Source: Candidatus Accumulibacter sp. ACC003 (GTDB lineage: Bacteria; Pseudomonadota; Gammaproteobacteria; Burkholderiales; Rhodocyclaceae). From it: a DNA stretch of 64,000 bases. The stretch spans positions 124,001 through 188,000 of the forward strand of contig NZ_CAJQTX010000001.1 of assembly GCF_907163085.1 (NCBI RefSeq). The letters run 5' to 3'. The notes beneath the pieces are model-generated. The model did not search any database and was not told where the DNA came from. It saw only the letters and a list, made by a program, of their open reading frames with translations. The translations under genes were made by a program, and so were the position numbers. Positions 1 through 64,000 of this stretch are shown here, piece by piece (within the stretch, counting starts at the first letter, position 1; each line of letters opens with the position of its first letter).

Positions 1-1137
1 GGCATCGGGCTCGGCTTGCTGATCGGCGTTACGCTGTCGATGGCCGGGATTTATCGCGGACTGGTCGATGACGGACGTGTCCTGCTGAGCAATGGTGGTG
101 CCGATCTGTGGGTCGTGCAGCGCAATACACTCGGCCCCTACGCCGAACCGTCGAATGTGCGCGACGACGCCTATCGCGCGCTGCTCGGCGTCAAGGGAGT
201 GGCCGAGGCTGGCAACGTCACCTATCTGACGATGCAGATCGAAGATCAGGGCAAGGATGTACGGGTGATGCTCGTCGGCTTCCAGCCCGGCCACCCCGGC
301 GAACCCGGCTACCTCGTCGCCGGGCGTCCGATCACGCGCTCGCACTACGAGGCGATTGCCGATATCAAGACCGGCTTCCGTCTCGGGCAGCGCATCCGTA
401 TCCGACGGCACGAGTACACCGTGGTCGGGTTGACCCGCCGCATGGTGTCGTCGGGCGGCGACCCGATGGTCTTCGTGCCGCTGCGCGACGCGCAGGAAGT
501 GCAGTTCCTCAAGGACAACGACGCGCTGGTCAATGAACGTGCGCGCAGCGCCGCCAATCCGGCGTTTAATCGCCCCGCTGTGCCGGGACTGCTCGAGGCC
601 GTACAGGCCAGCCAGGCCAGCAGCCGGACGGTGAATGTGGTCATGCTGCGGCTCGCGCCGCACGCCGACGAAGCGATCGTGGCCAGCGACATCAGGCGTT
701 GGAAGCACCTGGAAGCGTATACGCGCGCCGATATGGACGAAATCCTCGTTGCCAAGCTGATCGCCACCTCGGCGAAGCAGATCTTCATGTTCCTGGTCAT
801 CCTGGCGATCGTCAGCGCGGCCATCGTCGCCTTCATCATCTACACCATGACCCTGAACAAGGTGCGCGAGATCGCCGTGCTCAAGCTGATCGGCGCGCGC
901 AACCGGACCATCTCCGCGATGATCCTCCAGCAGGCGCTTGGCCTGGGCGCGATCGGCTTCATCGTCGGCAAGACCGCAGCGACGCTGTGGGCACCGATCT
1001 TCCCCAAATACGTCTTGCTGCTGCCGGGCGATGCGGTGCTTGGCGCCTTGCTGGTACTGGTCATTTGTGCGCTGGCGAGCATCGTCGCCATCCGTGCCGC
1101 GCTGCGCGTCGACCCGGCGACGGCGATCGGCGGCTAG
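1..1137 (+). CDS. ABC transporter permease, FtsX/DevC type (5' end outside window)
   Basis: Inner-membrane permease of an FtsX/MacB/DevC-type ABC exporter. The frame is open from base 1, and the first residues (GIGLGLLIGVTLSMAGIYRG) read as the end of a membrane helix, so the true start lies upstream. A periplasmic MacB-core-like region follows (about residues 20-245 of the visible part). Then come three hydrophobic helices around residues 250-280, 300-325 and 340-365, with the cytoplasmic segment MTLNKVREIAVLKLIGA between the first two, which is the usual FtsX coupling region. It abuts the ATPase gene: TAG at 1135-1137 is followed directly by ATG at 1138. The substrate cannot be read from sequence; lipoprotein, lipid or peptide export is typical of the family. 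Confidence 0.85.
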   Translation, partial: GIGLGLLIGVTLSMAGIYRGLVDDGRVLLSNGGADLWVVQRNTLGPYAEPSNVRDDAYRALLGVKGVAEAGNVTYLTMQIEDQGKDVRVMLVGFQPGHPGEPGYLVAGRPITRSHYEAIADIKTGFRLGQRIRIRRHEYTVVGLTRRMVSSGGDPMVFVPLRDAQEVQFLKDNDALVNERARSAANPAFNRPAVPGLLEAVQASQASSRTVNVVMLRLAPHADEAIVASDIRRWKHLEAYTRADMDEILVAKLIATSAKQIFMFLVILAIVSAAIVAFIIYTMTLNKVREIAVLKLIGARNRTISAMILQQALGLGAIGFIVGKTAATLWAPIFPKYVLLLPGDAVLGALLVLVICALASIVAIRAALRVDPATAIGG

Positions 1138-1842
1138 ATGGCTGCGGCGATTGAAATCAGCGGCCTGACCAAACGCTACGGCGTTGGCGATGCCGCGGTC
1201 GACGCACTGAAGGGCGTCGACATGGTCGTCCAGCCCGGCGAGGTCGTCGGGCTGATCGGTCCCAGCGGTTCCGGCAAGAGCACGCTGCTGAAATGCCTGG
1301 GCGCGGTGATCGAACCGACCTCGGGCCGTATGGCGCTCGCCGGCGAGGCGATCTACGACAACGGCTGGCGGGTCAGCGATTTGCGCGCCCTGCGGCGCGA
1401 TCGCATCGGCTTTGTTTTCCAGGCGCCGCATCTCATCCCTTTTCTCGACGTCACCGACAACGTCGCGCTGTTACCGATGCTGGCCGGTATGGCCAACACC
1501 AGGGCGCGTGCCCGGGCGCGCGAGATGCTTGCGGCGCTGGATGTCGGGCATCGCGCCCAGGCGCGGGTGGAGCAGCTTTCCGGCGGCGAGCAGCAGCGGG
1601 TGGCGATCGCCCGTGCACTGGTCAACCAGCCGCCGATCATCCTCGCCGACGAGCCGACCGCACCGCTCGACAGCGAGCGCGCATTGGCCGTGGTCCGGAT
1701 CCTGAACGAGATGGCGCAGCGCTTTTCGACGGCGATCATCGTTGTCACCCACGACGAGAAGATCATCCCGACCTTCCGGCGGATTTATCACATCCGCGAC
1801 GGGCGCACTTACGAGGAAGCCGGCGAGGGACGGGCGGCGTGA
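1138..1842 (+). CDS. ABC transporter ATP-binding protein (LolD/MacB/DevA class)
   Basis: Cytoplasmic ATPase that would drive the adjacent FtsX-type permease. It has 234 residues, normal for the LolD/DevA class. It shows Walker A GPSGSGKST (residues about 41-49), a Q-loop in FVFQAPHLIP, the ABC signature LSGGEQQRVAIARAL, Walker B IILADEPTAPLD and a switch His in IVVTHDE. ADEPTAPLD replaces the more common ADEPTGNLD of LolD proteins. The start codon directly follows the permease stop, so the two are one translational unit. Any third component, such as a periplasmic adaptor, would lie upstream of the window. Confidence 0.92.
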   Translation: MAAAIEISGLTKRYGVGDAAVDALKGVDMVVQPGEVVGLIGPSGSGKSTLLKCLGAVIEPTSGRMALAGEAIYDNGWRVSDLRALRRDRIGFVFQAPHLIPFLDVTDNVALLPMLAGMANTRARARAREMLAALDVGHRAQARVEQLSGGEQQRVAIARALVNQPPIILADEPTAPLDSERALAVVRILNEMAQRFSTAIIVVTHDEKIIPTFRRIYHIRDGRTYEEAGEGRAA

Positions 1843-1928
1843 TCCGGGGGCGGGTGAGCGAGCCGACCGGCGATCGCCGGCGGCCGAGGATTGGAGCATG
1901 CGCCTGCGCCTGCGCTTGTAGCTGGTGC

Positions 1929-2489
1929 CTAAACCTCGCCGGCCCCCCGGCGCGCGCGCATCGCACGGCCGACGCCAGCGAGCTCAGCATCGCTCAACAA
2001 GCGCGCCGCCATTGGCAAGAGCTCGCTTTCCTCGCACTCGATATGGTGTTCGTAGCGAACCGCCAGTGCCTCGACATCGTCGACGAGCAGCGGCACGCAC
2101 TCGCCCGCTGCGATCATTTCGAGAGTGGCGCGCAGGTGTCGCCAGCAGGCTTCCAGTGCGCGGTGATCGGCGCTCAGCCCAGCGATTATTGCGCGCAGGC
2201 AGAGCGCGTCCGATCCGGCCATCGACTCGATCAGCGCTGGGAAGAGATCGTCTTCCTCATCGGCATGATGGTCCAGGGCGGCGGTGTCGAAGTAGCGCAT
2301 CAGCGTGATCGCTGCGGTACGCGCCGCGTCGTCGGCGCCGTGGGCAAGCAGGTGCGGGACCAGGCGCCGCAAGCGCGTGCATTGCGCCTCGATGCTGCGG
2401 TGGCAAGCGGCAAGCATTTCCAGCGGCGCCTCGTTTTCGGCGATCGGCTCGGAAAACTCCGGGAGGTTTGTCATCATTTCACGATCCAT
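1929..2489 (-). CDS. hemerythrin HHE-domain protein
   Basis: A 186-residue hemerythrin-like four-helix protein expected to bind a di-iron centre and to sense or carry O2 or NO. Candidate ligands lie in the pattern H(30) ... HHADEED ... H(112) ... HHIECEESELLP, matching the paired His/Glu spacing of HHE domains. The ATG directly follows the stop of the upstream PAS-domain gene (TGA at 2492-2490, ATG at 2489-2487), so the two genes are translationally coupled. A PAS sensor paired with hemerythrin suggests an oxygen or redox response. The C-terminal residues after about 165 are a basic tail. Confidence 0.85.
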   Translation of the reverse strand: MDREMMTNLPEFSEPIAENEAPLEMLAACHRSIEAQCTRLRRLVPHLLAHGADDAARTAAITLMRYFDTAALDHHADEEDDLFPALIESMAGSDALCLRAIIAGLSADHRALEACWRHLRATLEMIAAGECVPLLVDDVEALAVRYEHHIECEESELLPMAARLLSDAELAGVGRAMRARRGAGEV

Positions 2490-2948
2490 TCACTCGGCTT
2501 GTTTTGCGCAGGGACTCGCAGTCTGCGAAGACTGCGCAGGGACCGCCTTGAGATGGCGGGCGGTGCAGTCACGGCCGATAGCCAGCGAACCGACAACCAA
2601 ACCGCTGCCGTTCTTGACCAGTCCGAAGCTCAATTCCACGTAGAGCTTGCTGCCGTCCTTGTGCACCGACCGGGTCGTCAGTACCTTGTTCCGGTGCTTG
2701 GTCTGGCCGCTGTCGATGGCTTTGTGAAAGCCGTCCCAGTGCGCTTTTCGGAGCCGCTCCGGAATGATCACGTCGAGGCTTTCGCCGAGGACTTCGCTAG
2801 CGGCAAAGCCAAAAACGGTTTCAGCACCGTGGTTCCAGACGCGGATCATTCCCTGGCAGTCGGCGAAGATGATCACGTCCGGCGCCTGCGCCACGATCGC
2901 CTCGAAGAGATCAGAATTCGCCTCTGGGAAGCCGGAATTTCCCGCCAT
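2490..2948 (-). CDS. single PAS-domain sensor protein
   Basis: A 152-residue protein that is almost entirely one PAS fold (about residues 10-130), with no output domain. Typical PAS features are visible: IVAQAPDVIIFADCQGMIRVWNHGAE, then FGFAASEVLGESLDVIIPE, and a C-terminal core strand GLVVGSLAIGRDCTAR. It resembles stand-alone PAS/PYP proteins. The start at 2948 is preceded on the minus strand by a good ribosome site (AAAGGAG, 7-8 bases upstream). It directly precedes the hemerythrin gene with zero spacing, so the two probably form a sensing pair; ligand and partner are unknown. Confidence 0.82.
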   Translation of the reverse strand: MAGNSGFPEANSDLFEAIVAQAPDVIIFADCQGMIRVWNHGAETVFGFAASEVLGESLDVIIPERLRKAHWDGFHKAIDSGQTKHRNKVLTTRSVHKDGSKLYVELSFGLVKNGSGLVVGSLAIGRDCTARHLKAVPAQSSQTASPCAKQAE

Positions 2949-2990
2949 GGTGTAACTCCTTTCAAGCGCGATGTGCGCAGCGATACGCGG

Positions 2991-3410
2991 CTATTCGTGA
3001 CCGAGCGTCGTCAAGTCGGGCACCGCGAATTTGCCCTGCAAGGACAGCAGCTCGCGGCGATGAAGGCCTGCCAGCTGCTCAAGGCATTCGTTTCCTTTTG
3101 CGGTCAGTTGCACGTCCACCTGCCGCCGGTCGTCGCAGCCGACGCTACGCCTTACCAGCCCGGCGAGCTCGCAGCGCGAAATCAGCGACACCACCCCATG
3201 ATGCTTGGCCTGCAAGCGTTCGGCGAGTTCGCCTACGGTTGCCGACTCGCGTCCGGGGAAACCCTTGATCTGCAGCAACAGCAGGTACTGCAAGGGCGTT
3301 ATTCCGTTGCCGCGCGTCAGCTCTTCGCTGAAACGCAGATAGCGGCGCAGTTGGTAGCGAAAGTGGGCAAGCGTTTCAAAGTCAGTCTTCGACATTCGCT
3401 GCTCAGCCAT
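2991..3410 (-). CDS. MarR-family transcriptional regulator
   Basis: A winged-helix MarR regulator of about 139 residues. The recognition region reads ATVGELAERLQAKHHGVVSLISRCELAGLVRR, followed by the wing DDRRQVDVQLTAKG, the family hallmark. The ATG at 3410 is chosen; an upstream TTG at 3419 and an internal ATG at 3395 are alternatives. The gene lies 42 bp upstream of the PAS gene on the same strand and is divergent from the PLP enzyme. A palindrome in the divergent gap (3431-3444) is a likely binding site for this protein. Confidence 0.88.
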   Translation of the reverse strand: MAEQRMSKTDFETLAHFRYQLRRYLRFSEELTRGNGITPLQYLLLLQIKGFPGRESATVGELAERLQAKHHGVVSLISRCELAGLVRRSVGCDDRRQVDVQLTAKGNECLEQLAGLHRRELLSLQGKFAVPDLTTLGHE

Positions 3411-3430
3411 TTCTTGCAAACCGCCTTCCC

Positions 3431-3444
3431 TGATATTTGTATCA
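3431..3444. promoter_or_regulatory. candidate MarR operator palindrome
   Basis: TGATA-TTTG-TATCA, a perfect 5-bp inverted repeat with a 4-bp centre in an AT-rich patch. It sits 20 bp upstream of the marR start, in the gap between marR and the divergent PLP-enzyme gene. Size and position fit a MarR dimer site; function is inferred. Confidence 0.45.
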
Positions 3445-3599
3445 CAGCATGATAGAGTTAGCCTGACGCAAGGGCAAGCCGCACTGGCTCGAGTCGCTTC
3501 CCCTCGGACGCTGCAAGGTATGCTCGAGGCAAGGAAGTGAACCGCCTCGTTCAGGCGTCATCCCATAGCATCCACAGCCAAAGGCGGGCCAAGAACCTG

Positions 3600-4751
3600 A
3601 TGACTACTGACTCCCATACTCACCACCTTTCGACGCTTTGTGTCCACGCTGGCACCTACCGGGACCAGACCACGGGCGGCGCATGCAGTCCAATCTTTAC
3701 GTCAACGGCCTTCGCGGTGCCGAACCCGGCCGCCGAGAATCTCTATCCGCGTTGCTTCAATACGCCCAACCAGCAGGTCATCAACCGCAAACTGGCGGCG
3801 CTGGAAAAGGGCGAAGCGGCAGTTGTCTTTGGCTCGGGAATGGCGGCCATTGCCACTTTCCTGCTCGCCCACCTGAAAGCGGGTGAGCACGCAATCTTCC
3901 AGAATGATCTCTACGGCGGCAGCATGCAGTTGATCAGTCAGGAACTGCCGCGACTCGGCGTGCAGGTTTCGTGGGGTGCGAACGTCGCCGAGTTCGCTGC
4001 GCTCATCCGACCCGAGACGCGGCTGATCTATGTCGAATCGCCTTCGAACCCCCTTTTGCGCTGCGTGGATCTGGTGGCGCTGGCCACGCTCGGCAAGCGC
4101 CATGGCGTGTTGACCGTCATCGACAATACCTTCGCCACGCCGATCAACCAGAATCCGCTTCCACTGGGGATCGACGCCGTCATCCACAGTGCGACCAAGT
4201 ATCTCAACGGCCACAGCGACGTGAACGCGGGTATCGTCGTTGCGTCCGCTGAAATCGTCAGCCGAGTCACGGCGAGTGCGGTGAGCTTTGGCGGCATGCT
4301 CGATGCGCACGCGTGTTCCCAACTCGAGCGTGGCCTGAAGACGCTGGCTCTGCGCGTGCAACGGCACAACGAGAATGCCGGCACGCTCGCGCGCTTCCTC
4401 GCCGCGCACCCGGCCGTTGCGCGCGTCAACTATCCCGGCTTGCCCGAACATCCCGAGCACGCCATCGCCGCGCGCCAGATGAGCGGTTTTGGCGGCATGT
4501 TGTCCTTCGAACTGCATCAACCCGAGCACGTGGATCGCCTGCTGAGCCGCCTGAAGATCGTCATGCCGGCATTGAGTCTCGGCGGTGTCGAAAGCCTGAT
4601 TTGCGTTCCGAGTCGCAGTTCGCACCGAACAATGACGCCGGCGCAGCGGCAGCGTGCCGCTATCAGCGACGGATTGTCACGAGTTTCTGTTGGTATCGAG
4701 GATATTGAAGACCTGCTCGCGGATTTCGCAGCAGCGCTGTCCATGCAATGA
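3600..4751 (+). CDS. trans-sulfuration family PLP enzyme (cystathionine synthase/lyase or methionine lyase type)
   Basis: A 383-residue Cys/Met-metabolism PLP enzyme. The PLP lysine is in HSATKYLNGHSDVNAG. Other hallmarks are the FGSGMAAIAT phosphate-binding region, ESPSNPLLRCVDL, VIDNTFATPINQNPL and the C-terminal SLGGVESLICVPSRSSHRTM. It could be cystathionine gamma-synthase, O-acyl-homoserine sulfhydrylase, beta-lyase or methionine gamma-lyase; these cannot be separated by eye. ATG 3600 is preferred because family homology starts at LSTLCVHAG; a GTG at 3537 would add 21 atypical residues. The next gene (ptsI-like) begins 25 bp downstream. Confidence 0.88.
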   Translation: MTTDSHTHHLSTLCVHAGTYRDQTTGGACSPIFTSTAFAVPNPAAENLYPRCFNTPNQQVINRKLAALEKGEAAVVFGSGMAAIATFLLAHLKAGEHAIFQNDLYGGSMQLISQELPRLGVQVSWGANVAEFAALIRPETRLIYVESPSNPLLRCVDLVALATLGKRHGVLTVIDNTFATPINQNPLPLGIDAVIHSATKYLNGHSDVNAGIVVASAEIVSRVTASAVSFGGMLDAHACSQLERGLKTLALRVQRHNENAGTLARFLAAHPAVARVNYPGLPEHPEHAIAARQMSGFGGMLSFELHQPEHVDRLLSRLKIVMPALSLGGVESLICVPSRSSHRTMTPAQRQRAAISDGLSRVSVGIEDIEDLLADFAAALSMQ

Positions 4752-4776
4752 CCACCCACCAGGAGCCATCAAGCTG

Positions 4777-6894
4777 ATGGAAAGTACCCACAAGGCGCGG
4801 CCAGCGTCTTTGATGATCATTGGCCAGGTCGCGTCGTCCGGTCTTGCCCGGGGCCGTGCCTTGCTCTGCGATTGCGCCCGAAAACAGATCGCCATTCCGC
4901 GCCGGCAGGTGAGCGAGGCGGAAGTGCCAGGAGAGATCGAGCGCTTCGATGCCGCGGTTGCCGCCGTCGAGCGGAAGCTGCTGGAGGTTCAAGAGAGCGT
5001 TCGGCGCAGCCTGGGGAAGGACGAGGCGGAGATTTTTGAAGCGCAAATCCTCCTCCTGCGCGACGTGCAACTGCGCGATGCGGTCCGTGAGCTTTGCCTC
5101 GAAAATCGGCTGAATGTGGAGGCTGCCGTTGATGACGCGATCAAACGACTGATGGACTTGTTTGCGCGCCTCGACGATCCCTACTTCCGCGAGCGGGCCA
5201 CCGACCTGCACGACGTCGGCAGACGCCTGCTGGATCACCTTGAGGAGAATGGGCGGCCGGATGTTCCTGTTCTTCACGATGGCTGCGTCATTGTCGCCAA
5301 CGAGTTGCTGGCGTCGGTCGTTGCGCAGCTGGAAGGTCACGGCGTGCGTGCCCTGATTATCGAAAAAGGCGGCCTCACGGCGCACGCGACGATTCTGGCC
5401 CGTTCGCTTGGTATCCCGACGCTGGTGCACGTGCCCGAGGCCACGCGGAGAATCCGCACCGGCGATCTGGTGATCGTCGATGCGCTGGCCGGACGCGCCC
5501 TCATCAACCCGCAGGCGGAGGTGCTGCGCCGATACGACCGACTGGCGGCCGACCTGCAAGTTCACCTGGGTGTCTTGAAAGGCTTGATCGGCGTGCCGGC
5601 GGTCACTCGCGATGGCACCGCGATCAAACTCTGTGCCAATATCGGTCAGACAGCCGATGCGCTAACGGCCGCGAAGCTGGGAGCCGATGGCGCCGGTTTG
5701 TATCGTACCGAGTTTGGCTTCATGGTCCAGGATCAATTCCCTTCGGAGGACGAGCAGTACTACTTCTACCGTGCCACCGCCGAGCACCTGCAGCCGGGCG
5801 AAACGGTGATCCGCCTTCTCGATGTCGGCAGCGACAAGCCGCTGAGCTATTTCCCGCTGCCTCGCGAAGGCAATCCGGCGCTGGGCTATCGGGGCATCAG
5901 GCTTTTGCTCGGCCACCCGACGCTCATGCAGGCACAGTTGCGCGCTATCCTCAGGCTCAGCGCATCGCATCCGGTCGCCATCCTCCTGCCGATGATCGAT
6001 GGCATGGACGACTTGCTCGCGGCCAAAGCAGCCATCGAAGTGGCAAAAGCGGAACTCGTCGCCACGGGGCAGTCGTTCAATCGCGATATTCGCGTCGGCG
6101 CGATGATCGAAACGCCAGCTGCGGCGATCCTCATCGAACACCTGGCCGACGAAGTCGACTTTTTCAGTGTCGGCACCAACGACCTCGTCCAGTTTCTCCT
6201 GGCGGCTGACCGAATTCGTGGCGAAACGGCGTCCACCTACGACCCCTTGCATCCGGCAGTCATCCAGGTCCTCGCGACGCTGGCGAGGGTGGCCAGCAGC
6301 AAGGGCAAAGCCATCTCGCTGTGCGGCGAAATCGCCAGCGATCCGGCGTACACGAAGCTCTTGATCGGCCTCGGATTTCGCAGTCTCAGCGTCAATCCGG
6401 GGCAACTTCTGGAGGTCAAGTACGCGCTTCGCTCGACCACCTTGCACGACGCCGAAAGCCTGGCCGGCCAGGTTCTGGCAATGCGCTCGACGTCCGCTAT
6501 CAGGACGCAGGTGGAGGCCGACTGGAAACGGCGCAGACCGGTCTCTTCACCCGAGTTCCCGAAGTCGAGTTTGACGACCGGCGCGACGACCAACGCAGAA
6601 CCCTGCCCAATCAGCCACAACGTCGCCAGGCAGCGCTTCGAATCGCCGGCGGGCGCCGCTCTGGCGTTCCTGAGCTACGTTGTCGAAGGTGGCCGGGTTG
6701 TCCTGGACCATACCTTTGTTCCCGACGAGCTGCGCGGACGCGGAATAGCCGCTGCCTTGGCCCGTAGGGCGCTGGACGAAGCGCGGCAACGGCGCTGGAA
6801 GATCGTCCCTCGCTGTTCGTACGTCGCCCGCTTCATCGAACGCCACCCGGAATTCGCGGACCTGGTCGACCGGCATGAAGAGGCCCAGGACTGA
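4777..6894 (+). CDS. PtsI-type phosphoenolpyruvate phosphotransferase (enzyme I) with a C-terminal GNAT domain
   Basis: A 705-residue enzyme I of the PEP phosphotransferase system fused to an acetyltransferase-like tail. It starts at ATG 4777 with AGGAG about 12 bases upstream. The N-terminal domain carries the phospho-His site GGLTAHATILARS (His about 203; canonical form GGRTSH). The PEP-binding barrel shows GADGAGLYRTEFGFM, DVGSDKPLSYFPLPREGNP, MIETPAAAIL, FFSVGTNDLVQFLLAADR and SLCGEIASDP (catalytic Cys about 516). After a linker near 575-610, residues about 615-700 read as a small COG2388/NATD1-like GNAT fold: VVLDHTFVPDELRGRGIAAALARRAL, then KIVPRCSYVARFIERHPEF. No HPr or EIIA gene is adjacent. 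The fusion is unusual for enzyme I. Confidence 0.85.
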   Translation: MESTHKARPASLMIIGQVASSGLARGRALLCDCARKQIAIPRRQVSEAEVPGEIERFDAAVAAVERKLLEVQESVRRSLGKDEAEIFEAQILLLRDVQLRDAVRELCLENRLNVEAAVDDAIKRLMDLFARLDDPYFRERATDLHDVGRRLLDHLEENGRPDVPVLHDGCVIVANELLASVVAQLEGHGVRALIIEKGGLTAHATILARSLGIPTLVHVPEATRRIRTGDLVIVDALAGRALINPQAEVLRRYDRLAADLQVHLGVLKGLIGVPAVTRDGTAIKLCANIGQTADALTAAKLGADGAGLYRTEFGFMVQDQFPSEDEQYYFYRATAEHLQPGETVIRLLDVGSDKPLSYFPLPREGNPALGYRGIRLLLGHPTLMQAQLRAILRLSASHPVAILLPMIDGMDDLLAAKAAIEVAKAELVATGQSFNRDIRVGAMIETPAAAILIEHLADEVDFFSVGTNDLVQFLLAADRIRGETASTYDPLHPAVIQVLATLARVASSKGKAISLCGEIASDPAYTKLLIGLGFRSLSVNPGQLLEVKYALRSTTLHDAESLAGQVLAMRSTSAIRTQVEADWKRRRPVSSPEFPKSSLTTGATTNAEPCPISHNVARQRFESPAGAALAFLSYVVEGGRVVLDHTFVPDELRGRGIAAALARRALDEARQRRWKIVPRCSYVARFIERHPEFADLVDRHEEAQD

Positions 6895-7360
6895 GGCGAG
6901 TGTTCCCGGCGGCCGGAGCGCAGCACAATTGTAGGGAGAATCAAGCGCCCGAGGCAAATTCCAGGCTACTGCTCGAGCATCGAAACCTGGGCAAGCTGCT
7001 CGGCCTGCTTGATCGTTTTACTGGCAATCGGAAGCATCCGACGCTCGCCGAGATCGAGCTTCTGGCAGGCGTCTTTTTTTATGTGAAAGTCGCGTACGCG
7101 ACTCAAGAATCTCCCTTCACCCCACTGCGGGAGAAGGGCCGGGGGTGAGGCGGGGAATTCAGGGAGCATGCTCCCTGCCCGGCGAACGATTCCGGCGTGC
7201 AAGCCGGAATGCGCACTGCAAGTGGAGGGATACGGTCATGACTTTCATGATCTGGGGAATCTCAACATGTCATGACCGTTACCGTGAAAGAACACCCTCC
7301 TGAAGGCGAGCGAATCTCTGGCACTTGATGCCATTGAGAGCAACAGGCGGGAAGAGTAGC
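6895..7360. other. intergenic region with dispersed-repeat copy and inverted repeat
   Basis: No convincing gene in 466 bp. It contains a copy of a dispersed intergenic repeat (7082-7150, see 21449). It also holds a perfect 10-bp inverted repeat (CGGTCATGAC at 7234-7243 and its complement at 7269-7278), which lies just outside the IS110 transposase stop and may belong to that element's end. Confidence 0.5.
7082..7150 (+). repeat. dispersed intergenic repeat, copy 1
   Basis: It shares the string GTGAAAG-CGCGT-CGCGACTCA-GAATCTCCCT and then CTGCGGGAGAAGG with 21449-21517, the dashes marking single differing bases. This copy contains the perfect palindrome GTCGCGTACGCGAC (7089-7102). Both copies lie in gene-free gaps, which fits a REP-like or MITE-like element; the mobility mechanism is unknown. 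Confidence 0.55.
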
Positions 7361-8581
7361 TCAGGCGGCAGCGGGGATAAAACCGTGCTTCTTGAGCATC
7401 TTCAACCAGCGAGGGGCGTTGCGTGCAACAGATAGGGCTTCGAAGTCGGTTGCCGAGTCCCGGTAGTGCGTCTGTCGGCTGATCAACAGGAAGACCGTTT
7501 TGAGAATCTTGTGGGCGATGGCGACGATGGCGCGCTTATGCCCTCGTCGCAAGCGAAGCGCCTCGAACTTGGACTTGAAAGCACATCGCGTCCGACTGGC
7601 CGCGTGCGCGAACTGGCAAAGCAGGCGTCGGACCCAGGGGTTACCTTTTCGTATCCGTCCGGTCTTTCGCTTGCCGGCGGACTCGTTGTTGCCAGGACAA
7701 ATGCCCACCCATGAGGCCAGTCGATCAACCGAGCCGAAGGCGCTCATGTCATTACCGATCTCGACCAGCAGCAAGGCGGCACCGACGGCGTCGATGCCGG
7801 GGATGGTCTGCATCAATGCCAGCGTGCTTCGGTAGGGTGTCAGTTGATCGAGCAGATACTGGTCGAAACGATCGATACGGCGTTCGAGCTCCTCGACGTG
7901 CGCGATCAATTCATGCAGCACGAAGCGGTGGTCGGCGGTGAGTTCGCCGTCGAGCGCGTCGAGCAGTTCCGTACGGTCGGCCTTGAGACGGTTGCCGGCG
8001 AGCATCAACACCTCGGCGGGAGAGTGCTCGGCGATCAGCGCCTTGACCATCGCCCGCCCGGCGACGCCGTGGATGTCGCTCACCACCACCGACAAACGAA
8101 TGCCGCCGTCGGAGAGGATCTTGTGCACGCGGTTCTTCTCGCTCGAAAGGATGCCGACCAGCTGCTGGCGTTGTCGCCCGACGTGGCGCAAAGCCCGAAA
8201 CTGTGCCGGCGGCACAAAGGACGCGCGTAGCATGCCGGCTCGCGCCAGCATCGCCAGCCACTGCGCATCCGCCCAGTCCGTCTTGCGGCCAGGTACGGTC
8301 TTCACGTGCCGCGCATTGACGACCGTCGCGACGATGCCGACCTGTTCCAGCGCCGCATGCGGACTCTTCCAGTAGATGCCGGTGCTCTCCATGACGACCA
8401 TCTCGGCGCCGTGAGCGGCCACCCATTGCGCCATCGCCTGGCGGTCACGCTTGAAACCACCAAACTCGGCCAACTCGACACTCGTCTGGCCGGCCTCATC
8501 TTCCGTGATCGCACAGGCCGTGATCTTCGCCTGATGAACGTCCAGCCCGACGACACGCTTGTACAGTTTCGCCAGTTCCAT
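7361..8581 (-). CDS. IS110-family transposase
   Basis: A 406-residue DEDD transposase with the two IS110 domains. The N-terminal RuvC-like domain shows VVGLDVHQAKI (first Asp), VVMESTGIYW (Glu) and GRKTDWADAQWLA (Asp pair). The C-terminal Transposase_20 domain shows MQTIPGIDAVGAALLLVEIG, followed by WVGICPGNNESAGKRKTGRI with the catalytic-Ser region. A strong ribosome site (AAAGGAG) precedes the ATG at 8581. The frame is intact, so the element may be active. IS110 elements usually lack terminal inverted repeats and carry a long non-coding (bridge RNA) end. Confidence 0.93.
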   Translation of the reverse strand: MELAKLYKRVVGLDVHQAKITACAITEDEAGQTSVELAEFGGFKRDRQAMAQWVAAHGAEMVVMESTGIYWKSPHAALEQVGIVATVVNARHVKTVPGRKTDWADAQWLAMLARAGMLRASFVPPAQFRALRHVGRQRQQLVGILSSEKNRVHKILSDGGIRLSVVVSDIHGVAGRAMVKALIAEHSPAEVLMLAGNRLKADRTELLDALDGELTADHRFVLHELIAHVEELERRIDRFDQYLLDQLTPYRSTLALMQTIPGIDAVGAALLLVEIGNDMSAFGSVDRLASWVGICPGNNESAGKRKTGRIRKGNPWVRRLLCQFAHAASRTRCAFKSKFEALRLRRGHKRAIVAIAHKILKTVFLLISRQTHYRDSATDFEALSVARNAPRWLKMLKKHGFIPAAA

Positions 8582-9006
8582 CCGTTACTCCTTTCCCGTA
8601 AAGTCACGAACGGGTGGGAACGGCGCTTGACCGAAACAACCTGCAGGGTTGCCCCTGCGGCCTTTTTACCGTGCGCTCTCTACGAGGCAATCCGGGGTAC
8701 GAGTCGGTTCAGCGGGTCACGTTAGGCATCGGGGTCCAACCACCATCTCATTGCTCGACCTCTGCCGTTTCCACCCACTCGTATTTTCTTTCATCATCCG
8801 GGGTGGCGCGAGCCGCCTCACGCAATGACCGTTAGCTGACAAACCGAGCCGATGAACGGGCTTGCGCTCGGGCGCCCGCCGGCAAGGGCGGTAGCGGCGA
8901 CGAAGAATCGTGTAAAAAAATGTCAGCGCTGTCAGACCAGGCGGGCGCTCAGGCGTTAAGCCTTGATCCGGCGTTTTTCGTGCCGTCCCCTCCGAGACCT
9001 GAAGCC
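8582..9006. other. non-coding region upstream of the IS110 transposase, possible bridge-RNA end
   Basis: There is no supported gene in 425 bp. The part adjoining the transposase start (about 8582-8840) includes a small hairpin (CCTGCAGGGTTGCCCCTGCGG, near 8640). In IS110 elements the non-coding end beside the transposase start can encode the structured guide RNA. The exact IS boundary could not be placed by eye; the distal part is the leader of the FecR-domain gene. Confidence 0.35.
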
Positions 9007-11808
9007 ATGTCCTTTCACTTCGCCGTCCTGCGCCGCTGTCGTCAAGTGCTCGCCATCTTGCTGCTCACGCTGCTCGCCGCGCTACCGGCAGTGGCCGACC
9101 CGTCGGGCCGTGTCGGGCGTATCGCCTGGCTGTCGGGCTCGGTCCATCTGCACCGGGCGGATAGCGGCGAGTCGAGCAGTGCCTTGCTGAATTGGCCGAT
9201 TTCCACCGGCGACGTGTTGTCGACCGCTGCCGGTGCGCGTAGCGAAGTCCAGATCGGCTCGACCTTGCTGCAGCTCGACTCGGCCAGCGTGCTCGAATTC
9301 GTGTTGGTCGACGATCAGCGCGTGCACCTGCGCCTGCTCGACGGTAGCGTGCTCGCCAGATTGCGTTCTGCGGATGCGGCGCGCGAATTCGTGCTCAGCA
9401 CGCGTGACGGCGACTTCAGCCCGCGTGAGGTCGGTAGCTACCGCTTCGACGCCGACCGTTCGACAGTCAGCGCCAGCGTCCTCGCCGGCAGCCTCCGCTT
9501 CGAAGCCAGCGACAGCGCGCTCGAGGTCAGCGTCGGCCAGCGTGCGCAGTTGTGGAACGATGGCCGCACGCATTACCAGCTGTCGGCGCCGGCCAATGAC
9601 GACTTCGCGCTGTGGAGCGCCGGCCGTCCCCGGCCGCTCGTTGACGCCGGCCATGGCCGTTACGTGTCGCCGGAAATGACCGGCGCGGCCGACCTCGACG
9701 CCTATGGCAGCTGGTCGGATAACGCCGAATACGGCGCCGTCTGGTTCCCGCGCGCGGTCGCCGCCGACTGGGCGCCGTACCGTAATGGACGCTGGCTGTG
9801 GGTGGAGCCCTGGGGATGGACCTGGGTTGGCGACGAAGCGTGGGGATTTGCACCATTCCATTACGGTCGCTGGGTGCTTTACGGAGGCGCCTGGGGCTGG
9901 GTTCCCGGCCGGCGCGTGGCGCGACCGGTCTATGCGCCGGCGCTGGTGGCCTGGGTCGGCACGCCAGGTGCTGGCGTCTCGGTGCAGGTCGGCACGCGCC
10001 CTGCCGTCGGCTGGTTTCCCCTGGCGCCACGCGAAGTCTATGTGCCACCGTACCGCGCCAGCGCCAACCATGTGCGTCAGGTCAACATCACACAGGTCAC
10101 GCAGATCAACAACATCACGGCGATTACCAGCGATCCGCAGGCGGCGGTTGCGCGCATGCCCTACGCGCATCGCCAACAGCCGCGAGCGCTGACCATGGTT
10201 CCCGCCAACGTGCTGACCGAGCACCGGCAGGTGAGCGGGGCGGCGATGCCGGCCCGCGATCGCCAGCAGCTGGGCAGCCAGACTGTACAGGTGCAAGCGC
10301 CAGTCGCCGCTCCACCGGTCGATGCGCCGCGGCGGGCGGCAGCGGGCCGCCAGTTCGAGCAAGCGGGCCGCCAGTTCGAGCAAGCTGGCCGTGCGGGCGA
10401 AGCCGGTCGGCTGCCTGGCCAGGAGCAACTCGGCGGGCGCGGCGATCGTCGGCAACAGCCGCCGGTGGCCGGCGCCGCGGTGCCACTTGAGGCGGCGTCA
10501 GCCGCCGTGCCGCCGGCGCCGACCGCGGCGCGTACGCCGCCGCCAGGCGACCGACGAGCGCGGCCCGAAAATGCGCCGCCGATCGGCTCGTCGGCGCCGC
10601 TGCCAGCGCCCGCATCAGCGCCACCGCCAGCGCCCGTCGCCGGCGAGCGGCCCGAGGTCGGCCGCTCGTCCGGACAGGGGCAGCGCGAACGCGAAGCCGG
10701 TCGTACGCCGGGCGATGAGTCGCCTGGCGGCCGCGCCGACCGCCGGCAAGCGCCGCCGGTGGCTGTTGCACCGTCACCGCTTGATGCGCCAGCAGCGGCC
10801 GTGCCGCCGCCGGTAACCACGCGGACGCCGTCGGGAATGGTCGGCAACACGCCGGCAGCGAGCCCGCCAGTGCGTCCGCTCGGCGCGTCAGCGCCGTTGC
10901 CGGCGCCGGCAGCGGGGGCCGCCGCGGGGAGTACAGCCGCACCCGTCGGCACGCGTGTCGAGCCGCAGGGTGGCGGACGTCTGGTGGTCGATGCGGTGCC
11001 GGGAAATGGCGCACGAACGCCAGCTGGTGCTGGGCGGTCGGTCAGCCCGGCGGCGGCGCCAGCCGCGTTGCCTGTCGCGAACGAGAGAATTGATCGCTCG
11101 GAAAGCGCGGCTGTTCGTCGCGCCGCGGATCCGGGCGCGCTCGGCAGTCCGTCGGGAGGCGGCGTGCCTGTGCAGCGAGTTCCCGGGGCAAGCGCGCCCA
11201 GGGTCGACCTTCCCGCGTCACCGACAAGGTCGCCGGCGGCGATCGAAACCGCCGCTCCCAACCGCGCCGCCGCGGCCGCGGCGCGTCCGTCGGTAGCGCC
11301 CGAGCGCTTCGATCCGCGGCCGTCGCCGTCACCGACGGTCGTCCCGCAATCGCCGGCGAGTGGCGCCGCGATCCTCGAGCGACCGGCGGCGCCAGTTAAC
11401 CGGGCGAGCGCCGCCAGCCCGGGCGCGCCAGAGCAGCGCCGCGAGGCGCCGCTACGGCCGCTGCCGTCAGCGGCCGTGCCGCCCGCGTTTTCCGAGCGCG
11501 CAACGGCCGCTGTACCGGCGCCGCCGACACCGGCGGCAGCGCAACGCCCGGACGTACGCGCCGAGCCGCGTCGCCCCGATGCGGCGGCGCATCGTGAAGA
11601 CGCGTCTGCTCGCCAGGCGCGGCCGGAAATGCGCGGCGACCCGCGGCCAGTGGCGCCGCCGCCAGCGGTCGCACCCGGACGCCTTGAGGCGGCACCGGCC
11701 AATGACCGCCCGGCGCGCGCCGACCGTCGCCAGGGGGCCGGCGGCGGGCCAGGCGAGCGCCAGGGCGATCCGCGCGAGAATCGGCAGCCGCGCGGGCCGG
11801 ACGGCTAA
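9007..11808 (+). CDS. exported FecR/DUF6600 protein with very long Pro/Ala/Arg-rich tail
   Basis: A 933-residue exported protein of unknown role. ATG 9007 gives a clean signal peptide (RRCRQVLAILLLTLLAALPAVA, cleavage before DPSG); an upstream start at 8920 would bury it. Residues about 30-190 resemble a FecR domain (GRVGRIAWLSGSVHLHR ... STGDVLSTAAGARSEVQIGS). Residues about 210-330 are a Trp/Gly-rich DUF6600-type repeat region (WAPYRNGRWLWVEPWGWTWV, FHYGRWVLYGGAWGWVPGR). From about 420 to the end the chain is low-complexity Pro, Ala and Arg, with a duplicated GRQFEQA unit from a 21-bp tandem repeat near 10346-10390. The tail is probably disordered and periplasmic. Confidence 0.75.
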   Translation: MSFHFAVLRRCRQVLAILLLTLLAALPAVADPSGRVGRIAWLSGSVHLHRADSGESSSALLNWPISTGDVLSTAAGARSEVQIGSTLLQLDSASVLEFVLVDDQRVHLRLLDGSVLARLRSADAAREFVLSTRDGDFSPREVGSYRFDADRSTVSASVLAGSLRFEASDSALEVSVGQRAQLWNDGRTHYQLSAPANDDFALWSAGRPRPLVDAGHGRYVSPEMTGAADLDAYGSWSDNAEYGAVWFPRAVAADWAPYRNGRWLWVEPWGWTWVGDEAWGFAPFHYGRWVLYGGAWGWVPGRRVARPVYAPALVAWVGTPGAGVSVQVGTRPAVGWFPLAPREVYVPPYRASANHVRQVNITQVTQINNITAITSDPQAAVARMPYAHRQQPRALTMVPANVLTEHRQVSGAAMPARDRQQLGSQTVQVQAPVAAPPVDAPRRAAAGRQFEQAGRQFEQAGRAGEAGRLPGQEQLGGRGDRRQQPPVAGAAVPLEAASAAVPPAPTAARTPPPGDRRARPENAPPIGSSAPLPAPASAPPPAPVAGERPEVGRSSGQGQREREAGRTPGDESPGGRADRRQAPPVAVAPSPLDAPAAAVPPPVTTRTPSGMVGNTPAASPPVRPLGASAPLPAPAAGAAAGSTAAPVGTRVEPQGGGRLVVDAVPGNGARTPAGAGRSVSPAAAPAALPVANERIDRSESAAVRRAADPGALGSPSGGGVPVQRVPGASAPRVDLPASPTRSPAAIETAAPNRAAAAAARPSVAPERFDPRPSPSPTVVPQSPASGAAILERPAAPVNRASAASPGAPEQRREAPLRPLPSAAVPPAFSERATAAVPAPPTPAAAQRPDVRAEPRRPDAAAHREDASARQARPEMRGDPRPVAPPPAVAPGRLEAAPANDRPARADRRQGAGGGPGERQGDPRENRQPRGPDG

Positions 11809-11928
11809 GCCGCGCCCGGCAGCGGCGCGCGTTACCGGCGCCTTGGCTTTGTTGCGCGGACGCCGTTGAGCGCTATCGGCGGCGTCCGCGGCGCCGCAAT
11901 TTGAGCGCCGAACGTCGGAAGCTGCGGC

Positions 11929-11934
11929 TATAAT
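11929..11934 (+). promoter_or_regulatory. candidate -10 box upstream of the ugpB-like gene
   Basis: A perfect TATAAT 34 bp before the ATG at 11969, in otherwise very GC-rich DNA. No good -35 box lies at 16-18 bp (a TTGAGC sits 22 bp upstream), so the assignment is tentative. Confidence 0.35.
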
Positions 11935-11968
11935 CACCGGCTCTCCAACTTGCTCCTCAGGGATCGCC

Positions 11969-13243
11969 ATGCGCCTGCTCAAACTTCTCCCCTCAGCGGT
12001 GGCACTCGCCCTTGCCGCCCCTCTTTCGCTTGCTGCTGGTGCGCCCGCCGCTGCCGCCGCGCCAATCGAAATCGACTTCTCGCATCGCCTGGACGAAGAA
12101 CGCGGCGAGCGGCTCGAAAAAGTGGTCGAACGCTTCAATTCGCGGCAGAAGGACTACCAACTCAAGGTCGTGCGCCGCGTCGACGGCGATGCGCCAAGAA
12201 CTCTCAACCTCGTGACGCGCGAGGAGCAGGCACAGTTCATGGTCGCCAAGGCCGACTTCAAACCCTTGTATCAGGTGATGCTGCAAGCCAAAGAGCCCTT
12301 CGACGGCCGCAAGCTGTCGCCCGAACTGCGCGTCGGCCTGGCCGACAAGAAGGGCAATCTGTTTGCGCTGCCGGTGGCCTTGTCCACGCCGGTTCTGTAC
12401 ATCAACAAGGCCGCCTTCCGCAAAGCCGGGCTTGATCCCGAGAAGCCGCCGAAGACCTGGGCGGAGGCGCAAAAGGCCGCCGACAAGCTCTTCGACTCGG
12501 GCAGTACGTGTCCGTACACCACCTCGTGGCCGGCCTGGGTGCATATCGACAACCTGAGCGCCTGGAACGGCGCCGAAGTATCGACCGCCAAGGGCAAGCT
12601 GGACTTCAACGGCCTGGTTCAAGTCAAGCATACGGCGATGCTGACGACCTGGTCGAAGGCCAGGTTCTTCACCTATTTTGGTCGTCGCGATGAGGCCGAC
12701 AGGCGCTTTGCTGCCGGTGATTGCGGCATGCTGACGAGTTCGTCGTCGCTGTTTGGTACCCTGCACGAAAGCCGCAAGGTTGAAACCGGCGTGTCGTCGT
12801 TGCCGTATCACGACGATGTTCCCGGAACGCCGCAGCAGACGCTCGCTGACGGCGCCTCGTTGTGGGTGGGTGCCGGCAAGAAGCCCGCCGAGTACAAGGG
12901 CGTCGCCAAGTTTGTCAGCTTCCTCATGGAACCCGACATGCAGGTCGAGTTTACCGCGCTCGAAGGTTTCCTGCCGATGACGTCGGTCGCCCGGGCGGCG
13001 GCCGACAGCCAGCTGTTGCGCGCCGACGTTGCCGGTCTGGATGTCGCCTACAGCCAGTTGCAGGGCAAGGGCGCGCTTCGTGAACTGCGGGTGTCGCAGA
13101 TCGAGCCGGTGCGGATCATCGTCGAGGAAGAGCTGGAAATGGCCTGGGAAGGCAAGAAGCCGGCCAAGGAGGCGCTTGACAACGCCGTCGATCGTGGCAA
13201 TGCCGTCTTGCCCGCGGCGCTCAGAGCGCAACTGTTGAAATGA
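11969..13243 (+). CDS. ugpB: periplasmic solute-binding protein, UgpB-like
   Basis: A 424-residue extracellular substrate-binding protein of the family-1 ABC type, probably for sn-glycerol-3-phosphate or glycerophosphodiesters. A signal peptide is clear (LLPSAVALALAAPLSLAAGAP). Family landmarks include FALPVALSTPVLYINKAAFRKAGLDPEKPPKTWAE, SAWNGAEVS and LADGASLWVGAGKKP. It overlaps the glycerophosphodiester phosphodiesterase gene by 4 bp (ATGA at 13240), which supports the glycerophosphodiester assignment. No UgpA, E or C genes follow, so the membrane and ATPase partners must be elsewhere. Confidence 0.8.
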   Translation: MRLLKLLPSAVALALAAPLSLAAGAPAAAAAPIEIDFSHRLDEERGERLEKVVERFNSRQKDYQLKVVRRVDGDAPRTLNLVTREEQAQFMVAKADFKPLYQVMLQAKEPFDGRKLSPELRVGLADKKGNLFALPVALSTPVLYINKAAFRKAGLDPEKPPKTWAEAQKAADKLFDSGSTCPYTTSWPAWVHIDNLSAWNGAEVSTAKGKLDFNGLVQVKHTAMLTTWSKARFFTYFGRRDEADRRFAAGDCGMLTSSSSLFGTLHESRKVETGVSSLPYHDDVPGTPQQTLADGASLWVGAGKKPAEYKGVAKFVSFLMEPDMQVEFTALEGFLPMTSVARAAADSQLLRADVAGLDVAYSQLQGKGALRELRVSQIEPVRIIVEEELEMAWEGKKPAKEALDNAVDRGNAVLPAALRAQLLK

Positions 13244-13983
13244 TCCGCCCGCGGCTTGGCTGGTCCTTGCCGCGTGTTTTCGCGCATCGCTGCGGCGGTG
13301 CGCTGGCGCCGGAGAATACGCTCGCCGGGCTGCGTATCGCCGCCCGATTGGGTGTCCGGGCGGTCGAGTTCGACGTCATGCTGTCGGCCGATGGCTCGCC
13401 CTGGCTGATCCATGACGAGACCCTCGAGCGCACGAGCAACGGCGTCGGCGCCGTCTGCGAAACGCGCGACGCGTGCCTGCGGGCGCTCGACGCTGGCGCT
13501 TACCGGCATGCTGCTTTCACCGGCGAGCCGCTGCCGAGTCTGGAGGCGGCAGCGCGTCTCTGTCGGCAGCTGCGCCTGATGGTCAACGTCGAGATCAAAC
13601 CGGCCGCGGGTTTCGAGGCGACGACCGGCGCGGTCGTTGCCCGCTGCGTTCGCGAACTCTGGGCGGGTGTCGAGCTGCCGCTGCTCTCGTCGTTCTCCGA
13701 AGTGGCGCTGGCCGCGGCGCGCGAGGCCGCACCCGAGCTGCCGCTGGGCAGCCTCTTTGAGCGACCACCGGCAGATTGGCTGGCGCGCGTCAATCGGGTC
13801 GCGGCCTTGAGCCTGCACTGCGCAGCCGCTTCGCTCGACGATGAAGTCCTGCGTAGCGCGCGGGCGAACGGCATTCCGGTGCTCTGCTACACGGTCAACG
13901 AGCCGCAGGCCGCGGCGGCGCTGTTCGCGCGTGGCGTCATGGCGGTGTTCAGCGATCGGTTCGACTGCGTCGGCGAAAATTGA
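13240..13983 (+). CDS. ugpQ: glycerophosphodiester phosphodiesterase (UgpQ type)
   Basis: A 247-residue GDPD enzyme that would hydrolyse glycerophosphodiesters to glycerol-3-phosphate and an alcohol. Catalytic landmarks are visible: FAHRCGGALAPENTLAGLR (active-site His and Glu), VEFDVMLSADGSPWLIHDETLERTSNG (metal ligands Glu/Asp and second His) and MVNVEIKPA (Glu, Lys). There is no signal peptide, as in cytoplasmic UgpQ. It is translationally coupled to the ugpB-like gene through a 4-bp overlap. Confidence 0.9.
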   Translation: MIRPRLGWSLPRVFAHRCGGALAPENTLAGLRIAARLGVRAVEFDVMLSADGSPWLIHDETLERTSNGVGAVCETRDACLRALDAGAYRHAAFTGEPLPSLEAAARLCRQLRLMVNVEIKPAAGFEATTGAVVARCVRELWAGVELPLLSSFSEVALAAAREAAPELPLGSLFERPPADWLARVNRVAALSLHCAAASLDDEVLRSARANGIPVLCYTVNEPQAAAALFARGVMAVFSDRFDCVGEN

Positions 13984-14133
13984 GCTGGCGTTGATTCGGT
14001 GCGCTGCTTTGCGGCGTACGCCAGGGGCCATCCGAGCCGTGTTTGCCGGGAGATTGGCCGGTCGCGCCGGCGACTTTCAAGTTAAAATCGCAGCTTTTTG
14101 ACCGCGCCCGAATCGGGCATGGCAGGCGACGCG

Positions 14134-16764
14134 ATGAAAACCACCACCACGAGCAGCGCTGAAATCCGCGACAAATTCCTCAAGTTCTTCGAATCGAAGG
14201 GCCACCAGATCGTTGCTTCGAGTTCGTTGGTGCCGCATGCCGATCCGACGCTGTTGTTCACCAACGCCGGCATGAACCAGTTCAAGGACGTCTTCCTCGG
14301 CTTCGACAAACGCCCCTACGTGCGCGCGACAACTTCGCAGAAGTGTGTTCGCGCCGGCGGCAAGCACAACGACCTGGAAAACGTCGGCTATACCGCGCGC
14401 CACCACACCTTCTTCGAAATGCTCGGTAACTTCTCGTTTGGCGACTACTTCAAGCTGGATGCGATTCGCTATGCCTGGGAACTGCTGGTCGACGTCTACC
14501 AGCTACCCGCCGACCGCCTGTGGGTGACGGTCTATGCCGATGACGACGAGGCCTACGACATCTGGACCAGAGAGATCGGCGTGCCGGCCGAGCGGGTGAT
14601 TCGCATCGGCGACAACAAGGGCGCGCGCTACGCCTCCGACAACTTCTGGATGATGGGCGACACCGGGCCCTGCGGCCCGTGCTCGGAGATTTTCTACGAC
14701 CACGGCGAAGGTATCGCCGGCGGGCCGCCGGGTTCGCCAGACGAAGAGGGCGATCGCTACATCGAGATCTGGAACAACGTCTTCATGCAGTTCAACCGCG
14801 ACGAGGCCGGCGTCATGCATCCGCTGCCGAAGCCGTCGGTCGACACCGGCATGGGACTCGAGCGGACGGCAGCGGTTCTGCAGCACGTCCATAGCAACTA
14901 CGAGATCGACCTCTTCGTTCGGCTGATCGCCGCCGCGGCGCGCGAAACCTCGTCGGCCGACCTCGACAGTCCGTCGCTGCGGGTGCTCGCCGATCACATC
15001 CGCGCCTGCTCTTTCCTGCTCGCCGACGGCGTCATCCCCGGCAACGAAGGGCGTGGCTACGTCCTGCGGCGGATCATCCGGCGCGCCATCCGGCACGGCT
15101 ACAAACTCGGCGCGCGGGCAGCATTCTTCCACCGCATGGTGGCCGACCTGGTCGCCGAAATGGGCGCCGCTTATCCCGAGCTGGTCAGTAGTCAGCCGCG
15201 CATCACGGAGGTGCTGCGGCAGGAGGAAGTGCGCTTTTTCGAGACCATCGAACACGGCATGAGCCTGCTTGAAAGCGAGCTCGCGGCGCTGGCCGGCGAC
15301 GGCGTTTTCAGCGGCAGCACCGCTTTCAAGCTGCACGACACCTTTGGTTTCCCCCTCGACCTGACCGCCGACGTCTGCCGCGAGCGCGGCGTTCGCGTCG
15401 ACGTCGCCGCTTTCGACGCGGCGATGAAGCAGCAGAAGGAGCAGGCGCGCGCCGCCGGTAAGTTCAGGATCGCCGCCGCGCTCGAATACAGCGGCCCGGA
15501 GACGGCTTTTCACGGCTACGACGCGCTTGAATTCAACGGTCAGGTGCTGGCGCTGTACAAGGACGGCAGCCCGGTCAATGAACTGAAGGAAGGCGAACTG
15601 GGCGTCGTCGTCCTCGACGAGACGCCGTTCTACGCCGAATCGGGTGGTCAGGTCGGCGACCGCGGGGTGCTGCAGGCGGCGCAGGGTATTTTCGCCGTCG
15701 AGGATACGCAGAAGGTTCAGGCCGCCGTCTTCGGCCATCAGGGTGTCGTCAGGACCGGCGCCATCGTCGTCGGCGACCGTGTCGCTGCCCGCGTCGACGT
15801 CGTCGCGCGTTCCCGGACCGTGCGCAACCACTCGGCGACGCATCTGATGCACAAGGCGCTGCGCGAAGTTCTTGGTGCGCACGTGCAACAGAAAGGTTCG
15901 CTGGTCGACCCGGAGAAGACGCGTTTCGACTTTGCGCACAACGCGCCGATGAGCGCCGAAGAGATCCGTCGCGTCGAGCGCCTGGTCAATGACGAGATTC
16001 TCGCCAATGCCGCCGCCGAGGCCCGCGTGATGGCCATCGACGACGCCCGCAAGTCGGGCGCGGTGATGCTTTTCGGCGAGAAATACGGCGACCAGGTGCG
16101 CGTCCAGACGATCGGCTCATCGATCGAATTCTGCGGCGGGGTGCACGTTCGCCGCAGCGGCGATATCGGCCTGTTCAAGATTGTCTCGGAAACCGGCGTC
16201 GCCGCTGGCGTCAGGCGCGTCGAGGCGCTTACCGGCGATACCGCGCTGGCGTTGGTGCAGCAGCAGCAGGCGATCCTCAGCGACGCGGCGGCGGCTTTCA
16301 AGGCGCCGCTCGCCGAGTTGCCGGCGAAGCTCACACAGGTGCTCGACAATGTTCGCTCGCTGGAAAAGGAGCTGGCTCGCCTGAAGGCGAAACTGGCGTC
16401 GGCGCAGGGCGACGATCTGCTTGGGCAGGCGGTCGAGGTCAAGGGCGCGCGCGTTCTCGCGGCGCTCATGGAAGGTGCCGACGTCGACGCGCTACGTTCG
16501 ACGATCGACAAGCTGCGCGATAAGCTGCGCAGCGCGGCGATCGTCCTCGCCGCGGTGGCCGACGGCAAGGTGACGCTGATTGCCGGCGTCACCGCCGATC
16601 TGACCGGCAAGCTGAAGGCCGGCGAGTTGGTGAATATGGTCGCCCGGCAGGTCGGCGGCAAGGGCGGCGGTCGTCCGGACATGGCGCAGGCCGGCGGCAA
16701 CGAACCGGCAGGACTGCCGGCGGCGCTGGCCTCGGTGCGCGAATGGGTAGAGCAGCGGCTGTGA
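14134..16764 (+). CDS. alaS: alanyl-tRNA synthetase
   Basis: It charges tRNA-Ala. Starting at ATG 14134 ([19 protein letters not shown]) gives about 876 residues, close to the E. coli enzyme; an ORF start at 14098 would add 12 unmatched residues. The catalytic domain shows [40 protein letters not shown] and [18 protein letters not shown]. The editing domain has the zinc-binding HSATHLMH and [13 protein letters not shown]. The C-terminal C-Ala domain ends with the glycine-rich [15 protein letters not shown]. The frame is complete. A TAAAAT at 14083-14088 is a weak -10 candidate. Confidence 0.97.
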
Positions 16765-16819
16765 CTAGTCGTTGCCCGACGAGCAGGCGCCAGCGCTGAT
16801 TTGCGAGAGATGAAACACG

Positions 16820-17866
16820 ATGACTGAGCCTAGCGTGCAACATTTCGCCAGTGACAACTACGCTGGCATCTGCCCGGAGGCCCTGGCCGCCTTGCTGGCG
16901 GCCAACGACGGCCACGTTCGCGCGTACGGCGACGACGAGTGGACGCGGCGCGCCGCCGATCGTTTACGCGAGGTCTTCGAGACCGACTGCGACGTGTACT
17001 TCGTCTTCAACGGCACGGCGGCCAATTCGCTGGCGCTCGCGGCGCTCTGCCAGTCTTACCACAGCGTCATCTGCCACCAGCTGGCGCACGTCGAGACCGA
17101 CGAATGCGGCGCGCCACAGTTCTTCTCCAACGGTGCGCGGCTATTGGCGGTCGCCGGCGAGCACGGCAAGCTGACGCCGGCGGCGATTACCGAGGTGGTG
17201 ACCCGGCGCAGCGATATCCACTATCCCAAACCGAAGGTGGTGACGCTGACGCAGGCCAGCGAAGTGGGGACGGTGTACCGTCCCGACGAACTGCAGGCGC
17301 TCACCGCGACCGCGCACGAGCTCGGTCTGCGGGTGCATATGGACGGCGCGCGCTTTGCCAACGCGGTCGCTGGTAGCGGCGTCGCACCGGCCGATCTGAC
17401 CTGGCGGGCAGGCGTTGATGTGCTCTGTTTCGGCGGCACCAAAATGGGCTTGCCGGTTGGCGAGGCGGTGGTTTTTTTCGACCGTCGACTGGCCGACGAC
17501 TTTGCCTATCGCTGCAAGCAGGCCGGGCAACTGGCTTCGAAAATGCGTTTCCTGTCGGCGCCGTGGCTTGGAATTCTCGAGGGCGATGCCTGGTTGCGAC
17601 ACTCCGCGCACGCCAACGCCATGGCGCAGCGACTGGCCAAGGGCCTGGCGGCGGTGGCCGGTCTGCAACTGCTCTTTCCGGTCGAGGCCAACGGCGTTTT
17701 CGTGCAACTGCCGAGTTCGCTGGAGCAGGGCTTGCGCGCGCGTGGCTGGCTCTTCTATACCTTCATCGGCGCCGGCGGCGCGCGTTTCATGTGTGGCTGG
17801 GATACGGCGCCGGCGACCGTCGATCGCCTGCTGGCCGACATTCGCCAGTTGGCAGACGAGCGCTGA
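16820..17866 (+). CDS. ltaE: low-specificity L-threonine aldolase
   Basis: A 348-residue PLP enzyme of the threonine aldolase / beta-eliminating lyase family, cleaving L-threonine or allo-threonine to glycine and acetaldehyde. The PLP lysine is in LCFGGTKMGLPVGEAVVFF. Other landmarks are FASDNYAGICPEAL at the N-terminus, YFVFNGTAANSLAL, HQLAHVETDECGAP and RVHMDGARFANAV. It follows alaS by 55 bp on the same strand. Its stop codon overlaps the start of the NUDIX gene by one base (TGATG), so the two are co-translated. Confidence 0.9.
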   Translation: MTEPSVQHFASDNYAGICPEALAALLAANDGHVRAYGDDEWTRRAADRLREVFETDCDVYFVFNGTAANSLALAALCQSYHSVICHQLAHVETDECGAPQFFSNGARLLAVAGEHGKLTPAAITEVVTRRSDIHYPKPKVVTLTQASEVGTVYRPDELQALTATAHELGLRVHMDGARFANAVAGSGVAPADLTWRAGVDVLCFGGTKMGLPVGEAVVFFDRRLADDFAYRCKQAGQLASKMRFLSAPWLGILEGDAWLRHSAHANAMAQRLAKGLAAVAGLQLLFPVEANGVFVQLPSSLEQGLRARGWLFYTFIGAGGARFMCGWDTAPATVDRLLADIRQLADER

Positions 17867-18354
17867 TGAGCGTCTGGCAGTTTTGCCCCTATTGCGCTGA
17901 ACGGCTCGACAGCCGCGACGAGGGCGGTCGGCGGCGGCTCGCGTGTCACGCCGGCTGCGGTTTCGTCCATTGGGACAACCCCGCGCCGGTGCTCGCGGCG
18001 CTGGTCGAGTGCCAGCAAGGCATCGTCCTGGCGCGTAACCGCGCCTGGGCCGAGGGGGCGTTTGGCTTGATCACCGGTTTTCTCGAACGCGGCGAAGACC
18101 CGGCCGCCGGCGTCGCGCGCGAGGTCAGGGAAGAGCTCGGCCTGGAGACGCTGGCGACGACGCTGATCGGCGTTTATCCCTTCGTCCGCAAACACGAGGT
18201 GATCATCGCCTACCATGTCGTCGGACGCGGCGAAATCAGGCTCAATGAAGAGCTCGCCGAGTTTCGCCTGATCGCTCCCGAGAAGCTCAAGGCCTGGGAC
18301 TTTGGCACTGGCCTGGCGGTTAGCGACTGGCTGGCTCGGCGCGACCAGGCGTAG
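17866..18354 (+). CDS. NUDIX hydrolase with N-terminal zinc ribbon
   Basis: A 162-residue NudC-like hydrolase of nucleoside-diphosphate-linked substrates, possibly NADH or a similar cofactor. The complete Nudix box is present: GFLERGEDPAAG, then VAREVREELGL, matching Gx5Ex7REUxEExGU. Before it lies a zinc ribbon of the form CPYC ... CHAGCG. ATG 17866 is chosen because the ribbon begins there and it overlaps the ltaE stop by one base. Confidence 0.9.
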   Translation: MSVWQFCPYCAERLDSRDEGGRRRLACHAGCGFVHWDNPAPVLAALVECQQGIVLARNRAWAEGAFGLITGFLERGEDPAAGVAREVREELGLETLATTLIGVYPFVRKHEVIIAYHVVGRGEIRLNEELAEFRLIAPEKLKAWDFGTGLAVSDWLARRDQA

Positions 18355-18396
18355 CCGCGGCGCGACGCGGTACGGCGCTGGCGACGCTTCATGACC

Positions 18397-18402
18397 TATA
18401 AT
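18397..18402 (+). promoter_or_regulatory. candidate -10 box for the methyltransferase/kinase genes
   Basis: Perfect TATAAT 54 bp before the methyltransferase start, at the point where base composition drops below that of the flanking genes. No strong -35 is seen. Confidence 0.35.
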
Positions 18403-18455
18403 GGCCGCGTTGTCCGCCAGTGGATGTCTTTTAACGACTTGTCAAGACCGAAGAA

Positions 18456-19133
18456 ATGGAAAATCAACCCGTCCCTGATCTGGAATTCTCGCAAAAGTAT
18501 GACGAAGCGCATGCCAAGTATTATTTTGACAAGCACGAAAACGAATTCTGGCGCAAGCTTTCGAACCGGCGCGACCATCAGATCGCCAGAAAAGCACTGC
18601 AAATCGCCGGGAATCCAAAGTCTGTCCTTGACGCGCCATGCGGTACCGGCCGTTTCTGGGATGTTCTGGCCGAAGACCCTGATCGGGTCATTCATGTCAG
18701 CGATTATAGTCAGAATATGATAGATGCTGGCCTGAAGTATCGTGCGCCTGAAATCAGCAGGCGCATCAAGTCGTCTTTCCAGGCATCGGCTTTCGATTTG
18801 CCAGTGTCGGATGCTTTCGTTGAGTCGGTTTTCTGTATTCGATTTGTGCACCACCTGGCGAAATCGGAAGAACGCGTTACCCTGCTCAAGGAATTTCATC
18901 GGGTAGCTTCGGATTCGGTGATTATTTCACTGTGGGTCGATGGCAACTACAAATCGTGGGTCAGAAACAGACGCGAGAAGTCGCGCGATCCGCATCAATA
19001 TCAAAACAGGCTGGTCATTCCAGCCAGGCAGATCGAACAGGAATTCAAAGAGAATGGCTTCAGGGTTGAAGCGGCTCTCGATTTCATCAAGTACTATCAT
19101 ATGTGGCGCACTTACGTGCTCAAGAAAATCTGA
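18456..19133 (+). CDS. class I SAM-dependent methyltransferase
   Basis: A 225-residue SAM-binding methyltransferase. Motif I is LDAPCGTGRFWDVL (about residues 54-67), followed by an acidic residue in VIHVSDYSQNM (motif II) and a motif IV-like FVESVFCIRFVHHL. The substrate is not evident. Codon use is visibly more AT-rich than neighbouring genes, consistent with acquisition by transfer. It lies 15 bp upstream of a kinase-like gene on the same strand, so the two may modify the same surface molecule. Confidence 0.8.
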   Translation: MENQPVPDLEFSQKYDEAHAKYYFDKHENEFWRKLSNRRDHQIARKALQIAGNPKSVLDAPCGTGRFWDVLAEDPDRVIHVSDYSQNMIDAGLKYRAPEISRRIKSSFQASAFDLPVSDAFVESVFCIRFVHHLAKSEERVTLLKEFHRVASDSVIISLWVDGNYKSWVRNRREKSRDPHQYQNRLVIPARQIEQEFKENGFRVEAALDFIKYYHMWRTYVLKKI

Positions 19134-19148
19134 CCGGCGTTCCGAACC

Positions 19149-19934
19149 GTGCTCAAGGAATATATCGACGACGCCTGGTTGCCTATCCTCCGGCATAACC
19201 ACCTGGATAGTTTTGACGCGTTGTGGGAGCTTGACAAGGATAACTGGTTCGAACCGCCAAACTATCGAAGAGGTGGCTGGAGCGGTGTGGTCAGGACCAG
19301 TATCGCTCTTCCTGATGGGCAAATGGCCTGGGTTTTCGTCAAGCGACAGGAAAATCACTTCTTTCGCTCGTGGCGAAATTTCTTCAGGCCCACCGCCACT
19401 TTCGAGAGAGAGTTCAGAAATATTCTCAACTTTCGCAAGCTTGGCGTCCCGACGCTGGAACCGGTCTACTATTGTCAGAAGACCGTTGATGGCAAGGTGC
19501 GAGCCATTGTCGTTACGCGCGAGCTCACCGGTTATCGGCCTTTCGATGCCGAGTGTTACAGACCGATCAAGCAGGTCGACAAAGGCCGGCGCAGACAATT
19601 GGTGACCACCGTTGCGAGAACCCTGCGCGGCATGCACGACGCGCGACTGCAACACAACTGTCTGTATCTGAAACACATCTTCGTCAAGGAAGGACCTGGC
19701 GATGCGGTTGACGCGCGCCTGATCGATCTGGAAAAAGCCAAGTGGCGGCCGATCAGGTCGATCATTACGACCCGGGACTTGTATTCGCTGAGTCGCGGCG
19801 CTGACGGCTGGTCGCGGACCGATCGTCTGCGATTCTTCCTGGCCTATCGCGACGAAGCTCGTCTCGGCGTCGAATCAAAGAAACTCTTGCGGGCAATCGT
19901 TCGCCGATTGATTGCCAAGAAGCGCTCGTTCTGA
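19149..19934 (+). CDS. lipopolysaccharide kinase (Kdo/WaaP, InaA-like) family protein
   Basis: A 261-residue protein-kinase-fold protein of the Kdo/WaaP/InaA type, likely phosphorylating LPS core sugar or another surface component. Landmarks are WVFVKRQENHF (ATP-binding Lys), FEREFRNILNFRKLGVPTLEPVYY, the catalytic-loop region HDARLQHNCLYLKHIF and LIDLEKAKWRP (DFG-like Asp). The start is GTG 19149, with no strong ribosome site visible. It pairs with the upstream methyltransferase and shares its lower GC. Confidence 0.75.
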   Translation: MLKEYIDDAWLPILRHNHLDSFDALWELDKDNWFEPPNYRRGGWSGVVRTSIALPDGQMAWVFVKRQENHFFRSWRNFFRPTATFEREFRNILNFRKLGVPTLEPVYYCQKTVDGKVRAIVVTRELTGYRPFDAECYRPIKQVDKGRRRQLVTTVARTLRGMHDARLQHNCLYLKHIFVKEGPGDAVDARLIDLEKAKWRPIRSIITTRDLYSLSRGADGWSRTDRLRFFLAYRDEARLGVESKKLLRAIVRRLIAKKRSF

Positions 19935-20011
19935 TAGGGGCAGCGGCGGCAATTGCTGCGCGCGCAGGCGATTTTTCGGTGCTCGCGGCGCTCGGCGGCC
20001 GCCGGCACGCG

Positions 20012-21268
20012 TTATTCGCTGCTGCTGTTCAGCCAGCGCAGTGCGACGCTCAGGCCGGCGTTCAGGGTGTGCCGGTCGAAGCCGCCGGGTAGTTTGGTCA
20101 GCAGGCTGTCGCAGCACGCGGCGTCGTCGTTGTCGAAGCATTCCAGCAGCGCCAGGATCGCTCCCAGTAGACCGTCGTGCCGACGCAGCGCGTTGCCGAC
20201 TTCGCGCTCGACGGCGATCTGTTCGAGGATTTCTTCGATCGGCAGTCCCAGCGCCGACGGCATCATCGACAGGATGCCGGTGAGGAAGGCCAGGTCGGAG
20301 AGCTTGCGATCGCCGGGCTTGCCCTCTTCGACCAACAGTTCCATCATGCGCCCGCGCAAGGCAGCAACCTGCAGCAAGGGCGAACGCGTTGGGTCGCTGT
20401 GCTCGTTGCCGGGCGCCAGCAGCAGCAGCGACAGCCAGCGTTGCAGCTGCCGTCGCCCGAGCAGGGCGATGGCGTGCCGCAGCGAGGTCACCGGTTGCGC
20501 GGAGCGGTTGCCCAGGCGGCCGACCGAATTGACGATGCGCAGCAGGTTCAGCGTCAGTGCCGGTTCGTGTTTGAAAGCGTCTTCGATGACCGTGGTGTCG
20601 ACGTCGCGCCCGACCAGGTTGCACAGTTGAATCAGCGCCGCGTGCGAGGCCGACAGGCGGCGGCCGCTGACGATTTCGGCGTGCGCGAAGTAGCGGCCCT
20701 GGAACAGCGCGAAGCCGAGACTTCGGCATTTCTCCATCTGCGCCTGACTATCGACGCCCTGCGCCAGAAGCTTGAGCGGCAGCCGTCGGAGCGACCCTGC
20801 CAGGTCGTGGAGGCAGTTTTCGTCGCCCTTGGCAAGATCGATCTTGATGATGTCGACGATCGGCAGCAAGGGCCGGCTGCGGTCGTCGATCCCCTGGTAG
20901 TTGGTCAGCGCCAGCGAGTAGCCGCGCTCGACGAGAGTCGCGCAGCGCGCCAGCGTCACCTTGTCGGGAACGCTGTCGAGCAAGAGCTCAAGGACGACAT
21001 TTTTCTGCGGCAGTAGCTCGATTGCCTCGTGCTGCAGAAAAACGGGGTCGATGCCGATGAACGCGCAGGTGTTGCCCAGCGCACCGTGCAGCCCGAGTTC
21101 GGAATACGCCGCGCATAGCGGCGCGCCAGCTCCGCGGTTGCTGTGCTCGCTGTCGTCGGTGAGCGCTTCGCCGCTGTGGAACGACAACTGGTAGCCGGCC
21201 AGTTCCTGCTGCCGGTCAAGAATCGGCTGCCGGAAGAGGAAGGCGTTGCGGAGCGATTGATCGGTCAT
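20012..21268 (-). CDS. EAL-like/HDOD signalling protein (YuxH type)
   Basis: A 418-residue two-domain signalling protein. The N-terminal part (about 1-200) is a degenerate EAL phosphodiesterase fold: FLFRQPILDRQQELAGYQL opens it, but the EAL signature is replaced by VVLELLLDSV, so catalysis is unlikely. The C-terminal part (about 205-400) is an HDOD domain (IEDAFKHEPALTLNLLRIVNS, HAIALLGRRQLQRWLSLLLLAP). ATG 21268 (MTDQSLRNAF) is preferred; the longer frame to 21358 runs through the 18-bp tandem repeat. Confidence 0.8.
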   Translation of the reverse strand: MTDQSLRNAFLFRQPILDRQQELAGYQLSFHSGEALTDDSEHSNRGAGAPLCAAYSELGLHGALGNTCAFIGIDPVFLQHEAIELLPQKNVVLELLLDSVPDKVTLARCATLVERGYSLALTNYQGIDDRSRPLLPIVDIIKIDLAKGDENCLHDLAGSLRRLPLKLLAQGVDSQAQMEKCRSLGFALFQGRYFAHAEIVSGRRLSASHAALIQLCNLVGRDVDTTVIEDAFKHEPALTLNLLRIVNSVGRLGNRSAQPVTSLRHAIALLGRRQLQRWLSLLLLAPGNEHSDPTRSPLLQVAALRGRMMELLVEEGKPGDRKLSDLAFLTGILSMMPSALGLPIEEILEQIAVEREVGNALRRHDGLLGAILALLECFDNDDAACCDSLLTKLPGGFDRHTLNAGLSVALRWLNSSSE

Positions 21269-21302
21269 TGAAGATGCTTTCTTGCGGCCTGGCGCGGCGG
21301 CT

Positions 21303-21338
21303 GATCGCCTCGCAGCGGATGATCGCCTCGCAGCGGAT
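21303..21338. repeat. 18-bp tandem duplication
   Basis: Two perfect head-to-tail copies of GATCGCCTCGCAGCGGAT just upstream of the HDOD gene start. It is probably replication slippage; it could alter the leader of the minus-strand gene. Confidence 0.7.
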
Positions 21339-21448
21339 GAATGGAAGTGCCGCAGCAAGTGCTTCGGGGTCTGCTCGGGCTACCGACGACCGGGCCAGAG
21401 GCGGACGGGAAGCGTCTGCGGGCAGTGCTGCTGTCAGCCTTGAATCTT

Positions 21449-21517
21449 ACCGTGAAAGCCGCGTTCGCGACTCACGAATCTCCCTATTTGGAGCTGCGGG
21501 AGAAGGCCCAGCGCGGT
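21449..21517 (+). repeat. dispersed intergenic repeat, copy 2
   Basis: Same element as 7082-7150: GTGAAAGCCGCGTTCGCGACTCACGAATCTCCCT, then a variable 8-10 bases and CTGCGGGAGAAGG. Here the palindromic core is imperfect. It lies between the HDOD and SUMF1 genes in non-coding DNA. Confidence 0.55.
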
Positions 21518-21643
21518 CAACGCGGCAAGCGCGGTGTTGCCGACGGTGGGGCGATGAATCGGGCTCCCGCCCGGGAGCTGCGGCGAGCGTCGGTGGGAGC
21601 CGATTGATCGGGCGATTTCTGCCTGACCGTCGTCGCGCCGTGT

Positions 21644-22465
21644 TCAGCGATTTCCCAGCGCGATGCGGAAACCGGTGCTACGCGGCCGGTAAGCGGGTTC
21701 GATTCGGCTGCGGTTCGCGGAGCGCGCGTAGCGGCTGGGGTCGCTCCAGGTGCCACCGCGGAGTACTCGCTGTTTGCCGTGTTTGGGGCCGAGCGGGTCG
21801 AGCTGCGGTTTTGTCGGATAATCGGCGTACCAGTCGCTACACCACTCCCAGACGTTGCCGTGCATCTCGTGCAGGCCCCATGGGTTGGCGGGCAGCGAGC
21901 CGGCCGCGACCGTACGCTGGCGATGGCGGCCCTTTTCGCCGTCGGCGTAGGGGTAGCCGCCGTGGTAGTTCACCGCTTCGGAAGTGATCTGCTCGCCGAA
22001 GGCGAAGGGCGTGCTGGTGCCGGCGCGGCACGCGTACTCCCATTCGGCCTCGCTCGGTAGGCGCGCTGGCAGGCCAGGTAGCCGCCTGTTGAGCTCGGCG
22101 ATGAAGCCCTGAGCGTCGTGCCAGCTGACGTTCTCGACCGGATTGTCGGGATGATCCTGAAAATGGCTGGGGTTGACCGGCCAGACCGCCAGCCAGAAGG
22201 CCTGCGTGCACGCCGTGTCGGCGAGCCAGAAGCCACGGCTGAGCCGCACCTCATGCGGCAGCTCGGCGCTGCCACGCGCCAGTTCGGCGACCGGCGAACC
22301 CATCACGAAACGCCCCGGCGGAATCCAGCGAAAAACCTGCCGCGCCTTGTCGACGGCCAGCACCAGCGAGTGTCCAAAGGTATCCTCGAGCACCTCGCTG
22401 GCCCAGGGCACGGGGAAGGGGTCGGCAATCGCTGCTTCGGCATTTTCGGGGCTGGGGTCTGACAT
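21644..22465 (-). CDS. SUMF1/formylglycine-generating-enzyme-like protein
   Basis: A 273-residue FGE-sulfatase (SUMF1) domain protein. Landmarks are FRWIPPGRFVMGSPVAE, VRLSRGFWLADTACTQAFW, PVENVSWHDAQGFIAELN, ARLPSEAEWEYACRAGTSTPF, NPWGLHEMHGNVWEWCSDWY and RVLRGGTWSDPSRYARSANR. The paired active-site cysteines of true sulfatase activators are not evident, so it may be an SUMF1-fold protein of other function. ATG 22465 (MSDPSPENA) is chosen; the frame stays open to 22783, but that part is Arg-rich and not family-like. Confidence 0.85.
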   Translation of the reverse strand: MSDPSPENAEAAIADPFPVPWASEVLEDTFGHSLVLAVDKARQVFRWIPPGRFVMGSPVAELARGSAELPHEVRLSRGFWLADTACTQAFWLAVWPVNPSHFQDHPDNPVENVSWHDAQGFIAELNRRLPGLPARLPSEAEWEYACRAGTSTPFAFGEQITSEAVNYHGGYPYADGEKGRHRQRTVAAGSLPANPWGLHEMHGNVWEWCSDWYADYPTKPQLDPLGPKHGKQRVLRGGTWSDPSRYARSANRSRIEPAYRPRSTGFRIALGNR

Positions 22466-23034
22466 CGTGGGCTTTCGCAGAGCGGTCGGCTGGAGGACCG
22501 GTGTAAGTGACTCGCGCGCTGTGCGTCGCCATTGGCAGGGAGCGGCGTGTTTCTGAAGTATCGTTGCGGGCGCTGAAAACCCGTCACGGCGGCAAATATA
22601 CCGCGAACAAGGTTTATCGATGTATCGTTTTCGCCATGCCCGCTCGCCGTCCAGCGCGCACGCACTCTTTCGCCGCTGCTCACTCTGCGCCTGCGCATGC
22701 GGTGGCGGCCCGGTGTTTCGGCGTGCAGCGGCCGTGGCCTGCGCGCCGCATCGTTGCCGTCGGCGTGCGGAGTTTGTAAGCATTGGCCGTGCTCTGCGAC
22801 AGATGCGGTAATCTCGGTCATGCGCGGCCGCCGGGAGCTTATCCAGCGCTCGCCGGGCCAGGCAAAGACGAGGCCAGGTCGCTGAAGAGACACGTCAAGC
22901 TCGCGAAGCAGGCCGCTTACGGGTCGGCGGAAAGGCCGGGAGGATCATTGGATGGCGGCGAGTGCTACGTTCACCGGCGGTGGCTTGCGCCAGCGCGCGG
23001 CGTGTAATGAATTACGATGCAACGGAGACAGCAC
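22466..23034. other. gene-free region upstream of SUMF1 and the zinc-finger gene
   Basis: A 569-bp divergent gap. Apart from AT-richer DNA around 22590-22640, which may hold promoters for the SUMF1 gene, no gene, repeat or RNA could be supported. Confidence 0.4.
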
Positions 23035-23232
23035 ATGCTGACTTGTCGAGAGGTGACCCAACTGTTGTCGCAAGCACACGACCGACCGTTAAGCGTCCTC
23101 GAGCGCTTACGCTTGCAGCTGCATCTGGCGTTCTGCAAGGGCTGTGCGAACTTCAAAAAGCAAATGCAGTATCTGCATGCCGCGTGTCGATTGTTTGCCG
23201 CGCCGTCATCGGCGAAAGACCGTGAGGATTAG
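23035..23232 (+). CDS. small zf-HC2/anti-sigma-like zinc-finger protein
   Basis: A 65-residue protein with the pattern C-x(27)-H-x3-C-x2-C (MLTCREVTQLL ... LHLAFCKGCANF), matching the zf-HC2 fold of zinc-binding anti-sigma proteins. ATG 23035 has GGAGA 7 bases upstream. There is no membrane segment and no adjacent sigma factor gene. It is followed 86 bp later by the glycosyltransferase gene. Confidence 0.65.
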   Translation: MLTCREVTQLLSQAHDRPLSVLERLRLQLHLAFCKGCANFKKQMQYLHAACRLFAAPSSAKDRED

Positions 23233-23318
23233 TCGTCCGTGTGCGCCGCGCCGTCCCCAAGCCAGGGCTCGCACTTCCCTGCCAGATCGATGCGCTCCTT
23301 GCGTTTGACCGGCAAAGC

Positions 23319-24065
23319 ATGGCCGCCAAGCGCGTGAAAGCTGCCCTGGAGCCCGTGCAAAACTCGCCTGCAGCGCCGTTTCTTTCGCTGATTCTGCCGG
23401 TGCTGAACGAGGCGGCGACGCTGACCGCGCAGCTTGCGGCGCTGCAGCCGCTGCGCGCGCGTGGTGCCGAGGTGCTGGTCGTCGACGGCGGCAGCGCCGA
23501 CGGTACGGCGGAGCTGGCGCAAGCCGTTGTTGACCGGCTGCTCGCTTCGCCAGCTGGTCGTGCGCTGCAGATGAACGCTGGCGCGAGTGTCAGTCAGGGG
23601 CAGTTCCTGCTCTTTCTGCACGCCGATACGACGCTGCCGCCAGCGGCCGACGAGCTGATCCGGCAGGCGGCCGCGGCCGGCGCCGCGTGGGGACGCTTCG
23701 ATGTGCGCATCGATGGTCGCCAGCGCCTGCTGCGCGTCGTCGAGCGAATGATGAACTGGCGCTCGCGGCTGACCGGGGTGGCCACCGGCGACCAGGCGAT
23801 CTTCGTTCGCCGCGATCTCTTCTGCGCCGTCGGCGGCTATCCCGAGCTGCCGCTGATGGAGGACATCGCCTTGTCGAAGCGGCTCAGGCAGATCGCGCCG
23901 CCGGCGTGTCTGCGCGAACGCGTGCTCACTTCGGGGCGACGCTGGGAGAAGCACGGGGTTCTGCGCACCATCCTGCTGATGTGGCGACTGCGGGCGAGCT
24001 ATTTTCTGGGAGCCGACCCGCAAGGCCTGGCGGTTCGCTATGGCTATCTTCCGCGCCCGCGCTGA
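23319..24065 (+). CDS. family 2 glycosyltransferase, TIGR04283-like
   Basis: A GT-A fold glycosyltransferase of about 248 residues. It shows FLSLILPVLNEAATL, VLVVDGGSADGTAELA (nucleotide-sugar Asp), LFLHADTTLPP (DxD-like) and the later GVATGDQAIFVRRDLFCAVGGYPELPLMED. The pattern fits the TIGR04283 group. The start is uncertain: ATG 23319 is used; GTG 23241 would add 26 residues. It overlaps the next gene by 26 bp, and TIGR04283/TIGR04282 genes commonly travel together. Confidence 0.8.
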   Translation: MAAKRVKAALEPVQNSPAAPFLSLILPVLNEAATLTAQLAALQPLRARGAEVLVVDGGSADGTAELAQAVVDRLLASPAGRALQMNAGASVSQGQFLLFLHADTTLPPAADELIRQAAAAGAAWGRFDVRIDGRQRLLRVVERMMNWRSRLTGVATGDQAIFVRRDLFCAVGGYPELPLMEDIALSKRLRQIAPPACLRERVLTSGRRWEKHGVLRTILLMWRLRASYFLGADPQGLAVRYGYLPRPR

Positions 24066-24750
24066 GGCGCTCGCGGTGGCCGTTTTCGCGCGTGCGCCGC
24101 GGGCCGGCGCCGCCAAGACTCGTCTGATTCCTGCCCTCGGTGCTGCTGGCGCCGCGCGTCTGCAGCGGCGGTTGACGCTGCACGCGCTGCACGTCGCCCA
24201 GCGCGCGGCACTCGGCCGCGTCACGCTGTGGGCAGCGCCTGACGCCAGCCAGCGCTTCTTTCGGGCGCTGCGGCGGCGCTGCAGCGTTGCCGGTGTTGGC
24301 AGCTTCGAAATTCGCAGCCAGTTCGGAGACGAACTTGGTCAGCGCATGGCCAGTGCATTCGCGGCGCAGGGCGGGCCCTTGCTGCTGATCGGCAGCGACT
24401 GTCCGGCACTGACCGCGGCGCATCTGGCGGCTGCCGGCAGCGCGCTGCTCGACGCGGGCGACGGCGGCAAGGACGCCGTCTTCATTCCGGCCGACGACGG
24501 CGGCTACGTCCTGGTCGGCTTGCGTCACCCACAGCCAGAGCTGTTCGCCGGCATCGCCTGGGGCACCGAGCAGGTCATGGCGCAGACCCGGCAACGCCTG
24601 GCGCAGCAGCGTCTGCGCTGGGCCGAACTGCCGACGCTGTGGGACGTCGATCGGCCGGCCGATCTGGCGCGTCTGGCGACGCTTGCGGCTTTTTCGGAAT
24701 ACGCCAGCGCTGGCTGCTGCGAGGATTTGGCGCAGCCAGCTGACGAATGA
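24040..24750 (+). CDS. TIGR04282/DUF2064 glycosyltransferase-like protein
   Basis: A 236-residue DUF2064 protein with a nucleotidyltransferase-like GT-A fold: VAVFARAPRAGAAKTRLIPALG (phosphate-binding loop), LLIGSDCPALTAAHL, FIPADDGGYVLVGLR and LPTLWDVDRPADLARL. It overlaps the preceding glycosyltransferase, implying a shared pathway. The product sugar is not predictable. Confidence 0.85.
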   Translation: MAIFRARAEALAVAVFARAPRAGAAKTRLIPALGAAGAARLQRRLTLHALHVAQRAALGRVTLWAAPDASQRFFRALRRRCSVAGVGSFEIRSQFGDELGQRMASAFAAQGGPLLLIGSDCPALTAAHLAAAGSALLDAGDGGKDAVFIPADDGGYVLVGLRHPQPELFAGIAWGTEQVMAQTRQRLAQQRLRWAELPTLWDVDRPADLARLATLAAFSEYASAGCCEDLAQPADE

Positions 24751-24847
24751 ACAAGAACCGCGGTCGGCAACGCCGCCGCGGGTCTGCCGCCAGTCGACCA
24801 AGGCGGACGCCAGCCGCTGTGCACACCGGCGCCCACCCCGATGTTGG

Positions 24848-25750
24848 CTACAGCGTTTGCTGAATTCCGGCCAGCACCCAGCCACCCTGGCCGTCGCGCG
24901 GCTTGAGCAGGTGCCATACCTCGTCTATCGCCTCCGCGGTGTCGCTGTCTTCGCGCAGCAAACCGGTGAAACGGACGCTGACGACGTAGCGGTTTTGTTC
25001 TTCAGCAACGTCGAGGACCGCCGCATCGATGGTCACCACGTCGGTTTCCTGCACGGCGCCGCCGCGTTCGCTGATCGCCATTCGGATCTCGGCAAACATC
25101 TCGGGCGTCGTGAATTCGCGAATGTCGTCCAGGTTGCCAGCATCGTTGGCGGCTTGCAGGCGGATGAAGCTGACTTTCGCGTTGCGGACGAAGCCGGCGG
25201 TGTCGAAATCGGCGGGGATGCTGCCGCTCGCGGTAGCCGGTGCGGCGGCGGCGGCGGCCGGTGTGGCAGCAGCGGCAAGGCCGGAGGCCGCCGGCATCAT
25301 CGGTTCGTCGATGCGCCGTGCCAAGGGTGCGTGCTCGTTAGCTGCCGCGGCGTACTGCATGCCGCCCGCGCTGGCCATCGCCGGTTGTCGGGCAGCGGCA
25401 CGGCGGCGCATGACGAAGCCGATCACCGCTATCGCCGCGACGACCAGCAGGCCGATCATCAGCATCGAGCCGAGTTCTTCACCCAAGCCGAGGTGTGAAG
25501 CCAGCGCCGCCAGTCCGAGGCCAGCGGCGAGGCCGGCGAGCGGGCCCATCCACGAACGCTTGGGCTGCGCTGCTGCGGCCCCCGGCGTTGTCGCCGGGGC
25601 CGATGTCGGCGCGGCGGCCTTGTTGGCCGTGACGTTTTCGCGCTGCATGCCGGACGACTTGCCGGCGCCGAGGCGCTTGCTGGCGGCGTCGGCGTCGCCG
25701 CTGAGCAGCGCGAAGCCGAGAGCGAGGACGGCGAGTGAGAGGGTTTTCAT
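24848..25750 (-). CDS. Tim44-like domain protein with signal/membrane segments
   Basis: A 300-residue membrane-associated protein. An N-terminal signal (MKTLSLAVLALGFALLSGDADA) is followed by an Ala-rich linker. A transmembrane hairpin lies around residues 70-120 (WMGPLAGLAAGLGLAALASHLG; MLMIGLLVVAAIAVIGFVM). The C-terminal Tim44-like domain (about 185-300) shows FVRNAKVSFIRLQAANDAGNLDDIREFTTPEMF. ATG 25750 is chosen with GGAG 10 bases upstream; the longer frame to 25789 lacks the signal start. Its function in bacteria is not established. Confidence 0.8.
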   Translation of the reverse strand: MKTLSLAVLALGFALLSGDADAASKRLGAGKSSGMQRENVTANKAAAPTSAPATTPGAAAAQPKRSWMGPLAGLAAGLGLAALASHLGLGEELGSMLMIGLLVVAAIAVIGFVMRRRAAARQPAMASAGGMQYAAAANEHAPLARRIDEPMMPAASGLAAAATPAAAAAAPATASGSIPADFDTAGFVRNAKVSFIRLQAANDAGNLDDIREFTTPEMFAEIRMAISERGGAVQETDVVTIDAAVLDVAEEQNRYVVSVRFTGLLREDSDTAEAIDEVWHLLKPRDGQGGWVLAGIQQTL

Positions 25751-25886
25751 GCGGGTCTCCTGCACATACGAGTTGAGAGAGCGCAACAATAAAGGCGGGC
25801 TGCTACCGTGAAAAGCAGAATTATGGACGACAATACTTCCAGAAAACTGGATGTATTGCCGGATTCTCGTCAGCGCTTGCCGGGGT

Positions 25887-26894
25887 TCAGCTAGTGGTCT
25901 TTGGTGACCGCGAACGGCCGCGCGACCGTTGCGTCGTGGTCATCGGCGTTTGTTGCGGATCGCCAGCGCCGCCGGCAAGGGGCGCCCGCGTGCTGCCGCC
26001 AAACACCTCGGCGCGGGCGACCTTGATGATGGCCACGATCGCCGGGTGCGTCAGACGACGCTCGGTGGTAATCGCAAACAGCTGTTCGGCGATCGAGTCG
26101 ATCCGGCCGACGGCCTGAACGCGATACTGCTCGGTGACGTAGCCGGCGATTGCCGTCGGCGCGACGAACAGGCCGGCGCCGGCCTGGCCGAAGGACTTGA
26201 GCAGCGCGCTGTCGTCGAATTCGCCGACGATGCGTGGGTGCAGTCGCCGGGTTTCGAACCATTGTTCGAGCCGTACACGGATAGCGACGTCGTCGCCCGG
26301 CATCAGAAAGGGTGCACCGTCGAGCAGCGCCGGGAAAGCGCCACGCAGCGACTGCAGCAGCGTTGCGGTTCCGAAAACTGTCAGATCGCTGTCACCGAGC
26401 GGGTGGCTGTGGCCGCGCACATTCAGATTGGTCGGCATCGGCCGGTCGGCGATGACCATGTCGAGACGATGCACGGCGAGGTCCCCGAGCAGCGCCGTCA
26501 GGCGCCCCTCGCGACAGACCAGGCGTACCGCTTCGGGCAGGTGCAGGACCGGTTCGACCAGGCGATAGGCGACCGATTTCGGCACCGAGTCGGCAATACC
26601 GACGGCGAAGCGCAGCGTCTTCGTCGCCGTCTGGTCACGCGCCACGTCGAGCAGTTCGTCGCCGAGCGCGAAGATCTCCTCGGCGTAGCTCAGGATGCGT
26701 CGGCCGCCGTCGGTCAGTTCGAGGCCGCGGCCGGCGCGGCGAAACAACTCGACCTCCAGCGCCTCTTCAAGCTCACGCAACTGGCCGCTGATCGCCTGCG
26801 GCGTCAAGTGCAGCTGCTCGCAGGCGCGGGCAATCGAGCCGCACCTGGCGACCATCCAGAAGTACCGCAGATGCTTGTAGTTGAGTGCGGCCAT
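25887..26894 (-). CDS. LysR-family regulator, NhaR-like
   Basis: A 335-residue LysR regulator. The N-terminal HTH reads LNYKHLRYFWMVARCGSIARACEQLHLTPQAISGQLRELEE, very close to NhaR proteins. The effector domain runs from about 95 to 300, and the tail after 300 is a basic, low-complexity extension (TTQRSRGRSRSPKTTS). NhaR activates sodium/proton antiport genes in enterobacteria; no antiporter gene is nearby, so the target is open. It is divergent from the HPF gene across an AT-rich 271-bp gap. Confidence 0.85.
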   Translation of the reverse strand: MAALNYKHLRYFWMVARCGSIARACEQLHLTPQAISGQLRELEEALEVELFRRAGRGLELTDGGRRILSYAEEIFALGDELLDVARDQTATKTLRFAVGIADSVPKSVAYRLVEPVLHLPEAVRLVCREGRLTALLGDLAVHRLDMVIADRPMPTNLNVRGHSHPLGDSDLTVFGTATLLQSLRGAFPALLDGAPFLMPGDDVAIRVRLEQWFETRRLHPRIVGEFDDSALLKSFGQAGAGLFVAPTAIAGYVTEQYRVQAVGRIDSIAEQLFAITTERRLTHPAIVAIIKVARAEVFGGSTRAPLAGGAGDPQQTPMTTTQRSRGRSRSPKTTS

Positions 26895-27165
26895 GATTCT
26901 GAAAGTATCAAAAAAAACTGAATAGAAGATAAAGTATATGCGATTTGTCGGATGTCTTGGTGTGTCCTAGACTGGCGCTTCGGCTTCGGCGATTGCCGGC
27001 CGGGAACGGACCCGATTGCAGCGGATTTTCGCTGGTCTTCAAGGCGCGACAACGCGCGCCTGAGCGAGCCCTGTAAGGCTTGTTGCCACCGCGAAGACCG
27101 GCGAAAAGACCAGCAAGATGGTCTGCCATGTGACAAAAGTCGCCTTAACTCAGAGGAGAAAACTC

Positions 27166-27555
27166 ATGCAGGTCCTTACCCAGGCCAGAGGCTTCGATCT
27201 CACGGCGAGCGTTCGCGAACACATTGAGCGGCGTCTGCATTTCGCGTTCGATCGGGCGCGTCACCGCGTCAACCGTATCTCCGTCATGCTTTCCGACGTC
27301 AACGGGCCGCGCGGCGGCGAGGACAAGCGTTGCCGCATCCAGGTGAGCGTTGCCGGTGCGGCCGACGTACTGATTGACGATTGCCAGAGCGACCTCAACG
27401 TTGCCATCGACCGGGCGGTCGATCGCGCCGGACGAACTGTCGCGCGCCGACTCGCCCGGCGACGCGAGCATCCGCACGGCGTCTCTGCCGATCGTCGCAG
27501 CGAGCTCGCACCGACCGTCGCGGCAGACGAAGTCGCCGGCCAGGAACTGCCGTAG
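27166..27555 (+). CDS. HPF/RaiA-family ribosome-associated protein
   Basis: A 129-residue protein of the hibernation-promoting/RaiA family, which binds the 30S subunit in stationary phase or stress. It shows FDLTASVREHIERRLHFAFDR, RISVMLSDVNGPRGGEDKRCRI and DDCQSDLNVAIDRAVDRAGR. The family's typical C-terminal dimerisation domain of long HPF is absent. ATG 27166 has AGAGGAG 8 bases upstream. The YccA gene follows by 32 bp. Confidence 0.8.
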   Translation: MQVLTQARGFDLTASVREHIERRLHFAFDRARHRVNRISVMLSDVNGPRGGEDKRCRIQVSVAGAADVLIDDCQSDLNVAIDRAVDRAGRTVARRLARRREHPHGVSADRRSELAPTVAADEVAGQELP

Positions 27556-27587
27556 CTTTGCCAACTGATCAATCAAAGGAGTACGCA

Positions 27588-28265
27588 ATGAATACCTTCA
27601 ACCAGCAGCCGACGGCGCCCATCGAGCAGGCAGCGTCGGCACTCGCCACCAACACGGTGATCCGCAACACCTATCTGCTGCTGTCGATGACCCTGCTGTT
27701 TTCGGCGCTGACCGCCGGTGCCGCGGTGGCGCTGAAGTTGCCGCATCCGGGCCTGATCGTCACCCTGGTCGGTTACTTCGGTCTCCTGTTCCTCACCAAC
27801 CGCCTCAAGAACAGCGGCTGGGGAGTCGCGTCGGTGTTCGCCCTGACCGGTTTCATGGGTTACACCCTGGGGCCGATCGTCGGTCACTACCTCGGACTGC
27901 CCAATGGCGGCCAGACGGTGATGATGGCCATGGCCGGCACGGCCGCGATCTTCCTGTCGCTGTCGGGCTACGCGCTGACCACCCGCAAGGACTTCAGCTT
28001 CATGGGCGGTTTCCTGATGGTCGGCATGGTGCTCGCGTTTCTCACCGGGCTGGCGGCGATCTTCTTCGAAATTCCGGCGCTGTCGCTGACCGTTTCGGCG
28101 GCCTTCGTGCTGCTGATGTCGGGTCTGATCCTCTACGAGACGTCGAACATCATCCACGGTGGCGAAACCAACTACGTGATGGCCACGGTGACCTTGTTCG
28201 TCGCCATCTTCAACCTCTTTACCAGTCTGCTGCACTTGCTGGGCTTCATGAACAGCAGCGACTGA
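27588..28265 (+). CDS. Bax inhibitor-1/YccA family membrane protein
   Basis: A 225-residue integral inner-membrane protein with seven hydrophobic helices from about residue 28 to 220. BI-1 landmarks are NTYLLLSMTLLFSALTAGAA, the LKNSGWGVASVFALTGFMGY region and the C-terminal NYVMATVTLFVAIFNLFTSL. It resembles YccA, an FtsH modulator. AAAGGAG precedes the ATG at 27588. It is likely co-transcribed with the HPF gene. Confidence 0.92.
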   Translation: MNTFNQQPTAPIEQAASALATNTVIRNTYLLLSMTLLFSALTAGAAVALKLPHPGLIVTLVGYFGLLFLTNRLKNSGWGVASVFALTGFMGYTLGPIVGHYLGLPNGGQTVMMAMAGTAAIFLSLSGYALTTRKDFSFMGGFLMVGMVLAFLTGLAAIFFEIPALSLTVSAAFVLLMSGLILYETSNIIHGGETNYVMATVTLFVAIFNLFTSLLHLLGFMNSSD

Positions 28266-28275
28266 CGAGCGCAAG

Positions 28276-28294
28276 CGGCGCCCTCGTGGCGCCG
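28276..28294 (+). terminator. GC hairpin after yccA-like gene
   Basis: CGGCGCC-CTCGT-GGCGCCG, a perfect 7-bp stem 11 bp after the stop codon. There is no U-tract, so this is a possible weak terminator or transcript end. Confidence 0.4.
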
Positions 28295-28309
28295 TTCGTC
28301 GCTGATTTG

Positions 28310-28395
28310 GGGCGTCTCGGAAACCTGAGCGCGAAGTAGGCCAGGCGGTACAGGCTAGCAACGGAGACGCCGAGGTTCCTGGCGACGTCCTTGCT
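28310..28395 (-). pseudogene. resolvase C-terminal HTH remnant
   Basis: On the minus strand, about 28 codons read GSKDVARNLGVSVASLYRLA, the C-terminal helix-turn-helix of Pin/TnpR-type serine recombinases. No catalytic domain is present. It marks the left edge of the mobile region. Confidence 0.5.
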
Positions 28396-28479
28396 GCCAG
28401 CTCACGAAACTGAATAAAGCGCGTTGCAGGCCGAGCTTGTCCAGGTTGCTCTTCTTGTTCGCCAGTCGCACCGAGCCGT

Positions 28480-29547
28480 TCATTTCAGTGCCACCGACAG
28501 GTCAATGCGGACCAGATCGATCAAATCCCTGGGCAGCGTGGCAACGGGCTTCTGCAGCGCCGGAAGCGTTGCTTCGTCCGTATTCGGCAGGGCTGGGTCA
28601 GAATTTTCTGGATCATCGAGCAACTCGTCGACGTCGAGTGTGAATTCCGGTTTCCCGAGCAGTACCTCGAATTTCTGCGCACGTGACAGCAGGGTCTTGA
28701 ACCGGAATTCGTCGTAGTCGAAGGCGAGAAACGGCACTCCGATGTCGAGCCGATGAACTCGGGAATCCTGGCGATAGAGCCGGTCCGCAAGCGAACCGAC
28801 CCGGTCGAGGCGACCTGTCCGCTGCTCGAAACGTGCCGGATTCCACGGTAGATCGTGGTGAATGATCTCATCGCAATTGAGATGAAGATCGATGCCCTCT
28901 GAGCCAATCGCCGTACAGACCAGAATGTCCGGAAGCAATGGCGAATTGAACGCCGCACAGCGGCTGATCCGGGTCTCGGTCTTCACGTCGCCATGCAGTT
29001 CGGAAACGATTTCCTCATCCCGTAGGTAGACGCCCTTCCATAGGCTCTGTCGCCGAGAACTGTGGCGCTGAGGTCGCCGGATGCTGCCCTGTGCCTTATG
29101 CAAAACCCGCAGGAACTCGATCATCCGGAGCCAAGGAGAAAGCAGGCGCGTCTCGGTGGAACGGGCAAGCATGCGGGCGACGGCGGCACCCGGCCGCTCC
29201 CCATCTGCCCGCGCGACATCCTTGAGGGAATCCAGGCGCAACAGGATCTTGCGAAGGCCTTGACCAAGATCCAGCAGGAGATGTGCAAACGCCAATGGAT
29301 CGGCCGAACCGGCACTTTTGGCGAACTGTTCGCATTCGTTCCCAAGCAGATCCCACAGGGTTCGATGAAAGTCGGTGGAATCCGGGAACGGATGCCAGAT
29401 GCTCGCTCCCTCGGCAAGCTCTTCGAACGGACAGGCATCTGTAGCGTCGCTGTCGTCGTCATCCGAGTCGTCGTCAAAGGGCTCGAGTTCAGGATTGCTG
29501 TCGAGTCGCAGGTAAATCCGGAGCGCCGACTCGGAAGCCAGTAGCAA
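28480..29547 (-). pseudogene. superfamily 2 helicase C-terminal part, 5' truncated by the IS4-type element
   Basis: About 355 residues of a helicase C-terminal region. It reads PDILVCTAIGSEGIDLHLNC (motif V) and NPARFEQRTGRLDRVGSL (motif VI), as in RapA/SNF2-type and some defence-system helicases. Motifs I-III are missing. The frame runs straight into the terminal repeat of the IS4-type element at 29545-29559, so the N-terminal half has been lost. An acidic stretch (DDDSDDDDSDATD) lies near the visible N-terminus. Whether it belonged to a defence system cannot be told from the remnant. Confidence 0.65.
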
Positions 29548-29562
29548 CGGTGTCCGGCTGCC

Positions 29563-30855
29563 TCATAGGTATGCCAACAACAATGGCCGCAACTGGGCCT
29601 CGTAGAGCGCCTGCGAGGCGGGTTTGTGAAAACAGTGCTTAAAAAACCGCAGGACTTGGCGGCTCACCTTGGAGGTGTAGCGGAATACCGGGGCAGTCCA
29701 GTCGGGGCGATCGGTCCCGTCGGTCGCCGAGGTCTGGCGCCGGTCCTGCTTGCGCAAAGCCTTCTCGTCCACGATTCCGTGCTGCCCCATTCTGTAGTGC
29801 ACCAGCAGGGCCACCAAGAGGCTGGTGACAACGGCCAGGCGGACCTGATTCTCGATGGCCGCCACACTGGCGCCCCATGCCTTGGCGAGGCTGAAGTCGT
29901 TCTTCCATGTGTCGAAACATTTCTCCTCCTCCCAGCGGCGGGAGTAGAGGAAGGCGATGACGCCGGGCGCGAGGTCGAACTCGTTGGTCAGAAACTCCAC
30001 GAGATGTCCTCGTCGGCTGCGGAAGGTGATCAGGCGCCAGTGTTGGCGGGAACTGAGCAAGGTGATGCGCAGATCGTTGAGCACCCCGTCGTTGGCCGGG
30101 ACATCCTCGATCTTTAAGGGCTCGGTGGACTCGACGCACAGGCTGCTTTTCATGCGCGTGATCATGGTCACGCCCAAGCTCTTTTTCCGGTCATCCCAAA
30201 ACGTCGCGTCGATGAAAGCGCGGTCGACCAGCCACAGCGCGCCCTTGTCACGGGTCATGGCCTGCGCGGATTGGTCATAGTCGCGCAACAGAGTGATTTC
30301 GTGGCGACTGCGGGTGTCGACGTGCACGTCGGTGGGGCAACCCAGGCGCACGTCGTAGAAGCTCAACAGCGCGTGCCCCTTGGGATTGTCCGTCCCGCCC
30401 TGGCGGGGCGTACACCGCCCGTAGTGGGCGCTTTCGCTCTGATAGGTCCCATCCATTGCATACACCGGCCGTCCTTGCAGGGCTGGGAATTGCGCCAGGC
30501 GATCCGGCAGCGCGGCCCGGGCCTCGGTGAGCAACGGCGGCATCGCCGCCTCCAAGACCGTGCGGCGGCGGCGCGAGGACAGCGCGTCCGACCAGGTGGA
30601 ACGTGCCAGCGGGACGCGCTGCGCCGTCCCCGGCTCGCAATGCAGCAGCGACTGCACCTGCTCGCGCAGGGTGCGCATGCCCTGCAGGTGGCGCAGCACC
30701 CCCAGGCCGATAAAATCCGCCATGCTCAACACTCGCGATACCGCGTCGGTACCGCGCACCTGCGCCAAGGCACGAGCCATCGGCGCCAACAATTCACCCA
30801 AGACGGTTTGGTTCATGAGGCTATCCATGACCGCAGTTAATCGTTCGGTATCCAC
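29563..30855 (-). CDS. IS4-family DDE transposase
   Basis: A transposase of about 430 residues. It shows the first Asp in YAMDGTYQSESAHYG, the second in LWLVDRAFIDATFW and the YREK signature YSRRWEEEKCFDTWK. GTG 30855 is chosen because GGAG lies 6 bases upstream; the open frame extends to 30921 without homology. The frame is intact. Confidence 0.85.
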   Translation of the reverse strand: MDTERLTAVMDSLMNQTVLGELLAPMARALAQVRGTDAVSRVLSMADFIGLGVLRHLQGMRTLREQVQSLLHCEPGTAQRVPLARSTWSDALSSRRRRTVLEAAMPPLLTEARAALPDRLAQFPALQGRPVYAMDGTYQSESAHYGRCTPRQGGTDNPKGHALLSFYDVRLGCPTDVHVDTRSRHEITLLRDYDQSAQAMTRDKGALWLVDRAFIDATFWDDRKKSLGVTMITRMKSSLCVESTEPLKIEDVPANDGVLNDLRITLLSSRQHWRLITFRSRRGHLVEFLTNEFDLAPGVIAFLYSRRWEEEKCFDTWKNDFSLAKAWGASVAAIENQVRLAVVTSLLVALLVHYRMGQHGIVDEKALRKQDRRQTSATDGTDRPDWTAPVFRYTSKVSRQVLRFFKHCFHKPASQALYEAQLRPLLLAYL

Positions 30856-31086
30856 AAGACACTCCAATAAGCTGTTGTTTATACAGCCAAAATTGCGAGC
30901 ATTTTGCCAAACCTTTGTCAAGTGTTTTTCGCATTATTTTAAAAATATTTTTGCCGCCTCAATATCCGCGCCATAGAGCACGTCGATTTCGAACCTGCCG
31001 CTTTTCTATTAAATACTCAAATTATCCGCGTATAACACGACTGCGACGCCGCCTTGTGGTGGATTACCTGCTTCGGCCAAAATTCA
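30856..31086. other. IS4-type element leader
   Basis: AT-rich non-coding DNA between the transposase start and the right terminal repeat. A TTGACA (minus strand, 30921-30916) is a -35 candidate, but no convincing -10 lies at the right distance. Confidence 0.35.
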
Positions 31087-31882
31087 AGCCGGACACCGTT
31101 GGTTCTGGACTATATCGGCAAGCGTTGTCGCTTCGAGTTTCTGTTTGGTGGTCTCGTCGATTCCGTGGTCGTTCGCGTACCAGAAGCGATCGCCGTGCCG
31201 CGTACGTTGAAACTGCTCAACCAGTACCGTTCGGATGAACTCGCCGACACTGGCACCCGCGACATGATCTTCACAGAGCCCTCCGACCCAAGGGTCGACA
31301 TCATCAACGTCACTATAGACACTTGCAAGAGCTTGCTGGAGGGTCACATCGGAAGTCATGTCCGCGAAGGTTTTTTTCCGGGGCAATCCGTAGGCTTCGC
31401 GGCAGCCGTTGTACGACGGAAGGCCATGGTCTCGACCCCGCTGGATGTTAAGGGCCACCAGATCAAGGAGTTGAGAACCGACTGGATCTGGGGCGTGGAA
31501 AAGGAAGCTGCGAACGTCATCGATGATGTGGTGGTCTATCTCCTCCATACGATGGTAAGCCAGACCATCCAGTAGAGTGTCTACGCCAATACGCTTGACC
31601 TCCTCCGGTCGGAAAAACAGATCGCGAAGGAGAAGGCTACGCCCAATGCGCCCGATACCCACCACGCCGGACAACATGCTATGACCCAATCGGTAGCAGG
31701 CGGTTGAAAAGATGTTCGAAACAGAGGCATCAACAGTGTCATCGTAGCCCTTGTAGGGTCCGAGGGCATCCGGCCCCAGGATGGATGGCAGGGTGGATTT
31801 GTCCTCTCAGGCAACGCACGGGCAATCAAGCAGTTAGTTCTTCCCCCTGGACATCTGCGCCGGAAGTCCGTATAAATGGCGC

Positions 31883-32956
31883 ATGGAAAGCGTTCTTGGT
31901 GCATTGCGTGTTCGCTTGGTGGGCAAGAGCGAAGAGGCTCGCTATCGGGAGTTGATGGCAGAGCATCACTACCTGGGCGACCTGGCGAAGATCGGGCACA
32001 CGCTTTGGTACGTGGCCACCTACGGCGAAAAGTGGACGGCCCTGCTGAGTTTCTCTGCGGCGGCCTGGAAATGCGGCGTTCGTGACCGCTGGATCGGCTG
32101 GGACTATCGGCATCAGTACGATCGCTTGGGCCTGGTCGCCAACAACAGTCGCTTTCTGATCCTTCCCGATTGGCATTACCCCAATCTCGGCTCCAAGGTG
32201 CTCTCGCTGTGCGAGCGACGGGTCGCCGAGGATTGGCAGGCGCATTTCGGGAAGCCGCTGTTACTGCTGGAGACCTTTGTGGACCCCTCGCGCTTCCAGG
32301 GGACCGTCTATCGCGCCGCGAACTGGACGCCTCTGGGGCTGACGCAAGGCTTTCGCCGCACCCGAGAAGGCTACAGCGCCCACCCGACGTCGCCCAAAGT
32401 TGTCTTTGTTCGCCCCTTGCAGGCGGACGCTCGCGGCCAACTTTCCCGCTCGATACTCAACCCCCGCTATCGCACAGGAGCGCCCAGGATGATGCTCACC
32501 GCCGAACAGATGCGCACGCTTCCCGATTTCTTTGCCGGCATCGCCGACCCGCGGCGCGCGCAAGGAAGGCGTCACCCCCTTCCTGCCGTTCTGGCCATCG
32601 CCACGGCGGCGGTCTTGTGCGGAATGCGGGGCTACAAAGCCATCGCCGGGTGGGCCAAAGACCTCACACCGAAAGCACGCGAGCGTTTCCGCTGTCGTCG
32701 CGAGAAGGGCGTTTACCGCGTACCCAGCGAGTTCATCATTCGTGACGTCCTGATCCGTGTCGATCCCATGGCGCTCGATCAAGCGTGTCAGCAGTGGAAC
32801 AAGGCCTATGCTCAAGACGACCCCAGTCTGGCGGTCGACGGCAAGACCATGCGCAATGCCCATGACGAGCACGGTCAGCAAGCACACATCATGAGCGTGG
32901 TCGGGCATCAGACCGGCGTGTGTCACACCCAAAAAAAGTCGGCACCTTGCCCGTAA
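31883..32956 (+). CDS. DUF4338 (DruA-like) domain plus N-terminal half of ISAs1 transposase (zero-frame product)
   Basis: 357 residues in the zero frame. Residues about 1-190 form a DUF4338 domain, the family that includes Druantia DruA: AEHHYLGDLAKIGHTLWYVA, WIGWDYRHQYDRLGLVANNS, FGKPLLLLETFVDPSRFQGT, FVRPLQADAR. From about residue 200 an ISAs1/H-repeat transposase begins (MLTAEQMRTLPDFFAGIADPR), with the first catalytic Asp in LAVDGKTMRNA. The frame terminates shortly after the heptamer A-AAA-AAG at 32931-32938; a -1 slip there joins it to the C-terminal half. The domain order suggests a self-contained nuclease-like partner of the transposase. Confidence 0.78.
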   Translation: MESVLGALRVRLVGKSEEARYRELMAEHHYLGDLAKIGHTLWYVATYGEKWTALLSFSAAAWKCGVRDRWIGWDYRHQYDRLGLVANNSRFLILPDWHYPNLGSKVLSLCERRVAEDWQAHFGKPLLLLETFVDPSRFQGTVYRAANWTPLGLTQGFRRTREGYSAHPTSPKVVFVRPLQADARGQLSRSILNPRYRTGAPRMMLTAEQMRTLPDFFAGIADPRRAQGRRHPLPAVLAIATAAVLCGMRGYKAIAGWAKDLTPKARERFRCRREKGVYRVPSEFIIRDVLIRVDPMALDQACQQWNKAYAQDDPSLAVDGKTMRNAHDEHGQQAHIMSVVGHQTGVCHTQKKSAPCP

Positions 32957-33669
32957 ATGGCGGGGACGAGCTCAAGCAGACCAATGAAATCGGGATGTTC
33001 ATACCCCTGCTCGATGCGATCGATATTCAGGGCAAGGACATCACCGCCGACGCGCTACTGACACAGCGCAAGCTGGCGACCTACCTGGTGGAGCGCAAGG
33101 CGCACTATCACTTCACGGTCAAAGGCAATCAGCCAACACTGCAAGCCGATATCGCGCTCCTCTTCCAGGATCGGAAGGGGGCAGACTTCGTGGCGGTTTC
33201 GCCACCTGACCATGGTCGGATCGAGACTCGGCGTATTTGGTGCAGCAATGCCCTCAACGCCTATCTCGACTTCCCGTATGTCGGCCAGGTGTTCTTGATC
33301 GAGCGCGAAGTGCTGCACAAGAAGAGCGGCAAGCGGACGCACGAAATCGCTCTCGGGATCACCAGTCGCCCTCCAGAACAGGCCAGCCCACAGCAAATCC
33401 TCGCCATCAATCGCGGCCATTGGTCGATAGAGAACCGCTGTCACTACGTCATCGACTGGAACTACGACGAGGACCGTAGCCGTATTCGGACTGGTTACGG
33501 ACCCGAGAACATGTCACGCCTGCGCCGCTTTGCCGTCGGAATCCTGCACCACTTCTCCGACGGCAAAACCAGCATTTCCGAAAAAATGCGCCACCTCAAC
33601 CGCAACATCCGATTGGTCTTCGACTACCTGCGCATGACCAAAAATTCTACAGGCCACGTATCACCTTGA
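32938..33669 (+). CDS. ISAs1 transposase C-terminal half (reached by -1 frameshift)
   Basis: About 243 residues carrying the rest of the transposase: VGTLPVNGGDELKQTNEIGM, the second catalytic Asp in ITADALLTQRKLATYLV, and the Glu in INRGHWSIENRCHYVIDW. It has no good start codon or ribosome site of its own, and homology is continuous with the upstream frame across the A7 run. This is either programmed frameshifting or a fixed indel. Confidence 0.75.
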   Translation, partial: VGTLPVNGGDELKQTNEIGMFIPLLDAIDIQGKDITADALLTQRKLATYLVERKAHYHFTVKGNQPTLQADIALLFQDRKGADFVAVSPPDHGRIETRRIWCSNALNAYLDFPYVGQVFLIEREVLHKKSGKRTHEIALGITSRPPEQASPQQILAINRGHWSIENRCHYVIDWNYDEDRSRIRTGYGPENMSRLRRFAVGILHHFSDGKTSISEKMRHLNRNIRLVFDYLRMTKNSTGHVSP

Positions 33670-34498
33670 TCCCGGCACGAGAACAAATTTACCGTGGGAT
33701 GGATGGCAAAAACTCTTGGTAAGTGATTATCTGCATCAAGGCGCAAACTTCTCTGCGCGCCCGCTGGTAGATATCCTCGCCGCTTATCCCAGGGTTTGCC
33801 GCCTTAATCGCATCGCACCGGCGGTTGTGTTCGCGAACAAACAGGGTGTGCATCGCGGACAGAACCGCATGCTCGTTGGCTCGAACGTCACCTGCTAGAA
33901 ACAATTCAGATGCAACTGTTTGTTGCGGTAGGGCCGCGTTAGGAAGCCCGGCAGCGTTGTAGGGAAGGAGATCACCATTGGGGTCGGGGGTTACCGCAAG
34001 CCGCCCGGTGTCGTCCTTGGCGCGCAGCATTGTGGCGCGTTTTTCATCAGATCCGTAGACGTTGGAGGCGTCAATGTAGGAGGTAATTTGGTTGATCTGC
34101 TGACGTGGGTTGTCGAGGTCGGTGCCCGTACCCTTGACAAAGTTGGAGCGCTTGAACGGAATGCTGGCGTCAGGAAGTACAGGGTCGTCGGGCGGCGTCC
34201 GAAGTTCCACCGCCTCCTGCATTGGCTCCGTGAGATCCAGCTCGTGATCGAGGAACTGGCCCCATGCCCAAGTAAAGTTGGAAAGATCAGCAGCGCTGAG
34301 CACGGACTTGCTGTGGCGATGAATCGCGTTGCTCACCTTGCGAGGGTGAGATGGTGAACCATCGCCTCGTTTGGCGATGGTTGAGATTCCGTCTTCGTAG
34401 GCACTCTTTGCGACGCGCCGCAGGGGTGTGCCTGCCGCGCCCCACTCGGGGTGCGAAGCGTTGTTGCCCTTGCCATCAATGCTTCGGTATTCAGCCAT

Positions 34499-35200
34499 TA
34501 GTCCATCCTCACAAGAAATAGAAACGCAAGTCATTATTTTTGGAGCGCCTGACCGGCGCGGGCTTAAGACGCTCACTAGTTCCACGCAGCTTTTCTTCGT
34601 TGGACAACAGCCTCGCATTAGAAAGATTGGCAGTCCAAACACTTTCCCATGGACATAGAAGGAAGGCAAGACGTATGCCAAGTCATGGCGCGTCTTTAAT
34701 CACAGGTATTTCCTGGCTTTCTTAAATGGGATGACGGTCTCCGGTAGAAAAGTGGGTCTGTAATGACCCACAGCCGCACACATTGCCGCGATGTGTATCG
34801 CACTCGTCGCATACTCGGCTCGTGCTTATGTTGTTGGCCAGGACAGGGGGCTAGGGACCATCCCGGGCGCGCCGAACACGTCGGGTCAGATTCGACCCGG
34901 GTGGGTCGGGCGTGCCCCAAAAAGGATAGAGAATCCATAAAATTGGTCCCTTATGACTCAATTTTTCACGTTCTGTGATCAGACTTTGTTACGCACGTGC
35001 GGCTGCTAGGGCGGGCACGATGGTCTTCGGTGATGCGGCAAGCGGCGGCAATGGCGCTGCGGCCAAGCCTGGTGAGGTAATAGCGGTAACTAGGCCCAGT
35101 GGGAGCGAAGCTGCAATTTGAGGCCATATAAGCCGCGGCTGATATTCTCGTCATTGTTTCGTCCACCCGCTATCTCTATAATCCGTCCAAATCGACCCCG
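34499..35200. other. gene-free region between peroxidase and Tn3-type tnpA
   Basis: About 700 bp without a supported gene. It holds a perfect 7-bp hairpin (GTGGGTC-TGTAAT-GACCCAC, 34752-34771), which may be a terminator, and the promoter described at 35154-35182. Confidence 0.4.
35154..35182 (+). promoter_or_regulatory. strong sigma-70-like promoter for tnpA
   Basis: TTGTTT (35154-35159), a 17-bp spacer and a perfect TATAAT (35177-35182). The -10 ends 18 bp before the tnpA ATG at 35201, implying a very short leader. Confidence 0.55.
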
Positions 35201-38128
35201 ATGGAACTTCCCTTGGTGCAATCGTGGACTGATATCGACTTGCAAGAACAATGGGCACTGAACGCTGACGAGCTCGCCCTGCTACCCGGCATGACCAACA
35301 CGGGACGCCTTGCCTTCGCGGTTCAACTAAAGTTCATGGAAATCCATGGCCGCTTTCCGGAACGTCATGATGAGATTGATCCGGCCGTGCTTGATTGGCT
35401 CGCGACTCAAGTCGGTAGCGGTAGTGTCACCGATGGTTTCGTAGCCTTCGAACTCGATGGCCGCCAAGGACGCCGGCAGCGCCGTACCATTCGTGGGATA
35501 TTGGGAATCCGTCCCACGACGGGCGGCGACCGTCAGCGCCTGAGCGATTGGCTGGCCAACGACGTGCTGCCGTTCGATCCGCAGGCCCGCCACGGCCGCG
35601 ATCTCGCGCTGGAATGGTGCAAAGCGCAGCACTTTGAACCTCCGGCGCTCGAGCACCTCGATCGCGTCATCCGCTCGACAGTCCATGGTTTCGAGACGCG
35701 GCAGTAGGAAGCTATCCATAGGCGCCTGTCCGCTGCCAGCAAGGCTGCAATCGACCGGCTCCTGGCAAGCGAAGAGCCCGACGCCAGCAACGATAGCGAA
35801 GAGGTATCGGTCACCCCCGTCTCCGCATCGACGTTCTCACAACTGAAGGCCGATCTCGGCAAGGCCAGCCGCGACAACCTCCTGGCCGGCATCGCCCGGC
35901 GCCAATCTATCGACGCTATCGGCCTGGTCGCCGACGTGTTCAAGGGCGTGCCCGCCAAATTCATCGACCAATTCCGTCAGCGCTGCGCCACCGAATCGAT
36001 CCGCGAGTTGCGTCGCCATCCGGCGTCGATTCGCTACAGCATGGTTGCTATGTTCTGCTGGCGCCGCCGGCAGCAATTGACCGACGCGCTGGTTGACATG
36101 CTGCTGCAGCTCATCCACAGCATTAGCACGCGCGCCGAGAAGAAGATCGACAAGAAGCAGTTCGCCGCCTTCAAGAAGGTGCGCGGCAAGGCGCGACTAC
36201 TGTTCAAACTGGCCGAGGCGACGGTGGACCAGCCGGAAGGCGTGATCAAGGACGTGGTCTACCCGGTGGTCAGCCAGAATACGCTAAAGGAGCTGGTGTC
36301 AGAGTTCGAAGCCATGGGCTTGGACTTCGAGCGCGAGGTGCAGGAGACGATGCGCTCGTCCTACGGCCGCCACTACCGCAGCATGCTCGCACCCGTGTTG
36401 GATGCGCTCACATTTCCCTCCAACAATACGGTGCACCGGCCTGTGATCGATGCGCTCGCCGTCCTGCAGGCGAATCGCGACAGCAAGCGAATACTACGAG
36501 GCGGACGAAGTGCCGCTCGAAGGCGTGGTGCCGAAGAAGTGGCGTCACATCGTCATTGATACCGCCAAGGACGGCGCCGAGCGCGTCAACCGCATCGACT
36601 ACGAAGTCTGCGTGCTGCAGGCATTACGCAAGCGCCTGCGTGCCAAGGAAATCTGGGTCGAAGGCGCGGACCGCTACCGCGACCCAGAACAGGATCTGCC
36701 CGCCGATTTCGACGAGAAGCGCGACACCTACTATGACATGCTCAAGGTGCGGAAGGACGCCCAGGTGTTCATCGAGCAGGTCAAGACCGCCATGCGCCAG
36801 TGGCTCAAAACCTTCAACGACAGCCTGCCGAGCAATCCCAAGGTCAAGCTGCGCAAGCAGGGCAAGAACATCATCCACTTGTCGCCCTATACCGCGCAAA
36901 CCGAGCCGCCCAACACCGCCGCGCTCAAGCGCGAAATCGGCCGGCGCTGGTCCGACGTCGAGCTGATCGACATCGTCAAGGAGGTCGACCTGCGCCTCAA
37001 CTTCACGTCGGCCTTCCGCACCGCCGCTAGCCGCGAAGTGCTAGACCCGCCCGTACTGCAACGGCGCCTGCTGCTGTGCCTGTTCGGCATCGGCACCAAT
37101 GTCGGCCTCAAGCGCGTGGCCAGCCAGCAACCGGGCGTCACCTTCGACGAGCTGCGCTATGTGAAGCGCCGATTCGTCAACAAGGAGGCGCTGCGCGCGG
37201 CCGTCGCCGAGATCGTCAACGGCACCTTCCGCATCCGCCAAGCCGCGATCTGGGGCGACGCCACCACCTCGTGCGCCTCCGACTCCAAGCAGTTCGGTGC
37301 CTACGACCAGAACCTGATGACGGAATGGCACGCGCGCTACGGCGGGCGCGGCATCATGATTTACTGGCACGTCGACCAGAACTCGACCTGCATTTACTCG
37401 CAGATCAAGCGTTGCTCATCGTCCGAAGTCGCGGCGATGATGGAAGGCGTGCTGCGCCACTGCACGACCATGGAGATCGAGCAACAGTACGTCGATACCC
37501 ACGGGCAGAGCGAAGTCGCGTTCGCCTTCAGCTACATCCTGGGCTTCGACCTGCTGCCGCGCTTCAAGCTGATCGCCCGCCAGAAGCTGTCCATGGTCGA
37601 TGCCGATGACGCCAAGCAGTTCGCGAACCTGGAACCGATCCTGGTGCGCGCCATCAAGTGGGATCTGATCGCGCAGCAGTACGACGAGATTATCAAGTAC
37701 ACCACCGCCTTGCGGTTGGGCACTGCGGATTCGGAGGCCATCCTGCGCCGCTTCAGCCGTGCCGACCCGGTGCACCCGACCTATCAGGCGCTGGCCGAGT
37801 TGGGTAAGGCGATCAAGACCCTCTTCCTCTGCCGCTACCTGCACGAGGAATCGCTGCGCCGCGAAATCCACGAAGGCTTGAACGTGGTCGAGAACTAAAA
37901 CAGCGCGAACAGCTTCATCTTCTACGGAGAGAAGAGCGAGATCGCCACCAACCGCGTCGAGGACCAGGAACTAGCGATGCTGTCACTGCACCTGCTGCAA
38001 GCCTGCCTGGTGTACGTGAACACGCTGTTCATCCAGGAGGTACTGGCCGAGCCGGTGTGGCGCGAGCGCATGACGGCCGACGACTGGCGAGCGCTGTCGC
38101 CGCTGATCTATCACCACGTCAATCCGTA
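35201..38128 (+). pseudogene. tnpA: Tn3-family transposase tnpA, degenerate and 3' truncated
   Basis: Tn3-type transposase with DUF4158 at the N-terminus (WALNADELALLPGMTNTGR). The C-terminal DDE domain shows [34 protein letters not shown] and [17 protein letters not shown]. It carries three lesions: an in-frame TAG at 35705-35707 after FETRQ, a frameshift near 36488 between NRDSK and YYEADEVP, and an in-frame TAA at 37896-37898 in [14 protein letters not shown]. The gene stops at HHVNPY exactly where the 25-bp Tn402-type repeat begins (38129). It is inactive unless suppressed. Confidence 0.85.
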
Positions 38129-38159
38129 TGTCGTTTTCAGAAGGCGATTGCACGAAATG

Positions 38160-38726
38160 TCAGGAGTCGGCTGCACTGGCCGATTGCAGGGCGGCATACA
38201 GCGCCGTCTTGCTCACCTTGAGCCGCGTTGCAGCCTCGCGGACGTTCAGCCCGTTGGCGATGTGATCCTGCGCCCGCTGCAACTTGTCGGCGGTAACGAC
38301 CGGCTTGCGTCCACCTTTTCGCCCGCGAGCGGCGGCAGCGGTCAACCCGGCCTTGGTGCGCTCGCGGATCAAGTCGCGCTCGAACTGGCCCAATGCGCCG
38401 AACACATGGAAGATGAGCCGCCCGCCCGGCGTCGTGGTGTCGATGGCCTCAGTCAGCGAACGGAATCCAACGCCACGCGCTTCCAGTGCGGCTATCGTAT
38501 CGATCAGATGAGGCAGGGAGCGCCCGAGCCGATCCAGCCGCCAAACGGCCAGCACGTCGCCGTCGCGCAGATAGGCCAGCGCCTCAGCCAAGCCGGGACG
38601 GTCGGCCTTGGCCCCGGAAACCGTGTCCTCGAAAATGCGCTCGCAGCCCGCCTTGTTCAGCGCGTCCGTCTGCAAAGCGGTGTCTTGTTCCGCAGTCGAT
38701 ACCCGCGCATAGCCGATCAGTGCCAT
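38160..38726 (-). CDS. serine resolvase (TnpR/TniR type)
   Basis: A 188-residue serine recombinase. The catalytic Ser is in [12 protein letters not shown]; further landmarks are [41 protein letters not shown] and a C-terminal HTH ([20 protein letters not shown]). The frame is intact. The intergenic DNA upstream (38727-38909) carries candidate res subsites. Confidence 0.92.
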
Positions 38727-38766
38727 TGTCAGCCCTTTTGTCCGTCATTGCGTCCGCCTATCTTAA

Positions 38767-38803
38767 TGTCCGACAACCCATTAAACAAGTGTTTTGTCGG
38801 ACA
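38767..38803. promoter_or_regulatory. candidate res crossover subsite
   Basis: TGTCCGACAA and its exact complement TTGTCGGACA flank an AT-rich 17-bp centre, 41 bp upstream of the resolvase start. Related motifs (TTGTCCGTCA near 38741 and TTTGACGGACATTGAC near 38831) could be accessory subsites. Layout and spacing fit a resolvase recombination site that also serves as promoter. Confidence 0.5.
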
Positions 38804-38909
38804 CTGTCCGGCTTGGCCGCCTAATGATCGTTTGACGGACATTGACTGTAAGGCAGTTTTGCATTACGCTGCAAAGCGTCAACCTACGAGATTGCGAGGG
38901 CACAGCACC

Positions 38910-39161
38910 ATGACCACATTGACTGTTACCGCACGGGGACAAGTGACGTTTCGGAAGGACGTGCTGCAACACCTCGGCATCAGGCCAGGCGACAAGATCG
39001 AGCTGGACTTACTGCCAGATGGTCGGGGCGTACTCAAGGCGGCGCGGCCCGCTGGGACGATATCCAGCTTCGTCGGCCTGCTCGCGGGCAGGACGCAGAA
39101 GGTTGCCACCATCGAAGAAATCAACGAGGCGGCGGCGCTTGGATGGGCAGGCAAGAAATGA
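38910..39161 (+). CDS. AbrB/MazE-type antitoxin
   Basis: An 83-residue SpoVT-AbrB swapped-hairpin protein: [32 protein letters not shown]. The C-terminal half would wrap the cognate toxin. It overlaps the PIN toxin gene by 4 bp (ATGA, 39158-39161), the usual antitoxin-first arrangement. Confidence 0.88.
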
Positions 39162-39553
39162 AGGTCGCAGTCGATACCAATGTCCTTGTGCGTGCTGTTG
39201 TGCGCGACGATCCCGTACAAGCGAACGTTGCCGCGACAGTCTTGACCGACGCCGAGTTGATCGCGGTAGCAACACCGTGCCTATGCGAATTTGTTTGGGT
39301 GCTGCTCCGGGTATATGGCTTCCAGCAAGCCGACGCGGCCGGCGCGATCCGGGCACTACTTGCCGCTGCGAACGTGGAAGTGAACCGGCCCGCCGTGGAG
39401 GCCGGCTTGCTGGTGCTCGACGCGGGCGGAGATTTTGCCGATGGCGTTATTGCCTACGAGGGCAATTGGCTTGGCGGGGAAACCTTCGTTTCCTTCGATA
39501 AGAAGGCGGTGGCACTTCTCACGGCTCAAGGGCAATCAACGCGCCTTTTGTGA
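39158..39553 (+). CDS. PIN-domain toxin (VapC-like)
   Basis: A 131-residue PIN ribonuclease. Acidic active-site residues are in [18 protein letters not shown], a central Glu in [13 protein letters not shown], and late Asp residues in [12 protein letters not shown] and [12 protein letters not shown] 39158 overlaps the antitoxin stop. It is carried inside the Tn402-type repeats, so the pair is mobile cargo. Confidence 0.88.
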
Positions 39554-39720
39554 CGGTCAGAAGTCCGCTGCAGACACGGCGGCCAGCCCAATGAACTGGT
39601 GCAGTCGTCTTCTGAAAATGACAAACATGGAGGCCAATGAACCCAATATTTCTCCCGTAACTATCTCTTGATATGTTCTCCCGAAACGACCATCATGCGG
39701 TCGAGTAACAGGAGAGATTT

Positions 39721-39981
39721 ATGGCCATCGTGATCGAAGACATCCAGATGGAACGTTTGGCGGAAGAGATCGCCGTCGCCGAAGGCGTGACCGTCACCGA
39801 GGTATTGCGCGAGAGCCTGCTGTCGCTCGCCGGCTTGCGCGGCTTGGCCACGCGCAAGGCGCCGCTGCGTGAACGGCTGGCTGCGCTGGCGCACGAAGTC
39901 GATGCCGTGCCAGCACGCGTGCCGGCGGACACGCGTAGCGATGACGAAATACTGGACTACAACGAGCACGGCGTATGGTGA
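39721..39981 (+). CDS. vapB: VapB-type antitoxin (Rv0623-like)
   Basis: An 86-residue antitoxin: MAIVIEDIQMERLAEEIAV and the conserved tail RSDDEILDYNEHGVW of the Rv0623/VapB family. GGAGAG precedes the ATG. It overlaps vapC by 7 bp. Only 97 bp separate it from the Tn402-type right repeat. Confidence 0.9.
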   Translation: MAIVIEDIQMERLAEEIAVAEGVTVTEVLRESLLSLAGLRGLATRKAPLRERLAALAHEVDAVPARVPADTRSDDEILDYNEHGVW

Positions 39982-40364
39982 TTGATACCTCCGCTGTCCT
40001 GGCGTGGCTCAAGCACGAACCCGAGCGCGAGCGAATTGTTGCCGCGCTTGAGGCGCATCCGGTCTGCCGTATCTCAGCGGTGAGCTTGCTCGAAGCGCAT
40101 ATTGTTGTGCGCGCCCGCGAGCACTCGACCATGGTTGGCAAGCTGCAACGCTTCCTGGAGGAGATCGGCGCCGTGGTCATGCCGTTCGACGAGCGCCAGG
40201 CACGGCTTGCCGACGCGGCGTTCGTTCACTACGGCAAGGGACAGGGCCACCCGGCCCAGCTCAACTTCGGCGACTGCGCGGTCTATGCGCTGGCCAGCTC
40301 GCTTGGCGAGCCGCTGCTGTTCATCGGCAACGACTTCGCGCAGACGGACATTCAGCGATGCTGA
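39975..40364 (+). CDS. vapC: VapC-type PIN-domain toxin
   Basis: A 129-residue PIN ribonuclease toxin: MVIDTSAVLAWLKHEPERE (first Asp), SAVSLLEAHIVVRAR (Glu), and LNFGDCAVYALASSLGEPLLFIGNDF (Asp pair). It overlaps vapB upstream and the resolvase downstream by 7 bp each, so all three are translated from one message. Confidence 0.92.
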   Translation: MVIDTSAVLAWLKHEPERERIVAALEAHPVCRISAVSLLEAHIVVRAREHSTMVGKLQRFLEEIGAVVMPFDERQARLADAAFVHYGKGQGHPAQLNFGDCAVYALASSLGEPLLFIGNDFAQTDIQRC

Positions 40365-40930
40365 TCGGCTATGCGCGCGTCTCCACGCGCGACCAAAAGC
40401 CGCACCTGCAGCTCGACGCCCTGCGGCAAGCCGGTTGCGAGCGCATCTTTGAGGAAACCGCCAGCGGCGCCAAGCGCGACCGGCCGGAATTGAATGCAAC
40501 GCTTGACTACGTGCGCGCCGGCGACAGCCTGGTGGTGTGGAAGCTTGACCGGCTGGCGCGTTCGACTCGCCAGTTGCTGGAAACGGTCGAGGTGCTGGAG
40601 CAGCGCGGCATCGGCCTGAAGATTTTGACGCAGAACATTGACACGGCCAGTGCCGGAGGGCGCCTAATCTTCACCGTGTTCTCGGCGATCGCCGAGTTCG
40701 AGCGCGAGATTATCCGCGAGCGCACGCGGGCCGGGCTGGATGCCGCGCGGTCACGAGGGCGCACTGGCGGTCGCCCTCGTGCCCTCTCAGAGAAAGATCT
40801 GAAAGAAGCGCGTGCCTTGCTGGCCGATTCCGAGATCACGGTCGAGGACGTGGCGCGGCGGCTCGGCGTGGGACCATCCACGTTGTACCGCTACCTGCCT
40901 GCGGCACGCCATGCCGCACAGGACAACTAA
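40358..40930 (+). CDS. serine resolvase coupled to vapBC
   Basis: A 190-residue Pin/TnpR-type recombinase: [17 protein letters not shown] (catalytic Ser), VWKLDRLARSTRQLLETV, GGRLIFTVFSAIAEFEREIIRERT, and C-terminal HTH TVEDVARRLGVGPSTLYRYL. Its start lies 7 bp inside vapC. A resolvase read from a toxin-antitoxin operon resembles TA modules embedded beside tnpR in Tn3-family transposons, and the decayed tnpA upstream may be the original partner. Confidence 0.92.
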   Translation: MLIGYARVSTRDQKPHLQLDALRQAGCERIFEETASGAKRDRPELNATLDYVRAGDSLVVWKLDRLARSTRQLLETVEVLEQRGIGLKILTQNIDTASAGGRLIFTVFSAIAEFEREIIRERTRAGLDAARSRGRTGGRPRALSEKDLKEARALLADSEITVEDVARRLGVGPSTLYRYLPAARHAAQDN

Positions 40931-40971
40931 CCCTTTACAACCAAGCGGCAGCCTGAACCGGAGCAACTTGC

Positions 40972-42624
40972 ATGGCGAGAAAGCGAGACGACGAATGGAC
41001 CAACGTGGAGTCCCTGATCGCGCTGCTGTCCCATGGCTATACGGACGAGGTAAGAGCCTTCACCAAGAGCATCCAGGCGAATCCCTCGGCCGTTACCGGC
41101 TTCGAGCGGCTGTTCAAATTATTGAACGCCGAAGGAAAGATCGACTGGGCGGGCACCGAATCCCAGCAAGCGGCGATGGCCAGAGCCGAGGAAAGCGCCC
41201 AGGAACTGGACGATTTCCTCGAAGGCATGACCCATCCGTTCGAAACCTATGTCCTGATACTCAATCACGGCCACGAGATCATCGTCGAGACCGGCTGGCA
41301 TGACGACGTCGCCGGTCCGGTCGTGTGGGATCGCTGGGCGAGCGACGTAGACGATCCCGTCATGGCATACGCCGACATCGGCTTTCTGTTCGACAACCCG
41401 GACTACCGCTGCGAACCGAAGACTGCCGAGAAGCCAGCACCGCCGCTGTACCGCTATCACCCGGAACGCTTCAAGGCATACCGTGACTATGCCGAGCCGG
41501 TCGGCAAGCTGTACCGGCAGCGGGTCGATCCGGCAACGGGCATGTTGACTATCGACCAGCTCAACGAAATTGCTCGTCATATGAGCACCGAATTGAACCA
41601 GCGCTCACTCCGGTTTCCTCGCAAGCGCAAGGAATCCCATCCGCAACCATCACTTGTCATTGAGGCCGAGGAAACGCTTGCTACTGCCTACGGGCGCTTC
41701 GTCCAAGCCGGCCGACAGATCATCGACTTCCCGCCGGCGTTGACCGAAATGCTGGCCGAGACGGACATCGACGATATCCCGCTGAACAGCATCAATCTGC
41801 CCTACGCGTCGCAATACCTGTACTTCGGCCCGCAGCCCAGCCTGGAGATCGAGCCGGACTGGCTGGTTGACGGCGCCTATGTCGAGCAGCGCGGCGCACG
41901 CGGCGACGTGCGCTTCACGGTCACGGCCGTCCCGCACGAGCAAGCCTTGTCGGCGCAGTGGTATCTGTTTCCGGAGGTTGAGTATACCCAGGACTTCGTC
42001 GGCGAGTTTCGCTCAATGGATTTGGCCACCGCCATCGACACTGTGCTGTCGAGCAGGCTCGCCGAGCTGATGAAACGGCGCGCGGGCGCCGGTGGCGACA
42101 TCACGGCGACGTTGGAGGAGGCGGCCACCGAGAGCGGCATGGCACCGCCCGCGGGCGTCAGTGTCGTCGACGTCAGCCCGACGCTGGCGGCCGTGCGCGA
42201 CGACATCACCCGCCGCCGGCACCCCGTCTACAAAGCGGCCCTGCAATTGGTGGTCAATGCGCTGTGCTACGTCGCGGCCTATCCCGAAGACATTGATACG
42301 GTCTGGCCGGAAGGAACACCCGACTCGCTCAAACAGAAGGCGCTGCACGGCAAGGGCAAGGAGCAGATGCGGGCAAAGTCGAAGCTGACCGCGCTTGGCT
42401 ATGTACCGGTGCATATTTGCGGCAAGCGCGTCGCCGAACAGCGTACGCACCAGGGCATCCCAGCGCATGGTCACGTCGCTACGCACTGGCGGCGTGGTCA
42501 CTGGCGCAACCAGGTGCACGGCCCGGCGCGCTCGCTGCGCAAGCTGATCTGGGTCATGCCGGTCGTCGTCGGGTCCAAGCACGCCGACGAACCTGAGGCC
42601 GGGCATGTCTACTTGGTGTCGTGA
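40972..42624 (+). CDS. large protein of unknown function with C-terminal HWRRGHWRNQ motif (possibly AcrVA2-like)
   Basis: 550 residues, mostly acidic and without membrane segments. I do not recognise the N-terminal two thirds. The C-terminus contains ATHWRRGHWRNQVHGPARS, then RKLIWVMPVVVGS and GHVYLV. This module occurs in many mobile-element proteins and, from memory, in the AcrVA2-like family named after a Cas12a inhibitor; that link is unverified. The start ATG 40972 is 41 bp after the resolvase stop, so it could be part of the vapBC-resolvase transcript. It ends 75 bp before the left end of an IS3 element. Length and position suggest plasmid- or transposon-borne cargo. Confidence 0.6.
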   Translation: MARKRDDEWTNVESLIALLSHGYTDEVRAFTKSIQANPSAVTGFERLFKLLNAEGKIDWAGTESQQAAMARAEESAQELDDFLEGMTHPFETYVLILNHGHEIIVETGWHDDVAGPVVWDRWASDVDDPVMAYADIGFLFDNPDYRCEPKTAEKPAPPLYRYHPERFKAYRDYAEPVGKLYRQRVDPATGMLTIDQLNEIARHMSTELNQRSLRFPRKRKESHPQPSLVIEAEETLATAYGRFVQAGRQIIDFPPALTEMLAETDIDDIPLNSINLPYASQYLYFGPQPSLEIEPDWLVDGAYVEQRGARGDVRFTVTAVPHEQALSAQWYLFPEVEYTQDFVGEFRSMDLATAIDTVLSSRLAELMKRRAGAGGDITATLEEAATESGMAPPAGVSVVDVSPTLAAVRDDITRRRHPVYKAALQLVVNALCYVAAYPEDIDTVWPEGTPDSLKQKALHGKGKEQMRAKSKLTALGYVPVHICGKRVAEQRTHQGIPAHGHVATHWRRGHWRNQVHGPARSLRKLIWVMPVVVGSKHADEPEAGHVYLVS

Positions 42625-42750
42625 GGACGCCTGCCGTGACTTTGCAAAAACGCGGGTTTGCCAACCACGCTCTCTTCCCAAAATCGACCATCTGACAATG
42701 ACGTGGTCTAATTTCCCTGGACACCTCGATAGGTGGATGATCCACCCTAA

Positions 42751-43059
<309 letters not shown>

Positions 43060-43734
43060 GCCACCGGCTCATCGATCAGTTGGCAGAGAAGGCCACCACC
43101 GGTGTCGCGCCGCTGTGCCGCCTCCTCGGCGTCAGTCGCTCGGGGTACTACGCCGCCGCAGCACGGGCCAGAAAGACCACCAGCGTTTGCGCGGCAACGG
43201 TTCATCTGAAGACGCTTTTTACGGCCTCTGGACGAAGCTATGGCAGCCGGCGCTTGCAGCAGGCCATGGTTCAAGAAGGGCGGCCCATCGGCCGGCACCG
43301 TGTTCGAACGCTGATGCGAATCAACGGCCTACGGCCTGTCTGGAAACGCAAGTTCATCCACACCACCGATAGCCGCCATACCCTGCCGATCGCCGACAAC
43401 CTGCTCAACCGGCAGTTCGAACCGGCCACGGCGAATGTCGCCTGGGTCTCGGATATCACCTACATCCGCACGGCTAGCGGCTGGTTGTACCTGGCCGTCG
43501 TGATGGACCTGTTCTCGCGCAAGATCGTGGGCTGGGCGATGGCCCCAAACATGCTTGCCGAACTGGTCTGCGCGGCCTTGCAGATGGCCATTACCCAGCG
43601 GCAACCGCCGGCGGGTTTGCTGGTGCATTCCGATCGCGGCAGCCAGTACGCCAGCGACGCCCACCGTAGCTTATAGTGGTCCCTGGAAATCAGACAGTGG
43701 TTTAAGCTGTGCTCCATCATAGGAGCGAGAAGCG

Positions 43735-44034
43735 ATGAGTGAAGCAACGACGCGGAAGGTACATACGCCGGAGTTCAAGGCCAAGGTTGGTCTGGAGGCG
43801 GTACGCGGGGTCAAGACGATCAACGAGATTGGGCGGGAATACGGCGTGCATCCTGTGCAGGTTGGGCAATGGAAGAAGGCCATCCAGGAGAATGCCAAGA
43901 CGCTGTTTGAAGGCAAGCGTGGCCCCAAGCCGGCGGCGGCGCACCGGGAGCCGGAGCTGTTGTACAGCGAGATCGGCAAGTTGAAGATGGAACTGGACTG
44001 GCTCAAAAAAAAGTCTGGGATCAGCCTGCCGTGA
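43735..44034 (+). CDS. IS3-family OrfA (element 2)
   Basis: A 99-residue HTH protein: VHTPEFKAKVGLEAVRGVKTINEIGREYGVHPVQVGQWKK and the C-terminal zipper ELLYSEIGKLKMELDWLKKK. The run CTC-AAA-AAA-AAG at 44002-44013 is a -1 slippery site leading into orfB. Confidence 0.9.
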   Translation: MSEATTRKVHTPEFKAKVGLEAVRGVKTINEIGREYGVHPVQVGQWKKAIQENAKTLFEGKRGPKPAAAHREPELLYSEIGKLKMELDWLKKKSGISLP

Positions 44035-45137
44035 TACGGCATGCGTGGATCGACCCCGGTGAGGCCGTCGCCGTGGTGCAGCAATGCGCTCTGGCAGGCT
44101 TATGCCGAGCCACGGTCTACGCGCAGCGCCGGCCGCCGGTGGTCGATGCCAACGATCTCCTCCACAGTCGGCTGATTGACGAGGAGTACACGCGGCATCC
44201 GTTTTACGGCACCCGCCGGATGGTGATCTTTCTTGAGAACGTGGGGCACACGGTCAATCGCAAGCGCGTGCAACGCCTGATGCGACTGATGGGGCTGTCG
44301 GGCATGGCGCCGGGGCCGAACACCAGCCGTCCGCGCCCAGAGCACCCGGTCTATCCGTACCTGCTGCGTGGCGTTCCTGTGGTCAGACCCAACCAAGTGT
44401 GGAGCACGGACATCACCTACATCCGGCTGGCCCACGGCTTCGCCTACCTGGTCGCCGTGATCGACTGGTATAGCCGCAAGGTGCTCAGCTGGCGGATCAG
44501 CAACAGCATGGAATCGGTGTTCTGTGTCGATTGTCTGGAGGAGGCCCTGCGTAGCCACGGCAAGCCAGAAATCTTCAACAGCGATCAAGGCGCGCAGTTC
44601 ACCAGTGAAGCCTTCACCGGGGTGCTGAAACGGGAAGGCGTGGTCATCAGCATGGATGGGCGGGGGCGGGTATTCGACAACATCTTCGTCGAGCGCCTCT
44701 GGCGCAGCGTCAAGTACGAGGACGTGTATCTGAAGGGCTATGCCACGATGGGCGAATTGATGCTTGGCCTGACCGAGTACTTCGCCTTCTACAACACTGA
44801 GCGTCCGCACCAGTCGCTGGGCAACACGGCACCCGCGGTCGTCTATCGAAACGGCATAGGTGGCGGGGCGTTGATCCTCGACAAGTTTGGCGGCGCGGGT
44901 GGGGCATCGCCTGTTCCGCTACGCTCCACAGGCGATGCCCCACCCGCAAAAGCAAAATCAACGACAGAATCAAAGGCAGAGTCAAAGGCAGAGTCAAAGG
45001 CAGAGTCAAAGGCAGAGTCAAAGGCAGAGTCAAAGGCAGAGTCAAAGGCAGAGTCAAAGGCAGAGTCAAAGGCAGAGTCAAAGGCAACACCGGGGCAGCG
45101 CCGTCCAGCTGCTAGCGAAGTCAAATGCACAACTTAA
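44031..45137 (+). CDS. IS3-family OrfB transposase with (ESKA)10 tail
   Basis: A 368-residue rve-type transposase: VWSTDITYIRLAHGFAYLVAV (Asp), EIFNSDQGAQFTSEAFTGVL (Asp) and RGRVFDNIFVERLWRSVKYED (Glu). The catalytic domain ends by about residue 285. The rest is an extra tail with ten ESKA repeats from a 12-bp tandem repeat, ending ATPGQRRPAASEVKCTT. The tail is absent from ordinary IS3 proteins. Confidence 0.9.
   Translation: MIRHAWIDPGEAVAVVQQCALAGLCRATVYAQRRPPVVDANDLLHSRLIDEEYTRHPFYGTRRMVIFLENVGHTVNRKRVQRLMRLMGLSGMAPGPNTSRPRPEHPVYPYLLRGVPVVRPNQVWSTDITYIRLAHGFAYLVAVIDWYSRKVLSWRISNSMESVFCVDCLEEALRSHGKPEIFNSDQGAQFTSEAFTGVLKREGVVISMDGRGRVFDNIFVERLWRSVKYEDVYLKGYATMGELMLGLTEYFAFYNTERPHQSLGNTAPAVVYRNGIGGGALILDKFGGAGGASPVPLRSTGDAPPAKAKSTTESKAESKAESKAESKAESKAESKAESKAESKAESKAESKATPGQRRPAASEVKCTT
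44967..45086 (+). repeat. 12-bp tandem repeat, ten copies
   Basis: GAGTCAAAGGCA repeated ten times (first copy has GAATCA), encoding (ESKA)10 within OrfB of IS3 element 2. Identity between units suggests recent slippage expansion. Confidence 0.95.
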
Positions 45138-45404
45138 ACTGGGTTGATATTTGTCTTGACTCAGGGGACCACTTTAGCCGTCATGGAGCGCTTCTTCCTG
45201 AATCTCAAGATGGAGCGCGTCTGGCCGAACAACTATGCCAACCATGCCGAGGCCACTCGCGATGTGACCGACTACATCGTCGGCTTCTACAACAGCACCC
45301 GCCTGCACTCGAAACTCGGTTACCTGCCGCCGAATGTCTATGAACACCAAATGGCAGAAAAACAACCTATCGAGGTGTCCGAAATTACTTGACCACGACA
45401 GTCG

Positions 45405-46250
45405 TCACCGGCCGGCCGCCACGCGACGCTGCGCAGGGGTCTCGGGTGACGCGAAGACCTCGAGGTAAAGTTTCTCGTCGAGTTGCGGCAACTCACGCTG
45501 CGCCGCGGCGGCGAGCAGTTCGGCCGCGAGGGTGGTCAGGATGCGGTAGTTACCGGCGGCGTGATCGCACAGCGTATGACAGAGTGCGGGGGTCATCAGG
45601 CTGGCGTTCCCGGCGCGGCTCAGCAGATGGGTCAGGCAGGCGAGTAACTCGTCACGCGACGCATACTCGATGGCGAGGCGGGTACGGATGCGGGAGCCGA
45701 GCGGGATCAACTCCTCACGACGCAGCTTCTCGATGAGATGCGCATCGCCGGCCAGCACCACACACAGGAGCGGCTGCGAATCGAACCGCGCACTGGCGAG
45801 CAGGCGCAACTCGCAAAGAACGGCCGGACTCATCTCCTGCGCCTCATCGACCAGCAACACCACCCGGCGACGGGTCGTTTCCAGATGCGCGAACCAGACT
45901 TCGCGCAGCGCCTTGAAGCCACCCCAGCGGTTATGCGGGCGCAAGGGCACGGTGAAGATGTCGCCCATTTCGCGATAGAAATCGGCCAGGTTGCTCTGCG
46001 GATGGTTGATCGCGCCGACGGTGACGTCCGACTGACTTCCCAGACGGTCGGCCAGGAGGCGCAAGGCCACGCTTTTGCCGGTGCCTGGATCGCCGTGGAT
46101 CATCGCGAAGCCCCCTTCGCGGATCTGAGCGTGTTCGATTCGCCAGCAGAAGTTCTCGATCCGGGGCGGAACAAAGAGGGCCTCGATTGGCAATTCAGGG
46201 GAGAAGGGATTCCACTTCAGCCCGTAGAGGGCGAGGAGCCGATGGTTCAT
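45405..46250 (-). CDS. ExeA/TniB-like AAA ATPase of transposon (copy A)
   Basis: A 281-residue AAA+ ATPase. It shows Walker A GDPGTGKSVALRLL, Walker B VVLLVDEAQEM and the ExeA-type N-terminus LYGLKWNPFSPELP. Such proteins act as transposition regulators like TniB or MuB. It overlaps the transposase C-terminus by 4 bp (ATGA 46247-46250). A near-identical copy lies at 57743-58588, with changes such as AHLIEKL to ARLIEKL and ETPAQ to EAPAL. Confidence 0.88.
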   Translation of the reverse strand: MNHRLLALYGLKWNPFSPELPIEALFVPPRIENFCWRIEHAQIREGGFAMIHGDPGTGKSVALRLLADRLGSQSDVTVGAINHPQSNLADFYREMGDIFTVPLRPHNRWGGFKALREVWFAHLETTRRRVVLLVDEAQEMSPAVLCELRLLASARFDSQPLLCVVLAGDAHLIEKLRREELIPLGSRIRTRLAIEYASRDELLACLTHLLSRAGNASLMTPALCHTLCDHAAGNYRILTTLAAELLAAAAQRELPQLDEKLYLEVFASPETPAQRRVAAGR

Positions 46251-46844
46251 GCCGGCTCCTTGTCGGCGGACGGGAAATACGCAGGCGGCAAGCCCGTCGC
46301 GGCGTAGTCAGCGAGCAGCTGGCGCAGCAGCGGCGCGATCCCGGTAGACGCCGGCGCCAGAGCCTCTGTCGTGACGGGCGCGAGGCGCCGACGCTGACCA
46401 TCGGCGTTGGCCGACTTGTCGAGCACCTTGACCGGGCAAAGCACGACGCCGGTGCTCGGATCCACGAGATCGACGTGCCTGAGGTCCCAGCGGGCGTAGC
46501 GTAGATGAACCACCGGCAGGTGCCGATAACTGGCGGGGATCTCGAAGCGTATGCCAGCCAGACTGACCGTGCCATCGGCACGCCGCTGGCGGCGCGCGAC
46601 CTCAATCCGGAAGGCGGCCTGCAGCGTGCCAGTATCCGGGCAGTCACGGCGAACACTGGGCCCAGCGAGATAGCGCGCCAAGGGGGTCGCATCGATCTCG
46701 GAATGGAGCGTACGGTGGTACTCTTGTTCGACCCAGGCCTGGCTGGCCTGATTGAGCAGGTCCAGCGTCAGCAATTTCTCGCCTTCGAGCATCGCCATCA
46801 GGCGCCCTTCGATGCGCCCCCAAAACGATTCCTGTTTGGCATTT

Positions 46845-46876
46845 TGATAGTTACGTGGCCGGCCACGTAACTATCA
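46845..46876. repeat. perfect 32-bp palindrome at RIT junction (copy A)
   Basis: TGATAGTTACGTGGCC followed by its exact reverse complement. It lies between the transposase C-terminus and the RIT end; its right arm (CTATCA) is the first 6 bp of the RIT terminal repeat. An identical palindrome is at 59183-59214. Confidence 0.9.
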
Positions 46877-47015
46877 GTATGTGGCGCTCAGAAATATGTG
46901 GCGACGAATCCGGCACCCCGCTTGGTTGCGGGCGGTCGGTCAAATTTACGCCACATAAGTTTGCGCGGATCAGGATCACGATGATCGTCCATCTTGTTGA
47001 AGACGGAGATCGATC

Positions 47016-48260
47016 ATGATTGAAGAGCTATTCAAGCGCCCCACGGCGCTGGCGCGCTACCGGGAAGGCCCGCTTGCAAAAGCGCGAGAACAATTTCTCG
47101 ACCGATGTGCCAACGATGGTTACTCACGCTCGATGCTGCAGAAGATCGCTTGGGTACTCCTGGCCGTCGCAGAGGGCCTTGACCTTGAGCATGGGAAGGT
47201 CAGTACGCAGGACATTGAGCGCGCTGCGGACTGCAGACGACGGTTGAGACATCAGCCCATCCGTACCGAGGACTCGGTGTGGACACGCCAGATGTTTATC
47301 CACTTCGCGACGGAATGGCTGCGATACCTGGACTGCCTTCAGCAGACCGAAGAGGCACCGAACGCCTTCATGGCTCAGATTGACGCCTTTGCCTGCCATA
47401 TGCGCGACGAACGAGGCCTGTCGCCAGTGACGATCAGCACGCGTTGTGAGCGCCTGACCTGGTTCTTTGCCGGACTGTGCCCGCCCCGGGATACGTTGAG
47501 CGCGATTACCGTTGCCGATGTCGACGCCTTCATTGAGTCGAAGAGTAAGAAAGGTTGGACACGTGCCTCTTTGGCCGCGTTGTCCAGTTCGTTGCGCAGC
47601 TTCTTCGCCTTCGCCGAAGCCCGCGGGTGGTGCCCTTCGGGAATCACTGCGGTCATCGAATCGCCGCGGCTCTATACCCGTGAAGGTATCCCGGAAGGCC
47701 CAGGCTGGGACGACGTCCAGCGCCTCCTTGTCGCCACAAGCGGTGATCGACCGGCAGATATTCGCGACCACGCCATCCTGATGTTGCTCGCGGTCTACGG
47801 CCTGCGGCGAGGCGAGGTCGCGGCGTTGCGGCTGGACGATCTGGATTGGGAAGGCGAGTCGATCCACATCACGCGACCCAAGCAACGTCGTGCTCAGCGT
47901 TATCCTTTGCTGCACGCCGTGGGCGAGGCGATCTTGCGCTACCTGCGCGAAGTGCGACCGCGCTGCGGGCATCGGGCATTGTTCTTGACGCTCGGCGCAC
48001 CCATTCGCCCGCTGTCGGCGCCGAGCATTACGCCGGTTGCGCATGCCCATCTGAGTCGCCTGGGCCTCACCCTGTCGCCACGTGGGGCGCACTGTTTGCG
48101 GCACGCCTGTGCCAGCCACCTTCTCGCGTCGGGCTTCTCCCTGAAGCAGATTGGCGACCATCTCGGACATCGCAGCGCCAATTCGACCCTGAGCTATACC
48201 AAGGTCGACCTGACGGGGCTGCGGCAGGTGGCCGAACTCGATCTGGGGGCACTGCTATGA
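47016..48260 (+). CDS. ritA: tyrosine recombinase, RIT first gene (copy A)
   Basis: A 414-residue tyrosine recombinase, the longest of the trio. The N-terminal SAM-like core-binding domain is at about 110-200, and the catalytic domain starts at about 225. Catalytic residues: Arg in VYGLRRGEVAALRL, His-x-x-Arg in GAHCLRHACASHLL, His in DHLGHRSANSTLSY and the nucleophile Tyr in that same segment (SYTKVDL). GGAG lies 8 bases before ATG 47016. It overlaps the next gene by 4 bp. Confidence 0.88.
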   Translation: MIEELFKRPTALARYREGPLAKAREQFLDRCANDGYSRSMLQKIAWVLLAVAEGLDLEHGKVSTQDIERAADCRRRLRHQPIRTEDSVWTRQMFIHFATEWLRYLDCLQQTEEAPNAFMAQIDAFACHMRDERGLSPVTISTRCERLTWFFAGLCPPRDTLSAITVADVDAFIESKSKKGWTRASLAALSSSLRSFFAFAEARGWCPSGITAVIESPRLYTREGIPEGPGWDDVQRLLVATSGDRPADIRDHAILMLLAVYGLRRGEVAALRLDDLDWEGESIHITRPKQRRAQRYPLLHAVGEAILRYLREVRPRCGHRALFLTLGAPIRPLSAPSITPVAHAHLSRLGLTLSPRGAHCLRHACASHLLASGFSLKQIGDHLGHRSANSTLSYTKVDLTGLRQVAELDLGALL

Positions 48261-49198
48261 CGCTCTCCGCGCAGGTTTCCATGTACATCGCTCATAAGCG
48301 CGCCTTGGGATACAAGTTCGAGACCGAGGAGGCGATCTTCAAATCCTTCTGCCGGACCGTCGGTGAAGGCCCACTGGCCAGCGTTGAAGGCAAGTCCGTG
48401 CTCGCTTTCCTGAACGGCGACGGACCGGTGAGCGCGTACTGGGTCAAGAAGTACCACGTGCTTTCGGGGTTCTACCGCTTCGCTCTGGCACGTGGTTTGG
48501 TCAGCAGCGTGCCGTTGCCGTACAGCCTACCGAGGCTGGACACTCCCGTCTTCGTGCCCTACATCTACTCCCACGACGAACTCAAGCGCCTGCTCGACGC
48601 GGTCCCCATCGCCTGTACCGGCCGAGCGCCAATCGACGCGTATGTCTTCAGAGCCTTGCTCTTGCTGCTCTACGGGGCGGGGCTCCGCATCAGCGAAGCC
48701 GTCTCGCTGAACATCGCTGATGTCGACCTCGAGCAAGCCCGCCTGATCGTCCGGGGGACGAAGTTCTACAAGAGCCGGCTTGTGCCACTGGGCAAGGATC
48801 TGACGCATGTCATGAGCGAGTATGTGGGCAAACGCAACGACCGCCACTCAGGCGGCGGGGACACGCCGTTCTTCTGCTTCCGGAACGGCGCGCCGCTGAG
48901 CAAGTCTGCCGCGCGCTGCACCTTTCGACGCCTGCGAACTGCCGCCGGCGTTGCCCGCGACGGTGGCTCAAGAGAGCAGCCACGACTCCACGACTTGCGT
49001 CATTCGGCCGCCGTTCATCGGCTCGTCGCCTGGTATCGCAGCGGCGCAGACCTGCACGATCTCCTGCCCAAGCTGGCGACCTACCTCGGCCACGTGAACC
49101 TGTCGGCCACGCAACACTATTTGACGATGACGCCTGACTTGCTTCAAGAGGCAAGCCGGCGATTCGAACGTTACGCCATGGAGAATGATCATGACTGA
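48257..49198 (+). CDS. ritB: tyrosine recombinase, RIT second gene (copy A)
   Basis: A 313-residue tyrosine recombinase: Arg in YGAGLRISEAVSLN, Lys region GTKFYKSRLVPLGK, HDLRHSAAVHRL, YLGHVNLSATQHYLTM (Tyr). ATG 48257 overlaps the ritA stop (ATGA); the long open frame from 47846 is not used. Copy B differs by at least one residue (FLNGDGP here, FLNGNGP there). Confidence 0.9.
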   Translation: MTLSAQVSMYIAHKRALGYKFETEEAIFKSFCRTVGEGPLASVEGKSVLAFLNGDGPVSAYWVKKYHVLSGFYRFALARGLVSSVPLPYSLPRLDTPVFVPYIYSHDELKRLLDAVPIACTGRAPIDAYVFRALLLLLYGAGLRISEAVSLNIADVDLEQARLIVRGTKFYKSRLVPLGKDLTHVMSEYVGKRNDRHSGGGDTPFFCFRNGAPLSKSAARCTFRRLRTAAGVARDGGSREQPRLHDLRHSAAVHRLVAWYRSGADLHDLLPKLATYLGHVNLSATQHYLTMTPDLLQEASRRFERYAMENDHD

Positions 49199-50186
49199 CC
49201 ACGCTTTGCTCGGACCTTGGGTCCGGCGTTTCCTGATCGACTATCTGGTGCAGGAGCGCAACCTTTCGATCAACACCCAGAGAAGCTATCGCGACATGCT
49301 GGCGCTGCTCCTCCCCTACGTTGGCGATCATCTCAAGAAATCGGTGGACCGACTGACCGTCGAAGATCTGTCGGTAGATCTGGTCCGCCAGTTCCTCGCT
49401 GATCTGGAAGCGAGGCGTCGCTGTATCGCCGCCACTCGCAATCAACGCCTCGGCGGCCTTCACGCCTTGGCTCGATTCATCGGCCAGAACAGTCCCGAGC
49501 ACATCGCGTGGTGCGCACAGATCCGGCTGATCCCCTTCAAGAAAACGGCTCACCCTGGCATCACCTATCTCGAGAAACCGGAAATGGATGCGATCCTGGC
49601 GTCTCCGGATCGCCATACCGCTCTGGGTCGGCGCGACTACGTGCTGTTGCTCTTCCTCTACAACTCGGGGGCGCGCGCGAGCGAAGCGGCGGAGGTCCGG
49701 GTCAGCGCCATTGACTGGTATGCTCAATGCGTTCGAATCACCGGCAAGGGTAACAAACGGCGTGCCTGTCCATTGTGGCCAAACACCTTGGATGAGTTGC
49801 AGTTCCTGGTGGCAAACCGCGCGCCGGAGCAGCGTCTGTTTCTGAACCGCAACGGTCAGCCTCTTACTCGCTTCGGCATCCATACGCTGGTCGAACGCTA
49901 CGCATCCAGAGCTTGTGCGCAATCACCGTCGCTGGCCAGCAAGCGAGTCAGCCCGCACGTGATTCGCCACACCGCGGCAACCCATCTGCTACGGTCCGGC
50001 GCCGACATCAACACTGTCCGTGCCTGGCTGGGTCACGTTTCGCTCGCCACGACAAATCTCTATGCAGAGACCGATCTTGCGACCAAGGCCCGTGCACTGG
50101 CCATGTGCGCGCCGGCGGCAGAGGGCGCGATCAATAAGTCCTGGCGCCAACAGCCAGACCTGCTGGCTTTCTTGCGCGGTTTGTAG
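49191..50186 (+). CDS. ritC: tyrosine recombinase, RIT third gene (copy A)
   Basis: A 331-residue XerC-like recombinase: N-terminal RNLSINTQRSYRDMLALLLP, Arg in YNSGARASEAAEVRV, Lys in ITGKGNKRRACPLW, PHVIRHTAATHLLRSG, WLGHVSLATTNLYAE (Tyr). ATG 49191 has GGAG 7 bases upstream; ATG 49185 is an alternative. It overlaps ritB by 8 bp. The stop is followed by the inner box at 50195. Confidence 0.9.
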   Translation: MTDHALLGPWVRRFLIDYLVQERNLSINTQRSYRDMLALLLPYVGDHLKKSVDRLTVEDLSVDLVRQFLADLEARRRCIAATRNQRLGGLHALARFIGQNSPEHIAWCAQIRLIPFKKTAHPGITYLEKPEMDAILASPDRHTALGRRDYVLLLFLYNSGARASEAAEVRVSAIDWYAQCVRITGKGNKRRACPLWPNTLDELQFLVANRAPEQRLFLNRNGQPLTRFGIHTLVERYASRACAQSPSLASKRVSPHVIRHTAATHLLRSGADINTVRAWLGHVSLATTNLYAETDLATKARALAMCAPAAEGAINKSWRQQPDLLAFLRGL

Positions 50187-51217
50187 ACAAAGTTTATGTG
50201 GCATTTGCCCGGCTCCCGGCCTCGTGTCTTCAAGAGAATGAGGCCCGGGGCCACATATCTTTGAGCGCCACATACTGATAGGGCGAATACGGCAAGGTTG
50301 TCTGATGCACGACACCCAGACGGGCGAGGCCGCTGACGGTCTCTTCGGCGAGCATGGCGGCGCCGTTGTCGGTCATCAGGGCTCGTGGCAATCCGCGCTT
50401 CATGAAGGCCTGCGACAAGCCGTGCACGAGGCTCTCGGCGGTCTCGTCGAGATACCACTGCAGATGGCAGACCAGCCGGGAGCGATCGTCGATCACGCTA
50501 AACAGCAGCGGCTTGACCCACAGGCCGGTTCGGGTCAGAACCTTGCGTGAGGCGTGATGGAAGTCGAGATGCCAGAGTGCGCCGACATAGTCGACTTCGT
50601 AGCTCCTGACCTCCAGCCGGTCGAGCCGATCCCGGGCCAACAGCGCCCCGGCGGTTGCCCGTTTGGCGGACGCCTGGCGGAACATTCCCCGGGCCTTGAG
50701 ATAGCGACGGATCGTCGGATACGACGCCAGGGAAGAGTCGCTCCCGGCCAGTGCGACACGGAGGTTGTCGAAGTGCAGTTGCACCGTCCAGCCCGGATGC
50801 TCGTGGTACTGGGCCGTCAGAATCTGGATGGCCACGGGCGTGATGCTCGTGAACCGACCGACGTTGCTGCGCAGGCGATTCCTGAGAACCGCTACCGGAT
50901 CGGCGGCCGCGCGGGCCGCGTAGTACCAGCGCTCAATTGTCGAGGCGCCAAAGCGAACCTCCTGTCCTGATACCGGATGCCGCCAGGACTTGGTCGACAG
51001 GGCGCGCAGCGCCGGGGATAACTCGCCGGCGGCGGGCGGAGCCGCCAGCAAGGGGCCGATGATCGCAAAGCGCAGGCGCGCCCAGCGATCGCGTTTGAGG
51101 GGATCGATGAGAGAGGTCAAAAGGGTCTTCCAGAAGGTCGGTGCCGGCGGCACCAGGACGGGAAGTGAAGGCTACAAGCCCTTGAGGAACGGGCCTATCG
51201 ACATCTTCTGCGGGTCA

Positions 51218-51838
51218 TCAGCACCCCCCACGCAACGTGCTCGGCCGGACCGTGATCGGCGCCAGAAAGAGGAGAAGATGCCCCATGGCTTCTGTGTCAT
51301 CGCCGACAAAACGTTCCAGCAAACGGCTCGGGAAGTCGTCAGTTACCGGCGGCATGAAGCGCGCACAACACGCTTGCCATAGCGCGGTCAGCGGAAATTG
51401 TTCTTTCCACCACTGGCGCCAACGCGCCAGGGTAAGCAACGGAATCGCCAGGGTCGTGGAGAGCCGCGCCGCTGCTGGGTTCTGCCCGGCATGCCGGGCA
51501 GAACCCAGCACTACCAGCAGCGCCAGATAGACGCGCCGGCCCAGGAAACGTACGGACATCGAGGTCGTCCGACGGCGACAATCGTTGCAGCAGAAGCTGA
51601 ACCGCCGAGCAAAGTCGGCGCGCACTTCCGGCGGGCACCCACGGGGCTTTCGCGGATAGTCAGCGCGGTGCAGAACGCCGCCGCACGCACATCCTGCCGC
51701 TCGCGCCTCGTCCGCCAGCTCCGTGTCAACACGCAGCAACCATCGAAAAAAGTGGGGTTTTTGCAGGAGGGCATGGCACACTGGACTGGTCTCTTGGCAT
51801 CGAAACCAGAGACTCCCCCAACGGGTGCGTTTGTTCAA
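51218..51838 (-). CDS. zinc-ribbon accessory protein of the transposon (copy A, DUF6431-like)
   Basis: Up to 206 residues. Visible are Cys pairs in GCACGGVLHRADYPRKPRG and FSFCCNDCRRRTTSMSVRFLG, then a helical C-terminal half. It is a homologue of the 62751-63284 gene. It lies 64 bp upstream of the DDE transposase in the same direction, giving the order zinc protein, transposase, ATPase. The start is uncertain: TTG 51838 or GTG 51781. A TniQ-like targeting role is only an analogy. Confidence 0.65.
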   Translation of the reverse strand: MNKRTRWGSLWFRCQETSPVCHALLQKPHFFRWLLRVDTELADEARAAGCACGGVLHRADYPRKPRGCPPEVRADFARRFSFCCNDCRRRTTSMSVRFLGRRVYLALLVVLGSARHAGQNPAAARLSTTLAIPLLTLARWRQWWKEQFPLTALWQACCARFMPPVTDDFPSRLLERFVGDDTEAMGHLLLFLAPITVRPSTLRGGC

Positions 51839-51907
51839 GCCCCCTGAGGGGGGTCACCACCTCAACATCACCCTGCTTGACCAGTCAGGCAGCGAATTCC
51901 ACCACGA

Positions 51908-52465
51908 TTGGTGACCGTGCTCACTACGCCCGAGGCGCTGCCGGGCTTGAACGAAAGTCCATGGCCCCGACTGGTGGGCCAGGACTGGGTAGACGTCAAG
52001 ATCTCGAAAGATTCGACGCTGGTCGCCGCCCGCAAGCTTGACGGCAGTCTGTGGGTGAGCCAGGAACGAGCCATGAAAGTGCGCATGGAGCCGCTGGGTT
52101 GCGGCTTCGCCGACATGGCTTTTGCGTACGACGAGGCCCAGGGTATCCACCTGCTAGCGCTACGCTCGGATGGTACTTTGCTCGACTACCATAGCGACAG
52201 GCGTGATGACGCCAACTTACGCCGCAACCTGCTCGTGCGTAAACCCGACGTTTTGGTGAGCGGTGGAGTGAAGCTGTTCCAGGAGAACGACTACTGGGGC
52301 AGTATAGGCGCGGCTGTCTTCCTGTTGCGCCAGGACGGCACGCTGTGGCGATGGTATTGGCGCTTCGGGACGCAGTACCCCAAGGAGGGTGTGCCGCCAG
52401 AACAACGCTTGGGCCGGATTGACTTTCCGCAAGAGTGGTTTCTGGGAGTTGCGCCGCAGCGCTGA
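51908..52465 (+). CDS. RCC1/BNR-repeat-like protein fragment
   Basis: About 180 residues with recurring propeller-type motifs DGSLWVSQ, SDGTLLDYHSD and QDGTLWRWYWRFG. Similar proteins are usually longer, and the fragment begins right after the transposon end, so its N-terminal part has probably been cut off. No signal or start context is convincing. The function is unknown. Confidence 0.5.
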   Translation: MVTVLTTPEALPGLNESPWPRLVGQDWVDVKISKDSTLVAARKLDGSLWVSQERAMKVRMEPLGCGFADMAFAYDEAQGIHLLALRSDGTLLDYHSDRRDDANLRRNLLVRKPDVLVSGGVKLFQENDYWGSIGAAVFLLRQDGTLWRWYWRFGTQYPKEGVPPEQRLGRIDFPQEWFLGVAPQR

Positions 52466-52770
52466 GCGCTGTCTTTCTCGTTCTGCTGTCAGCCGTCTTG
52501 ATGCACCCAGCAGCTGACACGGCGATAGCCACTTGGCGTGCACCGGTTGATGTACTCCAGCAAAGGCTGGATTGAGGCCTTCTGACGCCAGTTGTGGGCG
52601 GAATCACGGCTCCCAGAGGCGATTCGGAGCAAGAACGTGGCGGAATCGCTCGGAAAAGCGGTAATTAGTCGTACACATTGAACAGAATCGGTCGCGCTTA
52701 ACGCGCAGTGGCTGGATTCACGAAAACCTCATGTAATTCGAGGTGCCAGGTAGGTTGGCGGCAGTGCCCA
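52466..52770. other. gene-free region
   Basis: 305 bp between the RCC1-like fragment and the parE-type toxin stop. No gene, repeat or RNA is supported. Confidence 0.4.
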
Positions 52771-53046
52771 TCAGCGATCCTCTCGGGTGTGCCACAGCCG
52801 CAGCACGTAGATGGCAGTTTTCTTAATTTCATAGCGCATCTCGTAATGCCCCACGCGAATCCGGCGCACCTCGCGCGGCTCGAACTCATCGATCCGTTCG
52901 CCGATGCGTGGGTTGGCCAGCAAGGCAGACGGCGCGGCCGCTAGCGCCTGTACGGTGCGTGCAGCCGCCGGTTTGTTTACCGGGGCCAGAAATTCGTATA
53001 GACGAGCCAGGTCGGAGAGTGCCTTGCTGGTCCATTTCAGGTCCAT
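52771..53046 (-). CDS. RelE/ParE-family toxin
   Basis: A 91-residue toxin: MDLKWTSKALSDLARLYEFL, NPRIGERIDEFEPREVRRIRVGHYEMRYEI and YVLRLWHTRED, the ParE/RelE pattern. ATG 53046 shares one base with the antitoxin stop (TAATG), so the pair is coupled. Confidence 0.9.
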   Translation of the reverse strand: MDLKWTSKALSDLARLYEFLAPVNKPAAARTVQALAAAPSALLANPRIGERIDEFEPREVRRIRVGHYEMRYEIKKTAIYVLRLWHTREDR

Positions 53047-53315
53047 TAGCGCGGCACCGGCAATGGCGTATCGGAGCTGAGGCTGTCCGCCCATGCCTGC
53101 ACGGCTTGGTGGTCGATGACCCGGCCGGCATCCACATCGGCCAGTGCCTCGCGGGTCAGGCGACTGCGCTCTTCCTCCTGGTCGATCCAGGCCGACAGCG
53201 CTTGTTTAATGATCCAGCCGCGCGACCTCTCAAGCCGAGCGGCCATCTGATCGACCTTCTCGGCCAAGGGGATGGGAACGTGTGCGGTCAGCACTTTGGT
53301 TTCGGTCTGTGCCAT
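53046..53315 (-). CDS. CopG/ParD-type ribbon-helix-helix antitoxin
   Basis: An 89-residue antitoxin: KVLTAHVPIPLAEKVDQMAARLERSRGWIIKQALSAWID is the RHH DNA-binding domain, followed by an acidic toxin-binding tail. AAGGAG precedes ATG 53315. An AT-rich operator candidate lies just upstream. Confidence 0.9.
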   Translation of the reverse strand: MAQTETKVLTAHVPIPLAEKVDQMAARLERSRGWIIKQALSAWIDQEEERSRLTREALADVDAGRVIDHQAVQAWADSLSSDTPLPVPR

Positions 53316-53357
53316 TGCGAGATCTCCTTCGTTTGTGCGACGGCTCTGCTTATTTGT

Positions 53358-53372
53358 GATTGAAATACAATC
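53358..53372. promoter_or_regulatory. candidate antitoxin operator
   Basis: GATTG-AAATA-CAATC, a perfect inverted repeat in AT-rich DNA about 43 bp upstream of the RHH antitoxin start. This is the expected place for autoregulation; function is inferred. Confidence 0.45.
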
Positions 53373-53533
53373 ATAGTGATTTATAGTGAGTCATTCAAGC
53401 AAGGTGTCATCTTGAGCTATGTTTCAAATTAGCGTCAGGTGAACCGCTCAAGTCACGTTAGATTAGGGCAGCTTTCTGCCTTGTCTGACGTTGCAGGCCA
53501 AACGTCTTAGACTTGAACCTGACAGGTTCGCCG

Positions 53534-54175
53534 CTAGCGTGCTTTATTTTCCGTTCTCTGAGATGACCCTTGGTACATGGCCCAAATGCGTTTGACCTGA
53601 CTTTCGCTACACCCAGCCAGCTTGGCGGTTTTCTGGATCGTATGGCCCGCCCGGCGTAGGGCAACTATGCGCTGGTGTGTGGTGGCATCCGGCTTCCGAC
53701 CGGTGTATTTGCCGGACGCTTTGGCCAGTTGCACGCCCTGACGCTGCCGCTCGCGGCGTGTCTCGTAGTCGTCGCGAGCCATTTGCAGGGCCAGCTTGAG
53801 CAGAAGTTCCTGCACCGACTCCAGCACAATCTTGGCAACGCCGTCGGCGTCAGCCGCCAAGTCGGAGAGATCGACCAAACCCGGTACGGCCAGCCTCGCC
53901 CCTTTGGCCCGGATCGAGCCGACCAGTTGCTCGGCCTCGGCCAATGGGAGTCGGCTGATGCGGTCGATCTTCTCGGCGACCACCACTTCGCCCGGTTGCA
54001 GATCGGCGATCATCCGCAGCAGTTCAGGTCGGTCGGCGCGGGCACCGGATGCTTTCTCACGGTAGACGCCGGCGACGTAGTAATCGGCCGCCCGGGTACT
54101 GTGCTCGATCTCGGCCTGACGGGTGAGGTTCTGTTCATCGGTGCTGACGCGGAGATAGATGCGGGCGACTTTCAT
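53534..54175 (-). CDS. serine resolvase
   Basis: A 213-residue serine recombinase: ARIYLRVSTDEQNLTRQAE (catalytic Ser), VVVAEKIDRISRLPLAEAEQL, LLLKLALQMARDDYETRRERQ and HTH HTIQKTAKLAGCSESQVKRIW. ATG 54175 is chosen; the open frame to 54400 extends through intergenic repeats. Upstream DNA 54195-54310 has TTGGCC-containing repeats that could be its res site. Confidence 0.9.
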   Translation of the reverse strand: MKVARIYLRVSTDEQNLTRQAEIEHSTRAADYYVAGVYREKASGARADRPELLRMIADLQPGEVVVAEKIDRISRLPLAEAEQLVGSIRAKGARLAVPGLVDLSDLAADADGVAKIVLESVQELLLKLALQMARDDYETRRERQRQGVQLAKASGKYTGRKPDATTHQRIVALRRAGHTIQKTAKLAGCSESQVKRIWAMYQGSSQRTENKAR

Positions 54176-54194
54176 GGAGCCTGGCCAAGATGGG

Positions 54195-54310
54195 TATACG
54201 GAACTTGGCCAACTATAGATCAAGTAGCCAATAATGTGAAAGGCAATGTAAGTTGGCCAGCGTCTATTTGACCATCCCAATTGGCTAGAAACGAGGAAAA
54301 GTTGGCCTGC
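54195..54310. promoter_or_regulatory. candidate res site with TTGGCC repeats
   Basis: The motif ACTTGGCCAAC and relatives (GTTGGCCAGC, AATTGGCTAG, GTTGGCCTGC) recur four times between the divergent resolvase and vapB genes. Subsite-like spacing and location fit a resolvase target; not proven. Confidence 0.4.
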
Positions 54311-54321
54311 TTCGGCAGATT

Positions 54322-54341
54322 GTATATACTTGCGTATATAC
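54322..54341. promoter_or_regulatory. duplicated palindromic operator of vapBC
   Basis: Two copies of the palindrome GTATATAC separated by TTGC, 28 bp before the vapB start. VapB AbrB-type antitoxins bind such repeats to repress their own promoter. Confidence 0.5.
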
Positions 54342-54368
54342 TTTTGCGCTGCGCCAGGGAGAACCGTG

Positions 54369-54662
54369 ATGATCGAGACACGTATTGCCAAGCTGTTCAA
54401 GAACGGCGCCAGTCAGGCGGTGCGTCTCCCCTCGGACTTCCGCTTTGAAGGGGACGAGGTCTATGTCACGCGCGACGATGCAACCGGCGATGTCGTGCTG
54501 TCCAACCGGCCGGGGGCCAAAACCTGGAACGAATTTTTCGAGTTGTTGCATGAAGTCGACGTTCCCGCAGATTTCATGGCCGAGCGCCCGCTGAATGTGT
54601 TGCCTCAAGAACGAGGCGTCTTCGACGACGATCTCTCTACGAACAACAAGGTGAGCCGCTAG
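54369..54662 (+). CDS. vapB: VapB-type AbrB-domain antitoxin
   Basis: A 97-residue protein: IAKLFKNGASQAVRLPSDFRFEGDEVYVTRD is the AbrB/VapB swapped hairpin; the acidic C-terminal half would bind toxin. GGGAGA lies 9 bases before ATG 54369. vapC starts 3 bp after its stop. Confidence 0.92.
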   Translation: MIETRIAKLFKNGASQAVRLPSDFRFEGDEVYVTRDDATGDVVLSNRPGAKTWNEFFELLHEVDVPADFMAERPLNVLPQERGVFDDDLSTNNKVSR

Positions 54663-54664
54663 CG

Positions 54665-55066
54665 ATGCTGCATATGCTGGACACCGACACGGCAAGCTAC
54701 CTGATCAAGGGAAAATCGCGCGCGATAGAAACCAAGCTGGCGGCCCTCATGCCGTCGATGGTTTGCATCTCGGTGATGACGCGGGCGGAATTGCAATATG
54801 GCCTGAAGCGATTGGCGGGCGACCATCGTTTGCATCTGGCGGTGCGCCAGTTCTTCAAGATCGTCCGCATCCTGCCGTGGGACGCCGATGCCGCCGACTG
54901 GTACGCCGAAATCCGCCACCAACTCGTTAGCACGGGGCAACCGATCGGCGAACTGGATATGATGATCGCCGCACACTCGTTGTCAGCCGGTGCGGTGTTA
55001 GTCACCAACAACAGCCGCCATTACGAGCGGATCGCTGCACCGCTAATCCTGGACAACTGGGCATAG
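54665..55066 (+). CDS. vapC: VapC-type PIN-domain toxin
   Basis: A 133-residue PIN ribonuclease: MLDTDTASYLIKGKS (Asp), ISVMTRAELQYGLKRL (Glu), GELDMMIAAHSLSAGAVLVTNN (Asp residues). VapC toxins of this type typically cut initiator tRNA. The frame is intact. Confidence 0.93.
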   Translation: MLHMLDTDTASYLIKGKSRAIETKLAALMPSMVCISVMTRAELQYGLKRLAGDHRLHLAVRQFFKIVRILPWDADAADWYAEIRHQLVSTGQPIGELDMMIAAHSLSAGAVLVTNNSRHYERIAAPLILDNWA

Positions 55067-55408
55067 CACACCAACCAGGTTTGCTTGCTGCGAATGCAAT
55101 CCTTGCGCAATCCCGCAGACGACGAATAGGCAGCGCGCTTGCCCTGATCTGGGGCCACACCTACCTTTGGGCCGAAATGGGGGAAGCGTACGGCTGTAGC
55201 CTTGGCTAGTCTGACGATGACAAACACCTAACCCGGTTTTCCGTTCTTATGGAAACGGGCAAATTATGGAAAGCTGACGTCGACGATAGTCTTTCTTGCC
55301 ACCTCGCCGGCTTGAGCAGCTTTCCATAAAAATTCAGCTATCGCTCTATCGCCGCAGGAGGCACGGGGCGAGAAGGAACTACGTCCTCCAGCATGTCTGC
55401 GTCTGCCG
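55067..55408. other. gene-free region containing RIT-like end of second recombinase array
   Basis: 342 bp. It contains box TTATGGAAA at 55247-55255 and 55264-55272 (17 bp apart) and the inverted TTTCCATAA at 55321-55329, the same layout as the ends of the intact RIT. The neighbouring part (55067-55230) shows nothing recognisable. Confidence 0.5.
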
Positions 55409-56398
55409 TTAGTGGGTCTGCAAGGAAGCGATCAGTTTGTCCGGCACGGTGAAACGTCCTCGCTTGAGCCGTAACGGCGTCATTCCCTCAATCGTCTCGA
55501 TCTTCTCCATGGGGTCTGCCCGCAGGTAAACCTCGGTCGTCTGCATCTGCGCGTGGCCAAGCCAAAGCGAGACCTTGCGCAGATCCTTGGTCGCCTGGAA
55601 AAGCACCATGGCGCAGGTGTGTCGCAGCACGTGCGGCGAAACCTGTTTATCGCGTAGCGATGGGCAATATTCAGCGGCCGTCTGGGCGTACTGCTTCAGA
55701 ACGAAGGCAAAGCCAGCGCGTGTCATCGCCTGTCCGCGTGCATTGACGAACAGCTCCGGTGTCAACACATTGCCGCGAATCGCCAGCCATGCGCGCAAGT
55801 CGACCGCAGCTTGCTTCCACAGAGGCAATGCACGTTCTTTCCGGCCCTTACCCGTGATGCGTATCGTCGGCACCGGCTGCAACGCCAGGTCAGACAAAAG
55901 CAGTCCAGTCAACTCGGATACGCGCAGCCCAGCGGCCAAGCTGATATGCAACATGGCACGATCCCGGATGCCGATGCGGGTACTTACATTTGGGGCGTTC
56001 AGGACGGCTTCCATTTCCACCTGAGTCAGGTAGTTGATGAGGACGGTGTCTGTCTTCTTCGACGGAATTGCCTGGATACGCAGACTCTGCTCCAGCAACG
56101 ATGGATCACGGTACTCGAGATAGCGCATGAATGACTTGATGGCGGCAAGCCGGGCGTTGCGAGTTCTGGCGGTGTTGCCGCGAGAAGCCTCGAGGTCAGC
56201 AAGAAAATCCATCACCAACGGCGCGTCAAGCTGCTCCAGAAAGAGCTTGGATGGCGTGACCTTGAAGCGGGCACTGGCGAATTCGAATAACAGGCGAAAG
56301 GTATAGGCATAGCTGTCGCAGGTATGGGGACTGGCACCGCGTTCTAACGGCAACCGCTCAAGGAGGTATGCTGTGATATGAGGGGCTATTGGGGTCAT
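55409..56398 (-). CDS. tyrosine recombinase, third gene of a second RIT-like array
   Basis: A 329-residue XerC-type recombinase: Arg in LAAGLRVSELTGLLLSDLAL, Lys in ITGKGRKERALPLWK, PHVLRHTCAMVLFQ, WLGHAQMQTTEVYLRA (Tyr). It is only distantly similar to ritC at 49191 but of equal length and position. Its start overlaps the upstream truncated recombinase by 4 bp. Confidence 0.88.
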   Translation of the reverse strand: MTPIAPHITAYLLERLPLERGASPHTCDSYAYTFRLLFEFASARFKVTPSKLFLEQLDAPLVMDFLADLEASRGNTARTRNARLAAIKSFMRYLEYRDPSLLEQSLRIQAIPSKKTDTVLINYLTQVEMEAVLNAPNVSTRIGIRDRAMLHISLAAGLRVSELTGLLLSDLALQPVPTIRITGKGRKERALPLWKQAAVDLRAWLAIRGNVLTPELFVNARGQAMTRAGFAFVLKQYAQTAAEYCPSLRDKQVSPHVLRHTCAMVLFQATKDLRKVSLWLGHAQMQTTEVYLRADPMEKIETIEGMTPLRLKRGRFTVPDKLIASLQTH

Positions 56399-56802
56399 GA
56401 TGCACCTCCTTGTAAATAGGCTTCGCAGGCACTGGCGATGTCGCTCGTCAACTGTGGCGTGCTGTCGAGATACCAGTAGGTATCGGAGACATGGGCATGG
56501 CCCATGTAGGTAGTGAGCGCCAGCGTGTGCTGCGCGACCCTGTCGCGCGACTCGGGACAGGTTTGCAGTGCCCGGACAGCAAAGCTATGGCGCAAATCGT
56601 GAAGTCGTGGACGGGGTCTGTCAGGGGGAGCGTTTACACCGGCAGCGGCCAGCACCGCCTGGAAGGTCTCGGCGGCAATCGCATAGCCCAACGGGTGCCC
56701 GCCCCGATGGGAAACGAACAGATGCTCGTCGGCGCCGACCACTTTGGTGCGGTGAACGAGATACTGGCCAATGGCGCTCGCCACACTGTCGGTAAATGTC
56801 AA
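56395..56802 (-). pseudogene. tyrosine recombinase C-terminal fragment (ritB-like)
   Basis: About 135 residues carrying RLHDLRHSFAVRALQT, TTYMGHAHVSDTYWYLD (Tyr) and the C-terminal tail. The first catalytic Arg and the DNA-binding domain are missing, so the gene is 5' truncated near 56802. It resembles the second RIT gene in its catalytic end. The first recombinase of this array is gone. Confidence 0.75.
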
Positions 56803-57318
56803 GATAGTTGTCGCCTGAGTTCATGCTGCCAATGGCATACTCTTGCTGGTAGAGGTAGCAGCGGCCACGACGCCATCCCGTTCCGGGTTGAGCGTCACCG
56901 CAGCGATGGGCGACCAGTTCCGAGTCTGTCGACTCCAGCGCGCAGGGTTCTTCGCACGCGCGGCTTGGTGAGTGTGATCACCCGATTTGATGTTCTGATG
57001 TTCACCTACGGCGATGGTTGGTAGGGGTGATGGTAGGCGACCCTGGGGCTCCGCCCCAGACCCCGCGCTCGTCGCGAGGCAGCCGCCGGGGATGAACAAG
57101 TTCTTCCCCGGCAACTGCTCGCAAGCATCGGGACCCTCCAAGGCGTCAAGAGGCTTTCGCGGCATAAACGGGCCGATGAAGCCGGCCCATTTATTCCACG
57201 GTCCTCTTGACGCCTTTCCTGGTCAAAGAGCCACCCCCTTCTGTCGGCTCGTTCGTCGAGAGGGCCAAGACGACGCCTCCCGAGCGGACTTTCCGTCCGT
57301 CGTTCCTGTCGCCGCTGG
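56803..57318. other. debris region: IS3 OrfB tail and inverted repeat
   Basis: No intact gene. Minus-strand codons near 56823-56960 read ARNPARWSRQTRNWSPIAAV and TLNPERD, the C-terminus of an IS3-family OrfB. A perfect 14-bp inverted repeat (AAGGCGTCAAGAGG at 57140-57153, complement at 57203-57216) encloses a 49-bp loop. Confidence 0.5.
56823..56960 (-). pseudogene. IS3-family transposase C-terminal remnant
   Basis: About 45 codons (NPARWSRQTRNWSPIAAVTL then NPERDG) match the usual end of IS3-group OrfB proteins. The catalytic domain is absent. It joins the truncated recombinase at about 56802, so this IS probably removed the start of that array. Confidence 0.55.
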
Positions 57319-57585
57319 TCATTCCGTGACCGTCATGAATCCGTACCGCTGACCGAAAGCCAGCCACGCCCGTCGGGCCGAAGAACGAGCCGGGTCGGAT
57401 ACCTCCACTCGCCCCAGGAGGTCGAGCAGCGCCCGAAGTGGCGCGTCGGTCTCATTGCCGATGGCGTCAATGACCGTTCTTCGGTCGCGCATCCGCTGGG
57501 CACGCTTGCGCTCTCGGTCTGTCATCGCTCGCTCGCCCTGGGGTGGGCGGCCTCTTTTCGTGACGGTCACCAAGGGCTCGGTCAT
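57319..57585 (-). CDS. small basic protein of unknown function
   Basis: 88 residues with an N-terminal KRGRPPQGERAMTDRERKRA segment, a pattern common in small plasmid- and island-borne proteins. A perfect AGGAGG lies 5 bases before ATG 57585. No domain is recognised; DNA binding is suggested only by the basic first half. Confidence 0.55.
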   Translation of the reverse strand: MTEPLVTVTKRGRPPQGERAMTDRERKRAQRMRDRRTVIDAIGNETDAPLRALLDLLGRVEVSDPARSSARRAWLAFGQRYGFMTVTE

Positions 57586-57742
57586 CTTGTCCTCCTGTTT
57601 TTGTGCCCGTCACGGGAAGAACCGAACGTTCTGCGGTAGCCCCTCCCAAGGTCCGCAGGCGTCGTTCCGCCCGGGGCAGCGGTCAAGGGTCTTGGGGCGT
57701 GATCGCACAACAGCGCGGGCCCGTCGCCTGGCGGGAGGGTCG

Positions 57743-58588
57743 TCACCGGCCGGCCGCCACACGACGCAGCGCAGGGGCCTCGGGTGACGCGAAGACCTCG
57801 AGGTAAAGTTTCTCGTCGAGTTGCGGCAACTCACGCTGCGCCGCGGCGGCGAGCAGTTCGGCCGCGAGGGTGGTCAGGATGCGGTAGTTACCGGCGGCGT
57901 GATCGCACAGCGTATGACAGAGTGCGGGGGTCATCAGGCTGGCGTTCCCGGCGCGGCTCAGCAGATGGGTCAGGCAGGCGAGTAGCTCGTCACGCGACGC
58001 ATACTCGGTGGCGAGGCGGGTACGGATGCGGGAGCCGAGCGGGATCAACTCCTCACGACGCAGCTTCTCGATGAGACGCGCATCGCCGGCCAGCACCACA
58101 CACAGGAGCGGCTGCGAATCGAACCGCGCACTGGCGAGCAGGCGCAACTCGCAAAGAACGGCCGGACTCATCTCCTGCGCCTCATCGACCAGCAACACCA
58201 CCCGGCGACGGGTCGTTTCCAGATGCGCGAACCAGACTTCGCGCAGAGCCTTGAAGCCACCCCAGCGGTTATGCGGGCGCAAGGGCACGGTGAAGATGTC
58301 GCCCATTTCGCGATAGAAATCGGCCAGGTTGCTCTGCGGATGGTTGATCGCGCCGACGGTGACGTCCGACTGACTTCCCAGACGGTCGGCCAGGAGGCGC
58401 AAGGCCACGCTTTTGCCGGTGCCTGGATCGCCGTGGATCATCGCGAAGCCCCCTTCGCGGATCTGAGCGTGTTCGATTCGCCAGCAGAAGTTCTCGATCC
58501 GGGGCGGAACAAAGAGGGCCTCGATTGGCAATTCAGGGGAGAAGGGATTCCACTTCAGCCCGTAGAGGGCGAGGAGCCGATGGTTCAT
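57743..58588 (-). CDS. ExeA/TniB-like AAA ATPase of transposon (copy B)
   Basis: A 281-residue near-identical copy of the 45405-46250 ATPase, in the same orientation. Walker A GDPGTGKSVALRLL and Walker B VVLLVDEAQEM are unchanged. Differences include RTRLATEY for RTRLAIEY and EAPALRR for ETPAQRR. It overlaps the transposase C-terminus by 4 bp. Confidence 0.88.
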   Translation of the reverse strand: MNHRLLALYGLKWNPFSPELPIEALFVPPRIENFCWRIEHAQIREGGFAMIHGDPGTGKSVALRLLADRLGSQSDVTVGAINHPQSNLADFYREMGDIFTVPLRPHNRWGGFKALREVWFAHLETTRRRVVLLVDEAQEMSPAVLCELRLLASARFDSQPLLCVVLAGDARLIEKLRREELIPLGSRIRTRLATEYASRDELLACLTHLLSRAGNASLMTPALCHTLCDHAAGNYRILTTLAAELLAAAAQRELPQLDEKLYLEVFASPEAPALRRVAAGR

Positions 58589-59182
58589 GCCGGCTCCTTG
58601 TCGGCGGACGGCAAATACGCAGGCGGCAAGCCCGTCGCAGCGTAGTCAGCGAGCAGCTGGCGCAGCAGCGGCGCGATCCCGGTAGACGGCGGCGCCAGAG
58701 CCTCTGTCGTGACGGGCGCGAGGCGCCGACGCTGACCATCGGCGTTGGCCGACTTGTCGAGCACCTTGACCGGGCAAAGCACGACGCCGGTGCTCGGATC
58801 CACGAGATCGACGTGCCTGAGGTCCCAGCGGGCGTAGCGTAGATGAACCACCGGCAGGTGCCGATAACTGGCGGGGATCTCGAAGCGTATGCCAGCCAGA
58901 CTGACCGTGCCATCGGCACGCCGCTGGCGGCGCGCGACCTCAATCCGGAAGGCGGCCTGCAGCGTGCCAGTATCCGGGCAGTCACGGCGAACACTGGGCC
59001 CAGCGAGATAGCGCGCCAAGGGGGTCGCATCGATCTCGGAATGGAGCGTACGGTGGTACTCTTGTTCGACCCAGGCCTGGCTGGCCTGATTGAGCAGGTC
59101 CAGCGTCAGCAATTTCTCGCCTTCGAGCATCGCCATCAGGCGCCCTTCGATGCGCCCCCAAAACGATTCCTGTTTGGCATTT
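58585..59182 (-). pseudogene. DDE transposase C-terminal part (copy B)
   Basis: It corresponds to 46247-46844 of copy A and begins at YQNAKQESFWGRIEGRLMAM. The frame is cut at the same base by the palindrome and the RIT. Unlike copy A, the N-terminal part is not on the far side of the RIT (the sequence diverges at 62577), so this copy has lost it. Confidence 0.82.
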
Positions 59183-59214
59183 TGATAGTTACGTGGCCGG
59201 CCACGTAACTATCA
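59183..59214. repeat. perfect 32-bp palindrome at RIT junction (copy B)
   Basis: Identical to 46845-46876 and in the same position relative to the transposase C-terminus, although the RIT beyond it is inverted. Confidence 0.9.
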
Positions 59215-59303
59215 GTATGTGGCGCTCAAAGATATGTGGCCCCGGGCCTCATTCTCTTGAAGACACGAGGCCGGGAGCCGGGCAAATGCCACATAAACTT
59301 TGT

Positions 59304-60299
59304 CTACAAACCGCGCAAGAAAGCCAGCAGGTCTGGCTGTTGGCGCCAGGACTTATTGATCGCGCCCTCTGCCGCCGGCGCGCACATGGCCAGTGCACGG
59401 GCCTTGGTCGCAAGATCGGTCTCTGCATAGAGATTTGTCGTGGCGAGCGAAACGTGACCCAGCCAGGCACGGACAGTGTTGATGTCGGCGCCGGACCGTA
59501 GCAGATGGGTTGCCGCGGTGTGGCGAATCACGTGCGGGCTGACTCGCTTGCTGGCCAGCGACGGTGATTGCGCACAAGCTCTGGATGCGTAGCGTTCGAC
59601 CAGCGTATGGATGCCGAAGCGAGTAAGAGGCTGACCGTTGCGGTTCAGAAACAGACGCTGCTCCGGCGCGCGGTTTGCCACCAGGAACTGCAACTCATCC
59701 AAGGTGTTTGGCCACAATGGACAGGCACGCCGTTTGTTACCCTTGCCGGTGATTCGAACGCATTGAGCATACCAGTCAATGGCGCTGACCCGGACCTCCG
59801 CCGCTTCGCTCGCGCGCGCCCCCGAGTTGTAGAGGAAGAGCAACAGCACGTAGTCGCGCCGACCCAGAGCGGTATGGCGATCCGGAGACGCCAGGATCGC
59901 ATCCATTTCCGGTTTCTCGAGATAGGTGATGCCAGGGTGAGCCGTTTTCTTGAAGGGGATCAGCCGGATCTGTGCGCACCACGCGATGTGCTCGGGACTG
60001 TTCTGGCCGATGAATCGAGCCAAGGCGTGAAGGCCGCCGAGGCGTTGATTGCGAGTGGCGGCGATACAGCGACGCCTCGCTTCCAGATCAGCGAGGAACT
60101 GGCGGACCAGATCTACCGACAGATCTTCGACGGTCAGTCGGTCCACCGATTTCTTGAGATGATCGCCAACGTAGGGGAGGAGCAGCGCCAGCATGTCGCG
60201 ATAGCTTCTCTGGGTGTTGATCGAAAGGTTGCGCTCCTGCACCAGATAGTCGATCAGGAAACGCCGGACCCAAGGTCCGAGCAAAGCGTGGTCAGTCAT
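59304..60299 (-). CDS. ritC: tyrosine recombinase, RIT third gene (copy B)
   Basis: A 331-residue copy of the 49191-50186 protein with no visible residue change. All catalytic residues are present (GARASE, ITGKGNKR, VIRHTAATH, WLGHVSLATTNLYAE). It overlaps ritB by 8 bp. Confidence 0.9.
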   Translation of the reverse strand: MTDHALLGPWVRRFLIDYLVQERNLSINTQRSYRDMLALLLPYVGDHLKKSVDRLTVEDLSVDLVRQFLADLEARRRCIAATRNQRLGGLHALARFIGQNSPEHIAWCAQIRLIPFKKTAHPGITYLEKPEMDAILASPDRHTALGRRDYVLLLFLYNSGARASEAAEVRVSAIDWYAQCVRITGKGNKRRACPLWPNTLDELQFLVANRAPEQRLFLNRNGQPLTRFGIHTLVERYASRACAQSPSLASKRVSPHVIRHTAATHLLRSGADINTVRAWLGHVSLATTNLYAETDLATKARALAMCAPAAEGAINKSWRQQPDLLAFLRGL

Positions 60300-61233
60300 G
60301 ATCATTCTCCATGGCGTAACGTTCGAATCGCCGGCTTGCCTCTTGAAGCAAGTCAGGCGTCATCGTCAAATAGTGTTGCGTGGCCGACAGGTTCACGTGG
60401 CCGAGGTAGGTCGCCAGCTTGGGCAGGAGATCGTGCAGGTCTGCGCCGCTGCGATACCAGGCGACGAGCCGATGAACGGCGGCCGAATGACGCAAGTCGT
60501 GGAGTCGTGGCTGCTCTCTTGAGCCACCGTCGCGGGCAACGCCGGCGGCAGTTCGCAGGCGTCGAAAGGTGCAGCGCGCGGCAGACTTGCTCAGCGGCGC
60601 GCCGTTCCGGAAGCAGAAGAACGGCGTGTCCCCGCCGCCTGAGTGGCGGTCGTTGCGTTTGCCCACATACTCGCTCATGACATGCGTCAGATCCTTGCCC
60701 AGTGGCACAAGCCGGCTCTTGTAGAACTTCGTCCCCCGGACGATCAGGCGGGCTTGCTCGAGGTCGACATCAGCGATGTTCAGCGAGACGGCTTCGCTGA
60801 TGCGGAGCCCCGCCCCGTAGAGCAGCAAGAGCAAGGCTCTGAAGACATACGCGTCGATTGGCGCTCGGCCGGTACAGGCGATGGGGACCGCGTCGAGCAG
60901 GCGCTTGAGTTCGTCGTGGGAGTAGATGTAGGGCACGAAGACGGGAGTGTCCAGCCTCGGTAGGCTGTACGGCAACGGCACGCTGCTGACCAAACCACGT
61001 GCCAGGGCGAAGCGGTAGAACCCCGAAAGCACGTGGTACTTCTTGACCCAGTACGCGCTCACCGGTCCGTTGCCGTTCAGGAAAGCGAGCACGGACTTGC
61101 CTTCAACGCTGGCCAGTGGGCCTTCACCGACGGTCCGGCAGAAGGATTTGAAGATCGCCTCCTCGGTCTCGAACTTGTATCCCAAGGCGCGCTTATGAGC
61201 GATGTACATGGAAACCTGCGCGGAGAGCGTCAT
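60292..61233 (-). CDS. ritB: tyrosine recombinase, RIT second gene (copy B)
   Basis: A 313-residue copy of the 48257-49198 protein with Asn for Asp in FLNGNGPVS. Catalytic motifs are intact. It overlaps ritA by 4 bp. Confidence 0.9.
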   Translation of the reverse strand: MTLSAQVSMYIAHKRALGYKFETEEAIFKSFCRTVGEGPLASVEGKSVLAFLNGNGPVSAYWVKKYHVLSGFYRFALARGLVSSVPLPYSLPRLDTPVFVPYIYSHDELKRLLDAVPIACTGRAPIDAYVFRALLLLLYGAGLRISEAVSLNIADVDLEQARLIVRGTKFYKSRLVPLGKDLTHVMSEYVGKRNDRHSGGGDTPFFCFRNGAPLSKSAARCTFRRLRTAAGVARDGGSREQPRLHDLRHSAAVHRLVAWYRSGADLHDLLPKLATYLGHVNLSATQHYLTMTPDLLQEASRRFERYAMENDHD

Positions 61234-62474
61234 AGCAGTGCCCCCAGATCGAGTTCGGCCACCTGCCGCAGCCCCGTCAGGTCGACCTTGGTATAGCTCA
61301 GGGTCGAATTGGCGCTGCGATGTCCGAGATGGTCGCCAATCTGCTTCAGGGAGAAGCCCGACGCGAGAAGGTGGCTGGCACAGGCGTGCCGCAAACAGTG
61401 CGCCCCACGTGGCGACAGGGTGAGGCCCAGGCGACTCAGATGGGCATGCGCAACCGGCGTAATGCTCGGCGCCGACAGCGGGCGAATGGGTGCGCCGAGC
61501 GTCAAGAACAATGCCCGATGCCCGCAGCGCGGTCGCACTTCGCGCAGGTAGCGCAAGATCGCCTCGCCCACGGCGTGCAGCAAAGGATAACGCTGAGCAC
61601 GACGTTGCTTGGGTCGCGTGATGTGGATCGACTCGCCTTCCCAATCCAGATCGTCCAGCCGCAACGCCGCGACCTCGCCTCGCCGCAGGCCGTAGACCGC
61701 GAGCAACATCAGGATGGCGTGGTCGCGAATATCTGCCGGTCGATCACCGCTTGTGGCGACAAGGAGGCGCTGGACGTCGTCCCAGCCTGGGCCTTCCGGG
61801 ATACCTTCACGGGTATAGAGCCGCGGCGATTCGATGACCGCAGTGATTCCCGAAGGGCACCACCCGCGGGCTTCGGCGAAGGCGAAGAAGCTGCGCAACG
61901 AACTGGACAACGCGGCCAAAGAGGCACGTGTCCAACCTTTCTTACTCTTCGACTCAATGAAGGCGTCGACATCGGCAACGGTAATCGCGCTCAACGTATC
62001 CCGGGGCGGGCACAGTCCGGCAAAGAACCAGGTCAGGCGCTCACAACGCGTGCTGATCGTCACTGGCGACAGGCCTCGTTCGTCGCGCATATGGCAGGCA
62101 AAGGCGTCAATCTGAGCCATGAAGGCGTTCGGTGCCTCTTCGGTCTGCTGAAGGCAGTCCAGGTATCGCAGCCATTCCGTCGCGAAGTGGATAAACATCT
62201 GGCGTGTCCACACCGAGTCCTCGGTACGGATGGGCTGATGTCTCAACCGTCGTCTGCAGTCCGCAGCGCGCTCAATGTCCTGCGTACTGACCTTCCCATG
62301 CTCAAGGTCAAGGCCCTCTGCGACGGCCAGGAGTACCCAAGCGATCTTCTGCAGCATCGAGCGTGAGTAACCATCGTTGGCACATCGGTCGAGAAATTGT
62401 TCTCGCGCTTTTGCAAGCGGGCCTTCCCGGTAGCGCGCCAGCGCCGTGGGGCGCTTGAATAGCTCTTCAATCAT
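61230..62474 (-). CDS. ritA: tyrosine recombinase, RIT first gene (copy B)
   Basis: A 414-residue copy of the 47016-48260 protein, apparently unchanged. The promoter-proximal DNA between the start and the lost element end is kept to 62576, so expression may persist. Confidence 0.88.
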   Translation of the reverse strand: MIEELFKRPTALARYREGPLAKAREQFLDRCANDGYSRSMLQKIAWVLLAVAEGLDLEHGKVSTQDIERAADCRRRLRHQPIRTEDSVWTRQMFIHFATEWLRYLDCLQQTEEAPNAFMAQIDAFACHMRDERGLSPVTISTRCERLTWFFAGLCPPRDTLSAITVADVDAFIESKSKKGWTRASLAALSSSLRSFFAFAEARGWCPSGITAVIESPRLYTREGIPEGPGWDDVQRLLVATSGDRPADIRDHAILMLLAVYGLRRGEVAALRLDDLDWEGESIHITRPKQRRAQRYPLLHAVGEAILRYLREVRPRCGHRALFLTLGAPIRPLSAPSITPVAHAHLSRLGLTLSPRGAHCLRHACASHLLASGFSLKQIGDHLGHRSANSTLSYTKVDLTGLRQVAELDLGALL

Positions 62475-62576
62475 GATCGATCTCCGTCTTCAACAAGATG
62501 GACGATCATCGTGATCCTGATCCGCGCAAACTTATGTGGCGTAAATTTGACCGACCGCCCGCAACCAAGCGGGGTG

Positions 62577-62750
62577 TTACGTCCGCCGCTCTCCAGGAAC
62601 TGACGGCGTGAGATATCCCGTGGACGGCGAGGGCGAAAGAAGGCGGCCTGCCTGAAGGATGTTGGGACGAAGTGAACGAAAGAAGGGCCGGGACAACTCT
62701 GCTATCGTGGGAAGTTATCAAGACAAACCACACAGCAAAGCGCCCAGCCC
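62577..62750. other. junction between truncated RIT copy B and transposon C
   Basis: 174 bp with no gene. Sequence identity to RIT copy A ends at 62576. The rest is presumably the left end and leader of the next transposon; a clear terminal repeat was not found. Confidence 0.4.
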
Positions 62751-63284
62751 ATGCAGCGAATTGTAGCCGGCATCGAGACGATCGAGCAGCATCTTGAGGC
62801 CATCAAGCAAACCCCCGAAGCGTATCGCCCGCCGTGCTGCCCGCATTGCGGCCTGAAGATTCTCTGGCAGCACGGGCACTACGAGCGCAAGGCCGACCGG
62901 CGAGCCGGGCAGGATTCACTCAATCCGGTGCCGATCTGCCGCTACTGTTGCGCTGGATGTCGGCGCACGTGTTCGCGTCTGCCGGCGTGCATCGCGCCGC
63001 GCCGCTGGTATGACTGGTCAGTGCAGCAAGCGGTCCTGGCACAGCGGCTGAGCGGTGCGCCCGATCGCCCCGGCGCACCCGGCGCGGCGCCCGAGCGGCG
63101 CACCGCCGGTCGCTGGTGGGCCTGGCTCCAGGAGCGCCGCCTGCTGTTCGAGTTTCACCTGCGTGCTCGCTTTGCCGACCTCGGGCGGACGGTCGACGGC
63201 AGCGCTTTCTGGCGCCGGGTGTTCGAATCGATCGGCCTGGCACAGGCCATGACCTGGCTTGATCGGGAGATCAGCGTCCCGTGA
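62751..63284 (+). CDS. zinc-ribbon accessory protein of transposon C (DUF6431-like)
   Basis: A 177-residue protein: CCPHCGLKILWQHGHYERKA (first zinc knuckle), then ICRYCCAGCRRTCSRLPACI (second), then RRWYDWSVQQAVLAQRL, followed by a helical C-terminal half. It is a homologue of the 51218-51838 protein and likewise precedes a DDE transposase, here by 129 bp. A palindrome GAACGGCCGTTC (63363-63374) in the gap may be an operator. Confidence 0.7.
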   Translation: MQRIVAGIETIEQHLEAIKQTPEAYRPPCCPHCGLKILWQHGHYERKADRRAGQDSLNPVPICRYCCAGCRRTCSRLPACIAPRRWYDWSVQQAVLAQRLSGAPDRPGAPGAAPERRTAGRWWAWLQERRLLFEFHLRARFADLGRTVDGSAFWRRVFESIGLAQAMTWLDREISVP

Positions 63285-63413
63285 TGAACTGATTCCGAAC
63301 GAGCGGCAGACGGTGAGGTCCCCGCCCGGGCGGGGACCTCACACAGTTTGCTCCTGTCATTAGAACGGCCGTTCTGGTTTGATCACCGCTCCGATTTATC
63401 ACCAGGAGTGGTT

Positions 63414-64000
63414 ATGAACCCGATTGATCCGAAAGCCCTGTTTCGCCTGTCCGTCCTCGGTCCCCTGATCAGCCGCGAGCGGCTGGAACGTGGCGAACTG
63501 CAACAGCTCCTCCGGGAGCTGGCCAGCCGCGAGTACGCCATCCCCGGCAGCCGTCGGCGCTATCTGAGCGAGAAGACGATTCAGGCGTGGTACTACGCCT
63601 GGCGCCTCCACCAGCTTGACGGCCTGACGCCCAAGCCACGCGCCGACCGCGGGCAGTCGAAGCTCCCGGCCGCCACCCAGGCGGCCATTCTCGCCGCCAA
63701 GCGCGACAACCCGCGGCGCTCGCTGTGCCAGATTCGACAATTGCTCGAAGCCACCGGCACCGTCGCCCGTGGCCGCCTGGCCCGGTCGACCATTCACCGT
63801 CTGCTGCAGCAGCACGGCCTGTCACGGATCACCGGCTCGGCCAGCCTGCCCGAGGAGAAACGCAGCTTCGTCGCCGCGACAGCGGGGGCGATCTGGTACG
63901 GCGACGTGATGCACGGCCCACGCGTGCCGATCGACGGCAAACTCGCCAAGAGCTATCTCGTATCGCTCTTCGACGACGCCTCCCGGCTACTCACGCACAG
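63414..64000 (+). CDS. DDE transposase, N-terminal part (transposon C, runs off window)
   Basis: An open frame of 195 codons to the window end with no stop. The start MNPIDPKALFRLSVLGPLIS is preceded by CAGGAG. An HTH-like region (RRSLCQIRQLLEATG) precedes the first catalytic Asp in IWYGDVMHGPRVP, then YLVSLFDDASRLLTH. It is a diverged homologue of the 50.2-51.2 kb transposase (shared TIERWYYA/TIQAWYYA pattern). An ATPase gene is predicted beyond the window. Confidence 0.8.
   Translation, partial: MNPIDPKALFRLSVLGPLISRERLERGELQQLLRELASREYAIPGSRRRYLSEKTIQAWYYAWRLHQLDGLTPKPRADRGQSKLPAATQAAILAAKRDNPRRSLCQIRQLLEATGTVARGRLARSTIHRLLQQHGLSRITGSASLPEEKRSFVAATAGAIWYGDVMHGPRVPIDGKLAKSYLVSLFDDASRLLTH

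What the first reader, a model, noticed from the sequence alone, without database searches (positions are those of the whole stretch)
46845..62576. One RIT element sits at the same nucleotide in both orientations
Copies A and B of the host transposon each have the RIT inserted after the same base of the transposase C-terminus, next to the same palindrome. In A the ritA end is adjacent to the palindrome; in B the ritC end is. The internal sequence has no length change between copies (paired coordinates sum to 109490). Either the RIT inverts in place by recombining its 32-bp terminal repeats, or it inserted twice at one exact site in opposite directions. RIT transposition mechanism is poorly known, so a natural flip pair in one replicon is informative.
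Basis: partly seen in the sequence, partly recalled or inferred. Interest (0 to 1): 0.78.

Follow-up and report, generated by a model that had tools for sequence, protein, structure and literature searches.

The report
RIT transposon inserts either way round
A small bacterial transposon with three recombinase genes carries a 20-base palindrome beside one end; in the cases compared, the palindrome lands on the same side of the target while the transposon itself lands either way round, which suggests how this poorly understood kind of element may move.

Summary
The flip pair is real. Copies A and B, and a third copy elsewhere in the genome (C8), carry one RIT at one base pair of a Tn6049-like transposase gene, A in one orientation and B and C8 in the other. 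The palindrome beside it is not part of the target: an empty transposon copy lacks it, so it came in with the RIT.

A survey shows a general layout: target–6 bp–P20–6 bp–RIT–6 bp–target. P20 is a 20-bp palindrome next to either the ritA or the ritC end. In 58 of 58 pairs of homologous targets P20 lies on the same target side, while the RIT has the same orientation in 30 pairs and the opposite one in 28.

Where P20 is asymmetric its strand can be read. In four independent contrasts it stays tied to the RIT when P20 switches ends. That argues against simple in-place inversion and favours a circular intermediate with two mirror-image attachment cores flanking P20, either of which can integrate.

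The circle was not observed. For the window pair itself the evidence for separate insertions is good but not decisive. RITs are known and a flanking palindrome has been mentioned in print. I found the side and strand rules in no paper held here; the main RIT paper (Ricker 2013) is not held.

The parts
45401..46844 (-). Left part of the Tn6049-like host transposon of copy A (its own left end is missing): AAA ATPase (45405-46250) and the C-terminal part of the interrupted transposase
   Evidence: PF13401; TIGR03015; empty copy E has a 491-aa rve transposase and a 281-aa ATPase; truncation
46845..46850 (.). T6, the 6-bp target spacer TGATAG on the P20 side, copy A
   Evidence: present once in the empty copy E
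46851..46870 (.). P20, perfect 20-bp palindrome TTACGTGGCCGGCCACGTAA brought in with the RIT, copy A
   Evidence: absent from empty site; only at 3 RIT copies in the genome
46871..46876 (.). Y6, inverted 6-bp spacer CTATCA between P20 and the RIT (ritA end), copy A
46877..50275 (+). RIT element copy A, 3399 bp, P20 next to the ritA end
47016..48260 (+). ritA tyrosine recombinase, 414 aa
   Evidence: PF00589 E=1.9e-24, PF02899
48257..49198 (+). ritB tyrosine recombinase, ATG overlapping the ritA stop
   Evidence: PF00589 on the longer ORF 47846-49198; start read
49185..50186 (+). ritC tyrosine recombinase, 333 aa
   Evidence: PF00589 E=4e-31
50276..50281 (.). X6, 6-bp spacer TGATAG on the RIT side, copy A
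50282..51923 (-). Right part of the host transposon of copy A with the N-terminal part of the transposase (rve)
   Evidence: homology to C8 and E ends near 51923-51925
56969..59182 (-). Left part of the host transposon of copy B, including its left end (AAA ATPase 57743-58588)
59183..59188 (.). T6 TGATAG, copy B
59189..59208 (.). P20 TTACGTGGCCGGCCACGTAA, copy B
59209..59214 (.). Y6 CTATCA between P20 and the RIT (ritC end), copy B
59215..62576 (-). RIT element copy B, opposite orientation, P20 next to the ritC end, cut 37 bp short of the ritA end; ritC 59304-60305, ritB about 60292-61233, ritA 61230-62474

Best explanation
It is a RIT (recombinase-in-trio) transposon whose mobile unit is P20 + 6 bp + RIT, not the RIT alone. 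Shown: the layout target–T6–P20–Y6–RIT–X6–target; three 6-mers that are copies or near-copies of one sequence (T6, its reverse complement, T6); P20 absent from empty sites; P20 on a constant target side with the RIT in either orientation; and, where readable, P20 keeping its strand relative to the RIT when it changes ends. Inferred: the unit moves through a circle in which the ritC end, 6 bp, P20, 6 bp and ritA end follow one another. Because P20 is (nearly) palindromic, the two junctions read alike, as RIT-end–spacer–P20-arm, so the circle has two equivalent, oppositely facing attachment cores. A Rit recombinase complex crosses either core with the target's 6-bp spacer. Spacer polarity fixes P20 to one target side. 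Which core is used decides which RIT end lies next to P20, and so the RIT orientation. The window's A and B/C8 are then separate insertions at one transposase codon through alternative cores.
For: (1) The empty site lacks P20 in the window's host transposon and in an E. coli methyltransferase target. (2) A P20 of at least 8/10 pairs lay 6 bp outside one end in 40 of the 61 loci left after setting aside 37 without an inverted repeat and 11 without flank (2 of the 40, L103 and L143, have a short flank); the same search at shifted positions gave 9 of 437. (3) Over 40 insertions the three 6-mers differ by 0.575-0.80 bases on average, against about 4.2 when shuffled between loci. (4) 58 of 58 homologous-target pairs have P20 on the same target side, RIT orientation same in 30 and opposite in 28; all 10 target groups (37 of 59 insertions) hold both orientations. 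(5) P20 strand stays with the RIT in 11 of 17 informative end-switched pairs; the other 6 all compare two E. coli P20 lineages that are also inverted between same-side copies. (6) Of 24 end-switched pairs with RITs at least 90% alike, 10 had both flanks alignable, and in 10 of 10 both flanks are less alike than the RITs; window A/C8: host 42/3098, RIT 1/3399.
Against: No circle or tandem junction was seen: the junction pattern has 0 matches in viral contigs and none in held loci by the scan. The window P20 is a perfect palindrome, so its strand cannot be read. Host DNA touching the RIT is identical between A and C8 (0 of 566 bp, against 42 of 2532 further out; p=0.0004), as if a tract around the RIT had been shared. 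B and C8, which may be one insertion copied with its host, also show fewer differences in the RIT (1/3362) than in the host arm (6/1450; p=0.004), so that contrast alone is not proof. By reading, at least five RITs with good ends (L060, L086, L088, L133, L142) show no P20. P20 orientation changed once in E. coli, so some inversion does occur.
Confidence: 0.68

Rival explanations
1. In-place inversion. The RIT inserted once and flips by recombination between the inverted 6-bp cores on its two sides (Y6 and X6), leaving P20 where it is.
For: Y6 is the exact reverse complement of X6 in 26 of 40 insertions, so substrates for inversion exist. In E. coli P20 itself is inverted between two lineages. 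A and C8 share a 566-bp SNP-free host tract around the RIT.
Against: A single flip would invert P20 relative to the RIT; the four independent contrasts (M. huakuii, S. medicae, two E. coli lineages) show the same strand. Flanks of flip pairs are more diverged than the RITs in 10 of 10 measurable pairs. Among the pairs examined none had flanks as identical as the RIT.
Confidence: 0.2
2. Copy-in by a single-stranded, folded intermediate. T6-P20-Y6 is a hairpin, as integron attC sites are (recalled), and Y6 is made by copying T6, so P20 and its spacers are remade at each insertion.
For: T6-P20-Y6 is a perfect 32-bp palindrome in the window. Related SE elements are thought to move by a strand-biased copy-out route (PMC10214605 passages). 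Spacers follow the target: TGATAG in the window, TGGTAA in L066, an element whose RitC is 99% identical.
Against: Complementarity holds for the outer five pairs (58-59 of 59) but falls in the inner five (31-51 of 59), as expected for protein-binding arms rather than a long stem. Y6 differs from the complement of T6 in 17 of 40 cases.
Confidence: 0.1
3. Assembly or ordinary homologous recombination: the pair arose from mis-assembly or from RecA exchange among the host transposon copies.
For: Multi-copy repeats invite such errors; host SNPs unique to C8 cluster in 46180-46439, like a conversion tract.
Against: Copies differ by SNPs and by an IS66-type insertion with a target repeat. The same rule recurs in 10 target groups from unrelated records.
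Confidence: 0.02

Closest known systems
RIT elements (C. metallidurans type; Van Houdt et al. 2012, PMC3414803)
   Same: Three overlapping tyrosine recombinase genes ritABC, about 3.5 kb, terminal inverted repeats; one reported case (A. ferrooxidans) is also in the transposase gene of a Tn6049-related transposon; a palindromic sequence overlapping the repeats is mentioned (passages)
   Different: The passages seen give no empty-site comparison, no 6-bp rule, no account of P20 side, strand or orientation
Strand-biased circularizing integrative elements (SE; PMC10214605)
   Same: Tyrosine recombinases only, 6-bp spacer between inverted end motifs, 6-bp footprint from the donor, a few preferred targets (passages)
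   Different: SEs carry intA-tfp-intB-srap; no P20 and no either-way insertion in the passages seen
Tn554
   Same: Site-specific tyrosine-recombinase transposon; TnpC is said to influence orientation of transposed copies (passages)
   Different: Different gene set (tnpABC); no P20 described in the passages seen
GInts (PMC5385486)
   Same: Three recombinase-like genes, 6-7 nt staggered cuts, circular form (passages)
   Different: Need a fourth gene, carry cargo islands, no P20 described in the passages seen

Membership tests
RIT element | Three adjacent tyrosine recombinase genes with short overlaps, in the order ritA-ritB-ritC | tested here: met
   (PF00589 in all three; ATGA overlap ritA/ritB)
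RIT element | About 3.5 kb with terminal inverted repeats of about 28-34 bp | tested here: met
   3399 bp; repeats 46871-46902 and 50250-50281, 30 of 32 identical, of which 6 bp are spacer
RIT element | Near-identical copies at more than one place in a genome | tested here: met
   A, B, C8
RIT element | Catalytic Arg-His-Arg-His-Tyr residues in all three proteins | tested here: met
   read by eye in the translations; the motif is recalled, not from a call
SE element | intA-tfp-intB-srap gene set | tested here: not met
   three recombinase genes fill the element between the ends; no tfp or srap model was searched
SE element | 6-bp spacer between inverted end motifs | tested here: met
SE element | Strand-biased circle, donor copy retained | not testable with these tools
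   needs PCR or deep sequencing
Invertible DNA switch (in-place inversion) | Orientation changes while everything outside, P20 strand included, stays fixed | tested here: not met
   P20 strand follows the RIT in 4 of 4 independent contrasts from other genomes; not readable in the window itself
Tn6049-like host transposon | Transposase plus gspA-like AAA ATPase, about 3.5 kb | tested here: met
   491-aa rve transposase and 281-aa ATPase in copy E, about 3.87 kb shared with B and C8; description from PMC2864759 passages; not compared with the Tn6049 sequence itself

The most novel reading that the evidence does not exclude
RITs use an undescribed integration architecture: a circular intermediate with two mirror-image attachment cores around a small palindrome, so that the target dictates where the palindrome goes but nothing dictates the orientation of the element. 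P20 is itself the smallest member of the system, a 20-bp invertible unit made of two outward-facing recombinase arms, and the three junctions it creates may be why three recombinases are kept. Several RIT families aim this machinery at the codons just before the catalytic glutamate of other elements' DDE transposases.
Probability: 0.5. Interest if true: 0.84.

Novelty: new variant of a known kind. Interest (0 to 1): 0.72.

Why it matters
How RITs move was shown in none of the papers seen here; Van Houdt 2012 says their mobility remains to be demonstrated and finds it hard to see how three recombinases share one reaction (passages). The layout found here gives exact ends, a mobile unit that includes P20, a 6-bp crossover, and a prediction (two usable cores, circle with P20) that PCR can test directly. 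It also explains natural flip pairs without an inversion switch, and it supplies ready cases for comparison: E. coli WP4-S18-ESBL-07 holds at least two copies in each orientation in one genome.

Tried and rejected
Palindrome as a target feature: rejected, since empty sites lack it. P20 as chance: rejected by shifted controls. P20 as a palindrome of the host transposon: rejected, since P20 is missing from E; the host's own 38-bp palindrome (51473-51510) is elsewhere, with matching inverted stretches in C8 and E.

Search for the circle: the junction pattern in viral contigs gave 0. A second pattern (P20 arms plus one RIT end) gave 2 contigs, both already partly held as L155 and L152. A scan of held loci for P20 with arms on both sides found four cases (L067, L068, L074, L075), all with a RIT on one side and target on the other.

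More relatives: RIT DNA in 395 family genomes found only weak matches of up to 151 bases outside the own genome, but only two candidates per genome were scored and even the own C8 copy was missed. The RitC profile in 369 class genomes found only the own genome at E<=1e-90 (at most five candidates scored each). The transposase in 395 family genomes matched in 20 (at most three candidates scored each); partial matches in G370 and G056 were not followed and no further RIT insertion was identified.

RIT-versus-flank divergence as sole proof of separate insertions: weakened by the B/C8 pair. I report both. A first reading that B and C8 share DNA outside the transposon, and so are one segmental duplication, was dropped after one search showed that this stretch also occurs in E, hence lies inside the transposon; my odds did not depend on it and are unchanged.

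Rows dropped or unresolved: the genome-contig scan kept the best 80 of 375 relatives. In one search, of 109 loci 37 gave no inverted repeat, 11 had no flank, and 21 had repeats but no P20 of at least 8/10. Of those 21, 9 (L077, L079, L110, L158, L162-L166) were added by hand after reading their ends with a looser arm rule; L149, L150, L175 and the seven E. coli copies were also placed by hand. So the 59 insertions are not a blind sample. L103 was dropped (flank too short). L062, L173, L174, L176 and L177 were fetched but their ends or P20 were not resolved. L061, L074, L112, L124, L129, L131, L140 and L148 showed P20-like sequences but were not counted. Copy B was not counted. In one search, 22 of 59 insertions had no homologous partner. 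Pairs are not independent, above all the seven E. coli copies. Perfect palindromes cannot be tested for strand. The 38:21 excess of P20 at the ritA end is unexplained and may be sampling. The target-motif pattern was written.

Papers: PMC10214605, PMC3414803, PMC2864759, PMC5385486, PMC8138268 and PMC10322971 were seen as passages only. Ricker 2013 and Nielsen 2017 are not held; nothing of them was read. That I found the side and strand rules nowhere in print rests on searches of the held library only.
Full report
What is there. Copy A is a complete RIT at 46877-50275 with ritA, ritB and ritC, all three matching the phage-integrase family. Copy B (59215-62576) is the same element in the other orientation, 2 mismatches in 3362 bp, cut 37 bp short of its ritA end. 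A third copy on contig C8 has B's orientation, a complete ritA end and the far host flank; its ritA is split by an IS66-type element with an 8-bp target repeat. The host is a Tn6049-like transposon: transposase with an rve domain plus a gspA-like AAA ATPase. It spans about 3.87 kb in the empty copy E; copy A lacks its left 770 bp. B and C8 share 5177 bp at 99.83% that begins at the transposon's left end: either the composite transposed as a unit or the RIT entered both copies in the same orientation. A known precedent is the RIT of A. ferrooxidans in the transposase gene of a Tn6049-related transposon (PMC3414803, passages).

The empty site changes the reading. Host copy E (about C1:551057-554926) has no RIT and reads TTTGGCATTT-TGATAG-GGCGAATACGG. 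The filled sites read TTTGGCATTT-TGATAG-TTACGTGGCCGGCCACGTAA-CTATCA-[RIT]-TGATAG-GGCGAATACGG, with the RIT as ritA..ritC in A and ritC..ritA in C8. So a 20-bp palindrome (P20) and an inverted copy of the 6-bp target spacer arrived with the RIT. The 20-mer occurs only at the three RIT copies, even with 3 mismatches allowed.

The layout is general. I collected RitC relatives from genome contigs (the best 80 of 375), viral contigs (11) and some named plasmid and E. coli records. Of 109 loci examined, 37 gave no inverted repeat and 11 no usable flank. Of the other 61, 40 had a near-palindrome (at least 8 of 10 pairs) 6 bp outside one end; the same search at positions further out gave 9 of 437. With L103 dropped and C8 added, over 40 insertions the outer 6-mer, the reverse complement of the middle one and the far one are alike: mean mismatch 0.75 (outer-middle), 0.80 (outer-far) and 0.575 (middle-far), against about 4.2 when shuffled between loci. 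All three agree in 19; Y matches X but not T in 7; Y matches T but not X in 4; T matches X only in 1; all differ in 9. The middle 6-mer may thus be the footprint of the previous target, as in SE elements (inference; SE rule from PMC10214605 passages). The outer five pairs of P20 are complementary in 58 or 59 of 59, the inner five in 31-51, and the arms resemble the RIT ends. At least five RITs with good ends show no P20 (L060, L086, L088, L133, L142; read).

The side rule. For 59 insertions with both junctions placed (38 with P20 at the ritA end, 21 at the ritC end) I compared 200-bp flanks. In 58 of 58 homologous-target pairs P20 is on the same side of the target; the RIT is in the same orientation in 30 and the opposite in 28. 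The 37 insertions that have a homologous partner fall in 10 groups, and each group has both orientations; 22 have no partner. The 59 are not a blind sample and the pairs are not independent. The groups include the window's transposase (9 insertions), IS21-like transposases, IS110, a strawberry-notch gene of sphingomonad plasmids, and the E. coli yhdJ-type methyltransferase (annotations; motifs; the IS21 label for unannotated targets is recalled from the motif).

The strand rule. A perfect P20 cannot show its strand; imperfect ones can. If the RIT flipped in place beside a fixed P20, then in the RIT's own frame P20 would read reversed when it sits at the other end. In M. huakuii (L058/L057), S. 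medicae (L158, L163, L164/L162), E. coli 550 with AR_0017 (L157, L168/L170) and E. coli WP4-S18-ESBL-07 (L167, L169/L171, L172) it reads the same. By pairs this is 11 of 17 same strand (one of them, L162/L175, only by 5 against 9 mismatches); the 6 reversed pairs all cross between the two E. coli lineages, whose P20 is reversed also between copies on the same side (L157 and L167), so P20 inverted once on its own. The result is what a circle opened on either side of P20 would give.

Separate insertions. Of 24 end-switched pairs with RITs at least 90% alike, 10 had both 200-bp flanks alignable, and in all 10 both flanks are less alike than the RITs; in one, L157/L171, one flank is nearly as alike (99.5% against 99.64%). 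Longer alignments agree: 100.0% against about 90% in viral contigs L149/L150, 99.8% against 84% and 75% in Sphingobium L159/L161, 98.5% against 80% in L093/L091, and no mismatch (gapped) against 75% and 68% in Marinobacter L083/L084. In the window, A and C8 differ at 42 of 3098 host positions and 1 of 3399 RIT positions (p=6e-13). Two results weaken this last case. B and C8, perhaps one insertion copied with its host, also have 6 of 1450 host-arm against 1 of 3362 RIT differences (p=0.004), five of the six inside one 260-bp stretch of C8 that looks like a conversion tract. And the 566 host bases next to the RIT carry no A/C8 difference (p=0.0004 against the rest), so a tract around the RIT may have been shared between copies. 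I put about 0.7-0.75 on separate insertions for A and B/C8.

How it most likely works. The unit P20-6-RIT circularises by recombination between the direct 6-bp spacers T6 and X6 (inferred). In the circle P20 is flanked on both sides by a spacer and a RIT end, so there are two equivalent cores facing opposite ways. Integration pairs one core with the target spacer; polarity of the 6 bp places P20 on one side, and the choice of core sets RIT orientation. This accounts for the side rule, the strand rule, the three 6-mers, the exact site and the mixed orientation. The circle itself is unseen, and the RITs without P20 are not explained.

Targets. In 16 of 58 insertions with both flanks the 6-mer lies in the codons just before [N/K]-x-[K/R/S]-x-E, the catalytic-Glu motif of rve/DDE transposases (the motif's role is recalled), always in the same frame and strand relative to P20; the same pattern at other offsets in these short stretches occurs 3 times in 3552 (the pattern was written). 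Others lie in the VL[DP]FAGSG motif of the E. coli methyltransferase or in YVKPY[VK]RNKTDAADAEAI of IS110. Conserved codons in widespread mobile genes would make a target that is always available (inference).

Novelty. RITs, their repeats and a flanking palindrome are known (PMC3414803, passages). I found no account of the side rule, strand rule or two-core circle in the held library, but Ricker et al. 2013, the main RIT paper, is not held and may mention part of this.

Noticed in passing
46845-46850 and 50276-50281; 58 insertions: RIT 6-bp sites fall in codons of conserved catalytic motifs of target genes: 16 of 58 lie directly before the catalytic-Glu motif of rve transposases, all in the same frame.
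   Followed up: partly
window 55409-56802 (-): Two overlapping tyrosine recombinase ORFs (135 and 329 aa), probably the remnant of another RIT between copies A and B.
   Followed up: partly
L009 17333 to L010 48 (C8:17333-20048): IS66-type element inside ritA of the C8 RIT copy, with an 8-bp target repeat.
   Followed up: yes
window 56969-62145 and C8:12156-17332: Copy B and the C8 copy share 5177 bp at 99.83%, starting at the transposon's left end, as if the transposon carrying the RIT had itself moved.
   Followed up: partly
L157, L167-L172: E. coli RIT in yhdJ-type DNA methyltransferase genes of chromosome and plasmids carries a fourth gene (191 aa in L157, no Pfam match) between ritC and the right end.
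   Followed up: partly
L157 2495-2514 and L167 3895-3914: P20 itself is inverted between two E. coli RIT lineages while RIT orientation and side are the same, so the 20-mer can flip alone.
   Followed up: partly
window 51473-51510 and 63313-63342: Perfect palindromes of 38 and 30 bp; the first lies in the host transposon, with matching inverted stretches in C8 and E.
   Followed up: no
L134: A RIT inserted at a SLYG-LKW-NPF site that resembles the start of the AAA ATPase of Tn6049-like elements, rather than in the transposase.
   Followed up: no
window 54665-55066 (+) and 53534-54400 (-): PIN-domain protein and a serine resolvase between the two RIT copies.
   Followed up: no
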